Assembly (NCBI GenBank): GCA_918797485.1
Contig: CAKKNE010000003.1
Location: forward strand, 2,728,001 to 2,792,000
Source of the DNA: Pelagomonas calceolata
Lineage: Eukaryota > Sar > Pelagophyceae > Pelagomonadales > Pelagomonadaceae
Direction of reading: 5' to 3'
DNA: 64,000 nucleotides
Shown: in pieces, positions 1-64,000 of the stretch
Position numbering within the stretch: position 1 is the stretch's first letter
Layout of the letters: every line of letters starts with the position of its first letter
Made by a program: the position numbers and the translations under genes
Notes under the pieces: generated by a model
What the model saw: only the letters and a program-made list of their open reading frames with translations
The model's database searches: none
Told to the model about the DNA's origin: nothing

Positions 1-1426
1 CGGGCCGTTCATCGAGTTGTTTCACAATGTCTGAAACAGCCAGCATGCCCTTTTCTCTCCGGTCGAGCATCTCGAAGAGCTTGCGCGCTTGGCCGACCGT
101 AGGTCCTACTTTCCGCGCATTTTTACCGCGAATCGAGGCTTGTAATTTAGTAGCAGCGACCTTCTGGTCGGCGACCTCCTTCCGCGCGTTCCTGCCTTTG
201 ATTTGCGCTTGTAGTGCTGTAGCAGCGTGCTGCTGCTCCTTGACCTCCTTTCTGGCACTTCGCCCGCGTTCCGCCGCAGCGAGTGCCGTCGCGGCCTTCT
301 TCTGCTCCGTGAGCTCTTGGCGCGCGTTCCGGCCCTTAATTTGCGCTTGTAATGCTGTTGCGGCATTTGACTGGTCCTGGATGTCTTTTCTCGCGGATCT
401 TCCTCGTTCGCAGGCCGCGAGTCTCGTTGCGGCCCGTTGTTGAGCATTGAGCTCTCTCCGCGAGTTCCGACCGCGCACACAAGCTGCTAGTCGCGTAGCC
501 GAGGCGTCCTGCGCCTTCGCTTCGGCCTCGGCAGCTAAGCGTTGCGCCTCCGCTTCCGCCTCAGCCGCTCGTTTCTCGGCCTCGATCCGCGCTTCTTCGG
601 AAGCTGCAGCCTCAGCTAGCTCCCGGGCCTTCTTTGCCGTCTCGCTTTGGGTCGCCTGGTCCTTGGCACCCCTGACGGCTCCCGTGACCAATCCCCATAC
701 TAGATCTGTTCTAACTTCGATCTCGGCCATCAGCATCTCCGGCGAACGTTCCGAATGGCTCTTCTTGACGTCGGGGCCTCGTTTTGAGGTCGGTCTTTTA
801 GCTTTTACGGTAGTTGTCCCTTCCAACGACTCCCGGTCGAACAAAGAAAGAAAGGTCTGCACCTCGTCGCCGCCGCGCACCCACCTCAACAGATCCGCCA
901 GCGACGCCCGGCCACTTCTACGGCCGCTCCCGTTCTTCTTATCGCCGAAAATCTTTTTGACCGCGTCCCGCAGCACGTAATCCGCGACCGGCTTGCTTCT
1001 GTATAGTGATGTTAATGCTTGGCACGACGTCCGCAGCAAAATCTCCATCTCTACACGACTGAGGGATCCTTTCGAGGAGCGGTCGAAGACCTGGAAGAGG
1101 GCCGTCACGAGCAGTTTCTCCGAGGACTCGTCCCAGTTCCGTGACGTGAGATAACAGCCCGCGAGAGCTTCGAAGGACGACACGCGGCCCCGCTCCTTCT
1201 CGTCGAGATGGCGGAAGTGGAGTCTCGCATCGACAAACGAGGGAGAAAACACCTCGACGAACTCGTCCTCCGTAAGGACCAACTTCGCGGGATCAAAATG
1301 CTTGTAGAAGCGCTGGTGGCTCGCCAGGGCCAGTCGGAAGCGCAAATCTCTATCGTCGCTCCTCCTATAGTTATTTACTACCTCTTCAGGTAAGTAAGCT
1401 GTGTCCTGGCTCAGGGACGCTCCCAT
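1..1426 (-). CDS. EF-hand / IQ-repeat calcium-calmodulin type protein (3' end outside window)
   Basis: The minus strand is open from an ATG at 1426 to the window edge, giving at least 475 residues without a stop. About residues 1-240 resemble a calcineurin-B/recoverin-like EF-hand module with degenerate loops (FQVFDRSSKGSLSRVEME). An Ala/Glu/Lys coiled coil follows. Then come at least six tandem units of about 22 residues carrying IQ-like calmodulin-binding motifs, for example LQAQIKGRNAR and LQASIRGKNAR (consensus LQxxx[KR]GxxxR). The visible end returns to an EF-like helix (ARKLFEMLDRREKGML). IQ motifs bind calmodulin or EF-hand light chains, so a Ca2+-responsive scaffold is inferred; the real partner is unknown. 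Shadow frames in the Ala-rich repeats are open on both strands, but only this frame gives a repeating motif. Confidence 0.75.
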   Translation of the reverse strand, partial: MGASLSQDTAYLPEEVVNNYRRSDDRDLRFRLALASHQRFYKHFDPAKLVLTEDEFVEVFSPSFVDARLHFRHLDEKERGRVSSFEALAGCYLTSRNWDESSEKLLVTALFQVFDRSSKGSLSRVEMEILLRTSCQALTSLYRSKPVADYVLRDAVKKIFGDKKNGSGRRSGRASLADLLRWVRGGDEVQTFLSLFDRESLEGTTTVKAKRPTSKRGPDVKKSHSERSPEMLMAEIEVRTDLVWGLVTGAVRGAKDQATQSETAKKARELAEAAASEEARIEAEKRAAEAEAEAQRLAAEAEAKAQDASATRLAACVRGRNSRRELNAQQRAATRLAACERGRSARKDIQDQSNAATALQAQIKGRNARQELTEQKKAATALAAAERGRSARKEVKEQQHAATALQAQIKGRNARKEVADQKVAATKLQASIRGKNARKVGPTVGQARKLFEMLDRREKGMLAVSDIVKQLDERP

Positions 1427-1745
1427 GGTTTTGTTGCGGGCCGCGCCGCTTTCTGCGACGGCTGCCGCTGCTGTCGGCTCTCCCAACGATCCTGCGCCCA
1501 AGGAAGGGCAGCAATTGGGGCTGCTCCCGGACAGCTTCCTGCGGCGCGAGAGGCTGGCGCTGGGTCCTAGTAACTTGTAAGCTACTAGAGACCACAAAAT
1601 CACGGGGGCCAAAAGCCGTCCTCGCGCCCCGCCCACTCGCGCATGGAGTCGTCCTGGGACCGCTCGACCCCAGGGATTGGTCGTCGTAAGCCCAACGCCT
1701 AGGGAAGATCTCGCCGGCGGCGGCGGACACATGACTAGCGGTGAC
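1427..1745. other. intergenic space upstream of the EF-hand/IQ gene
   Basis: No convincing gene is seen. It holds the 5' flank of the minus-strand EF-hand/IQ gene and the 3' flank of the membrane protein gene. A short palindrome, CTAGTAACTTGTAAGCTACTAG without its outer bases, at 1567-1588 loosely resembles the recurrent promoter palindrome but is too divergent to count as a copy. Confidence 0.5.
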
Positions 1746-2956
1746 TTATCCACGCGCGTCGGGCGGCCTGAAGAGAAGCCGCCGGACGCCCGCCCAGGCC
1801 AGCGAGCCGAGGACCGCGGTGAGGCCCTGCTTGCCGCCTGGGGGGTGCACCTGGATCGGGAGCAGGAGCAGGACGAAGCCCGCGGCGAGCGCGGCCGCGG
1901 CGGCGACGTCCGACGTCTCCGGGAGCAACGACGTCGAGCCCATGGACACGAAGGACCCGACGCCGAGGCCCAGCTCGACCGCCGCCGCGTGCTTGTATCC
2001 CGAGACGGAAATACACAACATGAGCGCAAAGCTGACAAAAGCCCCGGCCGCAACCGGCGAGCCCCAGCGCGTGCCGCCCAGGAACTGGCTCACGAGGCGC
2101 GTCAGGACTGCACAAAACACGACCGCGACGCACGTGCCGACCGAGGCGACCCTCGCAACGCGCTTCTCGTAGTTGCAGCACGAGAGCTCGTCCCATGCGA
2201 CCTGTGCGTAAATCAACCAGTGACCGACGTCGCGTCGATGGCGTGGAGGCCATGATTCAACAGTGGCGGAGACCCCGGCGGAGACGCGCCGCGACAATTT
2301 GATTTGTGCACTGCATGCGACGTCGCCGGCAGCGATGGCGAGAAACGTGGCGACGTTGCCCGTGACGTACGTCATCGTGCCCAGCCGCCCGCCGACGCCG
2401 TTCAGGAGCTTGTACCGCGAGAGCGCGAGCCAGCCGACCACCGCGAGGGACGCGTGGAGCGTGATCCAGCCCCAGTTCGGCGCCAATCGGGGATCGATCA
2501 TGCCCGCGTACGCGCCGAGCGCCGCCGGCACGACGAGGTGAATCGCCGCCGCCGCGGCCAATGTGACGAGCTGGCTTTGGGCGAGGTTTATGCCGACCGC
2601 CGCGCCTGTGTGGAAATCAACCAGTGAGTCATGTTATTGCGCGAGATTTGATTTCCACGCAGCACCGCGCCTCGCGTCGCCACGGCGTGGCTCCAAAAGC
2701 AAAAACAGAACACGACGGCGCACTGCCACGGCCACGTCCCGTCGAAGTAGGACCGCGCGACGGGACCTTCCAGCGCCATCGTCGGCCGGAACATGAGCAT
2801 CTGCTCGTCGTTGTGCAGTTCCGTGTAGAGGTGGAGCTCGTTGTTGTCGATGCTGTTCCGCACGTCGTCCGAGTCCGACCGGTTGATCGGCGTCGCCTCG
2901 TCGGCCTTCTCCGTAGCGTCAGAAGAATACACGCGAAGGAACGTCGGTCGCCGCAT
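1746..2956 (-). CDS. multi-pass membrane protein of unknown family, with two introner introns
   Basis: The model is complement(join(1746..2201,2322..2605,2671..2956)), about 341 residues. An acidic cytosolic N-terminus (about 85 residues) is followed by roughly eight hydrophobic segments, starting with WPWQCAVVFCFCFW and continuing through exons 2 and 3. Both introns are short elements with inverted repeats and target duplications. Removing them joins the hydrophobic helices in frame (AAGD then VAWDEL at the second junction). The unspliced frame also stays open through the 120-bp second intron but hits a stop after the first. For the first intron a GC donor at the target duplication, or a GT donor 12 nt further in, both keep frame. 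I do not recognise the family; the fold suggests a small transporter or integral membrane sensor, but nothing catalytic is visible. Confidence 0.7.
2202..2313 (-). mobile_element. introner element (subfamily B) forming intron 2 of the membrane protein gene
   Basis: A 112-bp element flanked by a perfect 8-bp duplication, GTCGCATG on the gene strand (plus 2194-2201 and 2314-2321). Gene-strand ends are CAGTGCACAAATCAA and TTGATTTACGCACAG. The intron runs from the first GT of the duplication to the terminal CACAG (2202-2321, 120 bp). Splicing exactly restores one copy of the duplicated target. Confidence 0.9.
2606..2662 (-). mobile_element. introner element forming intron 1 of the membrane protein gene
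   Basis: A 57-bp element with gene-strand ends CTGCGTGGAAATCAA and TTGATTTCCACACAG, a near-perfect inverted repeat. It is flanked by a 7-of-8 duplication (GCGCGGTG/GCGCGGCG). If the duplication supplies the donor, as in the other copies, this is a GC-AG intron (2606-2670, 65 bp). The alternative GT donor lies inside the left terminal repeat. Confidence 0.85.
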
Positions 2957-3129
2957 CGCGTTGCGTACCGCTTGTTACCGTGAAACTGATCAGTGCCCCT
3001 GGGATTGATTGAGATTGATGTCTTTTGACGCCTAGCGATACCACTGATGCTACCGACTACTAAGCGCAGGTCGGCTCACGAGTTCTCTACCCGTCATCGC
3101 GCAAAGACAAGGCCGCCGTCTGGAAACAA

Positions 3130-3152
3130 GCTAGCGGCAGAAAGACTCTAGC
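3130..3152 (-). promoter_or_regulatory. recurrent promoter palindrome, copy 1
   Basis: The reverse strand reads GCTAGAGTCTTTC-TGC-CGCTAGC. It lies about 76 bp upstream of the oxidoreductase start at 3228 and about 175 bp upstream of the divergent membrane protein gene. Confidence 0.65.
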
Positions 3153-3227
3153 AAGCAAGCTCTCCGACTTTTAGAGAGAGGCATACGTGGCTGCACACAC
3201 AGATCGCTGCGACCGACGCTGCGAACC

Positions 3228-4478
3228 ATGCTCTCTCTTCGCCGCGCCACAACACGCGCGCTCACAGCGAGGCGCCTCTCCACGAAACGCGAGTACGATC
3301 TAGTCCTCTTCGGCGCGACGGGCTACAGCGGCCGCATGTGTGCCGACTATTTGCTCAGGACTCATAAGGGTCTACGGGTGGCGCTGGCGGGCCGCGACCG
3401 GGCGAAGCTGGAGAAGGTCGCCGAGAGCTGCGCCGTCACACCACGAATCGTCATAGCGGACGCGCAGGACGCCGACGCGTTGCAGCGGCTGGCAGCCTCC
3501 ACCGAGGTCGTGGCGTCGACCGCGGGGCCCTTCCGCAAGTACGGGTCGTTGCTGGTCGAAGCCTGTGCGCAAGAAGGCACCAGTTACGCGGACATCACTG
3601 GGGAATCAGGGTGGACGCTGAACATGGCCGCGCAGCACCACGAGACCTGTGTTAGTACAGGTGCGATCATCGTGCCGCAGGCGGGCTTCGACTCTGTTCC
3701 CTCTGATATTGGTACCATGCTCGCAATAAAACACCACACCGCAAAAACGGGCGCACCACCCTCAGAGATAAGGACCTACGTCACGTCCATGCGCGGCGCG
3801 CGCTTCCAGGGCGGCACGGTCGACACGCTGGCTCATGAATTGGCCGAGCCGATACGGCCTGTGAAGCCGTCTGCGGTCCGTTCCGCCACGAAGACGAAGA
3901 TAGACTGGACCCACGGCACCAAGCCCTGGCAAACTGTGCAACTCAACGGCAAAACTCGATACCTGTCGCCCTTCATCATGGCCGGGGCGAACTGTCCCAT
4001 TGTTAGAAGGTCGAACGGTTTGTTAGACTACAAGGATGGTTTAGTGTATTCGGAAGCCATGGCCCTGCCTTCCTTGAAGAGTGCGGTGCAGAACTTCGCG
4101 GTTCTAGGAATAGGGACGTCTCTCTTGAAAATGGGGATGCTTGATTTTCTGCGGAAACGGGGCATGGTGCCGGCAGCCGGCGCGGGGCCCACGCTCAAGC
4201 AAGCGCGGCGGGCGTCCTACGAATATGTGATTGTGGCGACGGGCGACGATGGTTCGAGATCAGAGACGACGTGGCGCGGGAACGGGGATCCCTCCGCGAT
4301 CGCGACCACCATTTTTTTGATGGAGACGGCCCTCGGATTGCTGGCGAAGCGCGGTTCTGGAGAGGGGGGCGTGCTGACGCCCGCGGCTGCTTTAGGCGAC
4401 GACCTCTGGGCGCGGCTTCGATCGGCGAAGTGGGAGGCGGCGGACGAGGTGCCGGCCGTGACGGTCGAGCACGCGTGA
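3228..4478 (+). CDS. saccharopine-dehydrogenase-like oxidoreductase (SCCPDH / trans-acting enoyl reductase family)
   Basis: 416 residues and intronless. A basic, Ser/Thr/Arg-rich N-terminus (MLSLRRATTRALTARRLSTK) suggests a mitochondrial presequence. The Rossmann fold starts at about residue 24 with DLVLFGATGYSGRM (nucleotide-binding GxxGxxG variant). The family signatures STAGPFRKYG and YADITGESGW lie at about residues 97-130, and FDSVPSDIGT near 155. These match SCCPDH-like NAD(P)-dependent oxidoreductases rather than true lysine-pathway saccharopine dehydrogenase; the substrate is unknown. The ATG follows a palindrome-bearing promoter and is the first in-frame ATG of the open frame. Confidence 0.88.
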   Translation: MLSLRRATTRALTARRLSTKREYDLVLFGATGYSGRMCADYLLRTHKGLRVALAGRDRAKLEKVAESCAVTPRIVIADAQDADALQRLAASTEVVASTAGPFRKYGSLLVEACAQEGTSYADITGESGWTLNMAAQHHETCVSTGAIIVPQAGFDSVPSDIGTMLAIKHHTAKTGAPPSEIRTYVTSMRGARFQGGTVDTLAHELAEPIRPVKPSAVRSATKTKIDWTHGTKPWQTVQLNGKTRYLSPFIMAGANCPIVRRSNGLLDYKDGLVYSEAMALPSLKSAVQNFAVLGIGTSLLKMGMLDFLRKRGMVPAAGAGPTLKQARRASYEYVIVATGDDGSRSETTWRGNGDPSAIATTIFLMETALGLLAKRGSGEGGVLTPAAALGDDLWARLRSAKWEAADEVPAVTVEHA

Positions 4479-4556
4479 TCTAACGTTAGGTGTGTTTTAT
4501 TGGGTCGCGGCGACGGCGTAAAGGACGCCAATAGCTGCGCGCAGGGTTTCCAACTT

Positions 4557-4580
4557 GCTAGTGTCTTACAGGCCGCTAGC
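4557..4580 (+). promoter_or_regulatory. recurrent promoter palindrome, copy 2
   Basis: GCTAGTGTCTTAC-AGGC-CGCTAGC, close to consensus, 193 bp upstream of the kinase ATG at 4773. It lies inside the artefactual 5' extension of the kinase open frame, which supports the downstream start. Confidence 0.7.
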
Positions 4581-4772
4581 GCGATTATTTTTTGGGAGCT
4601 CGAGTGCCGGGAGCTCTCCGGGAGGGAGTCTCGACACGCTTGCATAGGCCTGCAATTGCCGTTGGAAACAGCCGCACACGACACGCAACGCGGATTGAGC
4701 TGCGAGAGGCGTGCTGCATCGCTGGCACAAGGCAACCCCAAATCGAGAAAAAAAAGAAGCAGCGGCGGAGCG

Positions 4773-7274
4773 ATGCCGGACTCCGACCGGCCCTCGCTCG
4801 AAGCACAGATTGATGACGACGAGGCCTGGCTCGCGGCCAACGACGACGACGACTGGGACGCGCCCGCGGCGCCGCCCGCGCCCGCCGCCGCCCCGGAGCC
4901 GGCGCCCGCTGCAGAGGCAGCGCCGGCGCCGGCCGCCGAGCCGCCACAGGAGAGCACGACGGAGGCGCAGCGCACGGTCGACACGACGCTCGCCGCGGCC
5001 CAGGTCTGCGTCTACGACCTCGAGGGCGATTCCTGGCGGCCGCTCGCGGGTGGGCGGTGGGTCGATCTCTGTCTAGTAGAAGAGCGAGATTCTGGGCAAC
5101 TGAGGGTGGCGGCGCCGGACCCGGAAGGAGATGAACTGGCCGTCGCGTTCGATCTAGAAAGGGACGCGACGCTAGCGTTGCACGAGGTCCAAGGCAAGCC
5201 GTCGTCCTTCGCGGAACTCGCGCGAGGGTCGGCGACGGACGACGCCGTGCTCGGGTTGAGGTTCGTGGACGCGACGGCAGCCCAAGCTTTTGACCGAGCT
5301 CTCCAGAGCGCTCTGAGACGAGTGTCGTCGTGCGCGCCGCCCCAAGAGCTGCTCGACGGCGTCGAACCGAGAACCTCCTTCGACACGGCCCTCAAACAAC
5401 TCAAGGCCATGGGCTTCGACGAAACGTCTATTAGGAGGGCCCACGGCGCGCTGCAGGTGGCCGACGCTGGGTTGCTCGCGGAATGGATGCTCGAACGACC
5501 TGAGAACGAGGTAACAGAAGCGCAGCCGCCGTCGAACTTATCGAAGCGGCAGGTCTCGGATATCCCTTGGGACGACGTCGAAGCATCCGCTCTGAGAATA
5601 CTGGCGCAGTCGCAAAATTCACCCATACCAGAACGACTGAAGCACGCCTCGAAGGCCGCCACGGATACCGTGCGACGGTCCCTAGGGCCGAATGGCGACG
5701 ACGCCTGGTGGGACTCGACGCGCAAGGCCGCGGAGAAAGTTTTACAAACACGCTTCGACGCCGGCGCGACGTCTCGCGGGGCCGCGCACGCCGTGTTTTC
5801 TCATCTACGGGAAGTTTTGGACGCAATCGCCGTCGAAGACCAACCGATGTCGCCCCTGACCGATGATGCGGGTGTCGAGGAGGAAAAGAACGAAGAGTCG
5901 CCGGAGCGGCAGCTGGCGTCGCCGGGCGCCTCGCGACGCGTATCGATGGCGTCTCCGGTTGTATCGCCGGCGCCGGCGCCTGCTCCGAGACGACGGGGCA
6001 CGCTCGGTCTCGACGGGAACACGCCCGTCAAACCGCCGCCGCAAAAACGGAAATCTTTGGCGGGTCGACTCGCGGCGATGTTCAAGAGTCCGGCCAAGGA
6101 GAAGAAGAAGACGTCCCGGGCGCCCTTGCCCGCCGTGCCGACGCCTCCATCAATAAGGGCGGCGCGACGCGCGGGATTACCACCTCCTCCTCCCAGAGGT
6201 GGGTCGGACCGCACGCTGTCGTTGCAACCTTTTAGTCCTTCTGATTTCGCTCCGAAACGCATTGTCGGACGAGGCGCGTTCGGCGTTGTGGTCGTAGCCG
6301 AACGTAAAAGTGACAGAGGCGCTCGCGATAGAGTGAGATACGCTATAAAAGTCATCGACAAGGCGTCGTTACGAGGTGCGCGAGCGAGAGCGTTAGCACG
6401 CATCGAGCGAGATGTGCTCGACTTACTAGCTCACAGACGCGCCCCGTTCGTCGCCAAATTACGGTGTGCCTTCCAGTCGATGGAGCGGCTGTACCTAGCC
6501 ATGGACTATTACCCGGCGGGATCGTTGGATGCGGTGTTAGCTTCTAGGTCCTTCCGACGAAGTGACGCGAGACAGGCCGCCCAGAAAGTCGGCGCGGAGC
6601 TCGCCGCGGCATTGACGCAGATCCATGCGTTCCGCGTCGTGCACCGTGATGTCAAGCCAAGCAATGTTTTAGTGGACCAGCGGGGCCATGTCCGTTTGTC
6701 GGACTTTGGCTTGGCTACTAGGTTGCCCGCCGCCGGTTCGCGACAGCAGAAACGGTCCTTCGCCGGCACGGTGCAGTACGCCGCTCCTGAACTACTCCTC
6801 AAGCAACACACGACTTTTGGCGCCGAGATCGACTGCTGGGCCCTCGGGTGTTTACTCTTTGAGTTGCTGTCGGGCAGACCGCCGCATGATGCCCCTACAG
6901 CAAGGGAGACCTTCGCGTCGATTGTGGGGAATAAACAACCAAATTGGCCGTCCGGGAACGACGTCTCCGATGTTTCTATTATTACTCTCAAAAAAATGTT
7001 AGAAAGGAACCCTGACAAAAGACTACGAGCGGCGGACTGCCACGCGGCGCCCTGGTTCGCTTCACTAAATTTCTCGGCGTTGGATGTGGACGCCGGGCCT
7101 TTAGCAGCAATAGCCACGGTCATCGCCGAGTGCAATTCCCTGGAGGAGCACGACGGCGAGGATTTGGACGCCTTGTTCAGAGATGATAGATTATCAATGC
7201 GCGGGAGCGGGGACGCGTTCGCGGGCTTTGGGCGGCCGGAGTCGGAGTTCTCGCGGCGGCCGCCTGGTAGATAA
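4773..7274 (+). CDS. UBA-containing AGC-type serine/threonine protein kinase
   Basis: 833 residues from the ATG at 4773 (MPDSDRPSLEAQ). The frame is open 273 bp further up, but that stretch contains the promoter palindrome and an A-rich leader, so I take it as 5' UTR. An acidic and Pro/Ala-rich N-terminus is followed by a possible EVH1/PH-like segment (about 70-180) and a UBA-like helical triplet at about 200-240 (ALKQLKAMGFDETSIRRA). A Ser/Pro-rich linker leads to a full kinase domain at about 490-770: GRGAFG loop, AIK lysine near 525, HRDVKPSN near 623, DFG near 643 and the APE-type motif AAPE near 669. All catalytic residues are present. The best match is the AGC/PDK1-like group. A UBA would let it bind ubiquitin or regulate its kinase domain, but this is inference. 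Confidence 0.85.
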   Translation: MPDSDRPSLEAQIDDDEAWLAANDDDDWDAPAAPPAPAAAPEPAPAAEAAPAPAAEPPQESTTEAQRTVDTTLAAAQVCVYDLEGDSWRPLAGGRWVDLCLVEERDSGQLRVAAPDPEGDELAVAFDLERDATLALHEVQGKPSSFAELARGSATDDAVLGLRFVDATAAQAFDRALQSALRRVSSCAPPQELLDGVEPRTSFDTALKQLKAMGFDETSIRRAHGALQVADAGLLAEWMLERPENEVTEAQPPSNLSKRQVSDIPWDDVEASALRILAQSQNSPIPERLKHASKAATDTVRRSLGPNGDDAWWDSTRKAAEKVLQTRFDAGATSRGAAHAVFSHLREVLDAIAVEDQPMSPLTDDAGVEEEKNEESPERQLASPGASRRVSMASPVVSPAPAPAPRRRGTLGLDGNTPVKPPPQKRKSLAGRLAAMFKSPAKEKKKTSRAPLPAVPTPPSIRAARRAGLPPPPPRGGSDRTLSLQPFSPSDFAPKRIVGRGAFGVVVVAERKSDRGARDRVRYAIKVIDKASLRGARARALARIERDVLDLLAHRRAPFVAKLRCAFQSMERLYLAMDYYPAGSLDAVLASRSFRRSDARQAAQKVGAELAAALTQIHAFRVVHRDVKPSNVLVDQRGHVRLSDFGLATRLPAAGSRQQKRSFAGTVQYAAPELLLKQHTTFGAEIDCWALGCLLFELLSGRPPHDAPTARETFASIVGNKQPNWPSGNDVSDVSIITLKKMLERNPDKRLRAADCHAAPWFASLNFSALDVDAGPLAAIATVIAECNSLEEHDGEDLDALFRDDRLSMRGSGDAFAGFGRPESEFSRRPPGR

Positions 7275-7291
7275 GTATGTAGTACACAATC

Positions 7292-10086
7292 TTAGACGAT
7301 GCGCGGCTTCTTGGCCGCCGGCTCAGAGGAATCAGGGTCCCAACCGACGCGGACGAGCGCCTCCCACCAATTTCGAGAATTGGACCACGCGTTCCACGCG
7401 ATTTTTTGGGAGTCCGTGCGGTCCTTGTAGTCGACGTCCGCCATCCCACTAATTGAGCTGTCGTCGTAGGCGCGCGCGAGGGCCTTGATGTCGTACTTCT
7501 CGTCGTGCAAGGGGTCGACGCCCGCCGAGAGCGCCGCGGCCGCGAACTTGCGCCAGGTCTCGACCGTCGGCGCGCCGCAGGGCGCGGGCCGCGCCCCGGC
7601 GCCGTCGGCCGCGAGTCGTCCGAGGTCCACCGCGCGCCCGTGGACGAGGGCCGTGAGCCCGTGCTTCACGACGGTAGCCGTCTGGATGGCCTTGCCGTTG
7701 GCCTGGTTCGCGGCGATGGCGGCGCAGCTCTCTCCTTGTGAGAGGCGCTCGCAGGACACGTCCCAGGCCTTGGGCTTCTTCGACCTGTGCGCAAATCAAC
7801 CAGGTGGCGTGCGCCGTCGATGGCGCGGAGGTCACGATCCCGACGCGCCGCGACGTTTGATTTTCGCACTGCCTTCGACGGCTTCTCGACGGCGAGCGGC
7901 CACGCCGCGAACGACTTCGGGCCCCGGGGCAGCGCGATCGTCACGCCCGTGTCTTCGTCGGCCGAAACGGCGACCGACAGGCCGAGCTCGCGGCCGGCGC
8001 GGTCGATGAGCGCCGCCAAGTCGTCCGCGCCGGCGCCGAAGCGCACGCCGATCTCGCGCAGCGCCGCGGCCGTCGTCGGCATGGAATAGGCGCAGTTTTT
8101 GGCGAGGTGGTCGGGGAGCACGGTGGCCGGCGCGAGGTCGTGGGCCCGCGCCGCCGCCGCGCGCCACTTCAATATCCGATCCAGCATCGCCTCGTACTTG
8201 GCCGCGCGGTCGGCCTGGCCGTTCTTGCGCCATCCTTCCAAGCGGCGCGCCCAGCTCAGTTCGGCGCTTATGACCGGCCCGGCGCCCGCTGCGAGCTGGT
8301 CGGGCGGGATGGAAGAGACGTCCGCGCCGGCGGCCTCGAGCTCGGCGCGCCGCTCGTCGGCCCGCGCCCGCTCGCGGCGCTCGGCGTCGACGACGAAGGC
8401 CGGCGGCGGCAGGCGCACCTGGGCGTTGCCGTCCGCGACGGCGCGGCCCCGGAGGGCGCACGAGTAGACGTCGTAGGACGCGTAGCTGCCCTTCCGCGTC
8501 TCTCTATGTAAATAACCCCGCTGAACGAGCGGCACGAGGAAGCCCTTGAGCGCGTCCTGGGTGTAGAGCTTATCAGTACCAGGTCTCTGCCGCAACAGCG
8601 GCGCGAGGGCCTGCTGGGCCCGCGCGTGGCCCGCGGGCACGTACGTCGAGCCATCGGAACTATTCCGCTTGCCCCGGAAGCTCCCGCTCGCGAGGAGGCA
8701 CAGGTCCGTCGCCGCGCATTGAGTAGAAGCCGCGGCGACGCACAATAGTCGACACGGCCCCGTGAAGTCGCGCTCGTCGCCCTTGTTGCACAAGTCGCAC
8801 GCGCCGCAGCACCACGTGTCTCCAACCGGCTCCTTGAAGTGCTGCAGGATGTGGCGCCGGCGGCAGCCCGAGTCCTTCTCGGCAAAGGCGCGCATCGCTC
8901 TTATAGATTCATGGTACCTATCTAAAGCGGCTCCTTCCAGTCCCTTCTTATAAAAGTCCGACTCGTACCTCGTAAAACCAACGGCGTTGTGGTACAAGAC
9001 GCACGACGCGGGCAGCCCGTCGCGCCCCGCGCGGCCGACCTGCTGGTAGTACTCTTCCAATGTTTTCGGTGGGGACACGTGGATGACCCGCCTCACGTCA
9101 GGTTTGTCGATGCCCATGCCGAAGGCCACCGTGGCCACGACGCACTCAACTTTACCGGAGAGGAAGTCGTAGTGCGCTTGTTTACGGTGGTCGTCGCCGA
9201 GGCCCGCGTGGTAGGCCGCGATCGTCGTGTTCACTGGAGCGAGCTGCCTTAATGAAGCGGCCGTCGCCTCGACCTCGTTCCGCGTCGAGCAGTAGATTAA
9301 CGTCGAGCCGTTGCCCTTGCCTAGAGATTTTGCCACGTCCCTTAGTACTGTCCCTAAACCGGAGGCGAGGGCCTGGCACTTCAATGTAAGGTTCGGCCTA
9401 TCTACGGTCTTCGCGGCGACGTGGAATCCTGTTCTCAACTTCAGGGAGCGCTCGATGTCTCTACGGACGTGGGGCGGCGCCGTCGCCGTGAGGGCCACGA
9501 GGGGCACTTGTAAATCTCCCCTCAGGTCGCCCAACCTTCTGTATTCTGGTCTAAAATCGTGGCCCCACTCGCTCACGCAGTGAGCCTCGTCGACGGCGAT
9601 CAGGCGCAAATCGTTCAGATTCTGAGCTAGATTTGAACCCAGCGCCTTCTCCGGCGTCGCGTAGACCAACCGGTAGTGGCCTTGCTTCGCTTTTTGTTCC
9701 ACACTAAAATCGTGCTGCGCGCTCCCCAGAAAACACGCGACGTCCATACCTTTCTTCGCGTTCAGGGCCTTGCACTGGTCCATCATGAGCGACACGAGCG
9801 GCGAGATGACTAAGACACATCCCGTCTCATGTAAAAGGGCGGGCACCTGGTACACTAAACTCTTGCCCGAGCCCGTCGGCCAGTAGACGGCGACGTCGCA
9901 GCCCGCGCACGCGCGCTCGACGGCCTCCTCCTGGCCCGCCCGGAACTCGGCGTAGCCCCACGTGTCCTTGAGCACCGCTTGTAATTGCTTGCTAGATACG
10001 GTCCGCGGCGGCGGCGGCGGCTTGGCCTCGGCGGCGGCCATCAATGCGTCCATCTCGGCGGAGTTGGCCCAGTCGTCGTCGTCCAT
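7292..10086 (-). CDS. RECQ: RecQ-family ATP-dependent DNA helicase
   Basis: complement(join(7292..7784,7880..10086)), 899 residues. Helicase motifs run in order: WPTGSGKS (Walker A, about 70-76), [14 protein letters not shown] (Walker B, DEAH), ALTATAPP and QVGRAGRDG (motif VI). The RecQ zinc cluster follows ([10 protein letters not shown]...CCGACDLC, about 405-435), then a winged-helix region. After the intron comes a C-terminal helix-turn-helix (HTH_40-like: [20 protein letters not shown]...LGRL), which is found in WRN/bacterial-type RecQ C-termini. This exon joins in phase 2 across the introner and completes the domain, supporting the splice model. Expected role: 3'-5' unwinding in recombination and replication-fork repair in the nucleus. 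Its 3' end lies 17 bp from the convergent kinase gene. Confidence 0.93.
7785..7871 (-). mobile_element. introner element (subfamily B) forming the RECQ intron
   Basis: An 87-bp element with gene-strand ends CAGTGCGAAAATCAAA and GGTTGATTTGCGCACAG. It is flanked by a 7-of-8 duplication (GTCGAAGG/GTCGAAGA). The intron is 7785-7879 (95 bp), GT from the duplication to the terminal AG. It separates the helicase core from the C-terminal HTH. Confidence 0.9.
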
Positions 10087-10539
10087 GGCTCTTCTTCTTG
10101 CTGGCGATCTCCCGCGGAGGGCGATGCGTGTGCTTGTGCCTCGGCGCAGTCGCTGCGCTGCTGCCTCGACGGCAATGCGTGTGAGCCTCGATACCGTGGC
10201 CGCACAGGTCGCAATCGGTGCGGAATCCGGTTGCCGGCAGTTCTGTGGTCTAAATTTAGCCTCCGCGGCTATTTCACTCGCTCTGATTCAAGCTTAAATT
10301 TAAGCTTGGGCTGGCGCGGCGCGAGAGGATAGTTCACAGCGTCGTGTAACACACTAGCAAGCCGCGCTCACGAGTCCTAGCACCGTAACAACGGCCAGCG
10401 CCTCTCGACAGCGCTCCTGGATGACGTCTCGAGACGGCGTCCGCGCCGGGGCGGCGTCCGAGCTCACGCAGAGGCCGCGCCGAGAGAGTGCCGAGAGAGA
10501 GAGAACCAACTTTAGAAACACAGGAGGGGGACCGACTCT
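10087..10539. other. intergenic space between RECQ and the Rab gene
   Basis: No gene is seen. The region holds an 18-bp perfect palindrome (AAGCTTAAATTTAAGCTT, 10290-10307) next to a shorter one (CTAAATTTAG, about 10253), and one degenerate copy of the promoter palindrome at 10337-10358. Confidence 0.6.
10337..10358 (-). promoter_or_regulatory. recurrent promoter palindrome, degenerate copy
   Basis: The reverse strand reads GCTAGTGTGTTAC-AC-GACGCTG. The left half matches fully and the right half lacks the final AGC. It lies about 250 bp upstream of the RECQ start. Confidence 0.5.
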
Positions 10540-11154
10540 TCAGCCGCAGCACGACGTCCGCTTCGGCGGCGCCGCGTCCAGCCTCGCTTCGCCCGCGGGC
10601 CGCGCCGCCTCGCTCTTGCGCTGGACGTTCGTCACGAGGGTCGTGAAGATGCGCCCCACGTTCTCGTCGTTCTTCGCCGACGTCTCGAAGAAGTCCGCTC
10701 CACTTTTCTGGGCGAACTCCGCGCCCTCCGCCACTTCGACCTCCCGGCCCTCCTCGAGGTCGCACTTGTTCGCGGCCACGCAGAGGACGATGCCCTCGGG
10801 GCCCCGTTCCTTGAGCTCGTCGACCCACTTCTGGAGCTTCTCGAAGCTTGATTTCTTTGTCATATCATAAACTAAGATCGCGGCCGCGGCGCCGCGGTAG
10901 TACATGGGCGCCAAACTGTGGTACTTCTCCTGGCCCGCCGTGTCCCAGATCTGGCACTTGCAGGGGCTTCCGTTGTTCACGATCATCTTGGACATGAACG
11001 ACGCGCCGATCGTCGACTCGCCGTGCGGGCGGAACGTGTCGGTCACGTAGCGCTGCGCGATCGAAGACTTGCCCACGCCCGAATCTCCGAGCAGCACGAT
11101 CTTGATCTCGCGGCAGCGCTGCGCCGGCTCCGTGCCGGACGAGGCGAAGGCCAT
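10540..11154 (-). CDS. Rab-family small GTPase (Rab5/Rab21/Rab22 group)
   Basis: 204 residues with all G-box motifs: GDSGVGKS (23-30), effector Thr48 in STIGASF, WDTAGQE (70-76), NKCD near 130 and ETSAK near 158. The C-terminus ends in the prenylation motif CCG. The Q of DTAGQE is present, so GTP hydrolysis is expected. The AxF effector region (TIGASF) points to the endosomal Rab5-like group. Predicted role: early endosome or vacuolar trafficking on the cytosolic membrane face. The start ATG at 11154 follows a palindrome-bearing intergenic region shared with the divergent gene. Confidence 0.93.
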   Translation of the reverse strand: MAFASSGTEPAQRCREIKIVLLGDSGVGKSSIAQRYVTDTFRPHGESTIGASFMSKMIVNNGSPCKCQIWDTAGQEKYHSLAPMYYRGAAAAILVYDMTKKSSFEKLQKWVDELKERGPEGIVLCVAANKCDLEEGREVEVAEGAEFAQKSGADFFETSAKNDENVGRIFTTLVTNVQRKSEAARPAGEARLDAAPPKRTSCCG

Positions 11155-11472
11155 GCTGGATATATGTAGGTGACCCGGGGGAGCTTGTGACGGCGTGACG
11201 TGCGGAGGTGCTGTGTCTGTCGTCGACAGGCGGTTCGCGCGCGCACGACGGCTCCCTCTGACCGTGGCTCCCTACGTAGCTTTGGTGATTCGCGTAGAGG
11301 AGCTTGCTCCCGAGATTAGCTAGCGGCGTGTAAGGCACTAGCGAAGCGGACGCAATCGCAAAGCAGCCGCGGAGCGCGCTATTAACCGTGCGAGGGCGAG
11401 TGGCAAGAGTGTTTGCTACCCTTTGTGGCATACCGCTACGTTTGCAGCCAATTGCTAGAGCTGTGCTACACC
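11155..11472. other. divergent promoter region (Rab / mitochondrial-type protein)
   Basis: 318 bp between two divergent starts. It contains one strong copy of the promoter palindrome and no gene. Confidence 0.6.
11318..11341 (-). promoter_or_regulatory. recurrent promoter palindrome, copy 3
   Basis: The reverse strand reads GCTAGTGCCTTAC-ACGC-CGCTAGC. It lies 164 bp from the Rab start and 132 bp from the divergent start at 11473. Confidence 0.7.
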
Positions 11473-11931
11473 ATGCTGCTCGCCGCGAGCGCCGTAGGCC
11501 GCCGCGCACCAGCACGACTGCTCGCGACGTCGACGGCGCGGCGCGCCCCAACACGACTGCTCGCGACGACGCCGGCGCGCAGCGCACCGACACGACCGCT
11601 CGCGACAACGGCGGCGCGCCGCCGCAACGACCGGCCGGCCGTGAACCAGCGCCTGCTGCGCCTCGTCGACGACGGCCCGAGCCCGGGCGCGGCCGTCGGC
11701 GACCTCTGGGCCGGCGTCGAGGACGCGCAGGGCGCGTGGCCGGCGCGCGACCGCCTCGAGAGCAAGTCCGACATGAAGCGGCACCTGCGCTACCTCACGT
11801 CGCTGAAGCTGTTGAGGACCGTGCCGGGCGAGCCCTTCCGCTACGCGCTCAACCGGAACGCTTACGTGCGGCGAGAGCTTGAGGAGGAGGAGGACGACGC
11901 GCCCGCCGCCGCCGAGGATTCTAAACAATAA
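11473..11931 (+). CDS. small basic protein with repeat-bearing, mitochondrial-type leader
   Basis: 152 residues from ATG 11473 (MLLAASAVGRRAPARLLA). The first 50 residues are four tandem units of about 14 residues (RAPTRLLATTPA type), Arg/Ala/Thr-rich with no acidic residues, as in a mitochondrial targeting peptide expanded by tandem duplication. The mature part contains KSDMKRHLRYLTSLKLLRTVPGEPFRY in its middle, a compact helix-turn segment reminiscent of mitochondrial ribosomal proteins, and an acidic tail. I do not recognise the family. The stop is only 5 bp from the end of the convergent gene. Confidence 0.7.
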   Translation: MLLAASAVGRRAPARLLATSTARRAPTRLLATTPARSAPTRPLATTAARRRNDRPAVNQRLLRLVDDGPSPGAAVGDLWAGVEDAQGAWPARDRLESKSDMKRHLRYLTSLKLLRTVPGEPFRYALNRNAYVRRELEEEEDDAPAAAEDSKQ

Positions 11932-11936
11932 CTGTG

Positions 11937-12798
11937 TTAACTCGACGCGTCGAACGACGCGAGGACTGGCGGTCCCGGGAACGCCGTCAATACCGCGTCC
12001 GCGGCGAGCGCGTTCCAGCGCAGGCGCACGCGGGCGGGCGTACCTTCTTCGATGCGCTCGGCGACGCAAAAAGAAATGCCGCCGGGCGCGTCGACGGTCA
12101 GGCCGCCATTGTCGGACCAGCCGTACGCCTCGACTGCGCTGTGAAAGGCGGCGTCGTCGTCGGGAAAGGCGTCGGTCCGCTCGCGCGACAGGACGCACCG
12201 CCGCAGCGCGAGCGTCTTATCGCTCTCCGGCGCGAAGGACGCCGTCAGCGTGCAGCGCCGCTCGCCGTCCGCGAGAGCAACCTCGAAGGACACGCCACCG
12301 CTCCGTAACAAGCTGGGCCCGACGGCGGCGCCACGGCCATTGACCTGTGTGGAAATCAAATTTCAGGCGCCCAACGGCTTCCACGCCATCGACGCGAGGT
12401 GCCTCCTAGCTACTGTGGTTGATTTCCACACAGCCATTGACCGTAAAACGGCCCAGCGCGCCTTGTTTGTACGACCCCGCCGGGATGTCGCGCCACTCGA
12501 TCGTGTCGGCGCATCGGTCGCAGCCCGAGGCCGCGAGCGCTGCTGCAGGTACTTTGAGCACGTGCGTCACTTCGTCGTCCTCTCGGCGCAAGCAGGTGAT
12601 CGCGACCGAGTCCTCGTCGACGACGGCCGCGGAGGCGTCATAGACCGTCTTCGCGCCGAACCACTCGCCGACGTGGTACGCCGTGAAGCTCTCCCACTGC
12701 TCGCTGTCCGTGGCGGCAACGACTGCTCTTGATCGGCGCCGCGGCGACGGCGTGAGGTAGGCATGGGTGACAGCCGAAATGCAGAAGAATTTGAGCAT
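11937..12798 (-). CDS. plastid-type lipocalin-like protein (DUF3598-like), interrupted by an introner
   Basis: complement(join(11937..12344,12442..12798)), 254 residues. A hydrophobic N-terminus (MLKFFCISAVTHAYLTPSP) plus a basic Ser/Arg stretch suggests a signal peptide and plastid transit region. The mature part starts EQWESFTAYHVGEWFGAKTVYDA, which resembles the opening strand of DUF3598/CpcT-type beta-barrel proteins of cyanobacteria and plastids. Two further beta-rich repeats follow. The exons join in phase 0 (GRFT then VNGRGAAVG). The family assignment is tentative and rests on the WxxFxxxHxGxW-like start; function is unknown. Confidence 0.65.
12345..12433 (-). mobile_element. introner element (subfamily A, reversed) in the DUF3598-like gene
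   Basis: An 89-bp element with perfect 15-bp ends (CTGTGTGGAAATCAA and its complement) and a perfect 8-bp duplication (GTCAATGG on the gene strand). The intron is 12345-12441 (97 bp). Its internal CCATCGACGCGAGG core is on the opposite strand to that of the peroxiredoxin copy, showing that either orientation can be spliced. Confidence 0.92.
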
Positions 12799-13180
12799 CG
12801 CTGCGTGCTATCTTGGCTGTGTGCAGGCTCCTGCTCTCCGTAGCAGTGCAGCTCCCGGAGTGCAGCAACCAAGCAGCACTGGCGCAGCAGTAATGCAAGT
12901 TATGACTTTTGAAGCCGCGCGCAGCGTCCTGTCGCGAGTCTTTGGCACACGACGCGCCGCTCAAGCTCGGCTTGCTTTGTGCTTGCTAGTGTCTTACCGG
13001 CCGCTAGCTCAACTGCTCAATGAGCAACTCGCTCTCTCTCAAATGCGTATAGTATACAGCAAGCTTATGTCAGAGTAGCCAGGCCCTCATTCGAGGGGAG
13101 AGGCGCTCGGTGGCGAGCGCCACGGAAGAACCGTCGCCGTCGACGGAGTGGGGCGCGTCGGCGGCGACGACGCATGGTGT
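12799..13180. other. intergenic space upstream of the DUF3598-like gene
   Basis: Contains one near-consensus promoter palindrome and no supported gene. The overlapping short open frames are shadows of the RING gene or random. Confidence 0.55.
12985..13008 (+). promoter_or_regulatory. recurrent promoter palindrome, copy 4
   Basis: GCTAGTGTCTTAC-CGGC-CGCTAGC, differing from copy 2 by a single central base. It is 187 bp upstream of the minus-strand start at 12798. Confidence 0.7.
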
Positions 13181-13606
13181 TCACCGGCGTCGCCGGGCGA
13201 GGCGCTCGTTGAGGCGGAGAGCCGCCATGAGGCCGCGGTTCTTGTTGATCGGGAAGCACGGCAGGATGGGCTCCCGACACGACGGGCAATGGAAGGCGCC
13301 GTCGTCGCCGCCGAACCGGTCGCGGAGCGCGACGACGCAGAGGGCGCAGATCTCGTGACTGCCGGAACAGGGCAGGACCATCGGCGTCCTTGTTTTGCAG
13401 TCGAACGGTTCCGCACAAACGCTACACTCGAGGTCCAGCTCCAGGTCCGACTCGCTGCCGACGACGGTCTCGTCTTCAAGGTTGTCGACTATGACGCCAC
13501 GACGACGTGGCGGCTCGTCGTCGTCGCGCGATACGACCTTCGCGAGCGGCGACGGCGGCGCGAACGGCTTGGCCTCGGCGCTGAGCCGCCGCTCCGGCGC
13601 GGCCAT
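13181..13606 (-). CDS. RING-finger protein (probable E3 ubiquitin ligase)
   Basis: 141 residues. A low-complexity N-terminus with an acidic patch leads to a compact RING-HC at about 63-115: CSVCAEPF, LPCSGSHEICALC and FHCPSCREP supply the C3HC4 ligands. The region between the second and third ligand pairs is short. RING proteins of this size usually recruit E2 enzymes through the RING alone; the substrate is unknown. The Arg-rich C-terminus (NERLARRRR) could be a nuclear or nucleic-acid contact. It is transcribed away from the neighbouring palindrome copy. Confidence 0.82.
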   Translation of the reverse strand: MAAPERRLSAEAKPFAPPSPLAKVVSRDDDEPPRRRGVIVDNLEDETVVGSESDLELDLECSVCAEPFDCKTRTPMVLPCSGSHEICALCVVALRDRFGGDDGAFHCPSCREPILPCFPINKNRGLMAALRLNERLARRRR

Positions 13607-13812
13607 CGCGCTTTATTCGCGTTAGGTCACCCAGTGCTTGTGGGGAAGTTTCACAACAGGCGCCTGATTCGACCGTTTTCGCGACTCGGCGCTCGGTCTG
13701 TGGATGTGGACGAAACCACTGAGGTTCCAGGCCCAGGATATGGCCCTACGGGACGGCCGGACGACGCACTTGAGTAAGGTGGCAACATTGTTGAGCCAGG
13801 CTAAACACACAC

Positions 13813-15582
13813 TTACTCCCCACCCCCCTCCCCACCCCCCTCAAACCACGCGAGCAGCTCCGCCTCGCGCGCCGCCCACGCGCTCGCGTCCGCGCCAGCG
13901 GGCCGCTTGAGCCGCGTCTGCGCGAATGGCGCGACCGTCACGGCACCGGGCGACGGCTCCATGGCCAACGCGCCGGCGAAGGTCTCATCTGAAGCCTCCA
14001 CGAGCAGACCCCGCAGAGCAGAGAGCACGGCGACCTTGACGGCCGCGTCGGCCACCAGGCTCCGCGCCTCGACTTTCGAAAAAGCCACGGACAACGGCAG
14101 CTCGGGTCCGAGCAACGCGGCGCAGAACTTGCCCAGGTTCGCCGCCCGCCGCGCCGCTTTGCGCGCATCTTCAGAAGCATCGGAAGCCTTGAAGGCGTCC
14201 CAGCACGCGAGCTTCAGGCCGAAGGCGAAGTCCTTTGACTCGCCTCTCCGCAGCTTCGCGACCGCGGCGTAGAACGGGTTGTAGGTCGGCTCGCCGCCGC
14301 AGCAGGTCTGGAGGACGCCCGCCGCCGTGCGGTCGTCGCAGAGGCGCTTTGTGGAGAGCGCGTGCAGCGCCGTCGCGGCATCATGAGCGTCGGCCGCGCC
14401 CGCGACGCCGCCGAAGGCCGCGCGCTTCGCCGGCGTGTTCAGGCGCAGCGCGCGCATGGTCTGCTCCTGCTTTGATGATGGCGCTTTCGCCGCCGCGCGG
14501 CGCTGGGCGACGTCGTCCACGAGCGCGTCCTGCGCGTGCCGGTCGTAGGCCGCGCCGCGGCGCCACCAGCGGCCCGTCGCCTCGGCGTTCCTCAGGTCGC
14601 TCCAGGATAGCGCGAGCGGCGCGTCGCGCGCGCGGCCATTTGGCACGGCCCTCGCGACCGCCGCTCTTAATGATTTCGACCGCGAGACGTCGCCGGGCTT
14701 CGAGGCGCACGCGGTCCGCAACGCATTTTTGGCTTGGAGCAACCGCGCGTCGTCGCCGCTCTCGTCTTTGAGGGCGAGCTTGCTGAGGCGCCCTCGTAAA
14801 TCACTCCGACGCCAGACGTCGCGACTCCCCGTCGCCACGACGGCGCAGGCCTCCAGCGCGTCGGCCGTGCCGTCGTCGCGCAACGCTTCGGCGTACGACA
14901 TCGTGAGCTCGCCGCCACATAACCCGACGTCGCAAAACGCCGCTAATAAAGCCGCGGCGTTGCCCCGCCGCTTGCCCTCTGATTCTAAATCCGGCAGCAA
15001 CGCCTCCAAAACGTGCGCGCCGAGCTCGCGGCCGCCTTTCGTGTCGGCGGCCGCCATCACGGCCGCGTAGGGCGGCACCAAAGCCTCCATGTTCTGGGCG
15101 CCGTGGACGCAGGTCTCGCGCATGTGGCTTGATACAAAGGCGTGGACGTCGTTCGCCGGGAACCGCGCGTAGGCGGCGCAGATCGCGTCCGAGGTTGCAT
15201 CTATATTAGTGTCGGAGACCTTGTTCAGGGCGCCTCTCAAAACGTCGCCGACCTCCGCCGGCGCTTCGTTGTTGAGGCGCCTTCTTAAAGAGGGCGGCAC
15301 CCACTTCTGGTCCGTGGGCCTTCCATAAATATCCTGGCCTTCTCTCGGCGCGTAGTGCGCCTCAGTCGTTTCCTCTTGCTCCACAGACTCGGCGTCGCTC
15401 GAAGAATCGTCTCCACCAATCAGGTCGGCGAGCGGGTCGTCGTCCTTGGCCTTCTTGCGGCCGCCGAGCTTCTTCTCGAGTTTGGCAATTAACGCGTCGT
15501 CGTCGTCGTCTTCATCCGTCGTGGTGGGCTTCGGCGGGCGCTTGCGCTTCTTTTGCTTGAGCTTCTGCTTTAATGACGACAT
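13813..15582 (-). CDS. NOM1: NOM1/SGD1-type nucleolar MIF4G-MA3 protein
   Basis: 589 residues from the ATG at 15582 (MSSLKQKLKQKKRKRPPK); an in-frame ATG 26 codons upstream is less likely because the Lys-rich start is typical of the family. A basic and acidic N-terminus and the conserved YVPPSLRR-like box (KWVPPSLRRRLNN, about 95) lead into a MIF4G helical repeat (about 105-310). An MA3 domain follows (about 370-490), including MRALRLNTPAKRAAF and the diagnostic TYNPFYAAVAK. NOM1/Sgd1p act in 40S ribosomal subunit maturation in the nucleolus and bind eIF4A-type helicases. The C-terminus ends in a Gly/Glu repeat encoded by a C-rich tract at 13816-13845. Confidence 0.9.
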   Translation of the reverse strand: MSSLKQKLKQKKRKRPPKPTTTDEDDDDDALIAKLEKKLGGRKKAKDDDPLADLIGGDDSSSDAESVEQEETTEAHYAPREGQDIYGRPTDQKWVPPSLRRRLNNEAPAEVGDVLRGALNKVSDTNIDATSDAICAAYARFPANDVHAFVSSHMRETCVHGAQNMEALVPPYAAVMAAADTKGGRELGAHVLEALLPDLESEGKRRGNAAALLAAFCDVGLCGGELTMSYAEALRDDGTADALEACAVVATGSRDVWRRSDLRGRLSKLALKDESGDDARLLQAKNALRTACASKPGDVSRSKSLRAAVARAVPNGRARDAPLALSWSDLRNAEATGRWWRRGAAYDRHAQDALVDDVAQRRAAAKAPSSKQEQTMRALRLNTPAKRAAFGGVAGAADAHDAATALHALSTKRLCDDRTAAGVLQTCCGGEPTYNPFYAAVAKLRRGESKDFAFGLKLACWDAFKASDASEDARKAARRAANLGKFCAALLGPELPLSVAFSKVEARSLVADAAVKVAVLSALRGLLVEASDETFAGALAMEPSPGAVTVAPFAQTRLKRPAGADASAWAAREAELLAWFEGGGEGGGE

Positions 15583-15934
15583 CAGCGGCGACGGATGGTG
15601 GTCCTGCGTATCGCTGTGGCGAGCGTAATATGGCTGCAGCCGGCAGTGTCGCCAGCACACGCCCTAGAACTCGGACTGGAGTTGAGAGATTGCAGTAGCG
15701 CTGTCAGTGCAGCACGAATAGTACTTTTGCGTGCGAGAACAGCTCGCAGACACGGCCGCGTCGGCCTCGCGTTTTTGCAAGCTAGCGTGAAAGAGACACT
15801 TGGATTGCAGTGCGTTTGCCAGCCTCAAAATCGCCGTGCCGCATTGCATACGCAACCAAGCATCCCTCACGAAAGCCATCGTTACTCACCGCTGTAACGC
15901 AGCACCAACCTTTTGCAACCGGCACCAAACAAAA
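15583..15934. other. divergent promoter region (NOM1 / amino-acid transporter)
   Basis: 352 bp between divergent starts. No gene is seen and one promoter palindrome is present. Confidence 0.55.
15781..15803 (-). promoter_or_regulatory. recurrent promoter palindrome, copy 5
   Basis: The reverse strand reads CCAAGTGTCTCTTTCA-CGCTAGC. The left half is degenerate. It is 199 bp from the NOM1 start and 132 bp from the transporter start. Confidence 0.55.
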
Positions 15935-17303
15935 ATGCTGAAGCTGCTGCTCTTGACTGCAGCACTGTGCAGCGATGCCATCACGCCGCCGAAGAGCAAG
16001 CTCAATGCACCAAAAACCCTGAAGCAGCGCGGCGGCGGCGCCATGACCGAGACGCAGGCCACGGTCTCGCTCTTCAAGACCATCGTCGGCGGCGGCATCC
16101 TCGCGCTCCCCGCTGGCATGGCTGCCGGCCGCGGCACGGGCGTGCTGCCGGGCCTCCTGATCCTCGCGCTGCACGCCGGCGCGTCGGCCTACACGTATTC
16201 GTTGGTCGGGCGGAGCGTCGCGAAGACGCGCTCAAAGACGTTCTCGGAGCTCTGGAGTGCCGCGTTCGGCAGGGAGACGTCCTGGATTATTGATTTGATT
16301 ATCGTTGGCGTCGCCGGCGGCGCGGCGCTGACGTACAGCTGTGCTTTGTGCGGCGTCCACGCCATCGCGCAGACGCGGTTGACGACGCGTCCTCGCAGGT
16401 TTCACGGGCGACCTCCTCAAGCAGCTCTCGGGCATCGAGCGCACGCGGGCCATCGCGCTGCTGACGCTGTTTCCCATCGGGCCCCTGGCCCTCCTGCGCG
16501 ACCTCTCCGCGCTCAAGCATTCTACCATAGCTGGTTTGATGGCCGTGGCCGTCTCGGCGCTCGTCATCGTGTCGCGGAGTCTGGACGGGAGCTACGGCGA
16601 GGGCGGCGCGTTCGCAGGGTGGCTCGCGTCGTCGGAAAACGCCCTAGACCAGGTCTCGACGACGCAACTGTCCGTGGGCTCCGCGGTGCTGTTCAACATG
16701 CTGAGCACGGCCTTCATGTGCCACACGAACGCCGTGCGAGCCTATGATGAATTAGGACCGAAGCACCGCCACGCGAGCGTCGCGCGGAAGGCGTTCGGCC
16801 TAGCTGGATTGCTCTACGGCGTCGTGATGCTCGCGGGCTACGTCACGTTCGGAGGCGCCTGCGAAGGGTTGGTGCTGGCGAATTATGATGCGAACGACCC
16901 GCGGGCGCGCGTCGCCTGGATCGCGACGCTCGTCTCGTTACTGTCGTCGTACCCGCTGCTCTTCACGGGGTTTAGGGACGCCATGTGCTCGCTGCTGGGC
17001 GTCGCGACGCCGGGGAAGTTCCTGCCCTTCGCCGGGCTCTCGTTGTCGTTGCTGGCGGTGCCGGTCCTACTGGCCATCATCGTGCCCGACGTCGGCTTCG
17101 TCGTGTCGCTCATGGGCGCGTCGCTCGGCGCCGCGCTTATATTGGTAGTGCCGTCGCTCATCGGCCGCCGCGTGCTGGCGGACAAGGACTGCGCCAAGGG
17201 CGAGCGGGGGGCGATGCGCCTCGTCGCGGCGTTCGGCGTCTTGGTCGGGCTGTTCGGGACGACCGTGACGGTGCTGGAGACGTACACGGACCTGCTCTCG
17301 TGA
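15935..17303 (+). CDS. AAAP/SLC38-type amino-acid transporter with a degenerate introner intron
   Basis: join(15935..16340,16399..17303), 436 residues. A cleavable-looking hydrophobic N-terminus (MLKLLLLTAALCSDAITPP) precedes the family hallmark of the first transmembrane helix (ATVSLFKTIVGGGILALPAG, about 40-60). About ten to eleven membrane helices follow. The two halves lie in different frames; splicing out 16341-16398 joins YSC to FTGDLLKQL in phase and gives a normal-length transporter. Proton- or sodium-coupled export or import of neutral amino acids across the vacuole or another organelle membrane is the family role. The N-terminal signal could send it to a plastid or endomembrane, which cannot be resolved. 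Confidence 0.85.
16341..16398 (+). mobile_element. probable decayed introner element (58-nt intron)
   Basis: An intron inferred from the frame change in the transporter: donor GTGCTTTG, acceptor CCTCGCAG. The interior still carries GTCCACGCCATCGCGC, close to the CTCCACGCCATCGACGCGA core of the intact introners. Terminal repeats and target duplication are no longer clear. Confidence 0.65.
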
Positions 17304-17523
17304 GTCGATCGCTATCGCTCGCTTCTTAAGTCTATAATACATACTTTACGCCAGGAGGCGCCTCAAATACCGATGCCGTCCTTCGGCCGGGGAGGAGCCC
17401 GTTCGGGGTCGATGATCGGCCGGAGGAACTTGCCCGGCACCGGCAAAGGTTTCAGAGGGTCCTTGTTGCGCACGCGCGTCGGCCGCACGCCCTGGGCCTT
17501 GGCCCGCGCGAAGGCCCGCAGCG

Positions 17524-19068
17524 ATGGCCGCGGCGGCCGCCGGGCCGTCGTTCCTCGCGGAGGGCGCGACGCCGCGCCGCCGCCGCGCCTCCGCCACGAG
17601 TACGACGCCACCGTCCGCGCCGCGCGCCCTGGGCGCCTTCGAGCTCGACGACGACGACGAAGCCGACGACGACGGCGGCGGCGCGCCGGCCCCGCTCCCG
17701 CCCGCCGCGGGCGCGCTGAGCGCGCTCGCGGCGCACGCGGCGCCCGCGCCGCCGCCCCGGCGCGTCGACCCGCGGACGCTGCTCCCCGTGGCACCGCCGG
17801 CACCGCCACCGACCCCCGACATCGCCGACGACGACCCGCTCTGGCTCGCGGCCGCGGACGCGGCGTCGGCCCTGGCCGACGAGCACGAGCGCGACCAGGC
17901 CGCGGCGGCGGCGCGCCGCCGGGCGGCCGCGGACGCTGCGCAGCGCGAGCGGGGCGCCTTCGCGGGCCTCGCGCCGGACTTCAAGCCCGCGTGCCATTCC
18001 CATACCATCGTCGACGGGCGCTTCGTGCGCATGGAGGCGACGACGCCGGCCAAGGTCCGCGACGCGCCGACGCCGCGCCGCGCGCCGCCGCAAATCCCGC
18101 GCCTCGGCCCGCCGCGGCCCCGCTACGACCCCCGGACGATGATGCCGCTCGCGTCGCCGGCGCCGCGCCGCGTCGATCCGCGCACGATGCTTCCCCTGGC
18201 GGCCGCGCCGCCTCCAACGCCGCGCCGCCTGGTGCCGCCGACGCCGCGGCGCGTGGTTCCGCCGACGCCGCGCCGCCTGGTACCTCCGACGCCACGCCCG
18301 CGCGCGACGCTCCCCCTGGCCGCGCCGCCGCGGCCGACGGCGCCACCTGCGCCCCCGGCGCCGGTCGAGCCGGGGCGCGACGCGGCCGCGGCCGCGGCCT
18401 GGTCCGCGCTCGCGGCCGAGAACGACCACCTCCGCCGCGAGAACGACACGCTCCGCGGCGAGGTCGACGACCTGCGGCGCGCGGCGCAACCCGGCGGCGT
18501 GTCCTGTCTGCTCGCCGCCGCCGACGAGATGGACGACGGCGTGTCGACGGCGGCTCTGACGCCGGCGGACCGCGTCATCTCCATCACGCGGCCGGCCGAG
18601 ACGCCGTCGTCGATCAGCGACTGCCTGACGCCGACGCAGACGCAATCGCAGACGCCCGGCGGCTTCAGCGGCGGGAGCGCGCCGGGGCGCATGGAGCGGC
18701 GGGTCGACGGCGACGAGGTGACTCCAGCGTGGCGGAGCCGCTCCGGCGAGCGCGCCGAGACGCAGGAGGAGACCTGCTCCGTCGACGCCGTCATGGACAT
18801 GCCGCCGCCGGGCTACCGCATCGCCGACTCGCCCGTCGCGCCGGCGCCGTCCCAAAAGAAGAAGAAGAAAAAGAAGGCAAAGCGCCGCCGGCCGCCGGAC
18901 GAGGCGCGCCGCGCGTCGTCGGCGTCGGATCCGGTGAAGCGCCCGCGCCGGTCCTGTACCGAGTCCTCCTGGGGCGCCAAGCCGGACTACGGCTGCGCCG
19001 CGTACGACGACAGAGTCGATGCGGCGGTCCGCGCGGGCGCGGTCCTGTTCCCCAAGCGGTCGTGGTAG
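17524..19068 (+). CDS. proline/alanine-rich protein with DPRTMLPLA repeats and a leucine-zipper coiled coil
   Basis: 514 residues, strongly Pro/Ala/Arg-rich. Repeated short modules DPRTLLPVA, DPRTMMPLA and DPRTMLPLA occur at about 80, 198 and 218, then a run of TPRRLVPP repeats. A heptad segment (ENDHLRRENDTLRGEVDDLRR minus its last bases, about 299-322) is a clear coiled coil. A poly-Lys stretch (KKKKKKKAKRRR) near the C-terminus is a likely nuclear localisation signal. There is no recognised enzymatic domain; a nuclear scaffold or dimeric regulator is a guess. The opposite strand and third frame are also open here because of the Arg/Pro-rich codons; the coiled coil marks this frame as the real one. 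Confidence 0.7.
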   Translation: MAAAAAGPSFLAEGATPRRRRASATSTTPPSAPRALGAFELDDDDEADDDGGGAPAPLPPAAGALSALAAHAAPAPPPRRVDPRTLLPVAPPAPPPTPDIADDDPLWLAAADAASALADEHERDQAAAAARRRAAADAAQRERGAFAGLAPDFKPACHSHTIVDGRFVRMEATTPAKVRDAPTPRRAPPQIPRLGPPRPRYDPRTMMPLASPAPRRVDPRTMLPLAAAPPPTPRRLVPPTPRRVVPPTPRRLVPPTPRPRATLPLAAPPRPTAPPAPPAPVEPGRDAAAAAAWSALAAENDHLRRENDTLRGEVDDLRRAAQPGGVSCLLAAADEMDDGVSTAALTPADRVISITRPAETPSSISDCLTPTQTQSQTPGGFSGGSAPGRMERRVDGDEVTPAWRSRSGERAETQEETCSVDAVMDMPPPGYRIADSPVAPAPSQKKKKKKKAKRRRPPDEARRASSASDPVKRPRRSCTESSWGAKPDYGCAAYDDRVDAAVRAGAVLFPKRSW

Positions 19069-19458
19069 GCCTCCCCGATCGTCCCTTCCCCTATAAGCAC
19101 TCGGCTTTCGATTTTCCTTGCGGTAGGAGCTGAGAACATCGCGGCCGGCCGACGCGGCGGAGAGATGTTTGGGATGTATAGTTACGGTGCTAGGACTAGA
19201 CTTGCTAGTGTCTTACCTGCGCTAGCTAAATGGTAAGCCACAAAAACACTCGCCCTGGCTGACGCGAGCGTTGTGTGCAGTGCTTGCATCGTCTATTCGA
19301 CCGCTGCGACCGCCGCGCTCGTCGCACCGCATCGCTGGTTTGCAGTGCTCCAGTACCTGGGCATCCAGCCTGAGCAGTGCTGTGGTGTCACTCACGCGTG
19401 TGCGTGGTGCGTCCCCTGACGAGTGCTGTCACTCCAACTGTGCGTGCGTCCTCTAACG
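19069..19458. other. intergenic/promoter space before the thioesterase gene
   Basis: 390 bp with no gene seen and one palindrome copy. The 3' flank of the proline-rich gene shows no obvious structure. Confidence 0.55.
19204..19226 (+). promoter_or_regulatory. recurrent promoter palindrome, copy 6
   Basis: GCTAGTGTCTTAC-CTG-CGCTAGC, 233 bp upstream of the thioesterase start. Confidence 0.7.
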
Positions 19459-20097
19459 ATGGACACAATAACCCTCAATGTGCCAACTCTTCCATGCGTC
19501 GGCCTAGCTGCAGCCGCGGGACTGCTCGCATGCAAACTCATCGCGCCGCGACGACGCGCAGACGAAACGGAGCGTGGTCCCCTGCCCGCGTGGCTCGACG
19601 AGCTCGAGGACGACGAGAGCTACGAGCGCGTGCGGCTACCGGAGTGGGATAACGGGACCGAGTGGCGGCGAAAAAATGGTTTCAAGGGGTCTGATTACGT
19701 GCACGACGCCTGTGCGGCGGTGCACGTCCCGCGCTACTACCTACGAGGGGTGAGCGGCGGTGTCGGATCGAAACTCGTCGGCGCCGCTCATTTCGGGCCG
19801 GGCGCCGAGAGCCACCGGGGCCTGTGCCACGGCGGCACGATGTGTTCGCTCATGGACGACGTCGTCGGCTGGACAGGGTTCTGCGCGACAGGAGTTTGCA
19901 AGCCGTGGAGCGGCTTTACGGTGCAGATCAACACGGCGCTGAAAAAGCCCGTGGACGTCGGCAGTTGGCTGCGGATCGAGGGCGAAATTGTGAAGATCGA
20001 CGGCCGGAAGGTGTCGGTCAAAGCGCGCCTCCTCGACGTCGACGGCGACGTCCATTGCGAGGCGGAGGGCCTCGTCGTTTTGAAAAAGAAGTCTTAA
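19459..20097 (+). CDS. PaaI-type hotdog-fold acyl-CoA thioesterase-like protein
   Basis: 212 residues from ATG 19459 (MDTITLNVPTLPC); an upstream in-frame ATG at 19423 is possible. One N-terminal hydrophobic segment (VGLAAAAGLLACKLIA) could be a membrane anchor or signal anchor. The hotdog core contains SHRGLCHGGTMCSLMDDVVGW (about 118-137), the HGG-x6-D type signature of PaaI/THEM4-like thioesterases, and ends VHCEAEGLVVLKK. Members hydrolyse acyl-CoA thioesters; the acyl chain is unknown. It ends 40 bp from the convergent coiled-coil gene. Confidence 0.85.
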   Translation: MDTITLNVPTLPCVGLAAAAGLLACKLIAPRRRADETERGPLPAWLDELEDDESYERVRLPEWDNGTEWRRKNGFKGSDYVHDACAAVHVPRYYLRGVSGGVGSKLVGAAHFGPGAESHRGLCHGGTMCSLMDDVVGWTGFCATGVCKPWSGFTVQINTALKKPVDVGSWLRIEGEIVKIDGRKVSVKARLLDVDGDVHCEAEGLVVLKKKS

Positions 20098-20137
20098 TAT
20101 GTATAAGTTTAGTTCACAGCAGTACTATTTTCATAAT

Positions 20138-21079
20138 CTAAAGCCGGACGCCGGAGTCGTAGAACGACTTCACGCCGGACGCGTCGCAGTCCTTCCGCCA
20201 CGCGGTCTTCTTGCCGGACGCGCCGCGGACGCGCTTGAGCTGCTCGCCGGCGCTTTTGGCGACGGCGCCCGGCGCGCGCGTCAGCCGGGCCGGCTCCGCG
20301 CGGATCGCGCCAATTTGCGCGCGCGTGGCGCGGCCGGCAGAGACGGCCTTGTCGCTCGCGTAGGAGTAGATCTTCACGGCCTTGTCAGACGTGAACGCCG
20401 CGGCGGTCTTCGTGGCGGCGACGGTCTTATCCTTCGCCGTGCCCAGGAGTTTCTTCGTCAGGGACCGGACCCCCAGGCCCTCGAGGCGCTCGATCTCGGC
20501 GTCGCGCGCCGCGACGGACCGTCCGAGCGCCCCCGAGATGGCCTCGCTCCGCGCGACGTCGGTCTGCGCCGCGGCGCGCGCCTCCGCCGCCGCGGCCTTC
20601 TCGGCGGCCAATGCTTGCTCCGCCGCCGCGAGCTTCGCCTCCGTCGCGCCCAGTTTTGTCACCAACGTCAGGCTGCGCTGCTCCGCGGCCGCCTTGTCCT
20701 GGGCCGCGCCGAGCTTGACGCGCGCGAGGTCCGCGCCGAGGTCGTTGATCTGCTGCTTGAGGCCCTTGACGACGCCCTCCCAGGTCGACTCGACTTTCGA
20801 GAGCTCGAGCTTGTGCGCGCGCTGCGCCGACGTGAGGTCGTCGGCGGCCTGGCGCAGGCGGTCCGTGAAGCTCCGGACGGTCTGCTGCAGCGTCGACTTC
20901 TCGTCCGCGACCGTGAGCAGCTCCTTCTGCAGCTTGGTCACCTCCGACCGCTCGAGCGTGGCGACCGACGGCGTGACGCCGTTGACTTGGCCGTTCATGT
21001 AGGCCGGCTTGGTGGACAGCGGCGCCATGGCCGCAGCCGAGGACAGGCAGAGCGCGACGAGTAATGCAGTCGTCTTCAT
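20138..21079 (-). CDS. plastid- or secretory-targeted coiled-coil protein
   Basis: 313 residues from ATG 21079 (MKTTALLVALCLSSAAAMAP), chosen over the frame-opening ATG because this start gives a clean signal peptide. The AAAMAPLSTKPAY junction resembles a heterokont plastid bipartite leader. Residues of about 45-200 form a long coiled coil (heptads from ERSEVTKLQKELLTVADEK onward) with alanine-rich AAEQALAAEKAAAAEARAA segments. The C-terminal third is basic with K/D-K-A repeats (TAKDKTVAATKTAAAFTSDK). No known domain is seen; a structural role inside the plastid or a membrane compartment is inferred. Confidence 0.75.
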   Translation of the reverse strand: MKTTALLVALCLSSAAAMAPLSTKPAYMNGQVNGVTPSVATLERSEVTKLQKELLTVADEKSTLQQTVRSFTDRLRQAADDLTSAQRAHKLELSKVESTWEGVVKGLKQQINDLGADLARVKLGAAQDKAAAEQRSLTLVTKLGATEAKLAAAEQALAAEKAAAAEARAAAQTDVARSEAISGALGRSVAARDAEIERLEGLGVRSLTKKLLGTAKDKTVAATKTAAAFTSDKAVKIYSYASDKAVSAGRATRAQIGAIRAEPARLTRAPGAVAKSAGEQLKRVRGASGKKTAWRKDCDASGVKSFYDSGVRL

Positions 21080-21208
21080 CGTGATGCTGCTTGCAACTAA
21101 AATGCTACTAATAGATGGTGCACTCAACGCGGTGTTCGATTAATGTAACCAGTGGTCACCAGCTGAGCTCTAGCAATTTTGGAACTCGTTTTTGCTCGTC
21201 ACGCAACA

Positions 21209-21227
21209 CTAGCCAAAGGCACTAGGC
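21209..21227 (-). promoter_or_regulatory. recurrent promoter palindrome, short degenerate copy
   Basis: The reverse strand reads GCCTAGTGCCTTTGGCTAG. It is about 130 bp upstream of the coiled-coil gene and about 150 bp upstream of the divergent glycosyltransferase. Confidence 0.45.
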
Positions 21228-21375
21228 TTTTCGTACGACGTCGTGCATGCGCATAGTATCGTGTTTCGATCCATCCCGGACCGCTTCGAGTAAGTCCCGC
21301 CCCAAAACCCACGCAAGGCCTGCAAACAAAAGTGAGAGGCAGCCCAAGCAGCAGCATGGGCAGCATGGAGCAGAA

Positions 21376-24300
21376 ATGCTGAAACGACTCATATTCATCG
21401 CCGTGGCACGCGCGCACGTCGTGCACGAGCTGTTCGACAGCGCGCACCGGCCGGAGCTGCCGTCCCTCCCATTGGTCTATGATGATGGCGCGACGCAGCC
21501 GCTGCGCCTCTGGGAGGGCGACGACGTGGTTGCATCCCTCGCGGCGGCAGGGCCTCAAACAGGTCCGGCCTACGTCGACCGCGTCGTGCGCGCGGCGTAC
21601 GCGCGCGCGCACGCCGCAAATAGGACGCTGCGGCGGCGCTGGGCCGTAATCGTCGCGTCGCCGTCCGCCAGGATCACGCGACGTACCGCCACAAAAGCGC
21701 TGTGGGCGTCGGCACTCTCAGCCTGTGCGCATGCCGCTTCTGTTGTCGTGGTGGCGGACGGCTTTTCCATCTCACAAGACGATCGCGCGGCGTTGGGGAC
21801 GGCCTTGAACGCCTCGGGCTGTGTGCGGGCGTCGCTTGTCGTGCTGCGCGAGTGGACGGGGCCCGCGGCGGCGTACGCCGCCGGCGCCGCATCTGTCACC
21901 GACGAGCGCGCGATGCTGCTGTTCGTGCCCTGGGGCGTCTCGCTCGCGGAAGACGCCTTCGTGGCCTACGAGCGGATGCTGCGCGGCTATGGTGATAGCG
22001 TCGTGGCGTACGCGCCGACCCACAAAAACGGCTGCTCGCGCCTGCCGGTCGTCGCCGTCGATGCAACCAAGTGGCGCGCGATCCCAAAGCCGGACGTCGG
22101 CTACGCGCTCGACGGCGGCGTCGCGGCGTGGCTCGCGGCGCTGGAGGATTCTGGAGACGCCGTCGAGGCGCGGTGGAGAGTAGAGACTAGTAGTCCTGAA
22201 GAGGGCGCAATCCTGCTCGACCTCGACTGGGAGCGCCTGATCCAGCGCGACGCGGACCAGTTCCACCTGGCGCGGCGCGAAATTGGAGAGCCACCTTTAC
22301 AAGAACGTCAGACATGGCTCCGAGGCCCGAGCGCCATCTCTACCCAGCGGCACGAGCGCGAGGGCCGGGGAGAGGGCACGGTCGCCGCGTCCCTCTGCGT
22401 TTATGATGATGATCGGTTCCTCGAGAGCCTCGTGGAGGACCTCCTGCCGCGGCTCCGTCACCTCATCATCTCGCACGCGACGGCGCCGTGGTTCGGTACG
22501 GCGCGGCCGGCCGGGTTCCTGAGAGCAGCACAAACAGTCGACCGCATCCGCAGCAACGCACCAGACAAGGTCCGCGTCGTCAACGGCGCCTGGCCGTCGG
22601 AAGAGGCCCAGCGGAACGCGGCGCTGCAGCTCGCCGCCACGTTACTCCCGAGACCGACGCACTTGTTATTAGTCGACGGCGACGAGTTCTGGCACCCCGT
22701 GGAGTTGGACCGGGCCCTCGCGTTGGTCTACCAGGCCTCGCAGACACGAAGAATCAGTTGGGTGCGCGCGACGATGGCCACGTACTTCAAGACCGTGCGC
22801 TTCGTCGTCGACCCGCCGGAGCCCTTGAAGATCCTGTGGCTCGTCGAGGTACCCCTTCACCATACTCCGGTGACCTGCGGCTTCTCGGAAGCGCGGAACT
22901 GGGCCTGTTCTTCATCAGATGCATCGATCGACCTCGCTGCGACGATCGAGGCCCTGGGCACCTTTGTAGATCCTACAACTGCCAAATGCCACCATTTATC
23001 TTATGTGCGCACGACGGAGGAACTGCACGACAAATTAACGTCCTTCGCGCACGCGCGCGACGTGCGCGAGAATTGGCTGCGCGACGTCTGGCATGCTTGG
23101 GATATGAACAAAAGCCTCGAGGACCTGCACCCGACGCACCCTCCGGCGTTCAAGCGCACGGTCGTGCAGGAATTGCACGAGATGCCGCCGGCGTTGAGGA
23201 GGCTGGCGGAGGTGAGCGGTACTCCTTCCATCTTGGAGCTGGGACCGCCGCCTCCTCTTGTGGAACCCCCGGTACGTCAAGACCAACCTGTCACGGAGGA
23301 GGAAACGGACCTGCAGTGGAAGACGCTCGCGCCGGGCCACTTCGAGAGCGTGCTGACCGCGGCCGAGTTGCAAAGGAGGCCCAAGTTGGACATAGACGCC
23401 ACGCCCTCGGAACCGCGGTGCGATTCTGAGGGAGCGCCGCGCTTCGTTGTTCTCGTGCTAGGCGAGGGCGAGCTCGACGATAGCACCGAGGGCGTGTTTG
23501 CGGACTCAGCTGAAGCTGTGGCCGACGCGTTGAGGGAGCTTGGAGTTTCTAGGGTTTCCGTCGTGTACTGCGCGGATGCGAGATTATGTAAAGCGCCGCG
23601 CGACGCTCCTTTTTTCACCGTCGTACTAGGAGCGCACCACTTAGCTCGCTACCGTTTTGATGATCACGGCGTGTCAAAGACCCTGTGCGAGATGCAGGGC
23701 TGGCCGGCCCCCGATTCGTCGGTGCTGTACAATTTCGAAACGGTCAATGAGCAGACGCTGCTCAAGGACATCTTCCCGCGGTGGGCGCTCAAGAAGCACC
23801 TCTGGGACTACTCGTCGGCGTCGGTGCTGAAGCTGGCGCGGTTGAAGATCGACGCGCGGCACGTCCCGCTCGGGTGGTCTGACTCGCTCGAGCGGTATGC
23901 TCCCGTTGACGAACAGAGAGACCTGGGCGTCGTGTTCGTCGGTCGCATGAACGGACGGAGGAGGCAGGTCCTCTTGGAACTAAGAAAGAGGGGCGTGCCG
24001 GTCTACCACGCCAACGCCGACGCCTTGCTCTTCGGCGATGGGTTGCGAGATGTTCTTAGAAGAGCACGCGTCGTGCTCTCGCTGGCATACTTCGGCGACG
24101 CCGACGAGTGGAAGGCGACGCGCTACCTGCCGAGCATCGCCGCGGGGGCCGTCGTCGTCGCCGAGGCCGGCGGTGCGCCTCTGGAGCGGGAGGCCTGGCG
24201 CGAGGCCGTGGTGTTTGTGGAGGGCGTCGAGGCCATGGTCGATGTTGTGAAATTCTACGCGTCTAACGAAACGGCGCGGGCAGAAAGGGCCCGGCGCGCG

Positions 24301-24471
24301 GCGGCTGTTTTGAAGGCGCGCAGATTCGCGGCGGCCCTGCGTGGCCCCGTCGAGGACCTCGTGCTCGGGTCGTGCCGGTTCTGGCGGGCGGCTGATGTTG
24401 GGGATGCGGAGGCTTGGCGGTGGCGTGTGGCGGCGACTTCGTCTTCTTCCGCTTCCGGGGGTGAGCTCTAG
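21376..24471 (+). CDS. large two-domain glycosyltransferase, signal-anchored
   Basis: 1031 residues from ATG 21376 (MLKRLIFIAVARAHVVHELF), giving a signal peptide or anchor. A first region (about 30-260) is poorly conserved. A GT-A-like domain (about 335-620) contains VAASLCVYDDDRFLESLVED and the DxD-type VDGDEFWHP motif typical of GT2/GT92-like enzymes. The last third (about 880-1010) resembles the C-terminal half of CgeB/GT4-like GT-B enzymes (VVFVGRMNGRRRQVLLELRK ... YLPSIAAGAVVVAEAGG). Two different glycosyltransferase folds in one Golgi/ER-lumenal chain would suit polysaccharide or glycoprotein synthesis; substrates cannot be read from sequence. Confidence 0.75.
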   Translation: MLKRLIFIAVARAHVVHELFDSAHRPELPSLPLVYDDGATQPLRLWEGDDVVASLAAAGPQTGPAYVDRVVRAAYARAHAANRTLRRRWAVIVASPSARITRRTATKALWASALSACAHAASVVVVADGFSISQDDRAALGTALNASGCVRASLVVLREWTGPAAAYAAGAASVTDERAMLLFVPWGVSLAEDAFVAYERMLRGYGDSVVAYAPTHKNGCSRLPVVAVDATKWRAIPKPDVGYALDGGVAAWLAALEDSGDAVEARWRVETSSPEEGAILLDLDWERLIQRDADQFHLARREIGEPPLQERQTWLRGPSAISTQRHEREGRGEGTVAASLCVYDDDRFLESLVEDLLPRLRHLIISHATAPWFGTARPAGFLRAAQTVDRIRSNAPDKVRVVNGAWPSEEAQRNAALQLAATLLPRPTHLLLVDGDEFWHPVELDRALALVYQASQTRRISWVRATMATYFKTVRFVVDPPEPLKILWLVEVPLHHTPVTCGFSEARNWACSSSDASIDLAATIEALGTFVDPTTAKCHHLSYVRTTEELHDKLTSFAHARDVRENWLRDVWHAWDMNKSLEDLHPTHPPAFKRTVVQELHEMPPALRRLAEVSGTPSILELGPPPPLVEPPVRQDQPVTEEETDLQWKTLAPGHFESVLTAAELQRRPKLDIDATPSEPRCDSEGAPRFVVLVLGEGELDDSTEGVFADSAEAVADALRELGVSRVSVVYCADARLCKAPRDAPFFTVVLGAHHLARYRFDDHGVSKTLCEMQGWPAPDSSVLYNFETVNEQTLLKDIFPRWALKKHLWDYSSASVLKLARLKIDARHVPLGWSDSLERYAPVDEQRDLGVVFVGRMNGRRRQVLLELRKRGVPVYHANADALLFGDGLRDVLRRARVVLSLAYFGDADEWKATRYLPSIAAGAVVVAEAGGAPLEREAWREAVVFVEGVEAMVDVVKFYASNETARAERARRAAAVLKARRFAAALRGPVEDLVLGSCRFWRAADVGDAEAWRWRVAATSSSSASGGEL

Positions 24472-24585
24472 TTGTATAAGTGTTATTCATGTTCGCACAT
24501 TAGCACAGGGGCACAGCGGAGACATAAGGGAGGGCGTTGTTGGGGGAGGGAACAAAAATAGGCGGCGTCGGCGCGGGCCGCGCGA

Positions 24586-26298
24586 CTACTTCGCCGGCGC
24601 GGCGACCGGCGCGCCGCAGCCGCACGGCGCCCAGCGCGCGCGCGGCTTGGGCGGGTAGTTCTTCGGGCCCTTGACCTTGCGGACCGCGCCCCTCTTCTTC
24701 GCCGGGAGCGGTCGCCCGAGGCCGAACGAGTCCGGCACGTCTGAGAGGCCCCCGGCGTCGACCTTCTTGAGGAACTTCTTGCCCTTCGCCTTGAGCGCCA
24801 GTGTGGGCCCGAGCATGGCCCAGAGAAACTTGAGGAGGCCGCCGTGGTGCATCGGCGCGGCGTCGAAGAGCCGGCTCTTCAGCACGAACATCGTCGCCGC
24901 CGGGTGGCACTTCTCCAGCGCGTCCATGTTCTTCGTCGAATAGTACAGGAGCGCGGGCAGAGTCTTGTGCGAGAAACGTAGATTCTCGCCTGACACGAAG
25001 TAGCACAACGAGTTCTTGAACGCGTCGTCGACGCAGGTCGCCTCCAGGTAGGCCGTGAGCGCCGCGGAGAGGCAGACGTTGAAGAGGTTCAGCGACGGGC
25101 CGAGCTTGATGCTGTCGGCCGAGAAGATCTTGAATGCATCATCCACGACGTTGTAGCCGAACAGTTCGTCGGGAGCGGTTTCGTAACCGGCCGTGGCGTC
25201 GACCACCAGGCAGCCGGGCGCGATCGGCAGGCGGCCCTGCTGGAGGATGATCTCGCCGGGCTCCACGGCCACGACGCGCCCGAGCCGCACCGCCGCCACG
25301 GAGCGGATCTGCTCGAGCTGGGACTTGTTGATCGTGGCGCCCTTGAAGACGCGCGGCGGTTCGCCGCCCGGGAAGATGCGGGCGCAAATGCCCTCCTTCT
25401 CAAGGCCTAAGGCCACACTCATGGAGTCCGACGCTTCCAGGAGCGCAGGGAAGAATTTTGCCATCGCCTCGTAGTACCCGCTCGTACGAGACGGCCAGAT
25501 GCCGTCGCGAAGGAACATCCACCTGTCGTGCGGCACGATCCACGTGATCGCGTCCGTCGAGACCTATGCGCATATCAATCAGTGAGTCGGGCGGTCGATG
25601 GCGTGGAGGGATTCAGCCGTGGCGACGCGCCGCGACGATTTGATTTATGCACTGATCGGGACGCCCGAGTCGAGCAAGTGACACACCGCATCGACGCCGC
25701 TCTTGCCCGCGCCGACGACGACGTAGGACGACGCGTTGGGCACTTCGAGGGCGTTGAGGGGCCGGCACTCGACGCCGTCGGCGACGGGGAACGGCGGCGG
25801 CCGCGTCGACGGCACCTGGACGTTTGAGATAGTAGTGACGGTCTTGCGCGGCGTCACCCACGTGGTCGCGCCGTCGTTGGTCGTCAGCAGGGCGCGCGCG
25901 CCGCGCGCCTCGTAGGAAGTCTCCAGCCGGATATCGACCCGTCCGCTCGCCTCGAACTGGGCCAGGACCTTCTCGTAGTAGGCGACGACCTCCGGGCCCG
26001 AAGCGAGGTCGTCGCGGTCGAACACCTCGCGGCCTTTCGCATCCCTCGCCTTCCCGAGCGGCAGCGAATTCACGCCATAATAGTGGGAGGGCTGGTGGAG
26101 GCGCACGAACGGGTACGAATCAACCCAGTGGCCGCCGGCCTTGGCGCGGCGGTCCACGAGCACCACGCGGCACGTCGGGTCCTCGGTGAGCAGCGTGTCC
26201 ACAAACGCCATGCCCGCCGCGCCGGCGCCGACCACCAGGTAGTCGCAGCGCAGCTCGTTCGACGGCGCCTCCTTGCTCTCGTCATTCGCGGCCATCAT
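24586..26298 (-). CDS. FAD-dependent NAD(P)-binding oxidoreductase (flavin monooxygenase-like), with introner
   Basis: complement(join(24586..25563,25663..26298)), 537 residues. The FAD-binding dinucleotide motif is YLVVGAGAAGMAFVDTLL at about 21-38, followed by acidic DRR at the end of the second strand. The second Rossmann motif, VVVGAGKSGVDAVCHLL (about 190-206), matches NADPH-binding GxGxSG. The introner interrupts just after this motif, and exons join in phase 0 (LLDSG then VSTDAITWIVPHDRWM). The C-terminal part (about 300-535) has no clear match and ends in a Lys/Pro-rich tail. The family includes FMO-like and SidA-like oxidases; the substrate is unknown. The ATG pair at 26298/26295 leaves the exact start open. 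Confidence 0.85.
25564..25654 (-). mobile_element. introner element (subfamily B) in the FAD oxidoreductase gene
   Basis: A 91-bp element with gene-strand ends CAGTGCATAAATCAAAT and GATTGATATGCGCATAG. The flanking duplication is decayed (GTCCCGAT/GTCTCGAC, 6 of 8). The intron is 25564-25662 (99 bp). The interior GTCGCGGCGCGTC and CTCCACGCCATCGAC blocks are shared with the RECQ and membrane-protein copies. Confidence 0.9.
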
Positions 26299-26588
26299 GC
26301 TGGCGCTCTGTCCGCAGTTCTAAGCTACGGTGGGCTGCGGTTTTGCAGTGAGAGCAGTGCTGTGCCTTCCGGTCGTTTGTGGCCGGGAGTGTGTTATAAA
26401 TGGCGGCGGCTGGTGAGCTCAACCGCTGGGTTATCAAGAGCCCTAGACACCACCGCGGTGCGTAGTTTGCTCCGGGCACAGCGAGTACAGCTGCTGCCCC
26501 TTGCGCCAAGTGATTCCTAGTGTGTCTAGACTCGGAAGCGCGCCCGAACGCCATCGACGCGAGGCATCAGAGTAAACTTCCCACAACC
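26299..26588. other. intergenic space with an isolated introner-core fragment
   Basis: No gene is seen. At about 26540-26569 it carries GCGCCCGAACGCCATCGACG and the next few bases, nearly identical to the interior of subfamily A introners but without their terminal repeats. CCTAGTGTGTCTAGAC at about 26516 matches half of the promoter palindrome. Confidence 0.5.
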
Positions 26589-27410
26589 TTACGCGTCCGC
26601 GAGCGCCTTGCACGCGTCCAGGCCCACGCCGCCGACCTCGAGGTCGTCGACGACCTTGTCCGCCAGATCAAAGTTCTCCCGGTAGGCGTAGGACGACTTC
26701 GTGACGATGACGTTCATGCCGGCCGCCTTGCCCGCCGCCAGGCCGATGGACGAGTCCTCGATGACGACGCACTTGGCAGGTTCCAAGCCCATCTTCTCCG
26801 CGGCCAGCAGATAAACATCGGGAGACGGCTTCTTCTTCTTGACGACGTCGCCGGCGTAGATGGGGATCTTGTCGGCGCGGGCGTCGCCCATGAGCACTCT
26901 GACTAAATTCGAGACGGCCTGCTCGGACGACGTCGAGCAGACGCCGACCGGCACGCCGTCAGCTAAAGCTTCATCAATTAAATTCAGAACCCCTTTTCTG
27001 ATCGGAATCTCGCCCTTGGTGATCATCTCGTTGAAGATGGCCGTCTTCCTCAAGTGTAACTCCTTGACGAGAGCTTGCTGGCTCTCGGCGTCCTCGTAGC
27101 CCGCCGGCCACCCCACTTCGTTCCAGTGCGCCGTCATGCGCTCCTTGCCGCCGCCCGTCTCGAGCAATTCGCCGTAGTGCTCCTTCGTCCAAACGTCCGC
27201 GAAGCCCTTCTCCTTAAAGGCCGCGTTGAACGCCGGCCGGTGGCCGTCGGGCTCCGTGTCGGCGATGACGCCGTCGCAGTCGAAGAGGAGCGCCGAGATG
27301 GCCATGCGCGGCGCGGCGCGCGCGGTCGCGCGCGCGGCACGCTGCGGCAGCGCTGGCCTGAGGCCGGCGGCGCCGGCCGCGAGTGCGACGAGGACCGATG
27401 CGGTCTTCAT
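26589..27410 (-). CDS. cbbY: CbbY-type HAD phosphatase, plastid-targeted (xylulose-1,5-bisphosphate phosphatase)
   Basis: 273 residues. The leader MKTASVLVALAAGAAGLRPA plus an Arg/Ala-rich stretch (RAARATARAAPRM) fits signal peptide plus transit peptide. HAD motif I is LLFDCDGVIADTE (about 41-53), with the CbbY-specific cap segment HYGELLETGGGKERM. Motif II is VCSTSS, motif III VVKKKKPSPDVY, and motif IV VIEDSSIGLAAGKAAGM. Plant and algal CbbY proteins remove xylulose-1,5-bisphosphate, a misfire product that inhibits Rubisco, so a stromal Calvin-cycle housekeeping role is likely. It is divergent from the peroxiredoxin gene. Confidence 0.9.
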   Translation of the reverse strand: MKTASVLVALAAGAAGLRPALPQRAARATARAAPRMAISALLFDCDGVIADTEPDGHRPAFNAAFKEKGFADVWTKEHYGELLETGGGKERMTAHWNEVGWPAGYEDAESQQALVKELHLRKTAIFNEMITKGEIPIRKGVLNLIDEALADGVPVGVCSTSSEQAVSNLVRVLMGDARADKIPIYAGDVVKKKKPSPDVYLLAAEKMGLEPAKCVVIEDSSIGLAAGKAAGMNVIVTKSSYAYRENFDLADKVVDDLEVGGVGLDACKALADA

Positions 27411-27435
27411 CGTTGCAGTGGACCTGTGCGTGCGG

Positions 27436-27540
27436 CGTGTCGTCTGATTATTTGCTCTCCGGCAGCGTGTCGTGATTTGCTCTCCGGTGGCGCAGCGTGT
27501 CGTCTGATTGGCTCTCCGGTTGTGCTCTCCGGCTCTTTGC
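27436..27540. repeat. short imperfect tandem repeats upstream of cbbY
   Basis: Interleaved copies of GTGTCGTCTGATT and TTGCTCTCCGG-type units within about 105 bp, immediately upstream of the cbbY start. They could be a small minisatellite or clustered regulator sites. Confidence 0.6.
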
Positions 27541-27674
27541 GACGGTCTATTGCAACGATTGCTGCTTCGGATCGATTTGGTAGCGTATACTGCTTATGAA
27601 ACGAGCTGCGATTGCATTCAGGACGCTGGCGCCGACCCACAAGCCCTCTTTACGTGTGTCGTGTATGCGAAACT

Positions 27675-27694
27675 CTAGTATGTCTTACTGTAGC
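27675..27694 (+). promoter_or_regulatory. recurrent promoter palindrome, degenerate copy
   Basis: CTAGTATGTCTTAC-TGTAGC. It is about 265 bp from the cbbY start and 200 bp from the peroxiredoxin ATG. Confidence 0.5.
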
Positions 27695-27894
27695 AACCCG
27701 AGCCTTTCTCCCGTTGCGGTTGTCTGAGGCGTGCCTCCGATGACGGGAGGACAAGCCTCGACGCCGTTCGACCAGTTTAGCAAAGCCTCTCCTTCAGATG
27801 GCTGACATTGCTCGTTGAGTGTGGAACGCGCGCGGGCCACACAGGCAGCAAAACGGAGCCTCCAGCCGCGAAACGTTCGCGCTCGGACGCAGCC

Positions 27895-28715
27895 ATGGTG
27901 AAAGCCGGGGATGCGATCCCTGATGTGAAGGTCCATGCAGGCAGCAGTGTCCCTCCCACAAAGCAGCCTCCGCGCAACTCGCGCGACGTCGTCGCGCGAG
28001 GGCTGCGTCACGAGCCGAAGGCGACCGTTGCGCGAAGAACGTAGAGTGAGCTTCGAAACGGTCGTTCGCACGCGCCCGGCCGAAGCGAGACACGAAGCGC
28101 GACTGGAGAGCCGAGAGACAGCACGCACACGCCGTCACGCACGCAGGACGGCCTCGAGTTCAACCCGCCCGTCTTCCTCGACGTGCGCAAGGCCTGCGCC
28201 GGCAAGAAGGTCCTGATCATGGGCCTGCCCGGCGCCTTCACGCCCTGCTGATCCGAGTTCCAGGTCCCCGGCTACGTTTGTGAACTGTGTGGAAATCGAA
28301 TTTCAGGCGCCCGACGCCATCGACGCGATCTCACTGGTCGCTTTCCGCACAGGTCGCGAAGAGCGCCGAACTGAAAGCCAAGGGGATCGAGAAGGTCTTT
28401 GTGTACTGCGTGAACGACGCGGCGGTCATGCGCGCCTGGGCCAAAGACCAGAACATCGACGGGACGGGCCTCGTGACCTTCTGGGCGGACAACCTGTCCG
28501 TCCTCACCAAGGCCCTGGGCATGGAGATCACGCACAACGGCCCCTGCGGCGACCTCGGGCCGGGCCGCTGCAAGCGCTTCGTCGCGTGCGTGACGGACAA
28601 TACGGTGGACTGGGTCCAGGTCTCGGAAGCTCCCGACGACCCGGCCGGCGACAACGACGCCGAGGGGCCCGTGACGGCGGAGACGCTCGTCGAGAAGGTC
28701 CTGACGCTCCTCTGA
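27895..28715 (+). CDS. type II peroxiredoxin with in-frame TGA at the catalytic position (probable selenoprotein)
   Basis: Proposed exons: 27895 to about 27948, 28147-28275 and 28353-28715. The first exon (MVKAGDAIPDVKV) and the family core KKVLIMGLPGAFTPC-TGA-SEFQVPGY are separated by an ordinary intron with acceptor CACGCAG at 28146; its donor (27931 or 27949, both phase 0) is uncertain. The TGA at 28249-28251 falls exactly where PrxII/Prx5 enzymes have the peroxidatic cysteine (GAFTPTCS), so it is read as selenocysteine. Coding sequence continues in frame on both sides, and an introner lies 24 nt further on. A SECIS-like hairpin follows the true stop. Predicted thiol/selenol peroxidase reducing H2O2 or organic hydroperoxides. 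No clear plastid leader unless translation starts at 27808. Confidence 0.85.
28285..28352 (+). mobile_element. introner element (subfamily A) in the peroxiredoxin gene
   Basis: A 68-bp element with ends CTGTGTGGAAATCGAA and GGTCGCTTTCCGCACAG. The interior is TTTCAGGCGCCCGACGCCAT followed by CGACGCGA. Flanks TTTGTGAA/GTCGCGAA are a decayed duplication (5 of 8). The intron is 28276-28352 (77 bp); phase 0 joins PGY to VAKSAELKAKG. Confidence 0.88.
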
Positions 28716-28729
28716 GGCTCGTCTGCGCG

Positions 28730-28800
28730 CTCCGAGACGCTCTTATGACGCCGGCCCACACTCATTTGTGGGTCGGCCGACCCCCGTGCGTTCCGGGTGT
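28730..28800 (+). promoter_or_regulatory. SECIS-like element in the peroxiredoxin 3' UTR
   Basis: Starting 31 nt after the stop: ATGA (28746-28749), then an 11-bp stem GCCGGCCCACA / TGTGGGTCGGC (28751-28761 with 28768-28778, one G-T pair), loop CTCATT, then CGAC (28779-28782). ATGA opposite GA is the SECIS quartet geometry, and the stem length is right. A weaker lower stem (GAGACGC with GCGTTC) is possible. The apical loop lacks the usual AA or CC, which is the main weakness. Confidence 0.6.
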
Positions 28801-29056
28801 GCCACCGTTGCCTCCAATTGATTAATCTATAACTGTCTATAACTCCCTCTCGCTGCGGCGCGGCGCGGCGACGGCGTCCGACGTCGCGGCGCCCCGGCGA
28901 CCCTCGACGCCGCCGCCGACGCGGAACGGCGTCGCCGCCCCCCGGGCCCCCCAACTTGGGCCCCAAGACAGCCTAGGCGCCCTAGAGCTAAGCACTGGCA
29001 AAGCACAGCCAAAAGAGACGATAGAAGGAGGTTATGTGTGAAACCCCAGGAGCGGC

Positions 29057-30352
29057 CTAGTGCGCCGCCGCGCCCTCGACCATGTCGGGGCCGTACTCGT
29101 AGGCCGTCGGGTACTTGCGCATCGACGTCTTGCCGACCATGATGTCGACCAGATCCATCGTGCGCTTGAGGACGGGCTCCTTGACGTACGGGACACCATG
29201 CTCAGCACATAAAGCCTGGATGAGCGGCTGGGCCTTCTGGTAGGATCTCATACTGAGATCGGGCCAGAGGTGGTGTTCCACTTGATAGTTGAGGAAGCCG
29301 TGGAGGAAGTCCGTGATGTCGTCGCCGCAGGCGAAGTTCGCGCTCGAGATGACCTGGCGCAGGTAGAAGGTGGACGACCGCGGCTTGCAGTGCTTCTCGA
29401 AGCGGTACAGATCAAAACCCGCGTGGTTCGTCGCGATGACGATGAAGCTGTGGAGGTTCGTGCAGAGCTCCGCGAGCGCGAGCGTGATCAAGCTTCTGAA
29501 GTACGCCGGCCATCCAATCATCAAGAAAGGTAGAGGGGCTAGCACAAATCTTTGGACGAAGTACGGGCCCAAGCATCTAACTAAAAACTCGGTGCCCGAG
29601 AAGTGCGTGTGGTCGCCCATGCCGATCAACCAGCCGAAGTCAAAAGTCTGGGGCGCCGTCACGGAGCCCGGTTGCGGGATGCCCTTGCGGCGGCGCTCGT
29701 TCGCCTTGAGCTGCTTGAACGTGTTCGGCGCGTAGTACCACCACTTCCAGGTGAAGGCCATGAAGACGCAGGCGGCGTACTTGACGGCCATGGGCGCGTC
29801 CAAGGTCCGCAGGTACTCCATGTTGTGTTCGACGAGGTCCGGATCGCTCACCTCGCCGAGGTGGTAGTGGTGGAGCTGGTTGTGCTCGACGTTCCAGGCC
29901 TCGACCATCATCCAGTCCAGCCAGTCGCAGCAGCGTCTGAACAAAGAACCGACGCCGAACGTGAAGCGGTTGTAGCGCTTCGACTTGTCACATTTATCAA
30001 AACCGCCATGACACACATGGTGGCCGATGATCGTCCACCTCGACAAGGTGCCCATGCTGAGGAAGAAGATGGAGACGGGGTTCACGCAGTACCACATCGT
30101 CGCGAAGCCGATCCACTGGCATAATCTAGACATCCAGACGATTTTTGATAAGTGTCTTAAATCCTCCTTGCCCTGGTTGTTGCTGAGGGTCTTGCCGATC
30201 TGGTGGACGTCCTCGCGGAACTTCTCGTGGTCCAAGTGGGCGATCCACGCGTCCTCCGGGGCTAATAACGTAGCTCCATAGGCCTTGCCGCTCAGTAAAT
30301 CCTTGTTCTCCTCAGAGATGATGAAGGGCTTGCGCTGGCCGCCCTTGCCCAT
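29057..30352 (-). CDS. front-end fatty-acid desaturase-like protein lacking a cytochrome b5 domain
   Basis: 431 residues. Three histidine boxes: HHVCHGG (about 111-117), HNQLHH (about 155-160) and QVEHHLWP (about 354-361). The Gln in the third box is the hallmark of front-end (delta-4/5/6/8) acyl desaturases and sphingolipid desaturases. Hydrophobic stretches between boxes give the four-helix di-iron fold in the ER or plastid membrane. No HPGG cytochrome b5 motif is present at the N-terminus (MGKGGQRKPFIISEENK), so electrons must come from a separate carrier. Regioselectivity cannot be read; long-chain polyunsaturated fatty acid synthesis is the likely context. Confidence 0.88.
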   Translation of the reverse strand: MGKGGQRKPFIISEENKDLLSGKAYGATLLAPEDAWIAHLDHEKFREDVHQIGKTLSNNQGKEDLRHLSKIVWMSRLCQWIGFATMWYCVNPVSIFFLSMGTLSRWTIIGHHVCHGGFDKCDKSKRYNRFTFGVGSLFRRCCDWLDWMMVEAWNVEHNQLHHYHLGEVSDPDLVEHNMEYLRTLDAPMAVKYAACVFMAFTWKWWYYAPNTFKQLKANERRRKGIPQPGSVTAPQTFDFGWLIGMGDHTHFSGTEFLVRCLGPYFVQRFVLAPLPFLMIGWPAYFRSLITLALAELCTNLHSFIVIATNHAGFDLYRFEKHCKPRSSTFYLRQVISSANFACGDDITDFLHGFLNYQVEHHLWPDLSMRSYQKAQPLIQALCAEHGVPYVKEPVLKRTMDLVDIMVGKTSMRKYPTAYEYGPDMVEGAAAH

Positions 30353-30912
30353 GGTTGCGGTCTTTCTGCTGCCTCTGACTGATTTGGATGCTCACCAGCT
30401 ATACACGCCACGAAGCTGTGCGCGCGAAGTGAGATCTTTTGCGGTGAGTGCGATGGAAGCCCTGGGACTGCTGAAGTCGCAGATGCGTGCAACGGAGCTG
30501 TCTAGGGGCGATTTAGGCGAAAAATAGCTGGCCTTTGCTGACACGCAGCTTTTGGACAGGACAATTTTTTGTCTTCGGATTCGCGAGGATCCATGTCAAT
30601 CGCCCCGTTGAGACGTCCCAGGGAGCTTTGATGCAGCGCGGGGCGGATTTTCCATCTTGGCGTCTCGATCTGCTTGGTTTAGCCTAGCTGGGCTCAGGAG
30701 ACGGAGGGGCAGCCTAAAAGAACCCCGACGTGCCCCAGGCAGCGCCTGTAGCTGACCCCCGCCGGGGCGGCCCCGCTCTCGGGGAGAGGGCCCCGCGCGG
30801 GTCGGCGTCGACGCGACCGCCCGACAATGAACCTCCAGCCCCCCCGATGGCGCAATTTCGCACGCACCGTGAGAAAACATTAATAACAAACACACACCAA
30901 GTTACACAAGAA
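30353..30912. other. intergenic space upstream of the desaturase gene
   Basis: About 560 bp with no supported gene and no promoter palindrome. A GC-rich potential hairpin lies around 30756-30812 (GACCC...GGGTC arms). The region past 30870 is AT-richer 3' flank of the FIST gene. Confidence 0.5.
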
Positions 30913-32403
30913 TCACTCGGGATCCGCCTCCCCGAACACCACCGCCACGACCGCGTAGTCGTGCTGGTGCGTCCTCCTCCGATACACCGGCGCCGAAGCA
31001 CTACCAACCACCGCCCCGACCGGCCCCAGTTCCCCGTTCGCGAAGAAGCCGCCGACCGCCGCCTGCCCGCCGAGCGCCGCGCCGATCGTCCGCGTATCAG
31101 AACCAGATTCCCCGAACAATAATCGGCCGCGCCCGACGCAGGGGATCACGAGGCACGCGTCGACGGACCCCGCTTGACCAGTATAAGCCCGCTCGAGGGC
31201 GTAGCGCCGCAGCTGCAGATCCAGATCATTTTTCGCGGCCGTCGCGTCGCGGACGTGGAATCTAACTTCATCGCCCGCCCTTACCTCGGCATCTACCGCT
31301 AAACCGGCGTCCGAGACCCTACGGGCCGTATACTGGATGCCGGACATGCGGTTCGACCAGCTCATCTGCTCGCGCACGGACGGGACCTGGCCGATGATCT
31401 GGCGCACGAGCCAGTCTGCGGCCTCCTCGTCGCCGTCTTTGGAATAGGAGCCGCCACCCGACAACCGCGACGCCGCGGCCGGCCTTAAACCAACAAGCGC
31501 GCCCCGCTTCAGCAGCTCGCGCTCGCGGTCCGTGGCGCCGCGCATCACCTTATCCAGAGTTACGGCCGGCGGCCTCCCGTCAATTTCGGCGACGACCTGG
31601 CTCCGCGCTGCGCGCGTCACCTCATACACATCGCCCACGGGCGCGCAGCCCTGCGACGCGACGCAGTCGACGCGGAGCCGGGGCCCGCTCAGCGCCAGGA
31701 CGCACGTCGCGCCCGCCGGTAAAAGAGCTCCGCCAAGCGCCATCGTCGCGCCGCTTCCGCAGGTGAGGCCGCCTCCCACCACACAGTCGGGAAAGTGCGC
31801 GTCGAGCGCGCCGCAGCTCCGCCCCAGCCACCGCGCGGACGGGTCCGCGAAGACGAGACAGGCCCGCGGCGCGTCGCCGAGCAGGGCCTGCCAGCGCTCC
31901 GCCTTGTTTTTAGGAGGCGGCGTCTTGTCCGGCGCGAAACTGGCCGCCTCAATGGAGCTCCCCTTCGGCAGCACGCCGACGAGGACTGATAGATGTGAAG
32001 CCGCTTCGCTATTGTCCGTTTGCCGTTGTTCGTTCGTGGCGCCGTCCTCGCGCTCGTCGCCCGCGCCGCCGACGACGCCGCCGCCGATCAATGCGACGCT
32101 CGTCGCCCGGTCGCCCACTTCTTCGTCGAAGGCCTCGCCGATACTACCGATGTACGGAGCGTGGCCGCGCGACGCGAAGCAGAGCGCGAGCACGGCGTCG
32201 TCGTCGTCCGCTTCGCCCAGCACCGCGGCCACGCCGGCGCACGCCTCGCGGAGGGCGCTGCGCCAGTCGCGGTCGCTCGACGCGCCGCTCCACCAGTTCC
32301 GGATGGCGTGCGTTTGGGTCGCGCGTCGCCGTCGTGGCTGTCGCGTCGGCGGCGACGGCACGAAGGCGTGTGCGGCGCACACCAGGAGGAGCAGGCTTGT
32401 CAT
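30913..32403 (-). CDS. plastid-targeted FIST-domain protein
   Basis: 496 residues. The leader MTSLLLLVCAAHAFVPSPPT ends in AHA^FVPSPP, a classical heterokont ASAFAP-type cleavage site for complex plastids. FIST_N features lie at about 60-260 (VLALCFASRGHAPYI, VVGGGLTCGSG). FIST_C features lie at about 300-490, including the terminal AVGGFFANGELGPVG and HQHDYAVVAVVFGE. FIST domains are small-ligand sensory modules in bacteria, archaea and eukaryotes; a chloroplast sensor role is inferred. No output domain is attached. Confidence 0.88.
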   Translation of the reverse strand: MTSLLLLVCAAHAFVPSPPTRQPRRRRATQTHAIRNWWSGASSDRDWRSALREACAGVAAVLGEADDDDAVLALCFASRGHAPYIGSIGEAFDEEVGDRATSVALIGGGVVGGAGDEREDGATNEQRQTDNSEAASHLSVLVGVLPKGSSIEAASFAPDKTPPPKNKAERWQALLGDAPRACLVFADPSARWLGRSCGALDAHFPDCVVGGGLTCGSGATMALGGALLPAGATCVLALSGPRLRVDCVASQGCAPVGDVYEVTRAARSQVVAEIDGRPPAVTLDKVMRGATDRERELLKRGALVGLRPAAASRLSGGGSYSKDGDEEAADWLVRQIIGQVPSVREQMSWSNRMSGIQYTARRVSDAGLAVDAEVRAGDEVRFHVRDATAAKNDLDLQLRRYALERAYTGQAGSVDACLVIPCVGRGRLLFGESGSDTRTIGAALGGQAAVGGFFANGELGPVGAVVGSASAPVYRRRTHQHDYAVVAVVFGEADPE

Positions 32404-32860
32404 CCTGATGCCCTTTGGTTTACGCCTACGGCGGCGTGTCTGATGCCGGCACCGCGCGCTGGCACCAATGCTATATACAGCGTTCCAATCTCGTCACTTT
32501 TGCGATCGGTGATGCTTCACCGCGCGTGTTATGGGTCGTGAACAATGACTGCCTCTCTGGAGCTGTGAACCCGTGAGCACACGCGCGGGTCTCGAAACGC
32601 CTGGAAGCGGTCCACGGAGACGCCTCATGGCACGTGGACGGGTGGTGGGACGGGTTCTTGCAAGGTCTGAGAGGCTCTCCCATTTTCAGCCCACGCACAG
32701 CCTCGTAAAAGCGATCGCGCCGTCGACCTCGCGCAAGCGCGGGACAGCGGAAGAAGCGCATCTATCCCGTAGGAACCGCCAGCAAAGAAACAGTTGCAAG
32801 CGACGCCGCAGCAAGCGCCGCAAAACAGCAAAACACAACAACCTCATACAGCCAACAACC
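32404..32860. other. divergent intergenic region (FIST / membrane protein)
   Basis: 457 bp with no gene and no clear promoter palindrome. The downstream gene's frame is open through here, but the region reads as 5' UTR. Confidence 0.5.
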
Positions 32861-33793
32861 ATGTCCCTCGAAACATGGATCGGCCTGGCGCGCAACGGCC
32901 TCTGCGTCGTCGCCGACACGCTGCCCGACGAGTACGACCAGTTCGGGTATTTTGAGAACGGCATGTCGACCTTAAACGCGTTGATCGCACCTTTACAATT
33001 TGCGGCGGCCGTCTTCAACGCGAGAGCCGCCCTGAAGCTGCCGGCAGCGTTACAAGCGCGCAAGGACGCGTTGGCGTTGAAAGAAGCCTGCGAGAAAGCT
33101 AGAAGTACCGTAGCGATAGACGCTCATAGTCGTAGAGTCAAGCAAACGACTTATGGGATATGCTACGCTTTTCTCAGTTGCACTTTAGCTCCCGCCTTCT
33201 TAGTGTTATGCATGAACTCGTGCAAAGTAGCCACGGAACGCCAGGTGCAGTGGGCGTTATTAGCGATGCAGATCGGGTTAGCGGTGGCCCTGTGGGCCAT
33301 GCGCGAGGAGTACAAGGACGAACACACGAAGGCAGAGAACTGCGCGGACGTCGCTTCTGGAGAAAGGGACAAGTCGCTGCGGGCCCAGGCCTGCTGCGAC
33401 GCCGGCTTGATCGATAAGAAGTCGCTCGAGGCGTGTGTATTTGACGAGACTGAAATGGGCGCCATTAAAACAAGGTGCGGCGCCTTGCTGAAGCGGGCCG
33501 GGGAATTAGTAGATGAAAGGGACAAGACGAACCGCAAGTTACTCCAGAGAGCGGTTCAAGGGAGGAGAAACGTCACGTTCGCGATGGTCATCTGGGTGCT
33601 CAACTTTATTGCTTTTTGGGGCTACGCCGTCTTCCCGCTGACCTACTTCGGGCCCTTCACGACCATCGAAGAGAAGGCCTGGTACGAGTGGGCCGGCAAT
33701 TTGGCCGGCGACGCGGCGTGGACGGTCGAGCCGGCTCTGGTCATACTGTCGGCCTTCGGTGCGTTCAAGTCCTCGAAGGCCAAATCTGACTAA
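32861..33793 (+). CDS. membrane protein of unknown family
   Basis: 310 residues from ATG 32861 (MSLETWIGLARNGLCVVADT); the open frame begins 96 codons earlier, but that part is basic and low-complexity. There are four or so hydrophobic segments (TYGICYAFLSCTLAPAFLVL, QWALLAMQIGLAVALWAM, FAMVIWVLNFIAFWGYAVF, WTVEPALVILSAFGAF) with a charged loop rich in Cys and Lys/Glu (about 170-240) between the second and third. The C-terminus is Lys-rich. I do not recognise a family; the spacing resembles small PMP22/peroxisomal-type or ER proteins but this is not support for a function. Confidence 0.7.
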   Translation: MSLETWIGLARNGLCVVADTLPDEYDQFGYFENGMSTLNALIAPLQFAAAVFNARAALKLPAALQARKDALALKEACEKARSTVAIDAHSRRVKQTTYGICYAFLSCTLAPAFLVLCMNSCKVATERQVQWALLAMQIGLAVALWAMREEYKDEHTKAENCADVASGERDKSLRAQACCDAGLIDKKSLEACVFDETEMGAIKTRCGALLKRAGELVDERDKTNRKLLQRAVQGRRNVTFAMVIWVLNFIAFWGYAVFPLTYFGPFTTIEEKAWYEWAGNLAGDAAWTVEPALVILSAFGAFKSSKAKSD

Positions 33794-33824
33794 GTTGCAT
33801 ATATATCCTCTCATCATCTAGTCG

Positions 33825-33990
33825 CGGCGATGGCGTATGGGTGGCGTCTCGTCGCGTCGCGTGTCTCATATTACTCGAGCTCTAGCCGGTGGCCCACTGG
33901 ACCATGCGTGATGTCGCGTCTGTCGATGGCGTCTGGCGCCACCCATACACCATCGGCGCGACCTGGCACACACGCTCGTCGCGTCGCGTC
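33825..33990. repeat. inverted-repeat segment with introner-like core
   Basis: GCGATGGCGTATGGGTGGCG at 33827-33846 is matched in inverted orientation by CGCCACCCATACACCATCGG at about 33948-33968. Between them lies, on the reverse strand, GGCGCCAGACGCCATCGACA, related to the introner core. It occupies the gap between two convergent genes. It could be a decayed non-autonomous element. Confidence 0.5.
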
Positions 33991-34034
33991 GACGGCGTCC
34001 ACTGGCACCTCTAGTCTATACTCTCATCAAAAAT

Positions 34035-34787
34035 TTACTCGGCGCCCTCGTCGACCAGGTCCTCCTCGACGACGACCTCCGGTTCCTCGTCGGAGGACGC
34101 CGCGTCCACGGGCGGCTTGCCCCCGGGGCCGAACTGGTCCCGCTCCCAGGCCAACACCGACTCCGCCATCGACGGCGGCGGCGCGCTGAGCGGGCAGTTG
34201 TCGTAGTCGAAGCCCTCCTCGAGCGCGAAGGCCTCGACGGGCGTCGTCTCGCCGACTGGTTTAGGCGGTGGCGGCGGCGGCGCGGGCGGTTCCGGCGTCC
34301 GGTTCAGGAAGCCGCGCCGCACCGCAGGCTTCGCCTCCACCACAGTTGATGGAGGCGGCGCCGGCAGCTGCCCGTCGATGGTCTCCTCCACATCGCTTTC
34401 TTCCTCCACAAAATTGTCGCATTGCATCGGAGGCGGGTCCGCCTCGTACAGGGACAATCGCCCGCCCGACGTGCCCGTCTTGAGGTGCTCCGTCCGTTCC
34501 TCGTCTTCGCGCATGGCCTCCCTGTATATGCGCTCGGCGGTCGCGTCCATTTCAGCTTTATCCCGCGCGATCGCCTTCTCGGCCTCGAGGAAGCTCAGCT
34601 TCTCCCCTGCTTCATGGTCGGGCTCGTCGAAGGTCTTGAACGGTGCTGCGGCTTTGGAGAGCGCGGGGAACTCCCGTTCTAAGGATGTGCGGCTCTGCGT
34701 CGTTCCCGTGAGGATCGAATCTAGAGCTGTTTTGGTCTGGGCGTCGAGGCGCTCGAGCTCCTCTATTGTAGGTGGGGCGGCGCGCAT
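34035..34787 (-). CDS. acidic, proline-rich protein of unknown function
   Basis: 250 residues. The N-terminal half is helical and charged (EELERLDAQTKTALDSILTG, AEKAIARDKAEMDATAERIY). The C-terminal half is Pro-rich with acidic patches (EEESDVEETIDG, SSDEEPEVVVEEDLVDEG). No known domain, signal or membrane segment. Codon use matches neighbouring genes, so it is probably real. Confidence 0.65.
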   Translation of the reverse strand: MRAAPPTIEELERLDAQTKTALDSILTGTTQSRTSLEREFPALSKAAAPFKTFDEPDHEAGEKLSFLEAEKAIARDKAEMDATAERIYREAMREDEERTEHLKTGTSGGRLSLYEADPPPMQCDNFVEEESDVEETIDGQLPAPPPSTVVEAKPAVRRGFLNRTPEPPAPPPPPPKPVGETTPVEAFALEEGFDYDNCPLSAPPPSMAESVLAWERDQFGPGGKPPVDAASSDEEPEVVVEEDLVDEGAE

Positions 34788-34907
34788 GGTGCCTGCGTGC
34801 GGGAGTGTGACCTACTGCATGTTTTGTCGGAATGATTTGAGCAAATGTGTGTCCCGTCGGATCTCATAATGCTGCATCCACAAGACCGGGTCCTGTCCAC
34901 TTTAAAT

Positions 34908-34961
34908 TCCGCAGGGGGCAAAAAGTTTCGCGGCGCGCCGCGGCCCCTTTTGCCCCCTGCG
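34908..34961. repeat. long perfect-arm hairpin
   Basis: CCGCAGGGGGCAAAA (34908-34922) pairs with TTTTGCCCCCTGCGG (34947-34961). The interior contains the palindrome GCGGCGCGCCGC. 15-bp perfect arms with a GC-rich centre are unusual here; this could be a small foldback element or a structured RNA. Confidence 0.65.
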
Positions 34962-35301
34962 GCAGATAATGGTCCCGGCTGCGCGCCGCGGGTGCTAACG
35001 GGCCCCGCGTTCCGCCGCAGTGCGGGTATTAACGGGTGCTAAGCCCGCTGTCCGCCGCGGCGCGCTGGCGTCAAGAATTGAGTCTTCGTCATCCGGGATT
35101 GCGTTGGTTTATCGACGCGGCGGCGGCGTACAGGTTTGGATGTCTCTTGAGAGCAGGACCTCGTGCCGCGACCAGAGAGCTGCGGGACTGGGCGTTGCTG
35201 CACCGTTCGAGTCCGAGGGTACTTCTGAGTAAAACGGCGAGGTGGCCTTGCCCTGGGCGGCTCTGTGGGCTACAAAATACGCTTTGCCGCCTGGGCTGCA
35301 A

Positions 35302-35325
35302 GCTAGCGGCTTGTAAGACACTAGG
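35302..35325 (-). promoter_or_regulatory. recurrent promoter palindrome, copy 7
   Basis: The reverse strand reads CCTAGTGTCTTAC-AAGC-CGCTAGC. It is 515 bp upstream of the gene starting at 34787, the longest spacing to a minus-strand start in the set. Confidence 0.6.
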
Positions 35326-35415
35326 GAGCCTAGGCATCCCTCACGGAAGCCTGAAGCTGACCCACCCGGGTGTCCCTTTGAAGAATAACTCCTTAACGCG
35401 GGCGGAACTAACTCC

Positions 35416-35805
35416 TCACGACCCGTAGTCGAAGTCCACGTCGAGGAAGACCGTGCCTTCGGTGCGATCGATTCGGACGGCATGGTACATCTCGTACCAA
35501 TTCTCCGCCTTGTGGGACTTAGTCCTGAGGACGGCCTCGATGAGGTCGCAGACGCTGAACGTGCCGTCGTGGTACTTCTCGATCTCGGCCTCTTGCACGC
35601 GCGGCGGACCGTCGGACATCTCCGAACGTAAGATGGTGAGGCCCCCGTCGCGGAGCCGCGGGTCCTCGCCGACCAGAATGGGAGTCGGACCATGCTCGTC
35701 GTCGGCAGAAAAATGGTTGGCAAACAAAAAAGTGCCCCGGTTATCCATGTTCGGATGCTCAGAGGAAATTTGAATAAGCAGTTTCAGACCACCTCGCTCT
35801 GCCAC
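35416..35805 (-). CDS. small hypothetical protein
   Basis: 129 residues (MAERGGLKLLIQISSEHPNM...), globular composition, no signal or membrane segment. It ends in a beta-like TEGTVFLDVDFDYGS. No family recognised. The gene sits between intergenic spaces and does not overlap others, which favours a real coding region. Confidence 0.6.
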   Translation of the reverse strand: MAERGGLKLLIQISSEHPNMDNRGTFLFANHFSADDEHGPTPILVGEDPRLRDGGLTILRSEMSDGPPRVQEAEIEKYHDGTFSVCDLIEAVLRTKSHKAENWYEMYHAVRIDRTEGTVFLDVDFDYGS

Positions 35806-35950
35806 GAGCGCCCGGCGGCGGCCTCAGTTAACTCAGTCCCACTGTTTAACGTTCTCCCGTCCCTCAAGAGAGGCCGGTGTGAGCGAGACGCGGCGCGCCG
35901 GCGCGGGCTTTGCTGCCAAAAACCCGTGCCAAAACTACAAATCTAGCAAC

Positions 35951-37549
35951 TTACGACTGCGACGCCATCACGTTCTGCACGAAGACCGCCACGTCGCCGA
36001 GCTGGTCGCGCGGGATGCCGTTGTCGTCGCAGAACTGGATCGCCACCATATTTGGGTCGTCGCCGCGGTTCCAGTTGATCTGCAGGCCCGGCCGTCCCGC
36101 CAGTTCCACGGGGAAGGAGAAGTCGTAGTTCGGATTTGGTGGGGGAGGCGGTGTTCCACCCATACTCACTTCACCGCCGGCCGCGCCCTGGTTAGATGCT
36201 CTCGCCGCAGCTCCCTCCAAAACTCCCTCGGGAACTAACAGAGCGGCCTTCGTCGCCGCCTCGTGGCACGACGCTTCTATTGAGGTCGCCACAGGGCCCT
36301 CGAGCGCTTGTGTCGGATCGCTGGTCCACAATACAGCACCGAAATGGTCGTCCAACCCGCAGAACAAATGAGGACCATAAACAGCTAACGACCAGACGGC
36401 CGCGGGCTGGGGAACCCTCAGAGCTACCTGTAACGAGGGCGCGTGGAACTTCGTGACGATCCCGTCCTCACCGCCGGCGTAGATAGCATCATCACTACCA
36501 CAGACGGCGTAGAGGTAGCCTTCTGCTCCTGTTTTTGCGCCTCTTATGAGTGAACCACTTTCAGCATCGAACAACCGCACTAGACCATCATTGGAAGCGG
36601 TACCGACACACCCGGCAGCGGAGCAGCATCCGCGCATGGGCGCGCCCTTCGCGTCATCCGACGTCCACAACGTACTGGGAGGCGGTTGTAAGGGGTCGAA
36701 ACAAGCTAATGTACCATCACCAATCGACACCGCACATTTCGCGCCGCCCTGTAGAATGCAAATACCCGTAATGGACTGGGGGAAGGGCCCGTACCTCGTC
36801 CCCGGCGCGTCATTGGTAACGTTCCACTTGATGACTGTCCTATCCCAGCTGCCTGTCAACACCAAATCTCCTTCGCAGGCCACGCAAGACACGTTCTGGG
36901 CGTTCGTCGGCCTCGCCTGGCCATCGATGGGCTCGCCGTGGCCGACGTAGCAGTTCGCCGCCGACGCATCTCTCAAAAAAGCTAGGAGTCGTCCATCTCG
37001 ACCACCTGACAGCACGCGACCTCCGTTCTCCATCAACGCGACAGCCAACACGCCCCCATCGGCCATGGCCGGCTTCTCGTGGCCCCGTAACTCATGTACG
37101 AGTTGGCCCTTGCCGTCCCACAAGCGCACGACATTATCTAGGGCACCAGTTGCTAAAAAACCTTGCGCGTCGACAGCAACACCTCTCACACAAGCAGAAT
37201 GCGCCAACAACGCCTTCACTTTAAACGTACCGTCGCTCTTCTCCAGCGCGTCGGCTACCGTTTTAGCTTTGACTGCGCAGTCCTCACCTAACGCCTCGAG
37301 GAACTCGCCCTTGTTATAGAACCCGCCACACGCCATCAATTGCTGCGCGCCTCTCACGTTGATGATTTTTGATTGCACCACTTTGTTTGCGACCCTTAAC
37401 TTCCGGAACTTCTCATTACTCGGCTCTCGCTCCAGATTCCGCAGAGCTTTGACCATGAGCTTGCGAGACGCGGTCTGCGTCGCGGCGTCGTTGACCGCGA
37501 AGAGCTTGAGAGCCGCGTCTACCGGCGCGAGGATGTCGCGCTCCTCCAT
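35951..37549 (-). CDS. PUB-WD40-PFU protein (PLAA/Doa1-related ubiquitin adaptor)
   Basis: 532 residues from ATG 37549 (MEERDILAPVDAALKLFAV); an in-frame ATG 15 codons upstream is possible. The N-terminal PUB-like helical domain spans about 8-90 (ASRKLMVKALRNLEREPSNE, then FRKLRVANKVVQSKI). Seven or so WD40 blades run from about 105 to 430 (LLAHSACVRGVAVDAQGFLATGA..., GSWDRTVIKWN). The C-terminus is a PFU domain (about 468-525: YDFSFPVELAGRPGLQINWN, then VAIQFCDDNG). PFU binds ubiquitin, and PUB domains usually bind the Cdc48/p97 tail. Doa1/PLAA has WD40-PFU-PUL, so this order, with PUB in front and no PUL, is unusual. Role: p97-linked ubiquitin handling. Confidence 0.85.
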   Translation of the reverse strand: MEERDILAPVDAALKLFAVNDAATQTASRKLMVKALRNLEREPSNEKFRKLRVANKVVQSKIINVRGAQQLMACGGFYNKGEFLEALGEDCAVKAKTVADALEKSDGTFKVKALLAHSACVRGVAVDAQGFLATGALDNVVRLWDGKGQLVHELRGHEKPAMADGGVLAVALMENGGRVLSGGRDGRLLAFLRDASAANCYVGHGEPIDGQARPTNAQNVSCVACEGDLVLTGSWDRTVIKWNVTNDAPGTRYGPFPQSITGICILQGGAKCAVSIGDGTLACFDPLQPPPSTLWTSDDAKGAPMRGCCSAAGCVGTASNDGLVRLFDAESGSLIRGAKTGAEGYLYAVCGSDDAIYAGGEDGIVTKFHAPSLQVALRVPQPAAVWSLAVYGPHLFCGLDDHFGAVLWTSDPTQALEGPVATSIEASCHEAATKAALLVPEGVLEGAAARASNQGAAGGEVSMGGTPPPPPNPNYDFSFPVELAGRPGLQINWNRGDDPNMVAIQFCDDNGIPRDQLGDVAVFVQNVMASQS

Positions 37550-37773
37550 GGTTGTCTTCGAGCTGTTTGACGACTGGGCGCTCGCGCGCGGCACCGAGTC
37601 AGCGGCGCGGCTGGCGGCGGCGGGTCAGGCGCGGTAATGGGCCGTCCGCGGCAGTCTGGCGCTCGCGGTACGCTACCGGCGAGCTGTCGAGCGACCGCTG
37701 TGGGTCGCGCGCTGTGCAACGGTGCAGTGCAGCTCGCACGCGCTTCGATTTTCGCTCGGACTCGGCCCAGCTT

Positions 37774-37795
37774 TCTAGTGTCTTTATGCGCTAGG
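37774..37795 (+). promoter_or_regulatory. recurrent promoter palindrome, copy 8
   Basis: TCTAGTGTCTTTAT-GCGCTAGG, 225 bp upstream of the PUB-WD40-PFU start at 37549. Confidence 0.6.
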
Positions 37796-37867
37796 CAAAA
37801 GTTAGCCGGCGCCGCCCACTAGTCCTAACACACACACCGTAACAGTAAAGGGAAACTTAAAAAGAAA

Positions 37868-39434
37868 TTAGACATGCAGCTTGGCAGACAGCTTGCGCGC
37901 CAGCTTTACGTGAGCCGGTGTCGGCGCCCGGTGCCGGTGCCGCGTGCGCGCGTGCTCGAGGAACTCCTCCCGACTGATCGCATCATCATCATCCGTGTTG
38001 ATGGTCCGGAAGCGATCATATATAATATCGACGACGTCGTGCGAAGTCGCGCCGCTCAGCAGTAATTGGGACACGAGGAACTGCTCGCGCGTGAGGCTGT
38101 CGCCGGTGAGGTCGATGTGGCGGCCTGCGTGGAAATCAAACGATGCGTAGATGGCGCCTGAAATTTCCGCACGGGTCGCTACGGAGCGCCCCGACTGCGG
38201 CATCCCAGTCGCTCTCGCCGTACGAGCCCCACTCCTGGGCCCGCGCCTCCACTTCACAGTCCTCGCGGACGAACAAGCCCGCGAGCTCGCCGACGCCGGC
38301 TGCAAAGAGAGGCACTCCCACCAAACACCACACGCCCACGAAGGCGTACTGCCAGTCCTTCGACGCGAGCGGGATGCCCTGCAGCCCCGCCGTCGACAGC
38401 GACGACACCGCGAAGTAGATCGCGCGCGTCGGGGACCACCGCTCCTTCGCGATCGCATAGACGACGCCGACGCCCAGCCACACGAAGTTGGCCGCCAACA
38501 CCGACAGCTTCTGCCGGTGGATCCGCAGCCACAACTTGACGCGTTGAAACGCGTTCGCGCGGCCATGTCTACCTAATTTGGCGCGCCATACGACGCGCTT
38601 GAGTCGCAAAATCTTTTCCTTGTCCGGCAGCAGCGAGCCCTGCTGCGGCCGCCGCTTCGTCACGTGCGCTCGAATTTTCCCCCAGCGCAGCTGGGAGTCG
38701 GTCACTTTTGGGGCAGGTGCTTCCAACTCCTTGATCATCCTCTTTGCCAACCGCACGCGCTTGCGGAGCTTGTGCTGCTCGTGGCCCGCCGCCGCGAGGG
38801 ACCGTTCTAGCATGATCTCGTTGCGCCAGGCGTCCTTTTCTTCACCGACCTTCGTCGCGTAGTCGGCCAGAACGACACCTGCCAATCCAGCACCTAAACA
38901 AATGTTCAGGACCGTCGCCCACAAATTCAGCGCGCTCTTTTCCGTGAGCACGCCAAAGCCGATGGACAGGCCCGCCTGCACCGTCCAGTAAAACCCCTTG
39001 GCCCAGGACCCGTCAAACGCGGAATACGCGTAGAAGGCCGTGAAACCCAAAAGCCACAACACGAGGCCGACCCTCGAAAAAACATTCCGCAAGACCTTCA
39101 GTAATTCAAAGCGTCGACGGTCCTCGTCGTCATCACTATCGGACGACTCCGACTCCGACGACGTCGCGAGGCGGTCCAGGTGCTCGTTGGAGAAGTCTTC
39201 GTCTGCGACGAGGGCCTCGATTGTTTTTTCTTGGCTTAATGGTTCGCGGACGTCCTTAAGGGATTTGAGTAGAGAGAGCTTCGCCTTCTTGATGGGCGGC
39301 GGCGTCATCAGCGGCGTCTTCGGCGCCTCGGAGGCGGCGGCGGGTGGTGGTGGCGCCTCCGGGGCGGCGGCGGGTGGTGGTGGCGGCGGGCTGTCCTGCT
39401 CTTTGGTCTCGGGCCCAGACTCGGCGTTGCCCAT
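37868..39434 (-). CDS. two-pore-type potassium channel with C-terminal EF-hand, interrupted by an introner
   Basis: complement(join(37868..38124,38183..39434)), 502 residues. MGN at the N-terminus could be myristoylated; a Pro/Ala-rich region follows. Membrane helices flank pore 1 (GFYWTVQAGLSIGFGVLTE, about 145-162) and pore 2 (IYFAVSSLSTAGLQGIPLA, about 335-353), in a TWIK/TPK layout. Both selectivity filters deviate from TxGYG (SIGFG and TAGLQ). After the intron (phase 1, codon Arg split) comes an EF-hand: FRTINTDDDDAISREEFLEHA, with Asp at loop positions 3 and 5 and Glu at 12. Plant TPK1-type vacuolar channels also carry C-terminal EF-hands, so Ca2+-gated K+ flux across an internal membrane is inferred. 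Confidence 0.82.
38125..38174 (-). mobile_element. minimal introner element (subfamily A) in the K+ channel gene
   Basis: A 50-bp element, the shortest copy. Gene-strand ends are CCGTGCGGAAATTTCAG and TTTGATTTCCACGCAG. Flanks GTAGCGAC/GCCGCCAC are decayed (5 of 8). The intron is 38125-38182 (58 bp) with GTAGCG donor from the duplication. Confidence 0.88.
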
Positions 39435-39820
39435 CGTGCGGAGGCAGCCCTTCAGCTGCGCGCACGTTCACCGCAGCCCCTGCGTGCACGCTCACCAAGG
39501 CAGTGTGGTCCTTGGGATGTGTCAGGCAGACGGCGTCTTCTGCAGTGGCTGCAGGTAGGTCACCGCGTAACGGGGCTGCGATACGCAACAGCCGGGCTGC
39601 GATGCAGCTGCGAGGGGCAGCAATTCAGCTCAAGCGCCGAACAAAATGCAATGCTAGTATGTTGCTACGCTAGGTCTCCCAAAAACACTGTTCTGGCGCC
39701 GCAGCGGTGCTCACTGCTCGCAATTCTGACATTAATTACTGCTGCACCCACCTTCAGTTAGATTCGCGGCACAAGAAGGCTGCCCAATGTTGCCAAGCGC
39801 AATCTAGGGCAGCCGCAAAA
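39435..39820. other. divergent promoter region (K+ channel / alpha-kinase)
   Basis: 386 bp with one promoter palindrome copy. No gene is seen. Confidence 0.5.
39653..39674 (+). promoter_or_regulatory. recurrent promoter palindrome, copy 9
   Basis: GCTAGTATGTTGCTA-CGCTAGG. It is 219 bp from the K+ channel start and 147 bp from the alpha-kinase start. Confidence 0.6.
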
Positions 39821-41650
39821 ATGCAGCAGCTCTGGCATCTGTGGCCGCATACCAAGCAATACCTCTACCTGTGCGTAGCAGCCGTGCTGGCGCTCTACCT
39901 GCACACGAGTGACGATGCGACAGCGTTGCGATGCGGCACGATAGTCGCTGTCAGCGTGCTACCCGCGTCGGCGCACGCGCCGGCCGCCGTCGTCGCGTCG
40001 ATGCTGCTGCCGCCGCTCGACGGTACGGCGGCGCTGCCGCCATATCTCCGCGTGCTGTTGTCGCGCGCTGGCCTCGCGGCGACGGCGGCGCTTCAGCTCG
40101 TGGCCCTCAGCTTGCTCAGCAATCGGCGGTGGCGCGCGTCGCTCGGCGGCGAGCGCTGGGCGCCGGCGCCGCGGTGGGTCGCGCATGCGGTTCTACTGAG
40201 CCGCTGGGCCAACGTCGTGGTCTTTGGCCTCTTCGCCGGCGCGCTGGGCGGCCACGCGGCGCGGCGGCGAAACGAGGACCGCGCCTTTCCCTATCTCGCG
40301 GGCCAATACTACGCCGCGCACCTCGCGTCGGCGCTCTGCGCGTCCGTCTTGGCGCTGCTGGACCGCCGCGCGCGCCACGCGTCCCTGGCCCTGCTCCTCG
40401 CGCCGTCGCGGTACGTGAACTGGGCGCTGCAGACGCGCGAGGCCGTCGCCGCGGGGCCGCACCCGTTTCCGCTATTCGCGTTGGCTGCCGCGTGCGAGGC
40501 GTTGCGTATTGCCTACGGCTACGCCTACGCCTTGCATGGCAAGGGGTGGCGTTTTCCAAACGCCGTACCGCTCGCGACGGCTTGCCTCGAAACGGCGGCG
40601 TTCCTGCGCGCCGCCCTCGCGTCCCGCCTGCTCTTCACGCGCTGGCTCCGGGCGCCGCAGTTGGTGCAGGGTGGTTGTTTTGCGCTCGAGGCGTTCTTGA
40701 CTTACCGACGGCACCGCTCGCGTGATGACGTGTGGATCAACAGGGGCGCTCGGGCAATCGTGGGCCGCGTCTACGCGCCGGATGATCAGGGAGAGAAGGT
40801 GGACGTCGACCTCGACACGGCGCCGGGAACGTGGCGGCGGCGCGAGGCCACATTCCGCATCGCCGACGGATTGGAGAGAGTCAAGATCCAGGGGGCCATG
40901 CGCGAGGTGTGTCGGGTCGACGGCACCTCGATCTTCGGGGTGGAGCGGTGCGTGGCGAAGGCCTACACGCGGGAGACGCGCGAGTGGCTGTGGAGCAATC
41001 AGGGCGTCGGCGACGGCGTGTATTTCCGCGACGTGCACGCGCACCGCGTGGCCGGGAAATACGCCGCAGACTTTAACGCCAAGGCCCCCGGAGTCAGGGT
41101 AGAAGTGGTCCCGGCTGTGGTGGTGGAGGTGCTCGAAGTCAAAGGCGACAATGAGGACGCGGAGTTCACGCTCGGCAGCGACCGGAAATATTTGCACGTC
41201 GAGCCCTACATCGAGGGCGCATTGGAGGAGTTCTCGAAATTCAACTCCAATACCTTCTTCGCCGAGCTGTTACTGTCGGACCGACACGCGGACCCCGTCG
41301 CCGAGGCCTACTCCCACTTCACCTGGGCCGCGTCGGCGGGTAAACTCGTGGTGAGCGACGTGCAGGGCGTGCGGAGTATGAATACATTACACGTCACGGA
41401 CCCGCAGATCCACACGTCCGGACCGTCGGACGCCTTCGGCGCGGGCAACGGCCAGAGCGAGGAGAATATTCGCGCGTTCTTCGCCTCGCACGAGTGCCGC
41501 GGCATCTGTTCAAAGCTGGGTCTTGCCCACCCCTTCCCCGACGACGTGAAAAAAGGTCTGGAAACAGTCTCCTCGGGGTTCTCGCTGCGGCCGTTCTTCA
41601 CGCGCCAGGACTACTTCCGGAGGGCCGCGGCGTCCTCGAAATTCAAGTAA
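39821..41650 (+). CDS. membrane-anchored alpha-kinase (MHCK/eEF2K family)
   Basis: 609 residues from ATG 39821 (MQQLWHLWPHTKQYLYLCVA). About residues 15-300 hold six to eight hydrophobic helices with basic loops (TKQYLYLCVAAVLALYL, WANVVVFGLFAGALGG and others). The rest is an alpha-kinase catalytic domain: VKIQGAMREVCRV near the start, AYSHFTWAASAGKLVVSDVQ-GV, TDPQIHT, an FGAGN glycine-rich loop and the zinc/structural end EECRGIC-like HECRGICSKLGL. These match the conserved H..G..VVTDIQG, LTDPQIHT and NGIC motifs. Alpha-kinases phosphorylate helical substrates such as myosin tails or EF2, or form channel fusions (TRPM6/7). A multi-span N-terminus without a TRP pore is unusual. Confidence 0.83.
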   Translation: MQQLWHLWPHTKQYLYLCVAAVLALYLHTSDDATALRCGTIVAVSVLPASAHAPAAVVASMLLPPLDGTAALPPYLRVLLSRAGLAATAALQLVALSLLSNRRWRASLGGERWAPAPRWVAHAVLLSRWANVVVFGLFAGALGGHAARRRNEDRAFPYLAGQYYAAHLASALCASVLALLDRRARHASLALLLAPSRYVNWALQTREAVAAGPHPFPLFALAAACEALRIAYGYAYALHGKGWRFPNAVPLATACLETAAFLRAALASRLLFTRWLRAPQLVQGGCFALEAFLTYRRHRSRDDVWINRGARAIVGRVYAPDDQGEKVDVDLDTAPGTWRRREATFRIADGLERVKIQGAMREVCRVDGTSIFGVERCVAKAYTRETREWLWSNQGVGDGVYFRDVHAHRVAGKYAADFNAKAPGVRVEVVPAVVVEVLEVKGDNEDAEFTLGSDRKYLHVEPYIEGALEEFSKFNSNTFFAELLLSDRHADPVAEAYSHFTWAASAGKLVVSDVQGVRSMNTLHVTDPQIHTSGPSDAFGAGNGQSEENIRAFFASHECRGICSKLGLAHPFPDDVKKGLETVSSGFSLRPFFTRQDYFRRAAASSKFK

Positions 41651-41655
41651 CATTA

Positions 41656-44451
41656 TTATTGAAACAGTTTTCTACCAACAACAAGCCTTCCTAATAACGG
41701 CGGGGCGAGCGCGTCCGCGCCCAAGAACTTGACAGGGAAAGCACACAAGTCGCCGCGGACGCCCCCGAGCGTGTTCGCAATTTCCCGCACAACTTTCTCC
41801 CGCGCCTCGCCTTCCAAGTTCGCGAGGCGCCTGGACACACACCCGAGGCCGACGGCCGACTTCGCGTCTTCGAGAGTAGCGACGTCGTCCAGGGGCCTTA
41901 AATCAAAACAAGCCTCGACGAGCGTCGCGTTCGTCTTCGCCGTCTCCACAACTTGATCAAAGCACGTTATGACATCTGTGACATCCAAGGACGACCGTGA
42001 TAAATGGGGCCGCGGCGAGTCTCGGATGCCGAGATGGGCCCGCCACAGCTTCACCCTCAGCTCTTTCACTTGAGGCCCGTCGACCACGACCGCGACCTCC
42101 GTATCCCTACCACCTCGCAACGAGCGATCGTTAATGTTGCAAGAACCGACGACACACGTCGCGTCGTCCACTATTAACAGTTTGGAATGAACATAAACCA
42201 TCTCGGAGCACGGGCCGTTTTGTAGAACGTCGTGCGTCCGCAGCGTCGCGAAGAAGACGAACCTATCTAGGTCGGTGGACGGAAACTCATTCCTAAGTTT
42301 ACCGAGGAACTCGGCGATGCAAGACCGCTGCTGTCTGAGAACGGCGCAGGCGGCAGGATCGTCTCCTTCCAGCAATCGACCCTTCGGCCGTAATGGCAGT
42401 AGAATAAGTGCCCGGAACGTCTCATCGCCACGAATGGCCCTCCGGAGTCGCTCCAATAAAGCTCGGCCAATGTTATTTTTGACGCCCTTCTCGAACGAGC
42501 CCTTCCTGGAGTCGATGCCATCTTTGATATCACCGATGCGCGAGCCCACCCTCTGCAGCAGGCCCTGTGACGACGGTTGTGTAGAGTCCACCGCCCGCAG
42601 TCGTCCGAACTCATCCACCACGGCCGTCATCGTCGTCGCGCCGTGCGGCACTTCTACCGTTTGACCGGGCTTCAGCGACGGCGGCGCCGCCACATTTAAT
42701 ACGGATGCGCCCTTGTAGTCGAGCTCTTCCTCTGAATCAGACTCGTCATCAAAGCTCGTGATGAAGTACTGCTGCTCGACGTAGACGAAATGTTTTGAGG
42801 AAGAAATAACATCGCTCCAGGCCTTCGCCGCGCTAGAATCCGTAGGCACCCCTAAAGACCAACCACCTGCTGACCGGACGACGCGGCACGACGCTATTGG
42901 ACCAGTTGCATCAATCAATTCGGCGCCCGGTCCTAAGCCTTTACGAGGCGTGTCCGTATAAGGCAATAACGCGGGCACCTTCTTCTTCAGCTCCCTCCGG
43001 TGGTGCTCCCAGCGCTGCGCGAAGTGGAGGAACACATCTAACGCGGCGCCGCCGTCCACAAGACATGCCACGTCGTGCCACGGCAGCCTCGGAGTTTGTG
43101 TCCGATCGATCTTCGTGTAATCCGCGGCACACGGCTGGTAGTACTCCCGCCCCACAAGTGTATCGTCCCGCAGTCTCCTCTCCAGGTCATCATACCTGCC
43201 TTCACACAGATCCAGCCCGCCGACAAATGCTCTGCATTGATCGACAACAACAACCTTCTCGTGGTGCGTCCAGAAGGCCTGGCGCGCCATCGGTCTTGGA
43301 TGCCGTAGTACCTCTACTCCAACTTTCTCTAAGATTTCCGCGCATTCTCCGCTTCGATGGCGCGGCTGCATCGTCGCGGACAATTCGCGATGTAATAAAA
43401 CGCAGACGCGCACGCCCCTCTTCACCGCGTTCCCTAGCACGTCCACGACACTTACGGTAGGATCTCGTTGCAGAGGCGTCTGCGGCTCGATGCGCCACCC
43501 GGCGACGCAGACAGTGGAAGTAGCTTGGTCAATGGCCTCTTTAACAGCCCCGAAATACTCCGCACCACTCACAAAAAACGCCGCGCGACTTTTAGATCGT
43601 TGCGGCGCGAAGGCGGATGTTCGTCGCCTACCGATGGTGCTTTCAATAGCGTCGGCCCACTCCCGCGCGATTCTATCGCGATCGCGGCCCTCGGTCCGTA
43701 GCTTTAAGTTACCAACACTCACGTCGCAGCCCTCCACTACTACTTTGTGCGACGAGCACTCTAATTCCACAAATCGCGCGGCATCTTTATCAGCGTCGCT
43801 CGCATCGTACACGGCCAGAAAGCGCGGCTTCGCCACGACCCATCTTCTTCTACCTTCAACTAAACACCAGCCCTCCTTTGCGGACGGGCCCAGCTCCTCG
43901 TCGAAGGTTGTTGTGGAGACGCCGAAGAGCTCCTTGACTGCTGAGAGCGCCCAGCACTTCTCCGACGCCACAACACGACTCAAGTACCTCGCTAGATGCC
44001 TACCACGCTCCTCGGCCTCGGCCTCGCCTCGACACGTGAGGCGCCATGTTTTGGGAGGCGGTGTTGGTAAAGGCACGTCGACTTTTGCACACGCCGCAAA
44101 AACTGAAGCGCAGTCCGAGTAGCGCAATTTCACGGTCCAGGCGTGGTCGGCGTGGCCGAGGTAGAAGGTGTACAAGGTTCGTGCTCCTACGCGCGTCGCA
44201 TCCCCCAACGTCAGCTTCACGCCCGTCTCGTTCTTCGGCGGCGGCGGCGGGAGCGTCTTCGTCCAGGCTTCGGCCAGCTCCGATGAAGACTGAGTTTCAA
44301 GCTCCGCGTCGCTGTCGTGGATTTTCGAGGAGAGGCTCGCCGGCGACGACCTTGCTGACAGCGTGTCGGCCCAGGCGTCGGCGAGCGAGGGCTCTTTCGT
44401 TTCGTCCTTCGTTTCGTCGGGCATACCGAAGGAGGTGCTCCTTGCTGCCAT
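41656..44451 (-). CDS. PX-PH phospholipase D
   Basis: 931 residues. An N-terminal Ser/Asp/Glu-rich region is followed by a PX-like phosphoinositide domain (about 85-185) and a PH-like segment (about 190-270: GWCLVEGRRRWVVAKPRFLA). Two catalytic HKD motifs are present: HHEKVVVVDQ near residue 396 and YVHSKLLIVD near 750, each followed by the typical GGLDLC and GSCNINDRS strands. All HxKxxxxD residues are intact, so phosphatidylcholine hydrolysis or transphosphatidylation at membranes is expected, as in PLD1/2 and plant PLD-zeta. The region 480-640 has a long insertion. The 3' end is 5 bp from the convergent alpha-kinase gene. Confidence 0.9.
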   Translation of the reverse strand: MAARSTSFGMPDETKDETKEPSLADAWADTLSARSSPASLSSKIHDSDAELETQSSSELAEAWTKTLPPPPPKNETGVKLTLGDATRVGARTLYTFYLGHADHAWTVKLRYSDCASVFAACAKVDVPLPTPPPKTWRLTCRGEAEAEERGRHLARYLSRVVASEKCWALSAVKELFGVSTTTFDEELGPSAKEGWCLVEGRRRWVVAKPRFLAVYDASDADKDAARFVELECSSHKVVVEGCDVSVGNLKLRTEGRDRDRIAREWADAIESTIGRRRTSAFAPQRSKSRAAFFVSGAEYFGAVKEAIDQATSTVCVAGWRIEPQTPLQRDPTVSVVDVLGNAVKRGVRVCVLLHRELSATMQPRHRSGECAEILEKVGVEVLRHPRPMARQAFWTHHEKVVVVDQCRAFVGGLDLCEGRYDDLERRLRDDTLVGREYYQPCAADYTKIDRTQTPRLPWHDVACLVDGGAALDVFLHFAQRWEHHRRELKKKVPALLPYTDTPRKGLGPGAELIDATGPIASCRVVRSAGGWSLGVPTDSSAAKAWSDVISSSKHFVYVEQQYFITSFDDESDSEEELDYKGASVLNVAAPPSLKPGQTVEVPHGATTMTAVVDEFGRLRAVDSTQPSSQGLLQRVGSRIGDIKDGIDSRKGSFEKGVKNNIGRALLERLRRAIRGDETFRALILLPLRPKGRLLEGDDPAACAVLRQQRSCIAEFLGKLRNEFPSTDLDRFVFFATLRTHDVLQNGPCSEMVYVHSKLLIVDDATCVVGSCNINDRSLRGGRDTEVAVVVDGPQVKELRVKLWRAHLGIRDSPRPHLSRSSLDVTDVITCFDQVVETAKTNATLVEACFDLRPLDDVATLEDAKSAVGLGCVSRRLANLEGEAREKVVREIANTLGGVRGDLCAFPVKFLGADALAPPLLGRLVVGRKLFQ

Positions 44452-44590
44452 CTTGTCAGCTCTCTGTCAGCCCTCCGCAGCACGTCAAAGTTGGACCACG
44501 AGATCACCCACGTACCAAAGCCCTCGAAAACAAACACTGAGCTGTCAGAGCGAACTCTATAGCACCCGGTGCGTTGTGAAGCTTGCGACG

Positions 44591-44615
44591 GCTAGCGTAT
44601 AATAGGCACACTAGC
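44591..44615 (-). promoter_or_regulatory. recurrent promoter palindrome, copy 10
   Basis: The reverse strand reads GCTAGTGTGCCTATTATA-CGCTAGC. It is 140 bp from the PLD start and 65 bp from the secreted-protein start, a compact divergent promoter. Confidence 0.65.
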
Positions 44616-44679
44616 ATTTGAAAAGCGCTTTTACTCGCACGAATCGGCTGCCCCAAACACACTGCTTTGAAACAAAGAC

Positions 44680-45384
44680 ATGCGGCGGCTGCCCCTCCTC
44701 TCCCTGGCAGCCACCGCCGAGGCGGCCTGCTCCGTAGCCGGCCGGTCGAACCCCAAGCTCCGACGAGGCGACGAGACCTACCTCTGCGTCGTGCTCTCGT
44801 CGTCCTTAGACTGGGCGGAGGACACGAAATACGTGCGACTGGGCTTCCGGGCCGAGGTCGACACGTTCGCGCGGTTGGAGGTCCGGGGCGCGTGGGCGCC
44901 CCTTACTTCACAGCTTGGTGCCCACCACGCGCTCAATTCCACGAGCATCGGCCTCTCGTTACAATCCGAGGGGAAGCGGAGCTACCAAAGGCGGTGGCGG
45001 GATTTGCATAGAGGATCGCCGTCGACCTTTCCGGTGTTATATGCTCAGGTGGTACTAGATCGAGGCGAAGTGGCCGCGGTCGCCTGGGACGCGGGCTGCT
45101 TCGACTGCGAGGAGGAGGACGCCGCCTGCACGGCGAACGAGTTCGAGTATGATGGTTCAATGGCCAAGGACGCCGCCGAGCAGTGCTCCGTGGCCGACGA
45201 CAAATGCGGGAAAGGAGAGGGGCAAGTTTCCGAGTTATGTAGGTTGGCGGTCTACGTGTCCTGGACGGGGACGGACAAGGACGGTCGCAATCTTCTTTCG
45301 CAACAGAACCGCCTGTCGCGTTTGGAAAGATCCCAGGCCGTGTCCCTCGTGTCGAGTCTGGGCAAGGAGGCGGTCGACTTGTAA
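44680..45384 (+). CDS. secreted cysteine-containing protein of unknown function
   Basis: 234 residues with a signal peptide (MRRLPLLSLAATAEAAC). The mature part is globular with eight or so cysteines, including the CFDCEEEDAAC cluster and EQCSVADDKCGK, and one N-glycosylation sequon in HALNSTSIG. No transmembrane helix or known domain. Likely exported or in the endomembrane lumen. Confidence 0.7.
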   Translation: MRRLPLLSLAATAEAACSVAGRSNPKLRRGDETYLCVVLSSSLDWAEDTKYVRLGFRAEVDTFARLEVRGAWAPLTSQLGAHHALNSTSIGLSLQSEGKRSYQRRWRDLHRGSPSTFPVLYAQVVLDRGEVAAVAWDAGCFDCEEEDAACTANEFEYDGSMAKDAAEQCSVADDKCGKGEGQVSELCRLAVYVSWTGTDKDGRNLLSQQNRLSRLERSQAVSLVSSLGKEAVDL

Positions 45385-45399
45385 TATTGTGTCACAACA

Positions 45400-46932
45400 T
45401 TAAACTGGCGGGGGTTTCTTTTCGGGCGAGTGGCGGACCCACTCCTGCTCCACCACGCCGAGCATGTCCGGCACCTGCGCGCGCCGCGCGAAGCCTAGAA
45501 TCGTCTCCCAGGGCTCGCCCGCCACCGACGCGCCGCGGCGTTGAGCTGTTCGCGTGTCGCGCGCCGCCAGGAGCCCGAGCACCAGGGGAAACGCGCGCGG
45601 CGGCTCGCCCGCTTCCTCCTTCCTCCCGTCCGCGCGGCCGCGCCACAGCGCCGCCGCGCGTGCTCTATATAATACGCCGTCGTCCGTCGCGCATAACGCG
45701 ATCGTGAACGCGTAGACGGCCGCGGCGTGCTTGTCCAGCGCGTACGCGGCCTCGCCGCGCGCGGCCCAGACGTCGGCATTTGACAACGAGGGCCGCCAGC
45801 CGCGCCCGACGTCCGCGCAGAGTTGGAGAGCTGCGTCCCAGGGCTGCAGCGATGAGGGCGGATCGCCGCGCGCGTCGGCCTCGTCGTCCGACCTTAATTC
45901 GTCGTCGCGGAGGCGGCCCCGACAAAGGAGGACGGGCTCGCACTCTTGCAGCGGGTGGAAGACGGCGCCGGCGCGGCCGCTCTTTATACATCGCGCGACC
46001 CAGCCCTCGCTGCGTTCTATGATCGCGTCCGCTTGTAAAACCTCGTCGAGCCAGGGGCCTCGCCGTCGGAGCCAGACGCGCTCCACTTTGCCCCGGATGT
46101 GGCCTTCGTGGACCTCCTGGAGGGCCGGCGCTTCCCAGAGTGATGTGAAGGTCTGAGCGTGAAGGTCGTCTCCATCAAAACGGGCGAGGTCGCTCGACGG
46201 AGCATATCCTCTCAGTCCGGGGAACTCCTGCGATACTACAGAGCAGGTCGAGCCGTCGTCTTCTTTCACGTCCACGAGGGCCCCTCTCTGCAAATGCTTG
46301 AGGTGCACCTTCCTGACATCTCGCACGGACATAGTATCAGCGACGACGACGCAGAGGCCCTCGAGCTTGGTTTCCAAAAAGCCGCGCTTGAAGTCGCCAC
46401 TCAAATCCGCGCCGCAGGCGAGGCAGCGGCCCTCTCTGGTTTTATAGACGTAGACCGCGCAGCCGGGGCAGGCGCGCGGTTCCGGCTTTTTCTTTGGTTT
46501 TGGCGGCTTGGGATCCTCGGCCTTCGGCGCGAACGCCGCGAGCGACGCGACGGCGGCGGCGAGGGCGTCTTCCGTTGACGCCGCGGTCTCGATACGCGGC
46601 TCGGCCGGGGCCTTGGGTGTTTTTGGCGGCGCGGGCACGGGTGCTGGCGCCATTGGCTCGGCTTGGCGCGGCGGCGGCGGCGCGGGCGCGGCCGGCGCGG
46701 GCGCTGGCGCGTCGTCGCACGGCACCGCCTCGACGCGGCCGACGCCCGACGCCGCGAGCGCGCCGACAGTCAGGGACTCATCGAGGGCGCGCGCATTGGC
46801 GAAGAGTGATACGAGCGAGCACCCGAGGCGCTTCGCGATGGATCTGGCCACGGACCGGAGCGGCTTGTCGCCGCGGGCCGTCACGCGGAACTCCCGCCGG
46901 TCGCAGCCGACGCGCAGCGTGTGCGCCATCAC
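45400..46932 (-). CDS. ubiquitin-like / zinc-ribbon protein of unknown function
   Basis: 510 residues. The first 70 residues have a ubiquitin-like beta-grasp pattern (HTLRVGCDRREFRVTARGDK ... LTVGALAASGV). A Pro/Ala-rich linker leads to a zinc ribbon CPGCAVYVYKTREGRCLACG (about 158-177). The rest is a mixed alpha/beta region followed by TPR-like helices near 385-420 (AYALDKHAAAVYAFTIALCA). No catalytic motif. The domain combination suggests an adaptor, possibly ubiquitin-related. Divergent from the WW-domain gene, and ends 15 bp from the convergent secreted-protein gene. Confidence 0.65.
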   Translation of the reverse strand: MMAHTLRVGCDRREFRVTARGDKPLRSVARSIAKRLGCSLVSLFANARALDESLTVGALAASGVGRVEAVPCDDAPAPAPAAPAPPPPRQAEPMAPAPVPAPPKTPKAPAEPRIETAASTEDALAAAVASLAAFAPKAEDPKPPKPKKKPEPRACPGCAVYVYKTREGRCLACGADLSGDFKRGFLETKLEGLCVVVADTMSVRDVRKVHLKHLQRGALVDVKEDDGSTCSVVSQEFPGLRGYAPSSDLARFDGDDLHAQTFTSLWEAPALQEVHEGHIRGKVERVWLRRRGPWLDEVLQADAIIERSEGWVARCIKSGRAGAVFHPLQECEPVLLCRGRLRDDELRSDDEADARGDPPSSLQPWDAALQLCADVGRGWRPSLSNADVWAARGEAAYALDKHAAAVYAFTIALCATDDGVLYRARAAALWRGRADGRKEEAGEPPRAFPLVLGLLAARDTRTAQRRGASVAGEPWETILGFARRAQVPDMLGVVEQEWVRHSPEKKPPPV

Positions 46933-47481
46933 GCCATGCCTGCGTGTTTTTTTGTTATGTGTGTCTACAACGATGCGTTTCGCTCGTTGTGTCCAGGACG
47001 CGCCTCAGTCGAGTCGTCAATGTCGTCTGTCAAGGGGTTCAGTGGGCCCGCTTCAGAAAAGATTAAGCTATTTTTTTTCGGTCATCGTCGGCGCTCAGCG
47101 TTTTTGATGTTACTTGGACGCTGGCTGGTACCGCTCTGCGTGCAGTGATGCTACGACTGTGTGCGCAGCGCGCAGCGTGCAACAGCACGACTGCAGCGAT
47201 GGAAACAATAGGTAATTGATGCAAATGCGTGGTCAGAGCTCCCTGCGCAGCCTTGATTGCCTTTTTGCTTGTCTTGCTAGTGTGTTTATATGCCGCTAGC
47301 TCGATCCGCGCGCGGCGCTCGTGCCAAGACGAGCTCGAGGAGCCAGACAAGACGCGCGGAGACGCGCCACTACATTGCTTTGCAGCCCTGCGCCGGCGAC
47401 GCCAGCCGCCGAGGCCGACACATCGCAGTAGAGACACCACAGGAGAGAGGCTAGCCAACAGCTGCGCGCGCCGAGAGACGG
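46933..47481. other. divergent promoter region (zinc-ribbon protein / WW protein)
   Basis: 549 bp with no gene and one palindrome copy at 47276-47300. Confidence 0.5.
47276..47300 (+). promoter_or_regulatory. recurrent promoter palindrome, copy 11
   Basis: GCTAGTGTGTTTATAT-GC-CGCTAGC. It is 182 bp upstream of the WW-domain start and 344 bp from the divergent start. Confidence 0.65.
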
Positions 47482-49308
47482 ATGACCTTCTCCGAGGCCG
47501 AGCGCGACCACCAGCGCGCGCGCGAGCTGCGCACCAAGGAAGACGGGTCCCAGCAGAAGCGCGCGAAACGCGCGGCCAAGGCAAAGAAGAAGAGCGACAA
47601 AAAGGCCGCGAAGCGCGCCGCGAAGCGCCTCAAGCGGGACAAGAAGAAGCGGAAGGCGGCGCCCGAACCTCAATCGTCGTCGTCGAGCGCGTCGGAGGAC
47701 GATGAGGATGAGGACGAGGACGCCGCGATCGAGCGCGAGCGCGCGGCGCGGCGCGAGCGCGCGGCGGCGGCCGAGGCGCGCGCCCAGGAGCGGGCCGAGA
47801 ATCCTGCGCCGGCGCCGGCGTACTACACGGTGCTGGACATTGGTTCCGCATCGAAGCCGCAGGACGCCGCGGCCATCGCGGCGGCGGCGCTGCTGCCTCC
47901 GGAAGTTCCGGAGTCGTGCGTCATCCGGCCGCGGTCGCCCTTGCGCGTCGAGGGCCCGGCGGCGCCGCCGGCCCCGGCGTACGAGGGGCCCGCGCGGCCG
48001 CCCGCGGAGGGCCCGGCGCCGCCGCCCCGGCCCGCGGGCCGCGGGCTCGGGGCGACCAAGCCCGCCTGGATGACCCAGGGGACCGCCGCGCCCGCTCCGG
48101 CGCCTGCGCCCGCGCCCGCGGCGGCGAACCCGTTCGCCCCGCCGGCGTCGTACGCAGCTCCGACCGGCGGCCGCGGCCGCGGCGCCACGATGCCCGCCTG
48201 GATGACCCAGGGCACGGCCGCGCCCGCCGCCGCCGCGCCAGCCCCGGCCGCATTTGCTCCGCCAGCGTCGTACGCGCCGGCACGCGCCGCCGCCGCGCCG
48301 GCCCCGGCCGCCTTTGCTCCGCCAGCGTCGTACGCGCCGGCACGCGCCGCCGCCGCGCCGGCGCCCGCCGCACCGGACTACGACGCGGCCATGGCGGCGT
48401 ACGGCGAGGCGATGGCGGCGACGCGCGAGGCGGCCACGCGGCAGCAGCCGCCGCCACAGCAGCAGTACGGCGCGCCCGCGACACAATACAGCGCGCCCCA
48501 ATACGGCGCGCCCGCGCAAGGCCAAGCGCCGCAATACGGCGCGCAGGGCGGCCTGCCGCCGCCCTGGCAGGTCGTCCACGCGCCGGGCCAGCCGCGGCCG
48601 TACTACTACAACCCCGCCACGGGGGTGACGACGTGGGAGCCGCCGCCGCCGCAGCCCTCCTACGCGCCGCCCGCGCAGCCCTACGGCGCCTACGCGCGGC
48701 CCTACGGCGCCCCGCCGGCGCAGTCGTACGGCGCAACACAGGCCGCGGCGGCCGCGGCGCAGCCGTACGCCGCCCCGGCTCCAAACCAGTACGGCGCCGC
48801 GGGGATCCGGCCGTCGCCGACGATGCAGCGCTACGGCGCGGCGGGCATCGCCCAGGCCGCGGCGCCGCGGCCGACCGTCTCGGCGGACAAGATCGCCGCC
48901 GCGCAGGCCGTGGCGGCGCGCTTCGTCCCCGGTTACCGGCCGCCGGGGCAGGCGGCGGCGCGGCCGGCGCCGGCCGCGGGGGCGCCGGGCCGGGGCCGCG
49001 GGGCCACGACGCCCGCCTGGATGACCCAGGGTACCAAGCCGGCCGCGCCGTCGGCGCTCGCCGGCGGCCGGGGCCGCGGCGCCACGATGCCCGCGTGGAT
49101 GACACAGGGCACCGCGACGGCGGCGCCGGCGCCGGCGCCCGCGCAGGTATCCGCCGAGGTGACGGCCGCGACGGACGCGCTCTTCGCGTCCCTTGGAGGG
49201 GAATTTGCGGCATCGGTGGCAGCGCCCGCTTCCGCGGCCGACGACGAGGTGTCGCGCGCGCAGGACGCGGCGCGGCGCATCATGGCCGCGCGGTTCGGGC
49301 AATCGTGA
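47482..49308 (+). CDS. WW-domain protein with GRGRGATxPAWMTQGT repeats (splicing-factor-like)
   Basis: 608 residues. A Lys/Arg/Glu/Asp-rich N-terminus (KRAKRAAKAKKKSDKKAAK) and acidic tract precede Ala/Pro-rich sequence. A single WW domain lies at about 355-385 (two Trp in PPPWQVV and VTTWEPP). The motif GRGxGAT[KMT]PAWMTQGT occurs four times (about 189, 230, 508 and 530). WW domains bind proline-rich ligands such as SF1 and formins, and GRG...PAWMT motifs recur in RNA-processing proteins, so a splicing role is likely but unproven. A 60-bp exact or near-exact tandem duplication (48241-48360) and an AP(A)n run show recent repeat expansion. The opposite strand is open because of the repeats. 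Confidence 0.75.
   Translation: MTFSEAERDHQRARELRTKEDGSQQKRAKRAAKAKKKSDKKAAKRAAKRLKRDKKKRKAAPEPQSSSSSASEDDEDEDEDAAIERERAARRERAAAAEARAQERAENPAPAPAYYTVLDIGSASKPQDAAAIAAAALLPPEVPESCVIRPRSPLRVEGPAAPPAPAYEGPARPPAEGPAPPPRPAGRGLGATKPAWMTQGTAAPAPAPAPAPAAANPFAPPASYAAPTGGRGRGATMPAWMTQGTAAPAAAAPAPAAFAPPASYAPARAAAAPAPAAFAPPASYAPARAAAAPAPAAPDYDAAMAAYGEAMAATREAATRQQPPPQQQYGAPATQYSAPQYGAPAQGQAPQYGAQGGLPPPWQVVHAPGQPRPYYYNPATGVTTWEPPPPQPSYAPPAQPYGAYARPYGAPPAQSYGATQAAAAAAQPYAAPAPNQYGAAGIRPSPTMQRYGAAGIAQAAAPRPTVSADKIAAAQAVAARFVPGYRPPGQAAARPAPAAGAPGRGRGATTPAWMTQGTKPAAPSALAGGRGRGATMPAWMTQGTATAAPAPAPAQVSAEVTAATDALFASLGGEFAASVAAPASAADDEVSRAQDAARRIMAARFGQS
48241..48360. repeat. in-frame tandem duplication in the WW-protein gene
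   Basis: Two adjacent 60-bp units encoding AFAPPASYAPARAAAAPAPA differ by about one base. In-frame, so it adds 20 residues per copy; the near identity indicates recent slippage. Confidence 0.75.
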
Positions 49309-49337
49309 TACTATGTTTTGTGCTAACAATTAACAAC

Positions 49338-50042
49338 CTACATGCTACGTAGCTTCACGACGACGCGCAGCGCGTCCCTCGCCTCGACGACACTTGACAG
49401 GGCCGAGTCGAGGACCTCCGCACCACCCGCAGTCGTCGAGATGACCGCGCCGAGGTCCTGGCTCCGGCTCGAGTACGTCGCCGAGTCGATCGCCGACACC
49501 GCGCGCAGCCACTTCTCGTTCGCCTCGACGTAGCCGTCGAGGTCGCTCGTGAACTCGAGGCCCTTGCGGATCATCCGATCTGCATCCGCGAGGGCCGCGT
49601 TCTGGTCCTCGGCGTTGAGGCGCTCCTGCCGCGCGGCGCCCGGGGCGAGGAGCGGCGCCGACTTGGCGTTGAGCTTGCCGTCGAGGCCCAGGATGCGCCG
49701 CACGGCTTCCGGATCGCGCTTGCAGAGCGTCTTCACGGCGGAGCCCTTGGCGACCGCCGCGTTCTCGCTGGCCTGCTTCAGAAGGGCCGCCTTGTTCTGC
49801 GAGCCCAGGAGGTCTCGGTTCACTTCCGCGTAATTGCAGTTCGTCGTGCGCTCCTTCCAGTTCTGCACTAGATCCTCCAGGTCGAGGAGGCCGCGTCGGA
49901 GGGTGGGGAGGTCGGCGTCGGCGGCGTGGGCGGGCGGCGCTAGCCCTGCGATGCCCGCCGCCGCGCTGGCGCCGATGCGGCGGCGCGTCGTCATCACTAC
50001 GGCATGCGTAGTGCCAATCGCTACCAGCAATGCGGCACGCAT
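49338..50042 (-). CDS. thylakoid-lumen-type plastid protein of unknown function
   Basis: 234 residues from ATG 50042 (MRAALLVAIGTTHAVVMTTR). The leader has two parts: a hydrophobic signal, then TTRRRIGASAAAGIAGLAPPAHA^AD, a twin-Arg plus hydrophobic plus AxA site, as in Tat-routed lumen proteins. The mature part is all-helical, with two cysteines (NCNYAEVNRDLL, KTLCKRDPE). It resembles small lumen proteins of diatoms without a known role, loosely PsbQ-like in helix content. The family remains unassigned. Confidence 0.75.
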   Translation of the reverse strand: MRAALLVAIGTTHAVVMTTRRRIGASAAAGIAGLAPPAHAADADLPTLRRGLLDLEDLVQNWKERTTNCNYAEVNRDLLGSQNKAALLKQASENAAVAKGSAVKTLCKRDPEAVRRILGLDGKLNAKSAPLLAPGAARQERLNAEDQNAALADADRMIRKGLEFTSDLDGYVEANEKWLRAVSAIDSATYSSRSQDLGAVISTTAGGAEVLDSALSSVVEARDALRVVVKLRSM

Positions 50043-50528
50043 GGTTGTTGCAGGCTGAGTGGTGGCACTGAGTGGCTGCTGAGAGCTGCACTGTATGGCG
50101 CCGGATGATCCGTAGCTCTTCGTGCCGTGCAAGAACGAGTTCCGGTAAGCCCTTTTATCGTCGTAATGATTGTGCAACACGATTAATTGGCTACCACGGA
50201 GCCGCAAACTCAGCCGACTGATCAGCTAGCGTGCAGTCTTACTAGCGTATCGACAGCTCCCGACGTATAATCGCGTCATAGGTCCACTGAGGTGCGATAA
50301 TCACGTCATTGGTCCTCTGAGGAGGAGAAAGCACGCTACGCCGTCGACGCGAGGACGCGCGCCCGACGGACGCGAGGGCGAGGCCCCCGCCCCACGCCGT
50401 CGACGCGAGCCCCACCCAAGGAAAGCAAGCAACTGTCACGGATGACTACACGGCGAATCTAAAAGGGGGTGCGCGGCGCCCCTGCGCACGGACCCCGACG
50501 GGCGGCCCACATGTTTTGACATGCGAAC
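50043..50528. other. intergenic region upstream of the lumen-protein gene
   Basis: 486 bp. It has a palindrome copy at 50225-50246. A direct repeat, CACGCCGTCGACGCGAG (near 50337 and 50394), is similar to the introner core CACGCCATCGACGCGAG. No gene is seen. Confidence 0.55.
50225..50246 (-). promoter_or_regulatory. recurrent promoter palindrome, copy 12
   Basis: GCTAGCGTGCAGTCTTACTAGC on the plus strand; the centre differs from consensus but both half-sites are intact. It is 183 bp upstream of the lumen-protein start. Confidence 0.55.
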
Positions 50529-51260
50529 CTAGTTGAAGAGCGAGAAGTCGCCCGAGAACGGGATCATGACGTTGCCCGCGTACTCGGGGATCTCGTTCGG
50601 CAAGACCGGGACGGAGCCCGGCACGCGCGCCTCGCTGATGAGCGAGAAGATGCCGAGCATCGCGAGCCGGCCGTTGTTGATCTCCTTGACGAGGCCCGCC
50701 TTCTTGGCCTCGGGCGTCATGCGCGCCATGAAGTTGAAGGGGTCCCAGAGGTTGAGCAGGATCTCGGGCCGCGCGCCCTTGATCGGCGGGTAGTAGCCCG
50801 GCACGCCGCCCTTCGTGTAGTGCTGCGGCAGGAGCTCGCCGTACGACTCGAGCATGCCGACGAACGTGATGATCTGGACCTTGCCGATGAGCGGGATCGC
50901 GTCCCACTGCTCCGGCGGCGTGAGCCCGGGCTCGTAGCCCCGGTAGGGGAGGTTGTTGTGCGGGCCGGAGATGAAGTCCGTCGACTGGGCCCAGTAGCCC
51001 AAGAAGCCGGCCATGGCCACGCGGCCGTGCTTGATCTCCGCGTGGCGGAGGTAGCCGATCGTGCCCTCCTGGCCGAGCTTCCAGAAGTCGAAGTTCAGGC
51101 AGCCGAGCGGGTCCCAGAAGCCGACGGCGGGGTTGCACTGCTTCGCGAGCGCCTCGAGGTCCGCCTTCGTCTCGGACATCTGCACGCCGGCGGCCGGCGC
51201 CGCCGGCGCGACGAACGCGGCGGCGGCCGGGAGGCACGCGAGGGCGACCGCGAGCTTCAT
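50529..51260 (-). CDS. fucoxanthin-chlorophyll a/c light-harvesting protein (LHC family)
   Basis: 243 residues from ATG 51260 (MKLAVALACLPAAAAFVAPA). The AAA^FVAPAAPAAG junction is an ASAFAP-type plastid signal. The two conserved LHC helices carry EIKHGRVAMAGFLGY (first, about 77-91) and EINNGRLAMLGIFSLISE (third, about 199-216), with the Glu, Asn/His and Arg residues that ligate chlorophyll and form ion pairs. A central helix is present (KVQIITFVGMLESYGELL). Works in plastid thylakoid membranes in light capture for photosystems. The 5' flank is GC-rich. Confidence 0.95.
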   Translation of the reverse strand: MKLAVALACLPAAAAFVAPAAPAAGVQMSETKADLEALAKQCNPAVGFWDPLGCLNFDFWKLGQEGTIGYLRHAEIKHGRVAMAGFLGYWAQSTDFISGPHNNLPYRGYEPGLTPPEQWDAIPLIGKVQIITFVGMLESYGELLPQHYTKGGVPGYYPPIKGARPEILLNLWDPFNFMARMTPEAKKAGLVKEINNGRLAMLGIFSLISEARVPGSVPVLPNEIPEYAGNVMIPFSGDFSLFN

Positions 51261-52327
51261 CGTCGTCGTCGAAAACTGTGTGTTTAACGCGGTTGAGCGC
51301 TCGTTCTCTCGCCGCGGCGCTCTTCTCTCTCTGCGGCGACGCGATCTACCCGTCTGCCGTGTGTGTGTCGGGCAAAAATACCTCCGCGGCGGGTGCCGAC
51401 CGCGCGTCGACGGCGCAGCGGCGCTCGCCACCATCGACGGGTCAATCGGCGCCGTCCGGGCTCAGTTTTCTCTGAGCACGGCACCAGCGACGCGACGCGC
51501 GCCGCCGTGCGCACCGCTGACCACGCGTGGCTTCCGCCGGTGCAATCTGCTGGCTAGCGCGTCGCATGACGCCGCTAGGTAGCGATGTGCAGCGTGGCAA
51601 GCTCGGCAGCTGTAGGCCGCCGCGGGCGCATTTTTTTGCCAAAAAGCGCAGCGTTGTGGCTCGGTAGTGACCTCTCCGGCTCTGAGTACCCTCTACTACA
51701 CGGTTTGGACGCAGCAGACGGACGTAGCTTGCAATTGGAGCTTCGAGCCCACCAAGATGTGCTACGAGACCGCCTACAAGTAACGCAATTCCAGGGCCGT
51801 AGAGCCCGTCCTGAGGGCCATTTGGCGCGTATGGACGGCCTGCGGGTAAGCTTACAAGATTTAGCTAGCTACATAAACGTACTAGCAGCCCAGCAGCGTC
51901 GCGCAAGCTGGTCGACCGATTGCCGTGCTGCACGGTCGTCCAGCGCACGGAGACCGTAGACTAATGGTGCGCGGCCCGGGCCGCGCGCTCCGCGCCCGCC
52001 AGCGCCTGCCGGGCCATAACCAGGGGTGCCTCTGCTGCGCGCCGCCGCAGAGCCGCAGCGCGTGGCGCTTCGACCCCGACGCCTTGAAAAAGAGTGGCGA
52101 CGACGACGACGACGGCACCTAGCAGGCCGTGCGCGTGCGGCGTCCACGCATTCATGAACATATCGCGTCGGCTGACGAGACGACCAACTAAAAAAAAAAG
52201 ATAGGAATAGCCGTCCGAGGCCAAAAGGGCGCTGCCGACGCGCGGACCGACCGACGACGCTCGAACCGCTCGATTTTTTGCCGCTCCGAGGTGTTTTTTT
52301 GCGCGCACGGTCCCGCGCCCGCAGGCC
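51261..52327. other. large intergenic space between the light-harvesting and ankyrin genes
   Basis: About 1.07 kb. A 124-codon frame at 51585-51959 begins with ATG and contains a plausible coiled segment (SLQLELRAHQDVLRDRLQVT), but nothing recognisable. Its other frames also look protein-like for short stretches, so it is left as unsupported. A palindrome copy lies at 51864-51886. Another palindrome with different spacing lies at about 51553-51578 (CTAGCG...CGCTAG). Confidence 0.45.
51864..51886 (-). promoter_or_regulatory. recurrent promoter palindrome, copy 13
   Basis: The reverse strand reads GCTAGTACGTTTAT-GTA-GCTAGC. It is 442 bp upstream of the ankyrin gene. Confidence 0.5.
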
Positions 52328-53113
52328 ATGTCACTTTTGGATGCAACGTCTCGGCATCCGCCCATCGACGTGTTGAGGGCCGCGTCGGCGGCCGAGATGA
52401 CGCCGCAGGAGATTGAATTAGTGAAAACTTGGCTCGCGGCCGCGACGAACGTCCACCACCTAACCGAGGTGCTTGAATGTCTCTCGTATACGATATCCAC
52501 GGCCAAGGTCGATCTCGCGCGTCTGGCGCTCGCGCGGGGCGCAGACCCGAACGTCCGCGATGGCAACGGAAACACCACGTTGCACAGCGCCGTGTTCTGC
52601 AACACCATTGCAACGCCGGCCTTCGTCGCGGTCCTCCTCGGCGCGGGCGCCGATGTGAACCAGCGGACGCGAGAGGGCACGTTGTCGCTCGGCTTCGCGA
52701 TCACAGGACTTATGTGGTGCGTCGACGACGAGCGCCGGCGGGCAAAGTTGGAGCTAGCGACGGTGCTGCTGCGCGCCGGCTCTGGTGTCGACGTCCAGTG
52801 CGCAGTGTCCTGGGCGGGGGAAAAGGCCGAGTCGGCCGAGGAGTACATAGCGCGTTGGGAGCGCCAGAGCGAACACCCGTTTCAGGGGTGCTCAATACGC
52901 GACGAACCGTTCCGCGTGCTCAAGGCCCTTATCCGCGGCGTCAGCGCCGCCGGCAGCTGGCGCGCCTACGAGCGCCGCTTCCACCGCCGGACGCTGCCGA
53001 GGTTCCGGTGCCTCGTGGTCCGCGGCCGCGCGACGAGTTCAGACGCGCTCCTCGGCGCGCTCGCGCACCTCCCACACCGACCCTTCCGCGCCGTGCTCGC
53101 GTTCGGGCCCTAG
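52328..53113 (+). CDS. ankyrin-repeat protein
   Basis: 261 residues. Ankyrin units at about 60-130: ARLALARGADPNVRDGNGNT, TLHSAVFCNT and VLLGAGADVNQRTREGT, plus a weaker one (LELATVLLRAGSGVDVQCAV). The C-terminus (RRTLPRFRCLVVRGRATS, then LPHRPFRAVLAFGP) resembles the terminal box seen in lineage-specific algal ankyrin families. No signal or membrane segment. The function is protein binding in general terms only; such families are often large and fast-evolving. Confidence 0.85.
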   Translation: MSLLDATSRHPPIDVLRAASAAEMTPQEIELVKTWLAAATNVHHLTEVLECLSYTISTAKVDLARLALARGADPNVRDGNGNTTLHSAVFCNTIATPAFVAVLLGAGADVNQRTREGTLSLGFAITGLMWCVDDERRRAKLELATVLLRAGSGVDVQCAVSWAGEKAESAEEYIARWERQSEHPFQGCSIRDEPFRVLKALIRGVSAAGSWRAYERRFHRRTLPRFRCLVVRGRATSSDALLGALAHLPHRPFRAVLAFGP

Positions 53114-53141
53114 TTTAAGAGATAAGTAGTACCACAAGTTA

Positions 53142-53822
53142 TCACACGTCGACGACGCCCTCCTCCTTTTGCTGAGGCACGGGCTCGATCGGAGCGATGT
53201 TCGCTTCTTGAGCTTTACGAACCCGCTCGGCGCGCGCGGCCGTCTGCTGGGACACCTCCTTCGCCGCTTCGAACTCGAACTCCTCGATGCCAAAAAAGGC
53301 GATCGCGCACGGCTCGTGGAAGAGCGTCGGGAAGGTACCGAATAAATTCCTCAAATATTGGTCCAAGGCCACCCGTCGGTTGCGCACGAAGTCGCTATTG
53401 ACGTCCGTGGCGTCGAACTTGTACCAGCTGTCTCGAAAGGTCTGTTTCTCGGGGAACGGCGGGGCCTGCAACCGGTCCACCAGATTATGTGAGAGTAGGA
53501 CGGCGTGGAACTCCTCCAACTCGGAATAGCGCTTGCCCACCGTTTTTAACTGGGAGCCTCGCTTCAGCGCCACGACGAACTCGACGTGGACCTTATCACC
53601 GAAGCCCGCAACGAAGCCCGGCTCCTTTTTCGCCACGGCATCAATCACTTCGATGCTAATGGGCGTCTCTACCACCTCCTCATCATTGTTTGCGGCGTCC
53701 TGCAGTAGTTCTCTATTGAAAGCTTCCGCACCACCATCACAAGTGACATCCGCAAATTTCTCGGCGTGGGCCATGACGTGGCAATATAAAGAATTCATTT
53801 CTTCCGGTTGCCAGGCGGCCAT
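53142..53822 (-). CDS. PX-domain (sorting-nexin-like) protein
   Basis: 226 residues. The N-terminus is helical; the PX domain covers about 55-180 (VHVEFVVALKRGSQLKTVGK, RYSELEEFHAVLL, PPFPEKQTFRDSWYK, RRVALDQYLRNLF). The RYSEF-like motif (RYSELEEF) and the PPxP-type loop are present, so phosphoinositide binding is likely. A helical, Glu/Ala-rich tail follows without a BAR domain. Predicted role: endosomal membrane trafficking, in keeping with the Rab and PLD genes nearby though there is no direct link. Confidence 0.85.
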   Translation of the reverse strand: MAAWQPEEMNSLYCHVMAHAEKFADVTCDGGAEAFNRELLQDAANNDEEVVETPISIEVIDAVAKKEPGFVAGFGDKVHVEFVVALKRGSQLKTVGKRYSELEEFHAVLLSHNLVDRLQAPPFPEKQTFRDSWYKFDATDVNSDFVRNRRVALDQYLRNLFGTFPTLFHEPCAIAFFGIEEFEFEAAKEVSQQTAARAERVRKAQEANIAPIEPVPQQKEEGVVDV

Positions 53823-54123
53823 CGCTTTTTGTGTTTTGCGGCGCGCGGCCTGCTTTGGGAGCGCTGTCCTTTTTAGGTGGGTTGGGCGCCTCGCCTGTGA
53901 GGCCGCGTCGGCTGGCGGTTTTGGAGGAGCGTTTGGTCACTCTCAGCAACCGCGTGGCTGCGTAACTGCGCTATGCGCGCTGCTACGCGCTGAAATTGAG
54001 AGTATACTGGGATGCTCAGCAGCATCGGACACCCGGCGCCCCGTCCGATAGAAAAGTCCGTCGGCGGTTCGCCTCACGGCTCGTCCGATAGGTAGATACA
54101 TACTTGGTTCTAGTGGGCTGCGT

Positions 54124-54145
54124 CCTAGTATGTCCATACGCTAGC
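54124..54145 (+). promoter_or_regulatory. recurrent promoter palindrome, copy 14
   Basis: CCTAGTATGTCCATA-CGCTAGC, 302 bp upstream of the PX-protein start. Confidence 0.55.
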
Positions 54146-54469
54146 TCACTAGGTCTTGCGGCTCGCCAATTTACACCAGCGATTGACGGCGCCTTCTAGC
54201 GTCCAAATAGTACATCATATCAACTCCAGCCCAGTTTTCATACACATCCGACGGAACCGGAGCCGACGGCCCGCGCTCGGAGGGCGGGAAAAGAATTCTA
54301 CTAGACAACTCTCGCGTTTATGTTCGTTTCCTTCCGTTTGTTAGTGGTACAGTCCATCTAGGCCGAATCAGTGCCCACTGAGCTACTTTAGATAACCCGT
54401 TAGGGCCGCGCGAATCGGCATTTCCGCGCCTCGCGTTTTATGCAAAAATACCGTCAGAACCTGAATCTG

Positions 54470-54860
54470 CGAGTATCAGCGACGACACCATCCAGATGGA
54501 CCATAACGCCGTTGTTCTATTCACAATCGACCGACTTGCCCGTTCTCCGCGGACGACAGTGCGCACGCGGGGCACTGAATTGGCCCCAGACCGGTGGTTT
54601 ATAAAATAAATTCGCGTTTCAGGCGCTTTAGTAGTGGGACGGGCGAGATAACCGGCCTGAGCGTGTACTACATTGCTCCGAGACCCAAATATGCTGGGCG
54701 CGGCTCGGCCATCCCGCGAGCCCACGATCTTGCTTTAAACGGCTTAATACTTGGACCTGCGACCATCAGCCCGTGTACCATCACCATGGACCTTGACGCG
54801 ATCATTTGTTTCATGATCGACCGACTTATGCGAGCTCCAGATAAAGATGTTCACGTCCCG
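54470..54860. repeat. diverged tandem-duplicated segment
   Basis: Segments of about 90 bp at 54470-54560 and 54763-54855 share roughly 60% of bases by eye, including ATCGACCGACTT and ATGGACC at the same spacing. Conservation of the predicted peptide (IDRL) suggests they were once coding. Confidence 0.5.
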
Positions 54861-55613
54861 AGCGTGGGCAGCAAAAAGTACCCTTCTTATAATGTAGATG
54901 GCATATACTCGTAATTGACTATCGTTGGGGTAGTATGGGGTCCAACGAGACCGCTACGGCGACTACTGGGGGGCCTCGGGTAATTGACGTTTTTACCGGG
55001 AACGAGGCACCAACGGGTCCAAATTACACACTTTTTTCGGGGGCAGATCGGCTCCTGGAGGCCTCTCGGGGTAGGTCTGGTAGTGGGTAAGCGCCTGCAC
55101 CGCTTACGCCATCGATGCAGCAGCCTAGAGGTCTCGGAACCTAGACCTGCCCTAAACTTGCTAAAGCTCCTTTGTCTGCTGAGAGAATTGGCCAAAATAT
55201 GCTGTAAGCGGCGGCGTGTGCGGTGTAGGCGCTTGCACGCGACCACTGCCGACCCAAAGCGAACCCCGGGAGGCCTCCGCGCCGCAAATCGACAGGATTC
55301 CATCGGCGCGGCCGTCATGGCGGGACCGTCAATATCGCGAATTAAAAAAAAATATTTTTTTCGCCCCCCAGTAAGTGTCCCATTGATCTCTTTGGACCAG
55401 TATCGAACCGAACGGTACTCGAAAGGCTGCATGTCGCGTCTCGTGAGCAAAGTAACTGGACGGGTTTCGCGTCACGGGGGCCAGAAGACTCCCGGGTCCG
55501 ATAGAGGGCATTCGTACTTTCTAAGTCCGTTCCCAACTTCATCCGTAGTTCTCATTTCCGGCGGTCCGACGCTGCGGGGTCCGATGCTGCTGAGCATCCC
55601 AGTAGCGCTTATT

Positions 55614-55636
55614 GCTAGTGTCTTTACGACGCTAGG
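55614..55636 (+). promoter_or_regulatory. recurrent promoter palindrome, copy 15
   Basis: GCTAGTGTCTTTAC-GA-CGCTAGG, 220 bp upstream of the ChaC-like gene. Confidence 0.65.
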
Positions 55637-55855
55637 GGGCAAATTTGCCCTTGGCTACGAGCAGCTCGTCAACTCGCAGCCAAACGGCAGTGCCACGCCC
55701 GGCACAGTCGCACGACTCGCCATTCCTGCCGGTGCGTCGCTTAGAACGCAATCTAAAGCTGCACTCGCTGCAAAAGCTAGGTTGCAGCTCGGCACCGCAG
55801 AGCAAAACTGGCGCGGCTCGCCGGTCTTGCGAGCGTCGCCGCCGCCGCCGCGGCC

Positions 55856-56485
55856 ATGTCCACCGCGCCGGTCTGGGACGCGAAGAACGGCGTCTACGTC
55901 GGCAACCGCGCGGCCGGGTCCGACGACGTGCCGTCGCCGCTCTGGATCTTCGGCTACGGGTCCCTGTGCTGGAAGACGGAGTTCCCGCACGTCGAAAAAT
56001 GCACGGGCCGCGTCCGGGGCCTGACGCGCTACTTCGCGCAGCGGTCGCAGGACCACCGGGGCACGCCGGCCGCGCCGGGCCTCGTGGCCACGGTCGTGCG
56101 CGACGAGGACCTGGTGAAGCTCGCATTACAAGACGAGGGCTACACCGGTTCGTGTGTGGGCACGGCTTATAGGGTTGCGGACGCGGACGCGCGGCAGGTG
56201 TTGGACGACCTCGACTTCCGAGAAAAGGGCGGGTATACGAGGGAGGTCGTAAGTGTCGTTCACGCGGGCGGCACGCTCGACGCCTTGTTATATCGCGGCA
56301 CGGTGGACAACCCGAACTTCGACGCGAGCGCGATCAAAGATCTGGACGCGGCCGCTCTTACAATAAAAGACGCCGTGGGCCCGTCGGGGCCGAACCGCGA
56401 CTACCTCCTCAACCTCGCGACCTGGCTTAGCGAAGTGGGAGAAGAGGACGCGCACGTCGCGGCCCTAGTCGATCGGATAAGTTAG
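55856..56485 (+). CDS. ChaC-like gamma-glutamylcyclotransferase
   Basis: 209 residues. The hallmark LWIFGYGSLCWK (about 29-40) gives the GGCT-fold substrate loop. Also conserved: YFAQRSQDHRGTPAAPGLVA (about 60-80), the acidic LDFREKGGYTREVV (catalytic Glu in FREKGGY) and the GPSGPNRDYLLNLA end motif. ChaC enzymes split glutathione into 5-oxoproline and Cys-Gly in the cytosol, linking it to thiol homeostasis alongside the peroxiredoxin. The ATG at 55856 sits at a Kozak-like gccATGtc; upstream frames are 5' UTR with the palindrome. Confidence 0.93.
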   Translation: MSTAPVWDAKNGVYVGNRAAGSDDVPSPLWIFGYGSLCWKTEFPHVEKCTGRVRGLTRYFAQRSQDHRGTPAAPGLVATVVRDEDLVKLALQDEGYTGSCVGTAYRVADADARQVLDDLDFREKGGYTREVVSVVHAGGTLDALLYRGTVDNPNFDASAIKDLDAAALTIKDAVGPSGPNRDYLLNLATWLSEVGEEDAHVAALVDRIS

Positions 56486-56492
56486 AGTCTAA

Positions 56493-57182
56493 CTAGTGGG
56501 CGAAGAGGTTGGCGAACGTCTTGGGCGACACCACTTTCGGAGAGGCGAGGCGGCGGTCCTCGGTGTTCGAGAAGGGGAACGTGCCACGAGACGACAGCTT
56601 GCGCGGCGACGTCGACCACACGCTTACTGTGGACGAATCGGAGAGAGGCGACGCGCAGCCCGGGCGGACGTGGGTCGTCCTACCGACGGTGTAGGGCGTG
56701 CCGGGCCGCGGCTCGTCCGGCAGGAACTCGGCCTCGGCGACCTCGCAGCCCTCGAGCAGGTCGAGGCATCTGTTATATTCGCGCTTGTAGCGTTTCAGCG
56801 ACTTCAGGGCCTCCTGGCGCTTCACCTTGTCGCGCCGCGGTGCTTTCTCCAGACTCTCGATGCGCTTCCGGAGCGCGTGGGCCCGTAATTCGATCGCACA
56901 CGGACCCTCCGTGCCCGGGGCGTTCGGGCGGAGGTGCTCGCCCGGCGACGGCGTCACTGGTCTCATTGATCGATTGCGGCACCAGGCGTACTCCTGGTTG
57001 TGGCCGAGGGGCAGCAGGCAGGGCCGCGGCGCCGCGGCCCGCGGCAGCGTGCGGCTGACGGGCGCGCCCGTGCGCGTCGGCCGGAAGGTCGGGGACCAGG
57101 CCGGTGGTAGGACGCCCTTCTTGCGGTTCGTCTTCTGTCTTACCCGGATGTAGACGGGGGCGGGGCCGGCTGCTTGGACCAT
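56493..57182 (-). CDS. basic coiled-coil protein of unknown function
   Basis: 229 residues. Disordered basic N-terminus (IRVRQKTNRKKGVLPPAW), then a helical pair rich in Lys/Arg/Leu (RKRIESLEKAPRRDKVKRQEA, LKRYKREYNRCLDLLEG), and a Ser/Thr-rich tail with possible phosphosites (SPLSDSSTVSVWSTSPRK). No domain recognised. Its tail end is 7 bp from the convergent ChaC gene. Confidence 0.65.
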   Translation of the reverse strand: MVQAAGPAPVYIRVRQKTNRKKGVLPPAWSPTFRPTRTGAPVSRTLPRAAAPRPCLLPLGHNQEYAWCRNRSMRPVTPSPGEHLRPNAPGTEGPCAIELRAHALRKRIESLEKAPRRDKVKRQEALKSLKRYKREYNRCLDLLEGCEVAEAEFLPDEPRPGTPYTVGRTTHVRPGCASPLSDSSTVSVWSTSPRKLSSRGTFPFSNTEDRRLASPKVVSPKTFANLFAH

Positions 57183-57550
57183 GGTTTGATCGAGAGTATC
57201 GCCTCCGATGGACTGGGATTCCAGTGACTGGGACTAGTTGTTGTCTGGGCTGCCCGCGGACTGCCCCTGGGGTTGCGGGTTGCTGCTTCTCCCTGGGTCC
57301 ACAGGAGCCGATTTGTGCCGCTCCCAGCGTCTCCCAAATTGCATGCCCAGTTTGGCTCTCCCCCGCACGTTCAAAATCGCGAGTGCGGGAGCCGCCCGGC
57401 GAGGCTCTCGAGGGGTCGGACCGCGTCCAGGAGAAGCGTGCTGAGCGGGCGCTGAACACAATTTGGGCGCGAGGCCGAGGCTGGACAAGCTTTGGAGGGT
57501 GGTGGACGGTGCGAGGAGCCATCGGGCTGCCCAAAGAGGGAGCAAGAAGT
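57183..57550. other. divergent promoter region (basic protein / MYND protein)
   Basis: 368 bp with no promoter palindrome found. The frame of the downstream gene is open through this space but without conserved features, so it is treated as 5' UTR. Confidence 0.5.
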
Positions 57551-58684
57551 ATGATCCTCACGCAGTGCGCCGTCTGCGCCACCGAGCTTGGCTTGTCATT
57601 GGGCAAGAAATGCGGCCGCTGCAGCACACGCTACTGCGGGCCCGAATGCCAGAAACAGCACTGGGAAGGGGGCGGCCACGACAAGCTCTGCAAAAAGATT
57701 AAGCGAGCCGGTGGGGCTGAACAGTATTATGCCGATACGAAATACTCAGAGGCCGTAACGGTCGCAGCGGAGGCGTGCGCGGACGACACGAAGGGCCAGA
57801 CGTGCTTCATCTGCACGCAGGCCCTCCATTGGAAGACGAAGGAGGGCCTCGTGCGCGGGTGTTCGTGCCGCGGGACGGCGGGGTTCGCGCATGTGGCGTG
57901 TCTGGCGGAGCAGGCCAAGATTTTGTGCGACGAGGCCGAGGAGAACAATTTGGACATGAAGGTGTTTAATGAGCGGTGGCGGCGGTGGCACACGTGTGGC
58001 CTGTGCGAGCAAGAGTACCACGGCGTCGTGTGCTGTGCGCTCGGGTGGGCGTGCTGGAAGACGTACGTGGGTCGGCCCGAGACGGATCAGCCTCGGCTCG
58101 CAGCGATGACGCAGCTTGGGAATGGTTTATCCGCTGTAGGACGCCACGAGGACGCATTGTCCGCGAGAGAGGCCGAATTGTCTATGAAGCGGCGCGTTGG
58201 CGCACCAGAACACCAAGTGCTCATCGCGCAGGGCAATCTTGCGTGCACGTATGACGACCTCGGACGGGTTGCAGAGGTCCTGTCCCTGCGACAAGAGGTA
58301 TACTCTGGAACTTTGAAGCTCCATGGCGAGGAACATTATGACACCCTCCGAGAAGCCTACAATTACGCGTCGTCCCTTATGATTCTAAGTCGCTTCGAAG
58401 AAGCCAAGTCGCTGCTGCGCAAAATGATACCTGTGGCGCGACGCTTCCTCGGAGAAAGCCATGATCTCACGCTCCATATGAACAAAGTTTACGCGGTGGC
58501 GCTCTTCGAAGACGACGGATCGACGCTCGAAGATCTCCGCGAGGCCGTGGCGACACTCGAGGACGCGACACAGACCGCGCGACGCGTGTTCGGCGCGGCG
58601 CATCCGCTTGTAGTGACTTTCGATTGTGCCCTAGAAGCATCGCGAGCCACGCTCCGCGCCCGCGAGACGCCGTCGGGCAAGTAG
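57551..58684 (+). CDS. MYND - RINGv - TPR protein
   Basis: 377 residues from ATG 57551 (MILTQCAVCATELGLSLGKK). The MYND zinc finger occupies about 6-48 (CAVCATEL, CGRCSTRYCGPECQKQHW, HDKLC). A second zinc module at about 84-155 has RING-CH spacing: TCFICTQALH, GCSCRGTAGFAHVACL and CGLCEQEYH. Then kinesin-light-chain-like TPRs (about 175-355) with repeated HEDALSAREAELSMKRR, LYSGTLKLHGEEHYDTL-type motifs and LGESHDLTL. MYND plus TPR families are greatly expanded in pelagophytes; a RINGv in between suggests ubiquitin-ligase activity. Stop is 23 bp from the convergent rhomboid-like gene. Confidence 0.87.
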   Translation: MILTQCAVCATELGLSLGKKCGRCSTRYCGPECQKQHWEGGGHDKLCKKIKRAGGAEQYYADTKYSEAVTVAAEACADDTKGQTCFICTQALHWKTKEGLVRGCSCRGTAGFAHVACLAEQAKILCDEAEENNLDMKVFNERWRRWHTCGLCEQEYHGVVCCALGWACWKTYVGRPETDQPRLAAMTQLGNGLSAVGRHEDALSAREAELSMKRRVGAPEHQVLIAQGNLACTYDDLGRVAEVLSLRQEVYSGTLKLHGEEHYDTLREAYNYASSLMILSRFEEAKSLLRKMIPVARRFLGESHDLTLHMNKVYAVALFEDDGSTLEDLREAVATLEDATQTARRVFGAAHPLVVTFDCALEASRATLRARETPSGK

Positions 58685-58707
58685 AAAATAAATACCTAAC
58701 ACATGAC

Positions 58708-59964
58708 TCACCAAACGAACCCCGGCGGGCAGTCCAGCCCCCGCCCCGACAGCGCGCCCGGCCGGGCCGCGCACGTCGCGAGGGCAGGCACGAGCTGCAG
58801 TAACCCGATGCGAAGCGTCGGCACTACTAACAAAGCCAGCGCGAAGCATACCGGTGGAGGCACGCGCGCTGGCTCCCGCTTGATGTTTTTGGAGAGCGAC
58901 ACGGCCAACGCCCGACCCTTGCCTTTTCTCCGCAACGCGTCTCTTTTATCACCATACAGGGCGAACTCCGTCTCCGTGCCCACGACGCGCGGCGCCGCCA
59001 TTATGGAGATGGAGAGGCCCGCCGCGAGGCCGCCCAGGACGACCGCCGGAGGGACGTCCATCGCATAATTCGCGACGAGCAGCACGGCCAGGCGCGGCAG
59101 GAGGTTCTTTACTGCTCTGGAACGGGGATGCGCGCCCTTCAGTAGTTTACATTGGGCCACGCACCTCGCACCAGCTAGAGCCGCACAAAGGGCGCCGCCG
59201 CCCACGGCTCGAGGCGCGCGCATCGTGTTCTGCAGGTGGCAGATGCCTCCCGCTACGACTCCTAAGGTTGATGTCAGCAGTAGAACGCCAGCACCGCCGC
59301 AGGCGCCTCCTCGATTATCGTTCGCGTCGCCTAACCGTCGTCGCGCGTCGTAGGGCAGGCCTTTCCCATCCAAAGCTAATGACGACCGCAACAACACCGC
59401 ATCACCAAGAACGTGCGCCGCGGACCCATGTGCAAGAAAATACGTTAAACAGCGCCACCTTTGGTGCCAGCGCCACCGCGAGGTCCAGCGCGGCAAATCT
59501 AACGCGAGGTCACCGAGGAGCGGGGATTGCGTCGAGAGAGCGGCTCCTCTCATTAACCGTCTCCGGTAGTTCGCGTCCCACAACGCTCTAGGACTGAACG
59601 TCCGCTTTCTCACGACAAAACAGCGCCCCATCAATCCGTCGGCGATGACTCGGCCCTGGGAAATGTCCGCTCCCGCGTCGGCCACGCCTGGTAGTGTTAA
59701 TGTAGACGACGCCAGCGTGAGGGCGAAGACGACGACCCACGTAAATGTTATGATTCGGAAGAAGTTGGCCGCGGTCCCGCGGGGCCACAAACCGACCTGG
59801 CGCTGCGGCGCGTCTTTCGCTTTCGGCATATATTCAATATCCGGGCTCCGCGGGCCGAAGACGCCCTTGTCTCCGTAGATGCGTGTTTGGAGCTGCACAC
59901 GTGGTATCGGTGCGACGAGTGCCGTTGCGGCGTGTGCGATGTATGCTGCTGCGAGGGCTCGCAT
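58708..59964 (-). CDS. plastid-type rhomboid-like membrane protein, probably catalytically inactive
   Basis: 418 residues from ATG 59964 (MRALAAAYIAHAATALVAPI), with an organelle leader (HAATALVAPIPR). A first membrane helix (FRIITFTWVVVFALTLAS) is followed by about five more helices. WRCLTYFLAHGSAAHVLGDA is typical of the rhomboid L1/TM2 region (WR.LT..F.H.s..Hl..n). The GxSG serine motif is replaced by VGGGALCAA, and the last-helix His (HxxGxxxG) by PPAVVLGGLAAG, so both catalytic residues appear lost. It would be an iRhom/derlin-like pseudoprotease in a plastid or ER membrane. The family match is inferred from motif spacing. Confidence 0.65.
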   Translation of the reverse strand: MRALAAAYIAHAATALVAPIPRVQLQTRIYGDKGVFGPRSPDIEYMPKAKDAPQRQVGLWPRGTAANFFRIITFTWVVVFALTLASSTLTLPGVADAGADISQGRVIADGLMGRCFVVRKRTFSPRALWDANYRRRLMRGAALSTQSPLLGDLALDLPRWTSRWRWHQRWRCLTYFLAHGSAAHVLGDAVLLRSSLALDGKGLPYDARRRLGDANDNRGGACGGAGVLLLTSTLGVVAGGICHLQNTMRAPRAVGGGALCAALAGARCVAQCKLLKGAHPRSRAVKNLLPRLAVLLVANYAMDVPPAVVLGGLAAGLSISIMAAPRVVGTETEFALYGDKRDALRRKGKGRALAVSLSKNIKREPARVPPPVCFALALLVVPTLRIGLLQLVPALATCAARPGALSGRGLDCPPGFVW

Positions 59965-60380
59965 GGTGCTGCACTGCCTTTGCTCGTTGCTAGATACGCG
60001 TTCGCTGTTGCAGCGTGGCTTCGCTGCACGCTGCACTCTGCACCCCTAGCACAGGCAGCAGAGGTCCGCAGCCGTTCCGCGAGCAGAACTACTGGCAGCG
60101 AAAGATACGGCACAGCGCAGAGACCGCAACGGGTCCCTAAAGTACTAGCTCGCGCCGCGCACCGACATGCAGGCCTTTGCGCACTTGGTGAGGCTAGTGT
60201 GTGTATCGACGCTAGCCTCGGCATTCCAAAGTGAACACTCGCGCGTCGCGCGCAGTTGTGCTTTATCGATAGTCGCGCATCGGCAAGAGCACTCTGAGAC
60301 GCTGCTGGACGAAGCCTGTGAAGCTCAACCTGCGCCGCCGTCCTGGTCTGGAGAGGCGCCAAGACTGCTCAGCGAAGACG
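59965..60380. other. divergent promoter region (rhomboid-like / 2OG oxygenase)
   Basis: 416 bp with one strong palindrome and no gene. Confidence 0.5.
60193..60216 (+). promoter_or_regulatory. recurrent promoter palindrome, copy 16
   Basis: GCTAGTGTGTGTATC-GA-CGCTAGC. The outer bases extend the pairing (GGCTAG...CTAGCC). It is 165 bp upstream of the oxygenase start and 229 bp from the divergent start. Confidence 0.65.
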
Positions 60381-61466
60381 ATGCGGTGGCTGGCACTACT
60401 AGGCGCCGCGACGGCGAGCATAAGACCAGAAAGGATCCCGGTACTGGACCTGAAACAACTCAACAGTCCAGAACAAATCGAAGCGCTGGGACGGGCGTGC
60501 GCGGACCCCGGCTTTTTTCATGTGGTGAACCACGGCGTGCCCCGGCACGTCATCGACGCGTTTGAAGCCGCAACTAGGGCCTTCTTCGCCTTGCCGACGG
60601 ACGTCAAACGTCGCGTCAAGCGCACGGCCACGAATTCGCGAGGCTTCGCGGACGACGAGTTCACGAAAAGGACCAGAGACTACAAAGAAATGTACGACTT
60701 CGGCCACAAGCCGCGGGCGGATCTGCCCGATGATCATGCCGAGAACCACGTCATGGACGGCTACAATCAAGTTCCTGAATTAGCTGGTTTTCGGGAGGCC
60801 GTCGAGACGTATTATGCCTGCTGCGCTCATGTGTGCGAGGAGCTGCTCGATGCCGTCGCGTTATCGTTGGATATAGAACCGGAAGCGTTTCGATCATTGT
60901 TTGAGGGCGGCCACACGTCTTATTTAAGGCTGAACGCGTATCCGGCTACACAAAACCGCCACGTCCAGAACGACGTGGACCTAGATGTTATCAAAGCTGG
61001 CGAGGACGACGCCGAGACGCCCTTGGATGAACTCGACGGTCCTCGATTGGGCGTGAACCGCCACTTCGACGCTGGCGTGATCACTTTGTTGTACCAGGAC
61101 CCGGCCGTGTCGTCGCTGCAAGTCAACGTCAACGCTCATAATGACGATGCGCCGCCGCACTGGATCGACGTCAGTCCCGTCGAGGACGCTCTCACGGTGA
61201 ACGTGGGCGACATGCTCCAAGTGTTATCCAATGGGAAATATCGGGCGCCCGAGCATAGGGTCCTGGCGTCGCCGCCGGGCGTGTCGCGCGTCTCGGCGCC
61301 CTTCTTCTACAACCCGGCGTACGACGCCGAGATGCGGCCGCTGCAGACCGATGCTCCAAGGTATTCCCCGTTCTCTTGGGGTTATTTTCGCCGGAGGCGC
61401 TTCGAGGGCGACTTCGCCGACGAGGGCAAAGCGGAAGTGCAGATCGCGGATTTCCTGCTCCCGTGA
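60381..61466 (+). CDS. 2-oxoglutarate/Fe(II)-dependent oxygenase (isopenicillin-N-synthase-like)
   Basis: 361 residues from ATG 60381 (MRWLALLGAATASIRPERIP), with a short signal peptide. The N-terminal DIOX_N part reads IPVLDLKQLNSPEQIEALGR and FFHVVNHGVPRHVIDAFEAA. The jelly-roll core has the iron ligands His and Asp in NRHFDAGVITLLYQD and the third His in APEHRVLAS, followed by the 2OG-binding Arg in RVSAPFFYNP. All ligands are intact. The family makes hydroxylations in secondary metabolism and hormone pathways; the substrate is unknown. A secreted or plastid location is suggested by the leader. Confidence 0.9.
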   Translation: MRWLALLGAATASIRPERIPVLDLKQLNSPEQIEALGRACADPGFFHVVNHGVPRHVIDAFEAATRAFFALPTDVKRRVKRTATNSRGFADDEFTKRTRDYKEMYDFGHKPRADLPDDHAENHVMDGYNQVPELAGFREAVETYYACCAHVCEELLDAVALSLDIEPEAFRSLFEGGHTSYLRLNAYPATQNRHVQNDVDLDVIKAGEDDAETPLDELDGPRLGVNRHFDAGVITLLYQDPAVSSLQVNVNAHNDDAPPHWIDVSPVEDALTVNVGDMLQVLSNGKYRAPEHRVLASPPGVSRVSAPFFYNPAYDAEMRPLQTDAPRYSPFSWGYFRRRRFEGDFADEGKAEVQIADFLLP

Positions 61467-61846
61467 CTCAGTGGCCACGTCGACGCGCAGCGGAGCCGCC
61501 AGTCCCGGGACTCGGCCGACGAGTGACGCGCGCAGCGCCTCATCGAACATCGAAAAAAGCGACGACGGAGCACCACATGACGCCCGGCGACGCCTACTGG
61601 GTAGGCGCCGCCCGGCCGAGGAAACCCGCAATTCTGCCCCTTGGTCCGCTTATTTTTAATATATCATTGTGTTTATCTGCTTTGCTTAGCGCTAGACTGC
61701 CTAGCCACCACGGCCGACTTCGCTTCGGGGACAGCGTTATCTACTTGAGCTCGCGCCGCGGCCGTCGGTCTTCGCGGGTCGGGCCGATTGCGGTCGCGTC
61801 TGTCTGGGGGGTACAAAAGGCGTCGTAGCGCAGCCCCGAGGGTTGT
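61467..61846. other. intergenic space with no gene seen
   Basis: 380 bp. No promoter palindrome of normal quality; a weak GGCTAGGCAGTCTAGCGC lies on the reverse strand at about 61687-61704. Confidence 0.5.
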
Positions 61847-62437
61847 TTGCGTCGCATTTCGCGGACAGGAATAACCGGAGCTTTTCTCAGGCAATTCGAT
61901 GCTGAGTTTGTCCGGACGGGAGGGCAGTCCATCGGCCTCGCGGCGACGGTCGCCGCCGGGAGCTCGAACGTCGAGCCCGGTTTTGTACCGGCGCAGGACG
62001 TCCAGCTCACCTGGTCAAACATGACCCAGCTATCCGACGACTGCTCGCGGTCGCGGCTGGACGGCGGCATGCACTTCACGGCCTCCGTGCCGGCCGCGGA
62101 GGCGCTCTGCGAGGGTATTGGTGATCAGGGCTTCGCCTTCGCGTCCCTCCTCATCGACAATGACTGGATGCCGGGCGCCAACCCCGCGGCCGCGACGCCG
62201 CGACCGACCATCAAGCCCACGTCGAAGCCGACGCCGGCGCCGACGCTCCCAACTTGCCAGTCGCTCTGCCACGCCTGGGCCTCGGCGGCGTACAGCGTCA
62301 CGGACACGTCTCCCTGGTGCGGGACTTGCACAAACAACGGCGTCAACTGCTTCACCGGTGGCAACAGCTGCCAGGGGCCGTACGATTCCGGTTTCTGCCG
62401 GCTCAACATGGCCGGCACGGTGTGCTCCCGAGACTAG
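61847..62437 (+). CDS. C-terminal piece of a vanadium-haloperoxidase/PAP2-like protein (5' part missing)
   Basis: 196 codons from the first possible position, which is TTG, not ATG. The frame is open but no ATG comes before the conserved part. LTWSNMTQLSDDCSRSRLDG followed by GMHFTASVPAAEALCEG resembles the C-terminal active-site block of marine PAP2/vanadium-dependent haloperoxidases (SR..GG.HF, His). The other half of that active site, the K/R...SGHA block, is absent upstream. A Thr/Pro-rich linker (TPRPTIKPTSKPTPAPT) and a Cys-rich tail (CQSLCHAW, CGTCTNNGVNC) follow. Either a fragment left by a partial duplication or the last exon of a gene whose earlier exons I cannot see. Treat as a possible pseudogene. 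Confidence 0.55.
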   Translation: MRRISRTGITGAFLRQFDAEFVRTGGQSIGLAATVAAGSSNVEPGFVPAQDVQLTWSNMTQLSDDCSRSRLDGGMHFTASVPAAEALCEGIGDQGFAFASLLIDNDWMPGANPAAATPRPTIKPTSKPTPAPTLPTCQSLCHAWASAAYSVTDTSPWCGTCTNNGVNCFTGGNSCQGPYDSGFCRLNMAGTVCSRD

Positions 62438-62768
62438 ACCGGAGGTCGGCGCGCGCGCAAGGCGCGCGCCGGTCCGCCTCCCACTTCCATACGACCATGT
62501 TCATATGCCTGCTTTGGGACATCTGACTGACTATCATCCCCCTCGTTCCCCCGCGCCGGTCCTTCTCTTGGTATAAGTTCACCGTGCTGCGTTCTGTTTT
62601 AGCTACTAGTGGTACGAACGCAGTGGCGGCTGCGAGGAGGTGTTGCGTGGAAAGAGGCACTCCTACCCCGCCAACACACTGTCACCCCGCACCGAAATGT
62701 AGACCGCACTCTTGCCCGTCGAAACGCCGTCACCGCGACGAGACTCATAAACGAACTATTGTTACATA
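62438..62768. other. convergent intergenic region with a terminator-like hairpin
   Basis: 331 bp. A GC-rich hairpin, GGCGCGCGC / GCGCGCGCC at about 62449-62470, starts 12 bp after the haloperoxidase-like stop. No gene and no promoter palindrome. Confidence 0.55.
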
Positions 62769-63353
62769 TCAGTAGAAGATACCTTTGCCCCCCGCGATGA
62801 CGAGCACGGTCATGAGGCCGAAAATACCGAGGTAGAGGTTGCCGCCCCCTTGGTAATCGGCCGACATAGGATCACTTTTCCTCATGTCGGCGACGAGCTT
62901 GTTCCGCACCTCGTCGGACAGCTCGTTGAGCTCGTTGAAGGCCTGGACGGCTGCGATGATGTCGAGGTTGTCCCTCGAAAAACCGCCGGCCTTCTCGGCC
63001 GTCGCCAGCGCGATCTGGATCTGCTCCTTGTTGCGGGCTTTCGTGGCCGCCCGGAGCGCTTCCGTGATCTTCTTGCGGTTCTCGATCTCGCGCTGCGTCT
63101 TCTCCTCCGGCGTGAGCTCCTTCGCCTCGACGACGGGCTCGGCGACGGCGACGGGCGCCGGCGGCGGCGGCGCCGGCGCGGGCGGCATCGCCTCGGCGGC
63201 GAGCGCGTCCGCTTCCGCTCGCAAGGCGGCGGCCTGCTCAAGGAGGGCCGTCGCCTCGTCGACGGCGCGCAGCTTGTGCTGCGCTATCCTGGTGACGGGC
63301 GGCACCAAGGCCGTGCCGGTTGCGAGGAGTGCGGTGATTGCGAGACGAGCCAT
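62769..63353 (-). CDS. plastid membrane protein with one C-terminal transmembrane helix
   Basis: 194 residues from ATG 63353 (MARLAITALLATGTALVPPV), chosen because this start gives a signal plus transit region (TGTALVPPVTR); the open frame reaches 77 codons further up without conserved content. A helical Ala/Glu segment (DEATALLEQAAALRAEADAL) and Pro-rich spacer precede a Lys/Glu helix (EEKTQREIENRKKITEALRAATK). The single helix near the C-terminus is NLYLGIFGLMTVLVIAGGKG. The layout resembles small thylakoid-membrane proteins; the family is unknown. Confidence 0.72.
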   Translation of the reverse strand: MARLAITALLATGTALVPPVTRIAQHKLRAVDEATALLEQAAALRAEADALAAEAMPPAPAPPPPAPVAVAEPVVEAKELTPEEKTQREIENRKKITEALRAATKARNKEQIQIALATAEKAGGFSRDNLDIIAAVQAFNELNELSDEVRNKLVADMRKSDPMSADYQGGGNLYLGIFGLMTVLVIAGGKGIFY

Positions 63354-63769
63354 TGTTGCGTTCTTCGACAGCGTTTTGCGGTGCTGCTTCGACAGCGTTT
63401 TGTGGTGCGCGACGGCTTGTGACGGCTGAGTGGCGCTGCTGAGTGGTTTTGTTGCAACAAAAGTGTTGTTGCGACTGCGGTCTTCGACGACTGTTCGTGT
63501 TCTTGCAAAGAGATACTCGCGGAAGACTCCAACGATGTCTGTCTGCGCGAATTTATGCGACGGCGGCTGTGCCACTGCCAGCACGAGCTATCAACAAAGC
63601 TGACGGGGTGCGCGGATCCAACCTGAGGCGCACCGCTCCGGGTACAGGCGCGAGCCCAAGCTTCGGAACAAGACTGCTCTCGAGTAAAAAAACACAACAA
63701 GGGACGCTGCCCGTACGCGGCCCGCGCCCGAACGGCCCGCAAGCAAGACAAAGTAAAACACACTTCCCC
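63354..63769. other. intergenic space near the right edge
   Basis: 416 bp with no gene and no clear palindrome. It includes a short A-rich tract at about 63687. Confidence 0.45.
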
Positions 63770-64000
63770 TTAGAGATACACCGTCTGCACGCGCCGCTTC
63801 GGCCTAAATATTCGATCGGCGGCGACCATGGCCGGCGGCAAGGCGGCCGGCGTCACGGTCTCGGAGCGCGCGCCACCATCAGTAATAGTCCACGAGTCGA
63901 CGGAGCCGCGCGTCTTTAATGAGCCACGGGTAGAAGCGCGAGAAAACGTCGGATACAACTCGTTTTCTGCCGGCTCGGCGCTTTCCTCGACGAAGACGCC
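63770..64000 (-). CDS. edge of another minus-strand gene (C-terminus, uncertain frame)
   Basis: An open minus-strand frame runs from the window edge to a stop at 63770 (tail ...ADRIFRPKRRVQTVYL). A second frame ends with a compact FSRFYPWLIKDARLRRLVDYY and a stop near 63877. Either could be the true C-terminus; both start outside the window. No family is assigned. Confidence 0.4.
   Translation of the reverse strand, partial: GVFVEESAEPAENELYPTFSRASTRGSLKTRGSVDSWTITDGGARSETVTPAALPPAMVAADRIFRPKRRVQTVYL

Follow-up and report, generated by a model that had tools for sequence, protein, structure and literature searches.

Genes of the window and copies of the element

The window, that is, the whole stretch of 64 kb that was analysed, is gene-dense eukaryotic DNA with a GC content of approximately 0.64. 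The gene map was drawn from open reading frames (ORFs), codon usage, and Pfam matches, and comprised 45 coding stretches covering 78% of the window. Gene starts are ORF-based in all distance and gap counts below, for the window and for the outside contigs. Among the families matched in Pfam were protein kinase, RecQ-type helicase, Ras-like GTPase, fatty acid desaturase, alpha-kinase, and chlorophyll-binding proteins. The light-harvesting protein had as its best PDB rows chains labelled light harvesting protein, EFCPI, iFCPI, FCPI, and fucoxanthin chlorophyll a/c-binding protein, and this similarity points only as far as a fucoxanthin-type alga. The label of pelagophyte is plausible for this alga because the genome paper of Pelagomonas (PMC9481584) gives a GC content of 63% and intron lengths that peak near 210 bp, which is also how long introner elements are. 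Rfam and tRNA scans of the whole 64-kb window gave no match. Other dispersed repeats were present in the window and in the outside contigs described below.

A preliminary description of this DNA had reported about 19 copies of one motif in 5′ intergenic regions. We grew a gapped matrix from nine seed sites, all of them copies named in that description. The matrix recovered 18 of the 19 copies, one of them (27675) only at a score of 18.1; the copy at 21209 was not recovered, and a site at 26516–26539 (24.4) was added. This recovery is partly circular because the seeds are themselves copies named earlier. This circularity does not affect the word counts or the outside contigs, and among the matrix figures only those from the contigs are held out. 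The consensus as first printed was exact in three copies only (4557, 12985, and 19204), and the others deviate at one or more positions. For the copy at 44591 the minus orientation scores best. The copies are as follows (position, strand, matrix score, setting):

3130..3152, minus: element copy, 34.2; divergent gap 2957–3227
4557..4580, plus: element copy, 33.6; exact consensus; ATG 4773 is 192 bp on
10335..10358, minus: element copy, 24.0; degenerate right arm; 248 bp before ATG 10086
11319..11342, minus: element copy, 31.0; divergent gap (164/130 bp)
12985..13008, plus: element copy, 35.9; exact consensus; uncertain gene models adjoining
15781..15803, minus: element copy, 27.1; divergent gap
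19204..19226, plus: element copy, 35.9; exact consensus; 232 bp before ATG 19459
26516..26539, plus: element copy absent from the earlier list, 24.4; 217 bp before ATG 26298 (minus-strand gene)
27674..27698, plus: weak copy, 18.1; divergent gap before a peroxiredoxin-like gene
35302..35325, minus: element copy, 32.7; 514 bp before ATG 34787
37774..37795, plus: element copy, 32.2; opposite to its own minus-strand gene (ATG 37549)
39653..39674, plus: element copy, 30.3; divergent gap
44591..44615, minus: element copy, 27.5; divergent gap (139/64 bp)
47276..47300, plus: element copy, 36.6; divergent gap
50225..50246, minus: weaker copy, 20.3; 182 bp before ATG 50042
51864..51886, minus: element copy, 27.5; divergent gap between a light-harvesting gene and an ankyrin gene
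54124..54145, plus: element copy, 27.1; long gap 53823–55855
55614..55636, plus: element copy, 32.7; 219 bp before ATG 55856 (ChaC-like); long gap 53823–55855
60193..60216, plus: element copy, 25.1; divergent gap (228/164 bp)

Over-representation and anatomy

Word counts showed that CTAGTGT occurs 12 times in non-coding DNA (1.0 expected) and never in coding DNA, although the latter makes up most of the window. CTAGTRTSTT had nine matches in the window against 0.09 expected, and CTAGTGTCTT occurred six times against 0.01 expected. The gapped matrix found 18 sites at a score above 20, and all 18 were outside coding sequence, whereas shuffled non-coding DNA of the window gave a mean of 0.005 such sites (200 shuffles). 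At a score above 18, there were 20 sites in the window, 19 non-coding and one coding. This lone coding match (1566, score 18.2) lies inside an EF-hand ORF, is probably a chance match, and was excluded from the 37-site set described below. The earlier observation of a repeated non-coding motif is thus borne out by word counts, matrix, and shuffles, as is its absence from coding DNA, apart from the match at 1566. As a control, 200 matrices in which the CTAG arms were kept and the rest was permuted gave a mean of 0.14 matches (largest 6), 64% of them non-coding.

Single words were less telling. The 8-letter word of the element was observed nine times against a shuffle maximum of 11, and the 9-letter word seven times against a maximum of seven, so that neither exceeded the shuffles. 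Among 8- and 9-letter words, GC-rich ones are commoner in absolute count than those of the element. The 10-letter word (six against a largest value of five) was above all 100 shuffles. Of the two tests, the gapped matrix is the strong one.

The anatomy of the element was read from 37 sites at a score above 18, 19 in the window and 18 outside it. It has two systematically different arms, GCTAGTG and CGCTAGC, a centre TSTTAY, and a gap of 2–5 bases. The whole element measures 24 bp in 16 sites, 22 bp in nine, 23 bp in eight, and 25 bp in four. In the left arm, C2, A4, and G5 never vary, and T6 is kept in 35/37 sites; in the right arm, G2 is kept in 37/37. Hence the arms differ by rule at one place, GCTAGT against GCTAGC. 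Information begins at a TT two bases before the left arm and stops one base past the right arm. The columns sum to approximately 30 bits if nothing is deducted for the variable gap. Beyond the TT and the final T the edges are sharp, with at most 0.39 bits in each of 13–14 flanking columns on either side. A reading of the centre as a splice site (TCTTACAG or, reversed, GTAAGA) was rejected, since by eye these letters are not kept in most copies.

Copies outside the window and their position

Contigs of prokaryote genomes were scanned with GCTAGTGTSTTWMN{2,5}CGCTAG, which gave 16 loci. Six of them fell in four MAGs, G001 (Spirochaeta MED672), G002, G003, and G004. Their titles suggest that these MAGs are marine. 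The element was found there in eukaryotic contigs mis-binned with bacteria. It was a strict form of the element that led to these contigs, but within G001 composition alone was used to sort 176 of its 183 contigs. G001 proved to be mixed: eight of the 176 contigs correlate at 0.81–0.90 with the tetranucleotides of the window, and the other 168 at 0.53 or less. The window-trained matrix found 10 sites above 20 in the 73 kb of the eight alga-like contigs and none in the 1.91 Mb of the others. At a score above 18, it found 13 sites in the alga-like DNA, none of them coding, and two in the rest. The pattern matched 11 times in the whole MAG, always on six of the eight alga-like contigs, and read backwards it had no match there; two alga-like contigs, L048 and L054, are without any site. 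CTAGTRTSTT occurs at 123 per Mb in the alga-like contigs, at 141 per Mb in the window, and not once in 883 kb of other contigs. CTAGTGTCTT is among the most over-represented words of the alga-like contigs taken alone (6 against 0.07 expected). The promoter-associated element described for the window is therefore reproduced in outside DNA, and it is specific to the DNA of this alga.

L048 has a match to the N-terminus of DNA polymerase alpha and L035 to the central region of acetyl-CoA carboxylase, as expected of a eukaryote. A dispersed introner-like sequence is common to the window and the outside contigs, so their source is probably the same species or a near one. In G002–G004, the matches sit where otherwise bacterial contigs turn alga-like in composition, as judged with a bacterial background model whose training data came partly from elsewhere in those contigs. 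A Sir2-family protein adjoins the site on L073. The sites on L036 and L038 are uncertain and were retained in the 37-site set; beside the L036 match lies a peptidase that looks bacterial in our own reading and has no Pfam match. Eight of the 16 loci belong to eight species of Vibrio, with identical matched letters (one base differs in the gap of L015) in an open frame of 556 codons. They were taken as one shared locus and as a chance match. The Pseudoalteromonas and Acidobacteria loci (L009 and L011), with surrounding open frames of 218 and 519 codons, were likewise put down to chance. Two patterns scanned against viral contigs gave 0 matches each.

The preliminary description had placed nearly all copies 65–350 bp upstream of a start codon and the furthest at about 515 bp, and these distances hold, since the nearest start codon lies 64 to 514 bp from the window copies. 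A start codon was usable for 33 sites; the median distance to the nearest one was 186 bp (quartiles 149 and 224), and 29 of these sites lay within 60–260 bp. We compared the 29 sites with both neighbours known with uniform placement in the same gap. None lay under 60 bp (6.8 expected) and 26 lay within 60–260 bp (16.2 expected, P 0.0002). Several neighbours were set by hand in these tests, and the window sites 54124 and 27674 were left out. The outside sites alone gave 12/13 within 60–260 bp (7.2 expected, P 0.003) and none under 60 bp (2.8 expected, P 0.04). The eight alga-like contigs only gave 10/11 (5.7 expected, P 0.005) and none (2.2 expected, P 0.07). The sites cluster at approximately 130–250 bp from the start codon.

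A site above 18 was found in 18/28 5′ gaps of at least 100 bp in the window and in 11/24 in the contigs, or 29/52 pooled. The remaining 23 include all four such gaps of the alga-like contig L048, and some of these site-free gaps may be introns. No convergent gap of at least 100 bp held a site (0/4 in the window and 0/4 in the contigs). The pooled difference (29/52 against 0/8) gave a Fisher value of 0.005, and P 0.05 when weighted by length. The reported absence from convergent gaps is therefore true, and the window taken alone is weak ground for it (1,159 bp in four gaps, Fisher 0.028, P 0.18 by length). Tandem and divergent gaps contain sites alike, usually one per gap, with two in a single gap. 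The density is approximately one site per 3.5–7 kb.

The preliminary description had also given the element a direction. The asymmetry is real and extends to the arms as well as the centre, but by position there is no direction relative to genes: 8 sites were concordant and 11 discordant with an unambiguous gene.

Proposed role of the element

The element is best read as DNA-level, direction-free, promoter-proximal, and bipartite, and it usually occurs once per gap, a combination consistent with recognition by one specific DNA-binding factor. By analogy, we favour the reading that it is a putative promoter-proximal binding site for one sequence-specific factor, acting like the sites of yeast general regulatory factors, and we hold this to be reasonably likely. 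One nuclear factor would bind the site, with one module reading TTGCTAGTGTSTTAY and a second, related module reading CGCTAGCT. The modules would be joined with 2–5 bases of play, as for a dimer, a heterodimer, or a two-domain protein; such a spacer is looser than most rigid dimers allow, which counts against this reading. The site would be used about once per promoter region and in either orientation, mostly 130–250 bp before the start codon and presumably just upstream of transcription starts. The bound factor may keep the promoter nucleosome-free, and this would permit or insulate transcription on one or both sides. A universal promoter part is ruled out because 23 of the 52 5′ gaps have no site.

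Long, information-rich promoter sites are known from animals, in which NRF1 and ZNF143 sites are common to many housekeeping genes. The algal element resembles them in this general character, and we know of no likeness in sequence. Sites of yeast general regulatory factors precede many unrelated genes. Judged by position, the element shares with them enrichment at promoters, depletion in coding DNA, and the lack of a fixed orientation. Their own sequences differ from its paired CTAG arms of 22–25 bp end to end, so the likeness would be one of behaviour and not of sequence, and membership is not claimed. Passages on Reb1, Abf1, and Rap1 state that these factors help to make and keep nucleosome-depleted regions and affect promoter directionality (PMC11069190, PMC9481977). 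In Phytophthora infestans, the core promoter elements INR, FPR, and DPEP were found by over-representation, as the element was; INR+FPR covers 16 to 19 nt, a comparable length for a stramenopile promoter motif (PMC3599244). According to that paper, oomycete core promoters are without a TATA box, and these elements lie near transcription starts, with DPEP approximately 25 nt downstream. Compared by description only, the algal element differs in having no fixed direction and in lying mostly well ahead of start codons. In open-licence papers, a search on pelagophyte, Pelagomonas, Aureococcus, and stramenopile promoters or intergenic DNA showed no such element among the matches listed. GCTAGTG combined with promoter returned nothing relevant by title among the matches listed, and 12-letter pieces of the element matched only papers that, by title, deal with beta-thalassaemia and diphthamide. 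In the main text of the Pelagomonas genome paper (PMC9481584), the terms motif, promoter, intergenic, and palindrom do not occur.

An unlikely alternative is that the element marks a boundary, an insulator, or a replication start and falls in intergenic DNA by coincidence. This would agree with the usual single site per gap, the freedom of orientation, and the absence from the eight convergent gaps tested. As replication starts, however, sites every 3.5–7 kb would be of high density, and boundaries are not singled out, since tandem gaps hold sites as well as divergent ones. Less probable still is an initiator-like core promoter element at the transcription start, in which TSTTAY would form the start region. 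It is favoured by the conserved, asymmetric centre and by the way the sites cluster before start codons, but an initiator must point one way, and the distance to the start codon is widely spread (64 to 514 bp). The mixed direction and the many 5′ gaps without a site make any basal core element unlikely.

We consider it very unlikely that the copies derive from a dispersed repeat or transposon family, as its ends or as its remnants. Dispersed repeats of other kinds do exist in this DNA, and CACTAG is reminiscent of the ends of CACTA transposons. Against this, the flanks of the 37 sites carry little information, and copies do not accumulate within gaps. Shared flanks are short, with 13 bases after the copies at 4557 of the window and at 2947 of L061, and a few bases before those at 9064 of L032 and 2198 of L033 (a 33-bp alignment including the element). 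The outcome that the preliminary description had named as refuting it, copies being repeat ends, was thus not what we found. An RNA hairpin in the 5′ leader is slightly less credible again: the arms can pair, with U-G at pair 6 in 35/37 sites read in one direction, but orientation relative to the gene is mixed. Pairs 1 and 7 form in only 22/37 and 28/37 sites and are broken in 15 and nine, with no compensatory changes, and such variation fits readout by a protein better than a hairpin. Chance matches combined with avoidance of TAG in coding frames are refuted by the shuffles, the control matrices, and the outside contigs, even though CTAG contains a stop codon and is rare in coding DNA, and matches do arise in a large collection, where the bacterial ones lie inside open frames, unlike the algal ones.

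A bolder form of the preferred reading is tentative and, in our view, rather doubtful. Here the element would be the main promoter-defining signal of this algal lineage, in which a dedicated, lineage-specific factor at about half of the promoters recognises the asymmetric CTAG pair and sets the transcription start zone both ways, replacing core elements of other eukaryotes.

Promoter grammar seems to have received little attention in open-ocean fucoxanthin-type algae. In this small marine alga, roughly half of the gene starts studied are preceded, at approximately 190 bp, by the element, a tag of 22–25 letters in two parts, which is probably a docking site for a protein that helps to open promoters. 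So strong a signal offers a way to locate promoters, to find its factor, and to build expression constructs. Within the one MAG studied closely, it also singled out the algal contigs, with 11/11 pattern matches on them.

Repeats in the window and alga-like DNA in MAGs

The MAG titled Spirochaeta MED672 held at least 73 kb in contigs of alga-like tetranucleotide composition (C18, C141, C143, C146, C157, C169, C170 and C182). L035 and L048 are among these contigs, and L033 and L060 likewise denote outside contigs. In three further MAGs, contigs appeared chimeric close to matches of the bipartite element. A dispersed introner-like family centred on GTGTGGAAATCAA and ACGCCATCGACGCG was common to the window and the outside contigs.

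Copies of the introner-like family
Window 2204-2244
Window 2608-2660
Window 7787-7869
Window 12347-12431
Window 28287-28325
L035 1499-1537
L035 2256-2395
L060 6298-6333

The window also carried a 54 bp near-palindrome (34909-34962; self-complementary at 85%) in the gap upstream of gene 34035-34787, and internal repeats of 70-145 bp (47987-49144) within the WW-domain gene.

Similar 5' gaps in L033

L033 299-435 and 2050-2172, 5' gaps upstream of mutually unrelated genes, showed 78% identity across 137 bp; the likeness stopped 25 bp ahead of an element copy.

A second intergenic word

Besides the element, intergenic DNA contained the word GTTACRGTGCTAGGACTAG, followed in some copies by TGGGCGGC.

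Copies of GTTACRGTGCTAGGACTAG, all in tandem gaps
Window 19181-19199, + strand
Window 10371-10389, - strand
Window 37811-37831, - strand
L033 300-318, + strand
L033 2051-2069, + strand
L033 4055-4073, + strand, 4 substitutions

These six copies lay 31-304 bp downstream of a stop codon, every one on the strand of the upstream gene. A relaxed form of the pattern had one match within coding DNA (L048 5281). GTTACRGTGCTAGGACTAG is perhaps a 3'-end signal.
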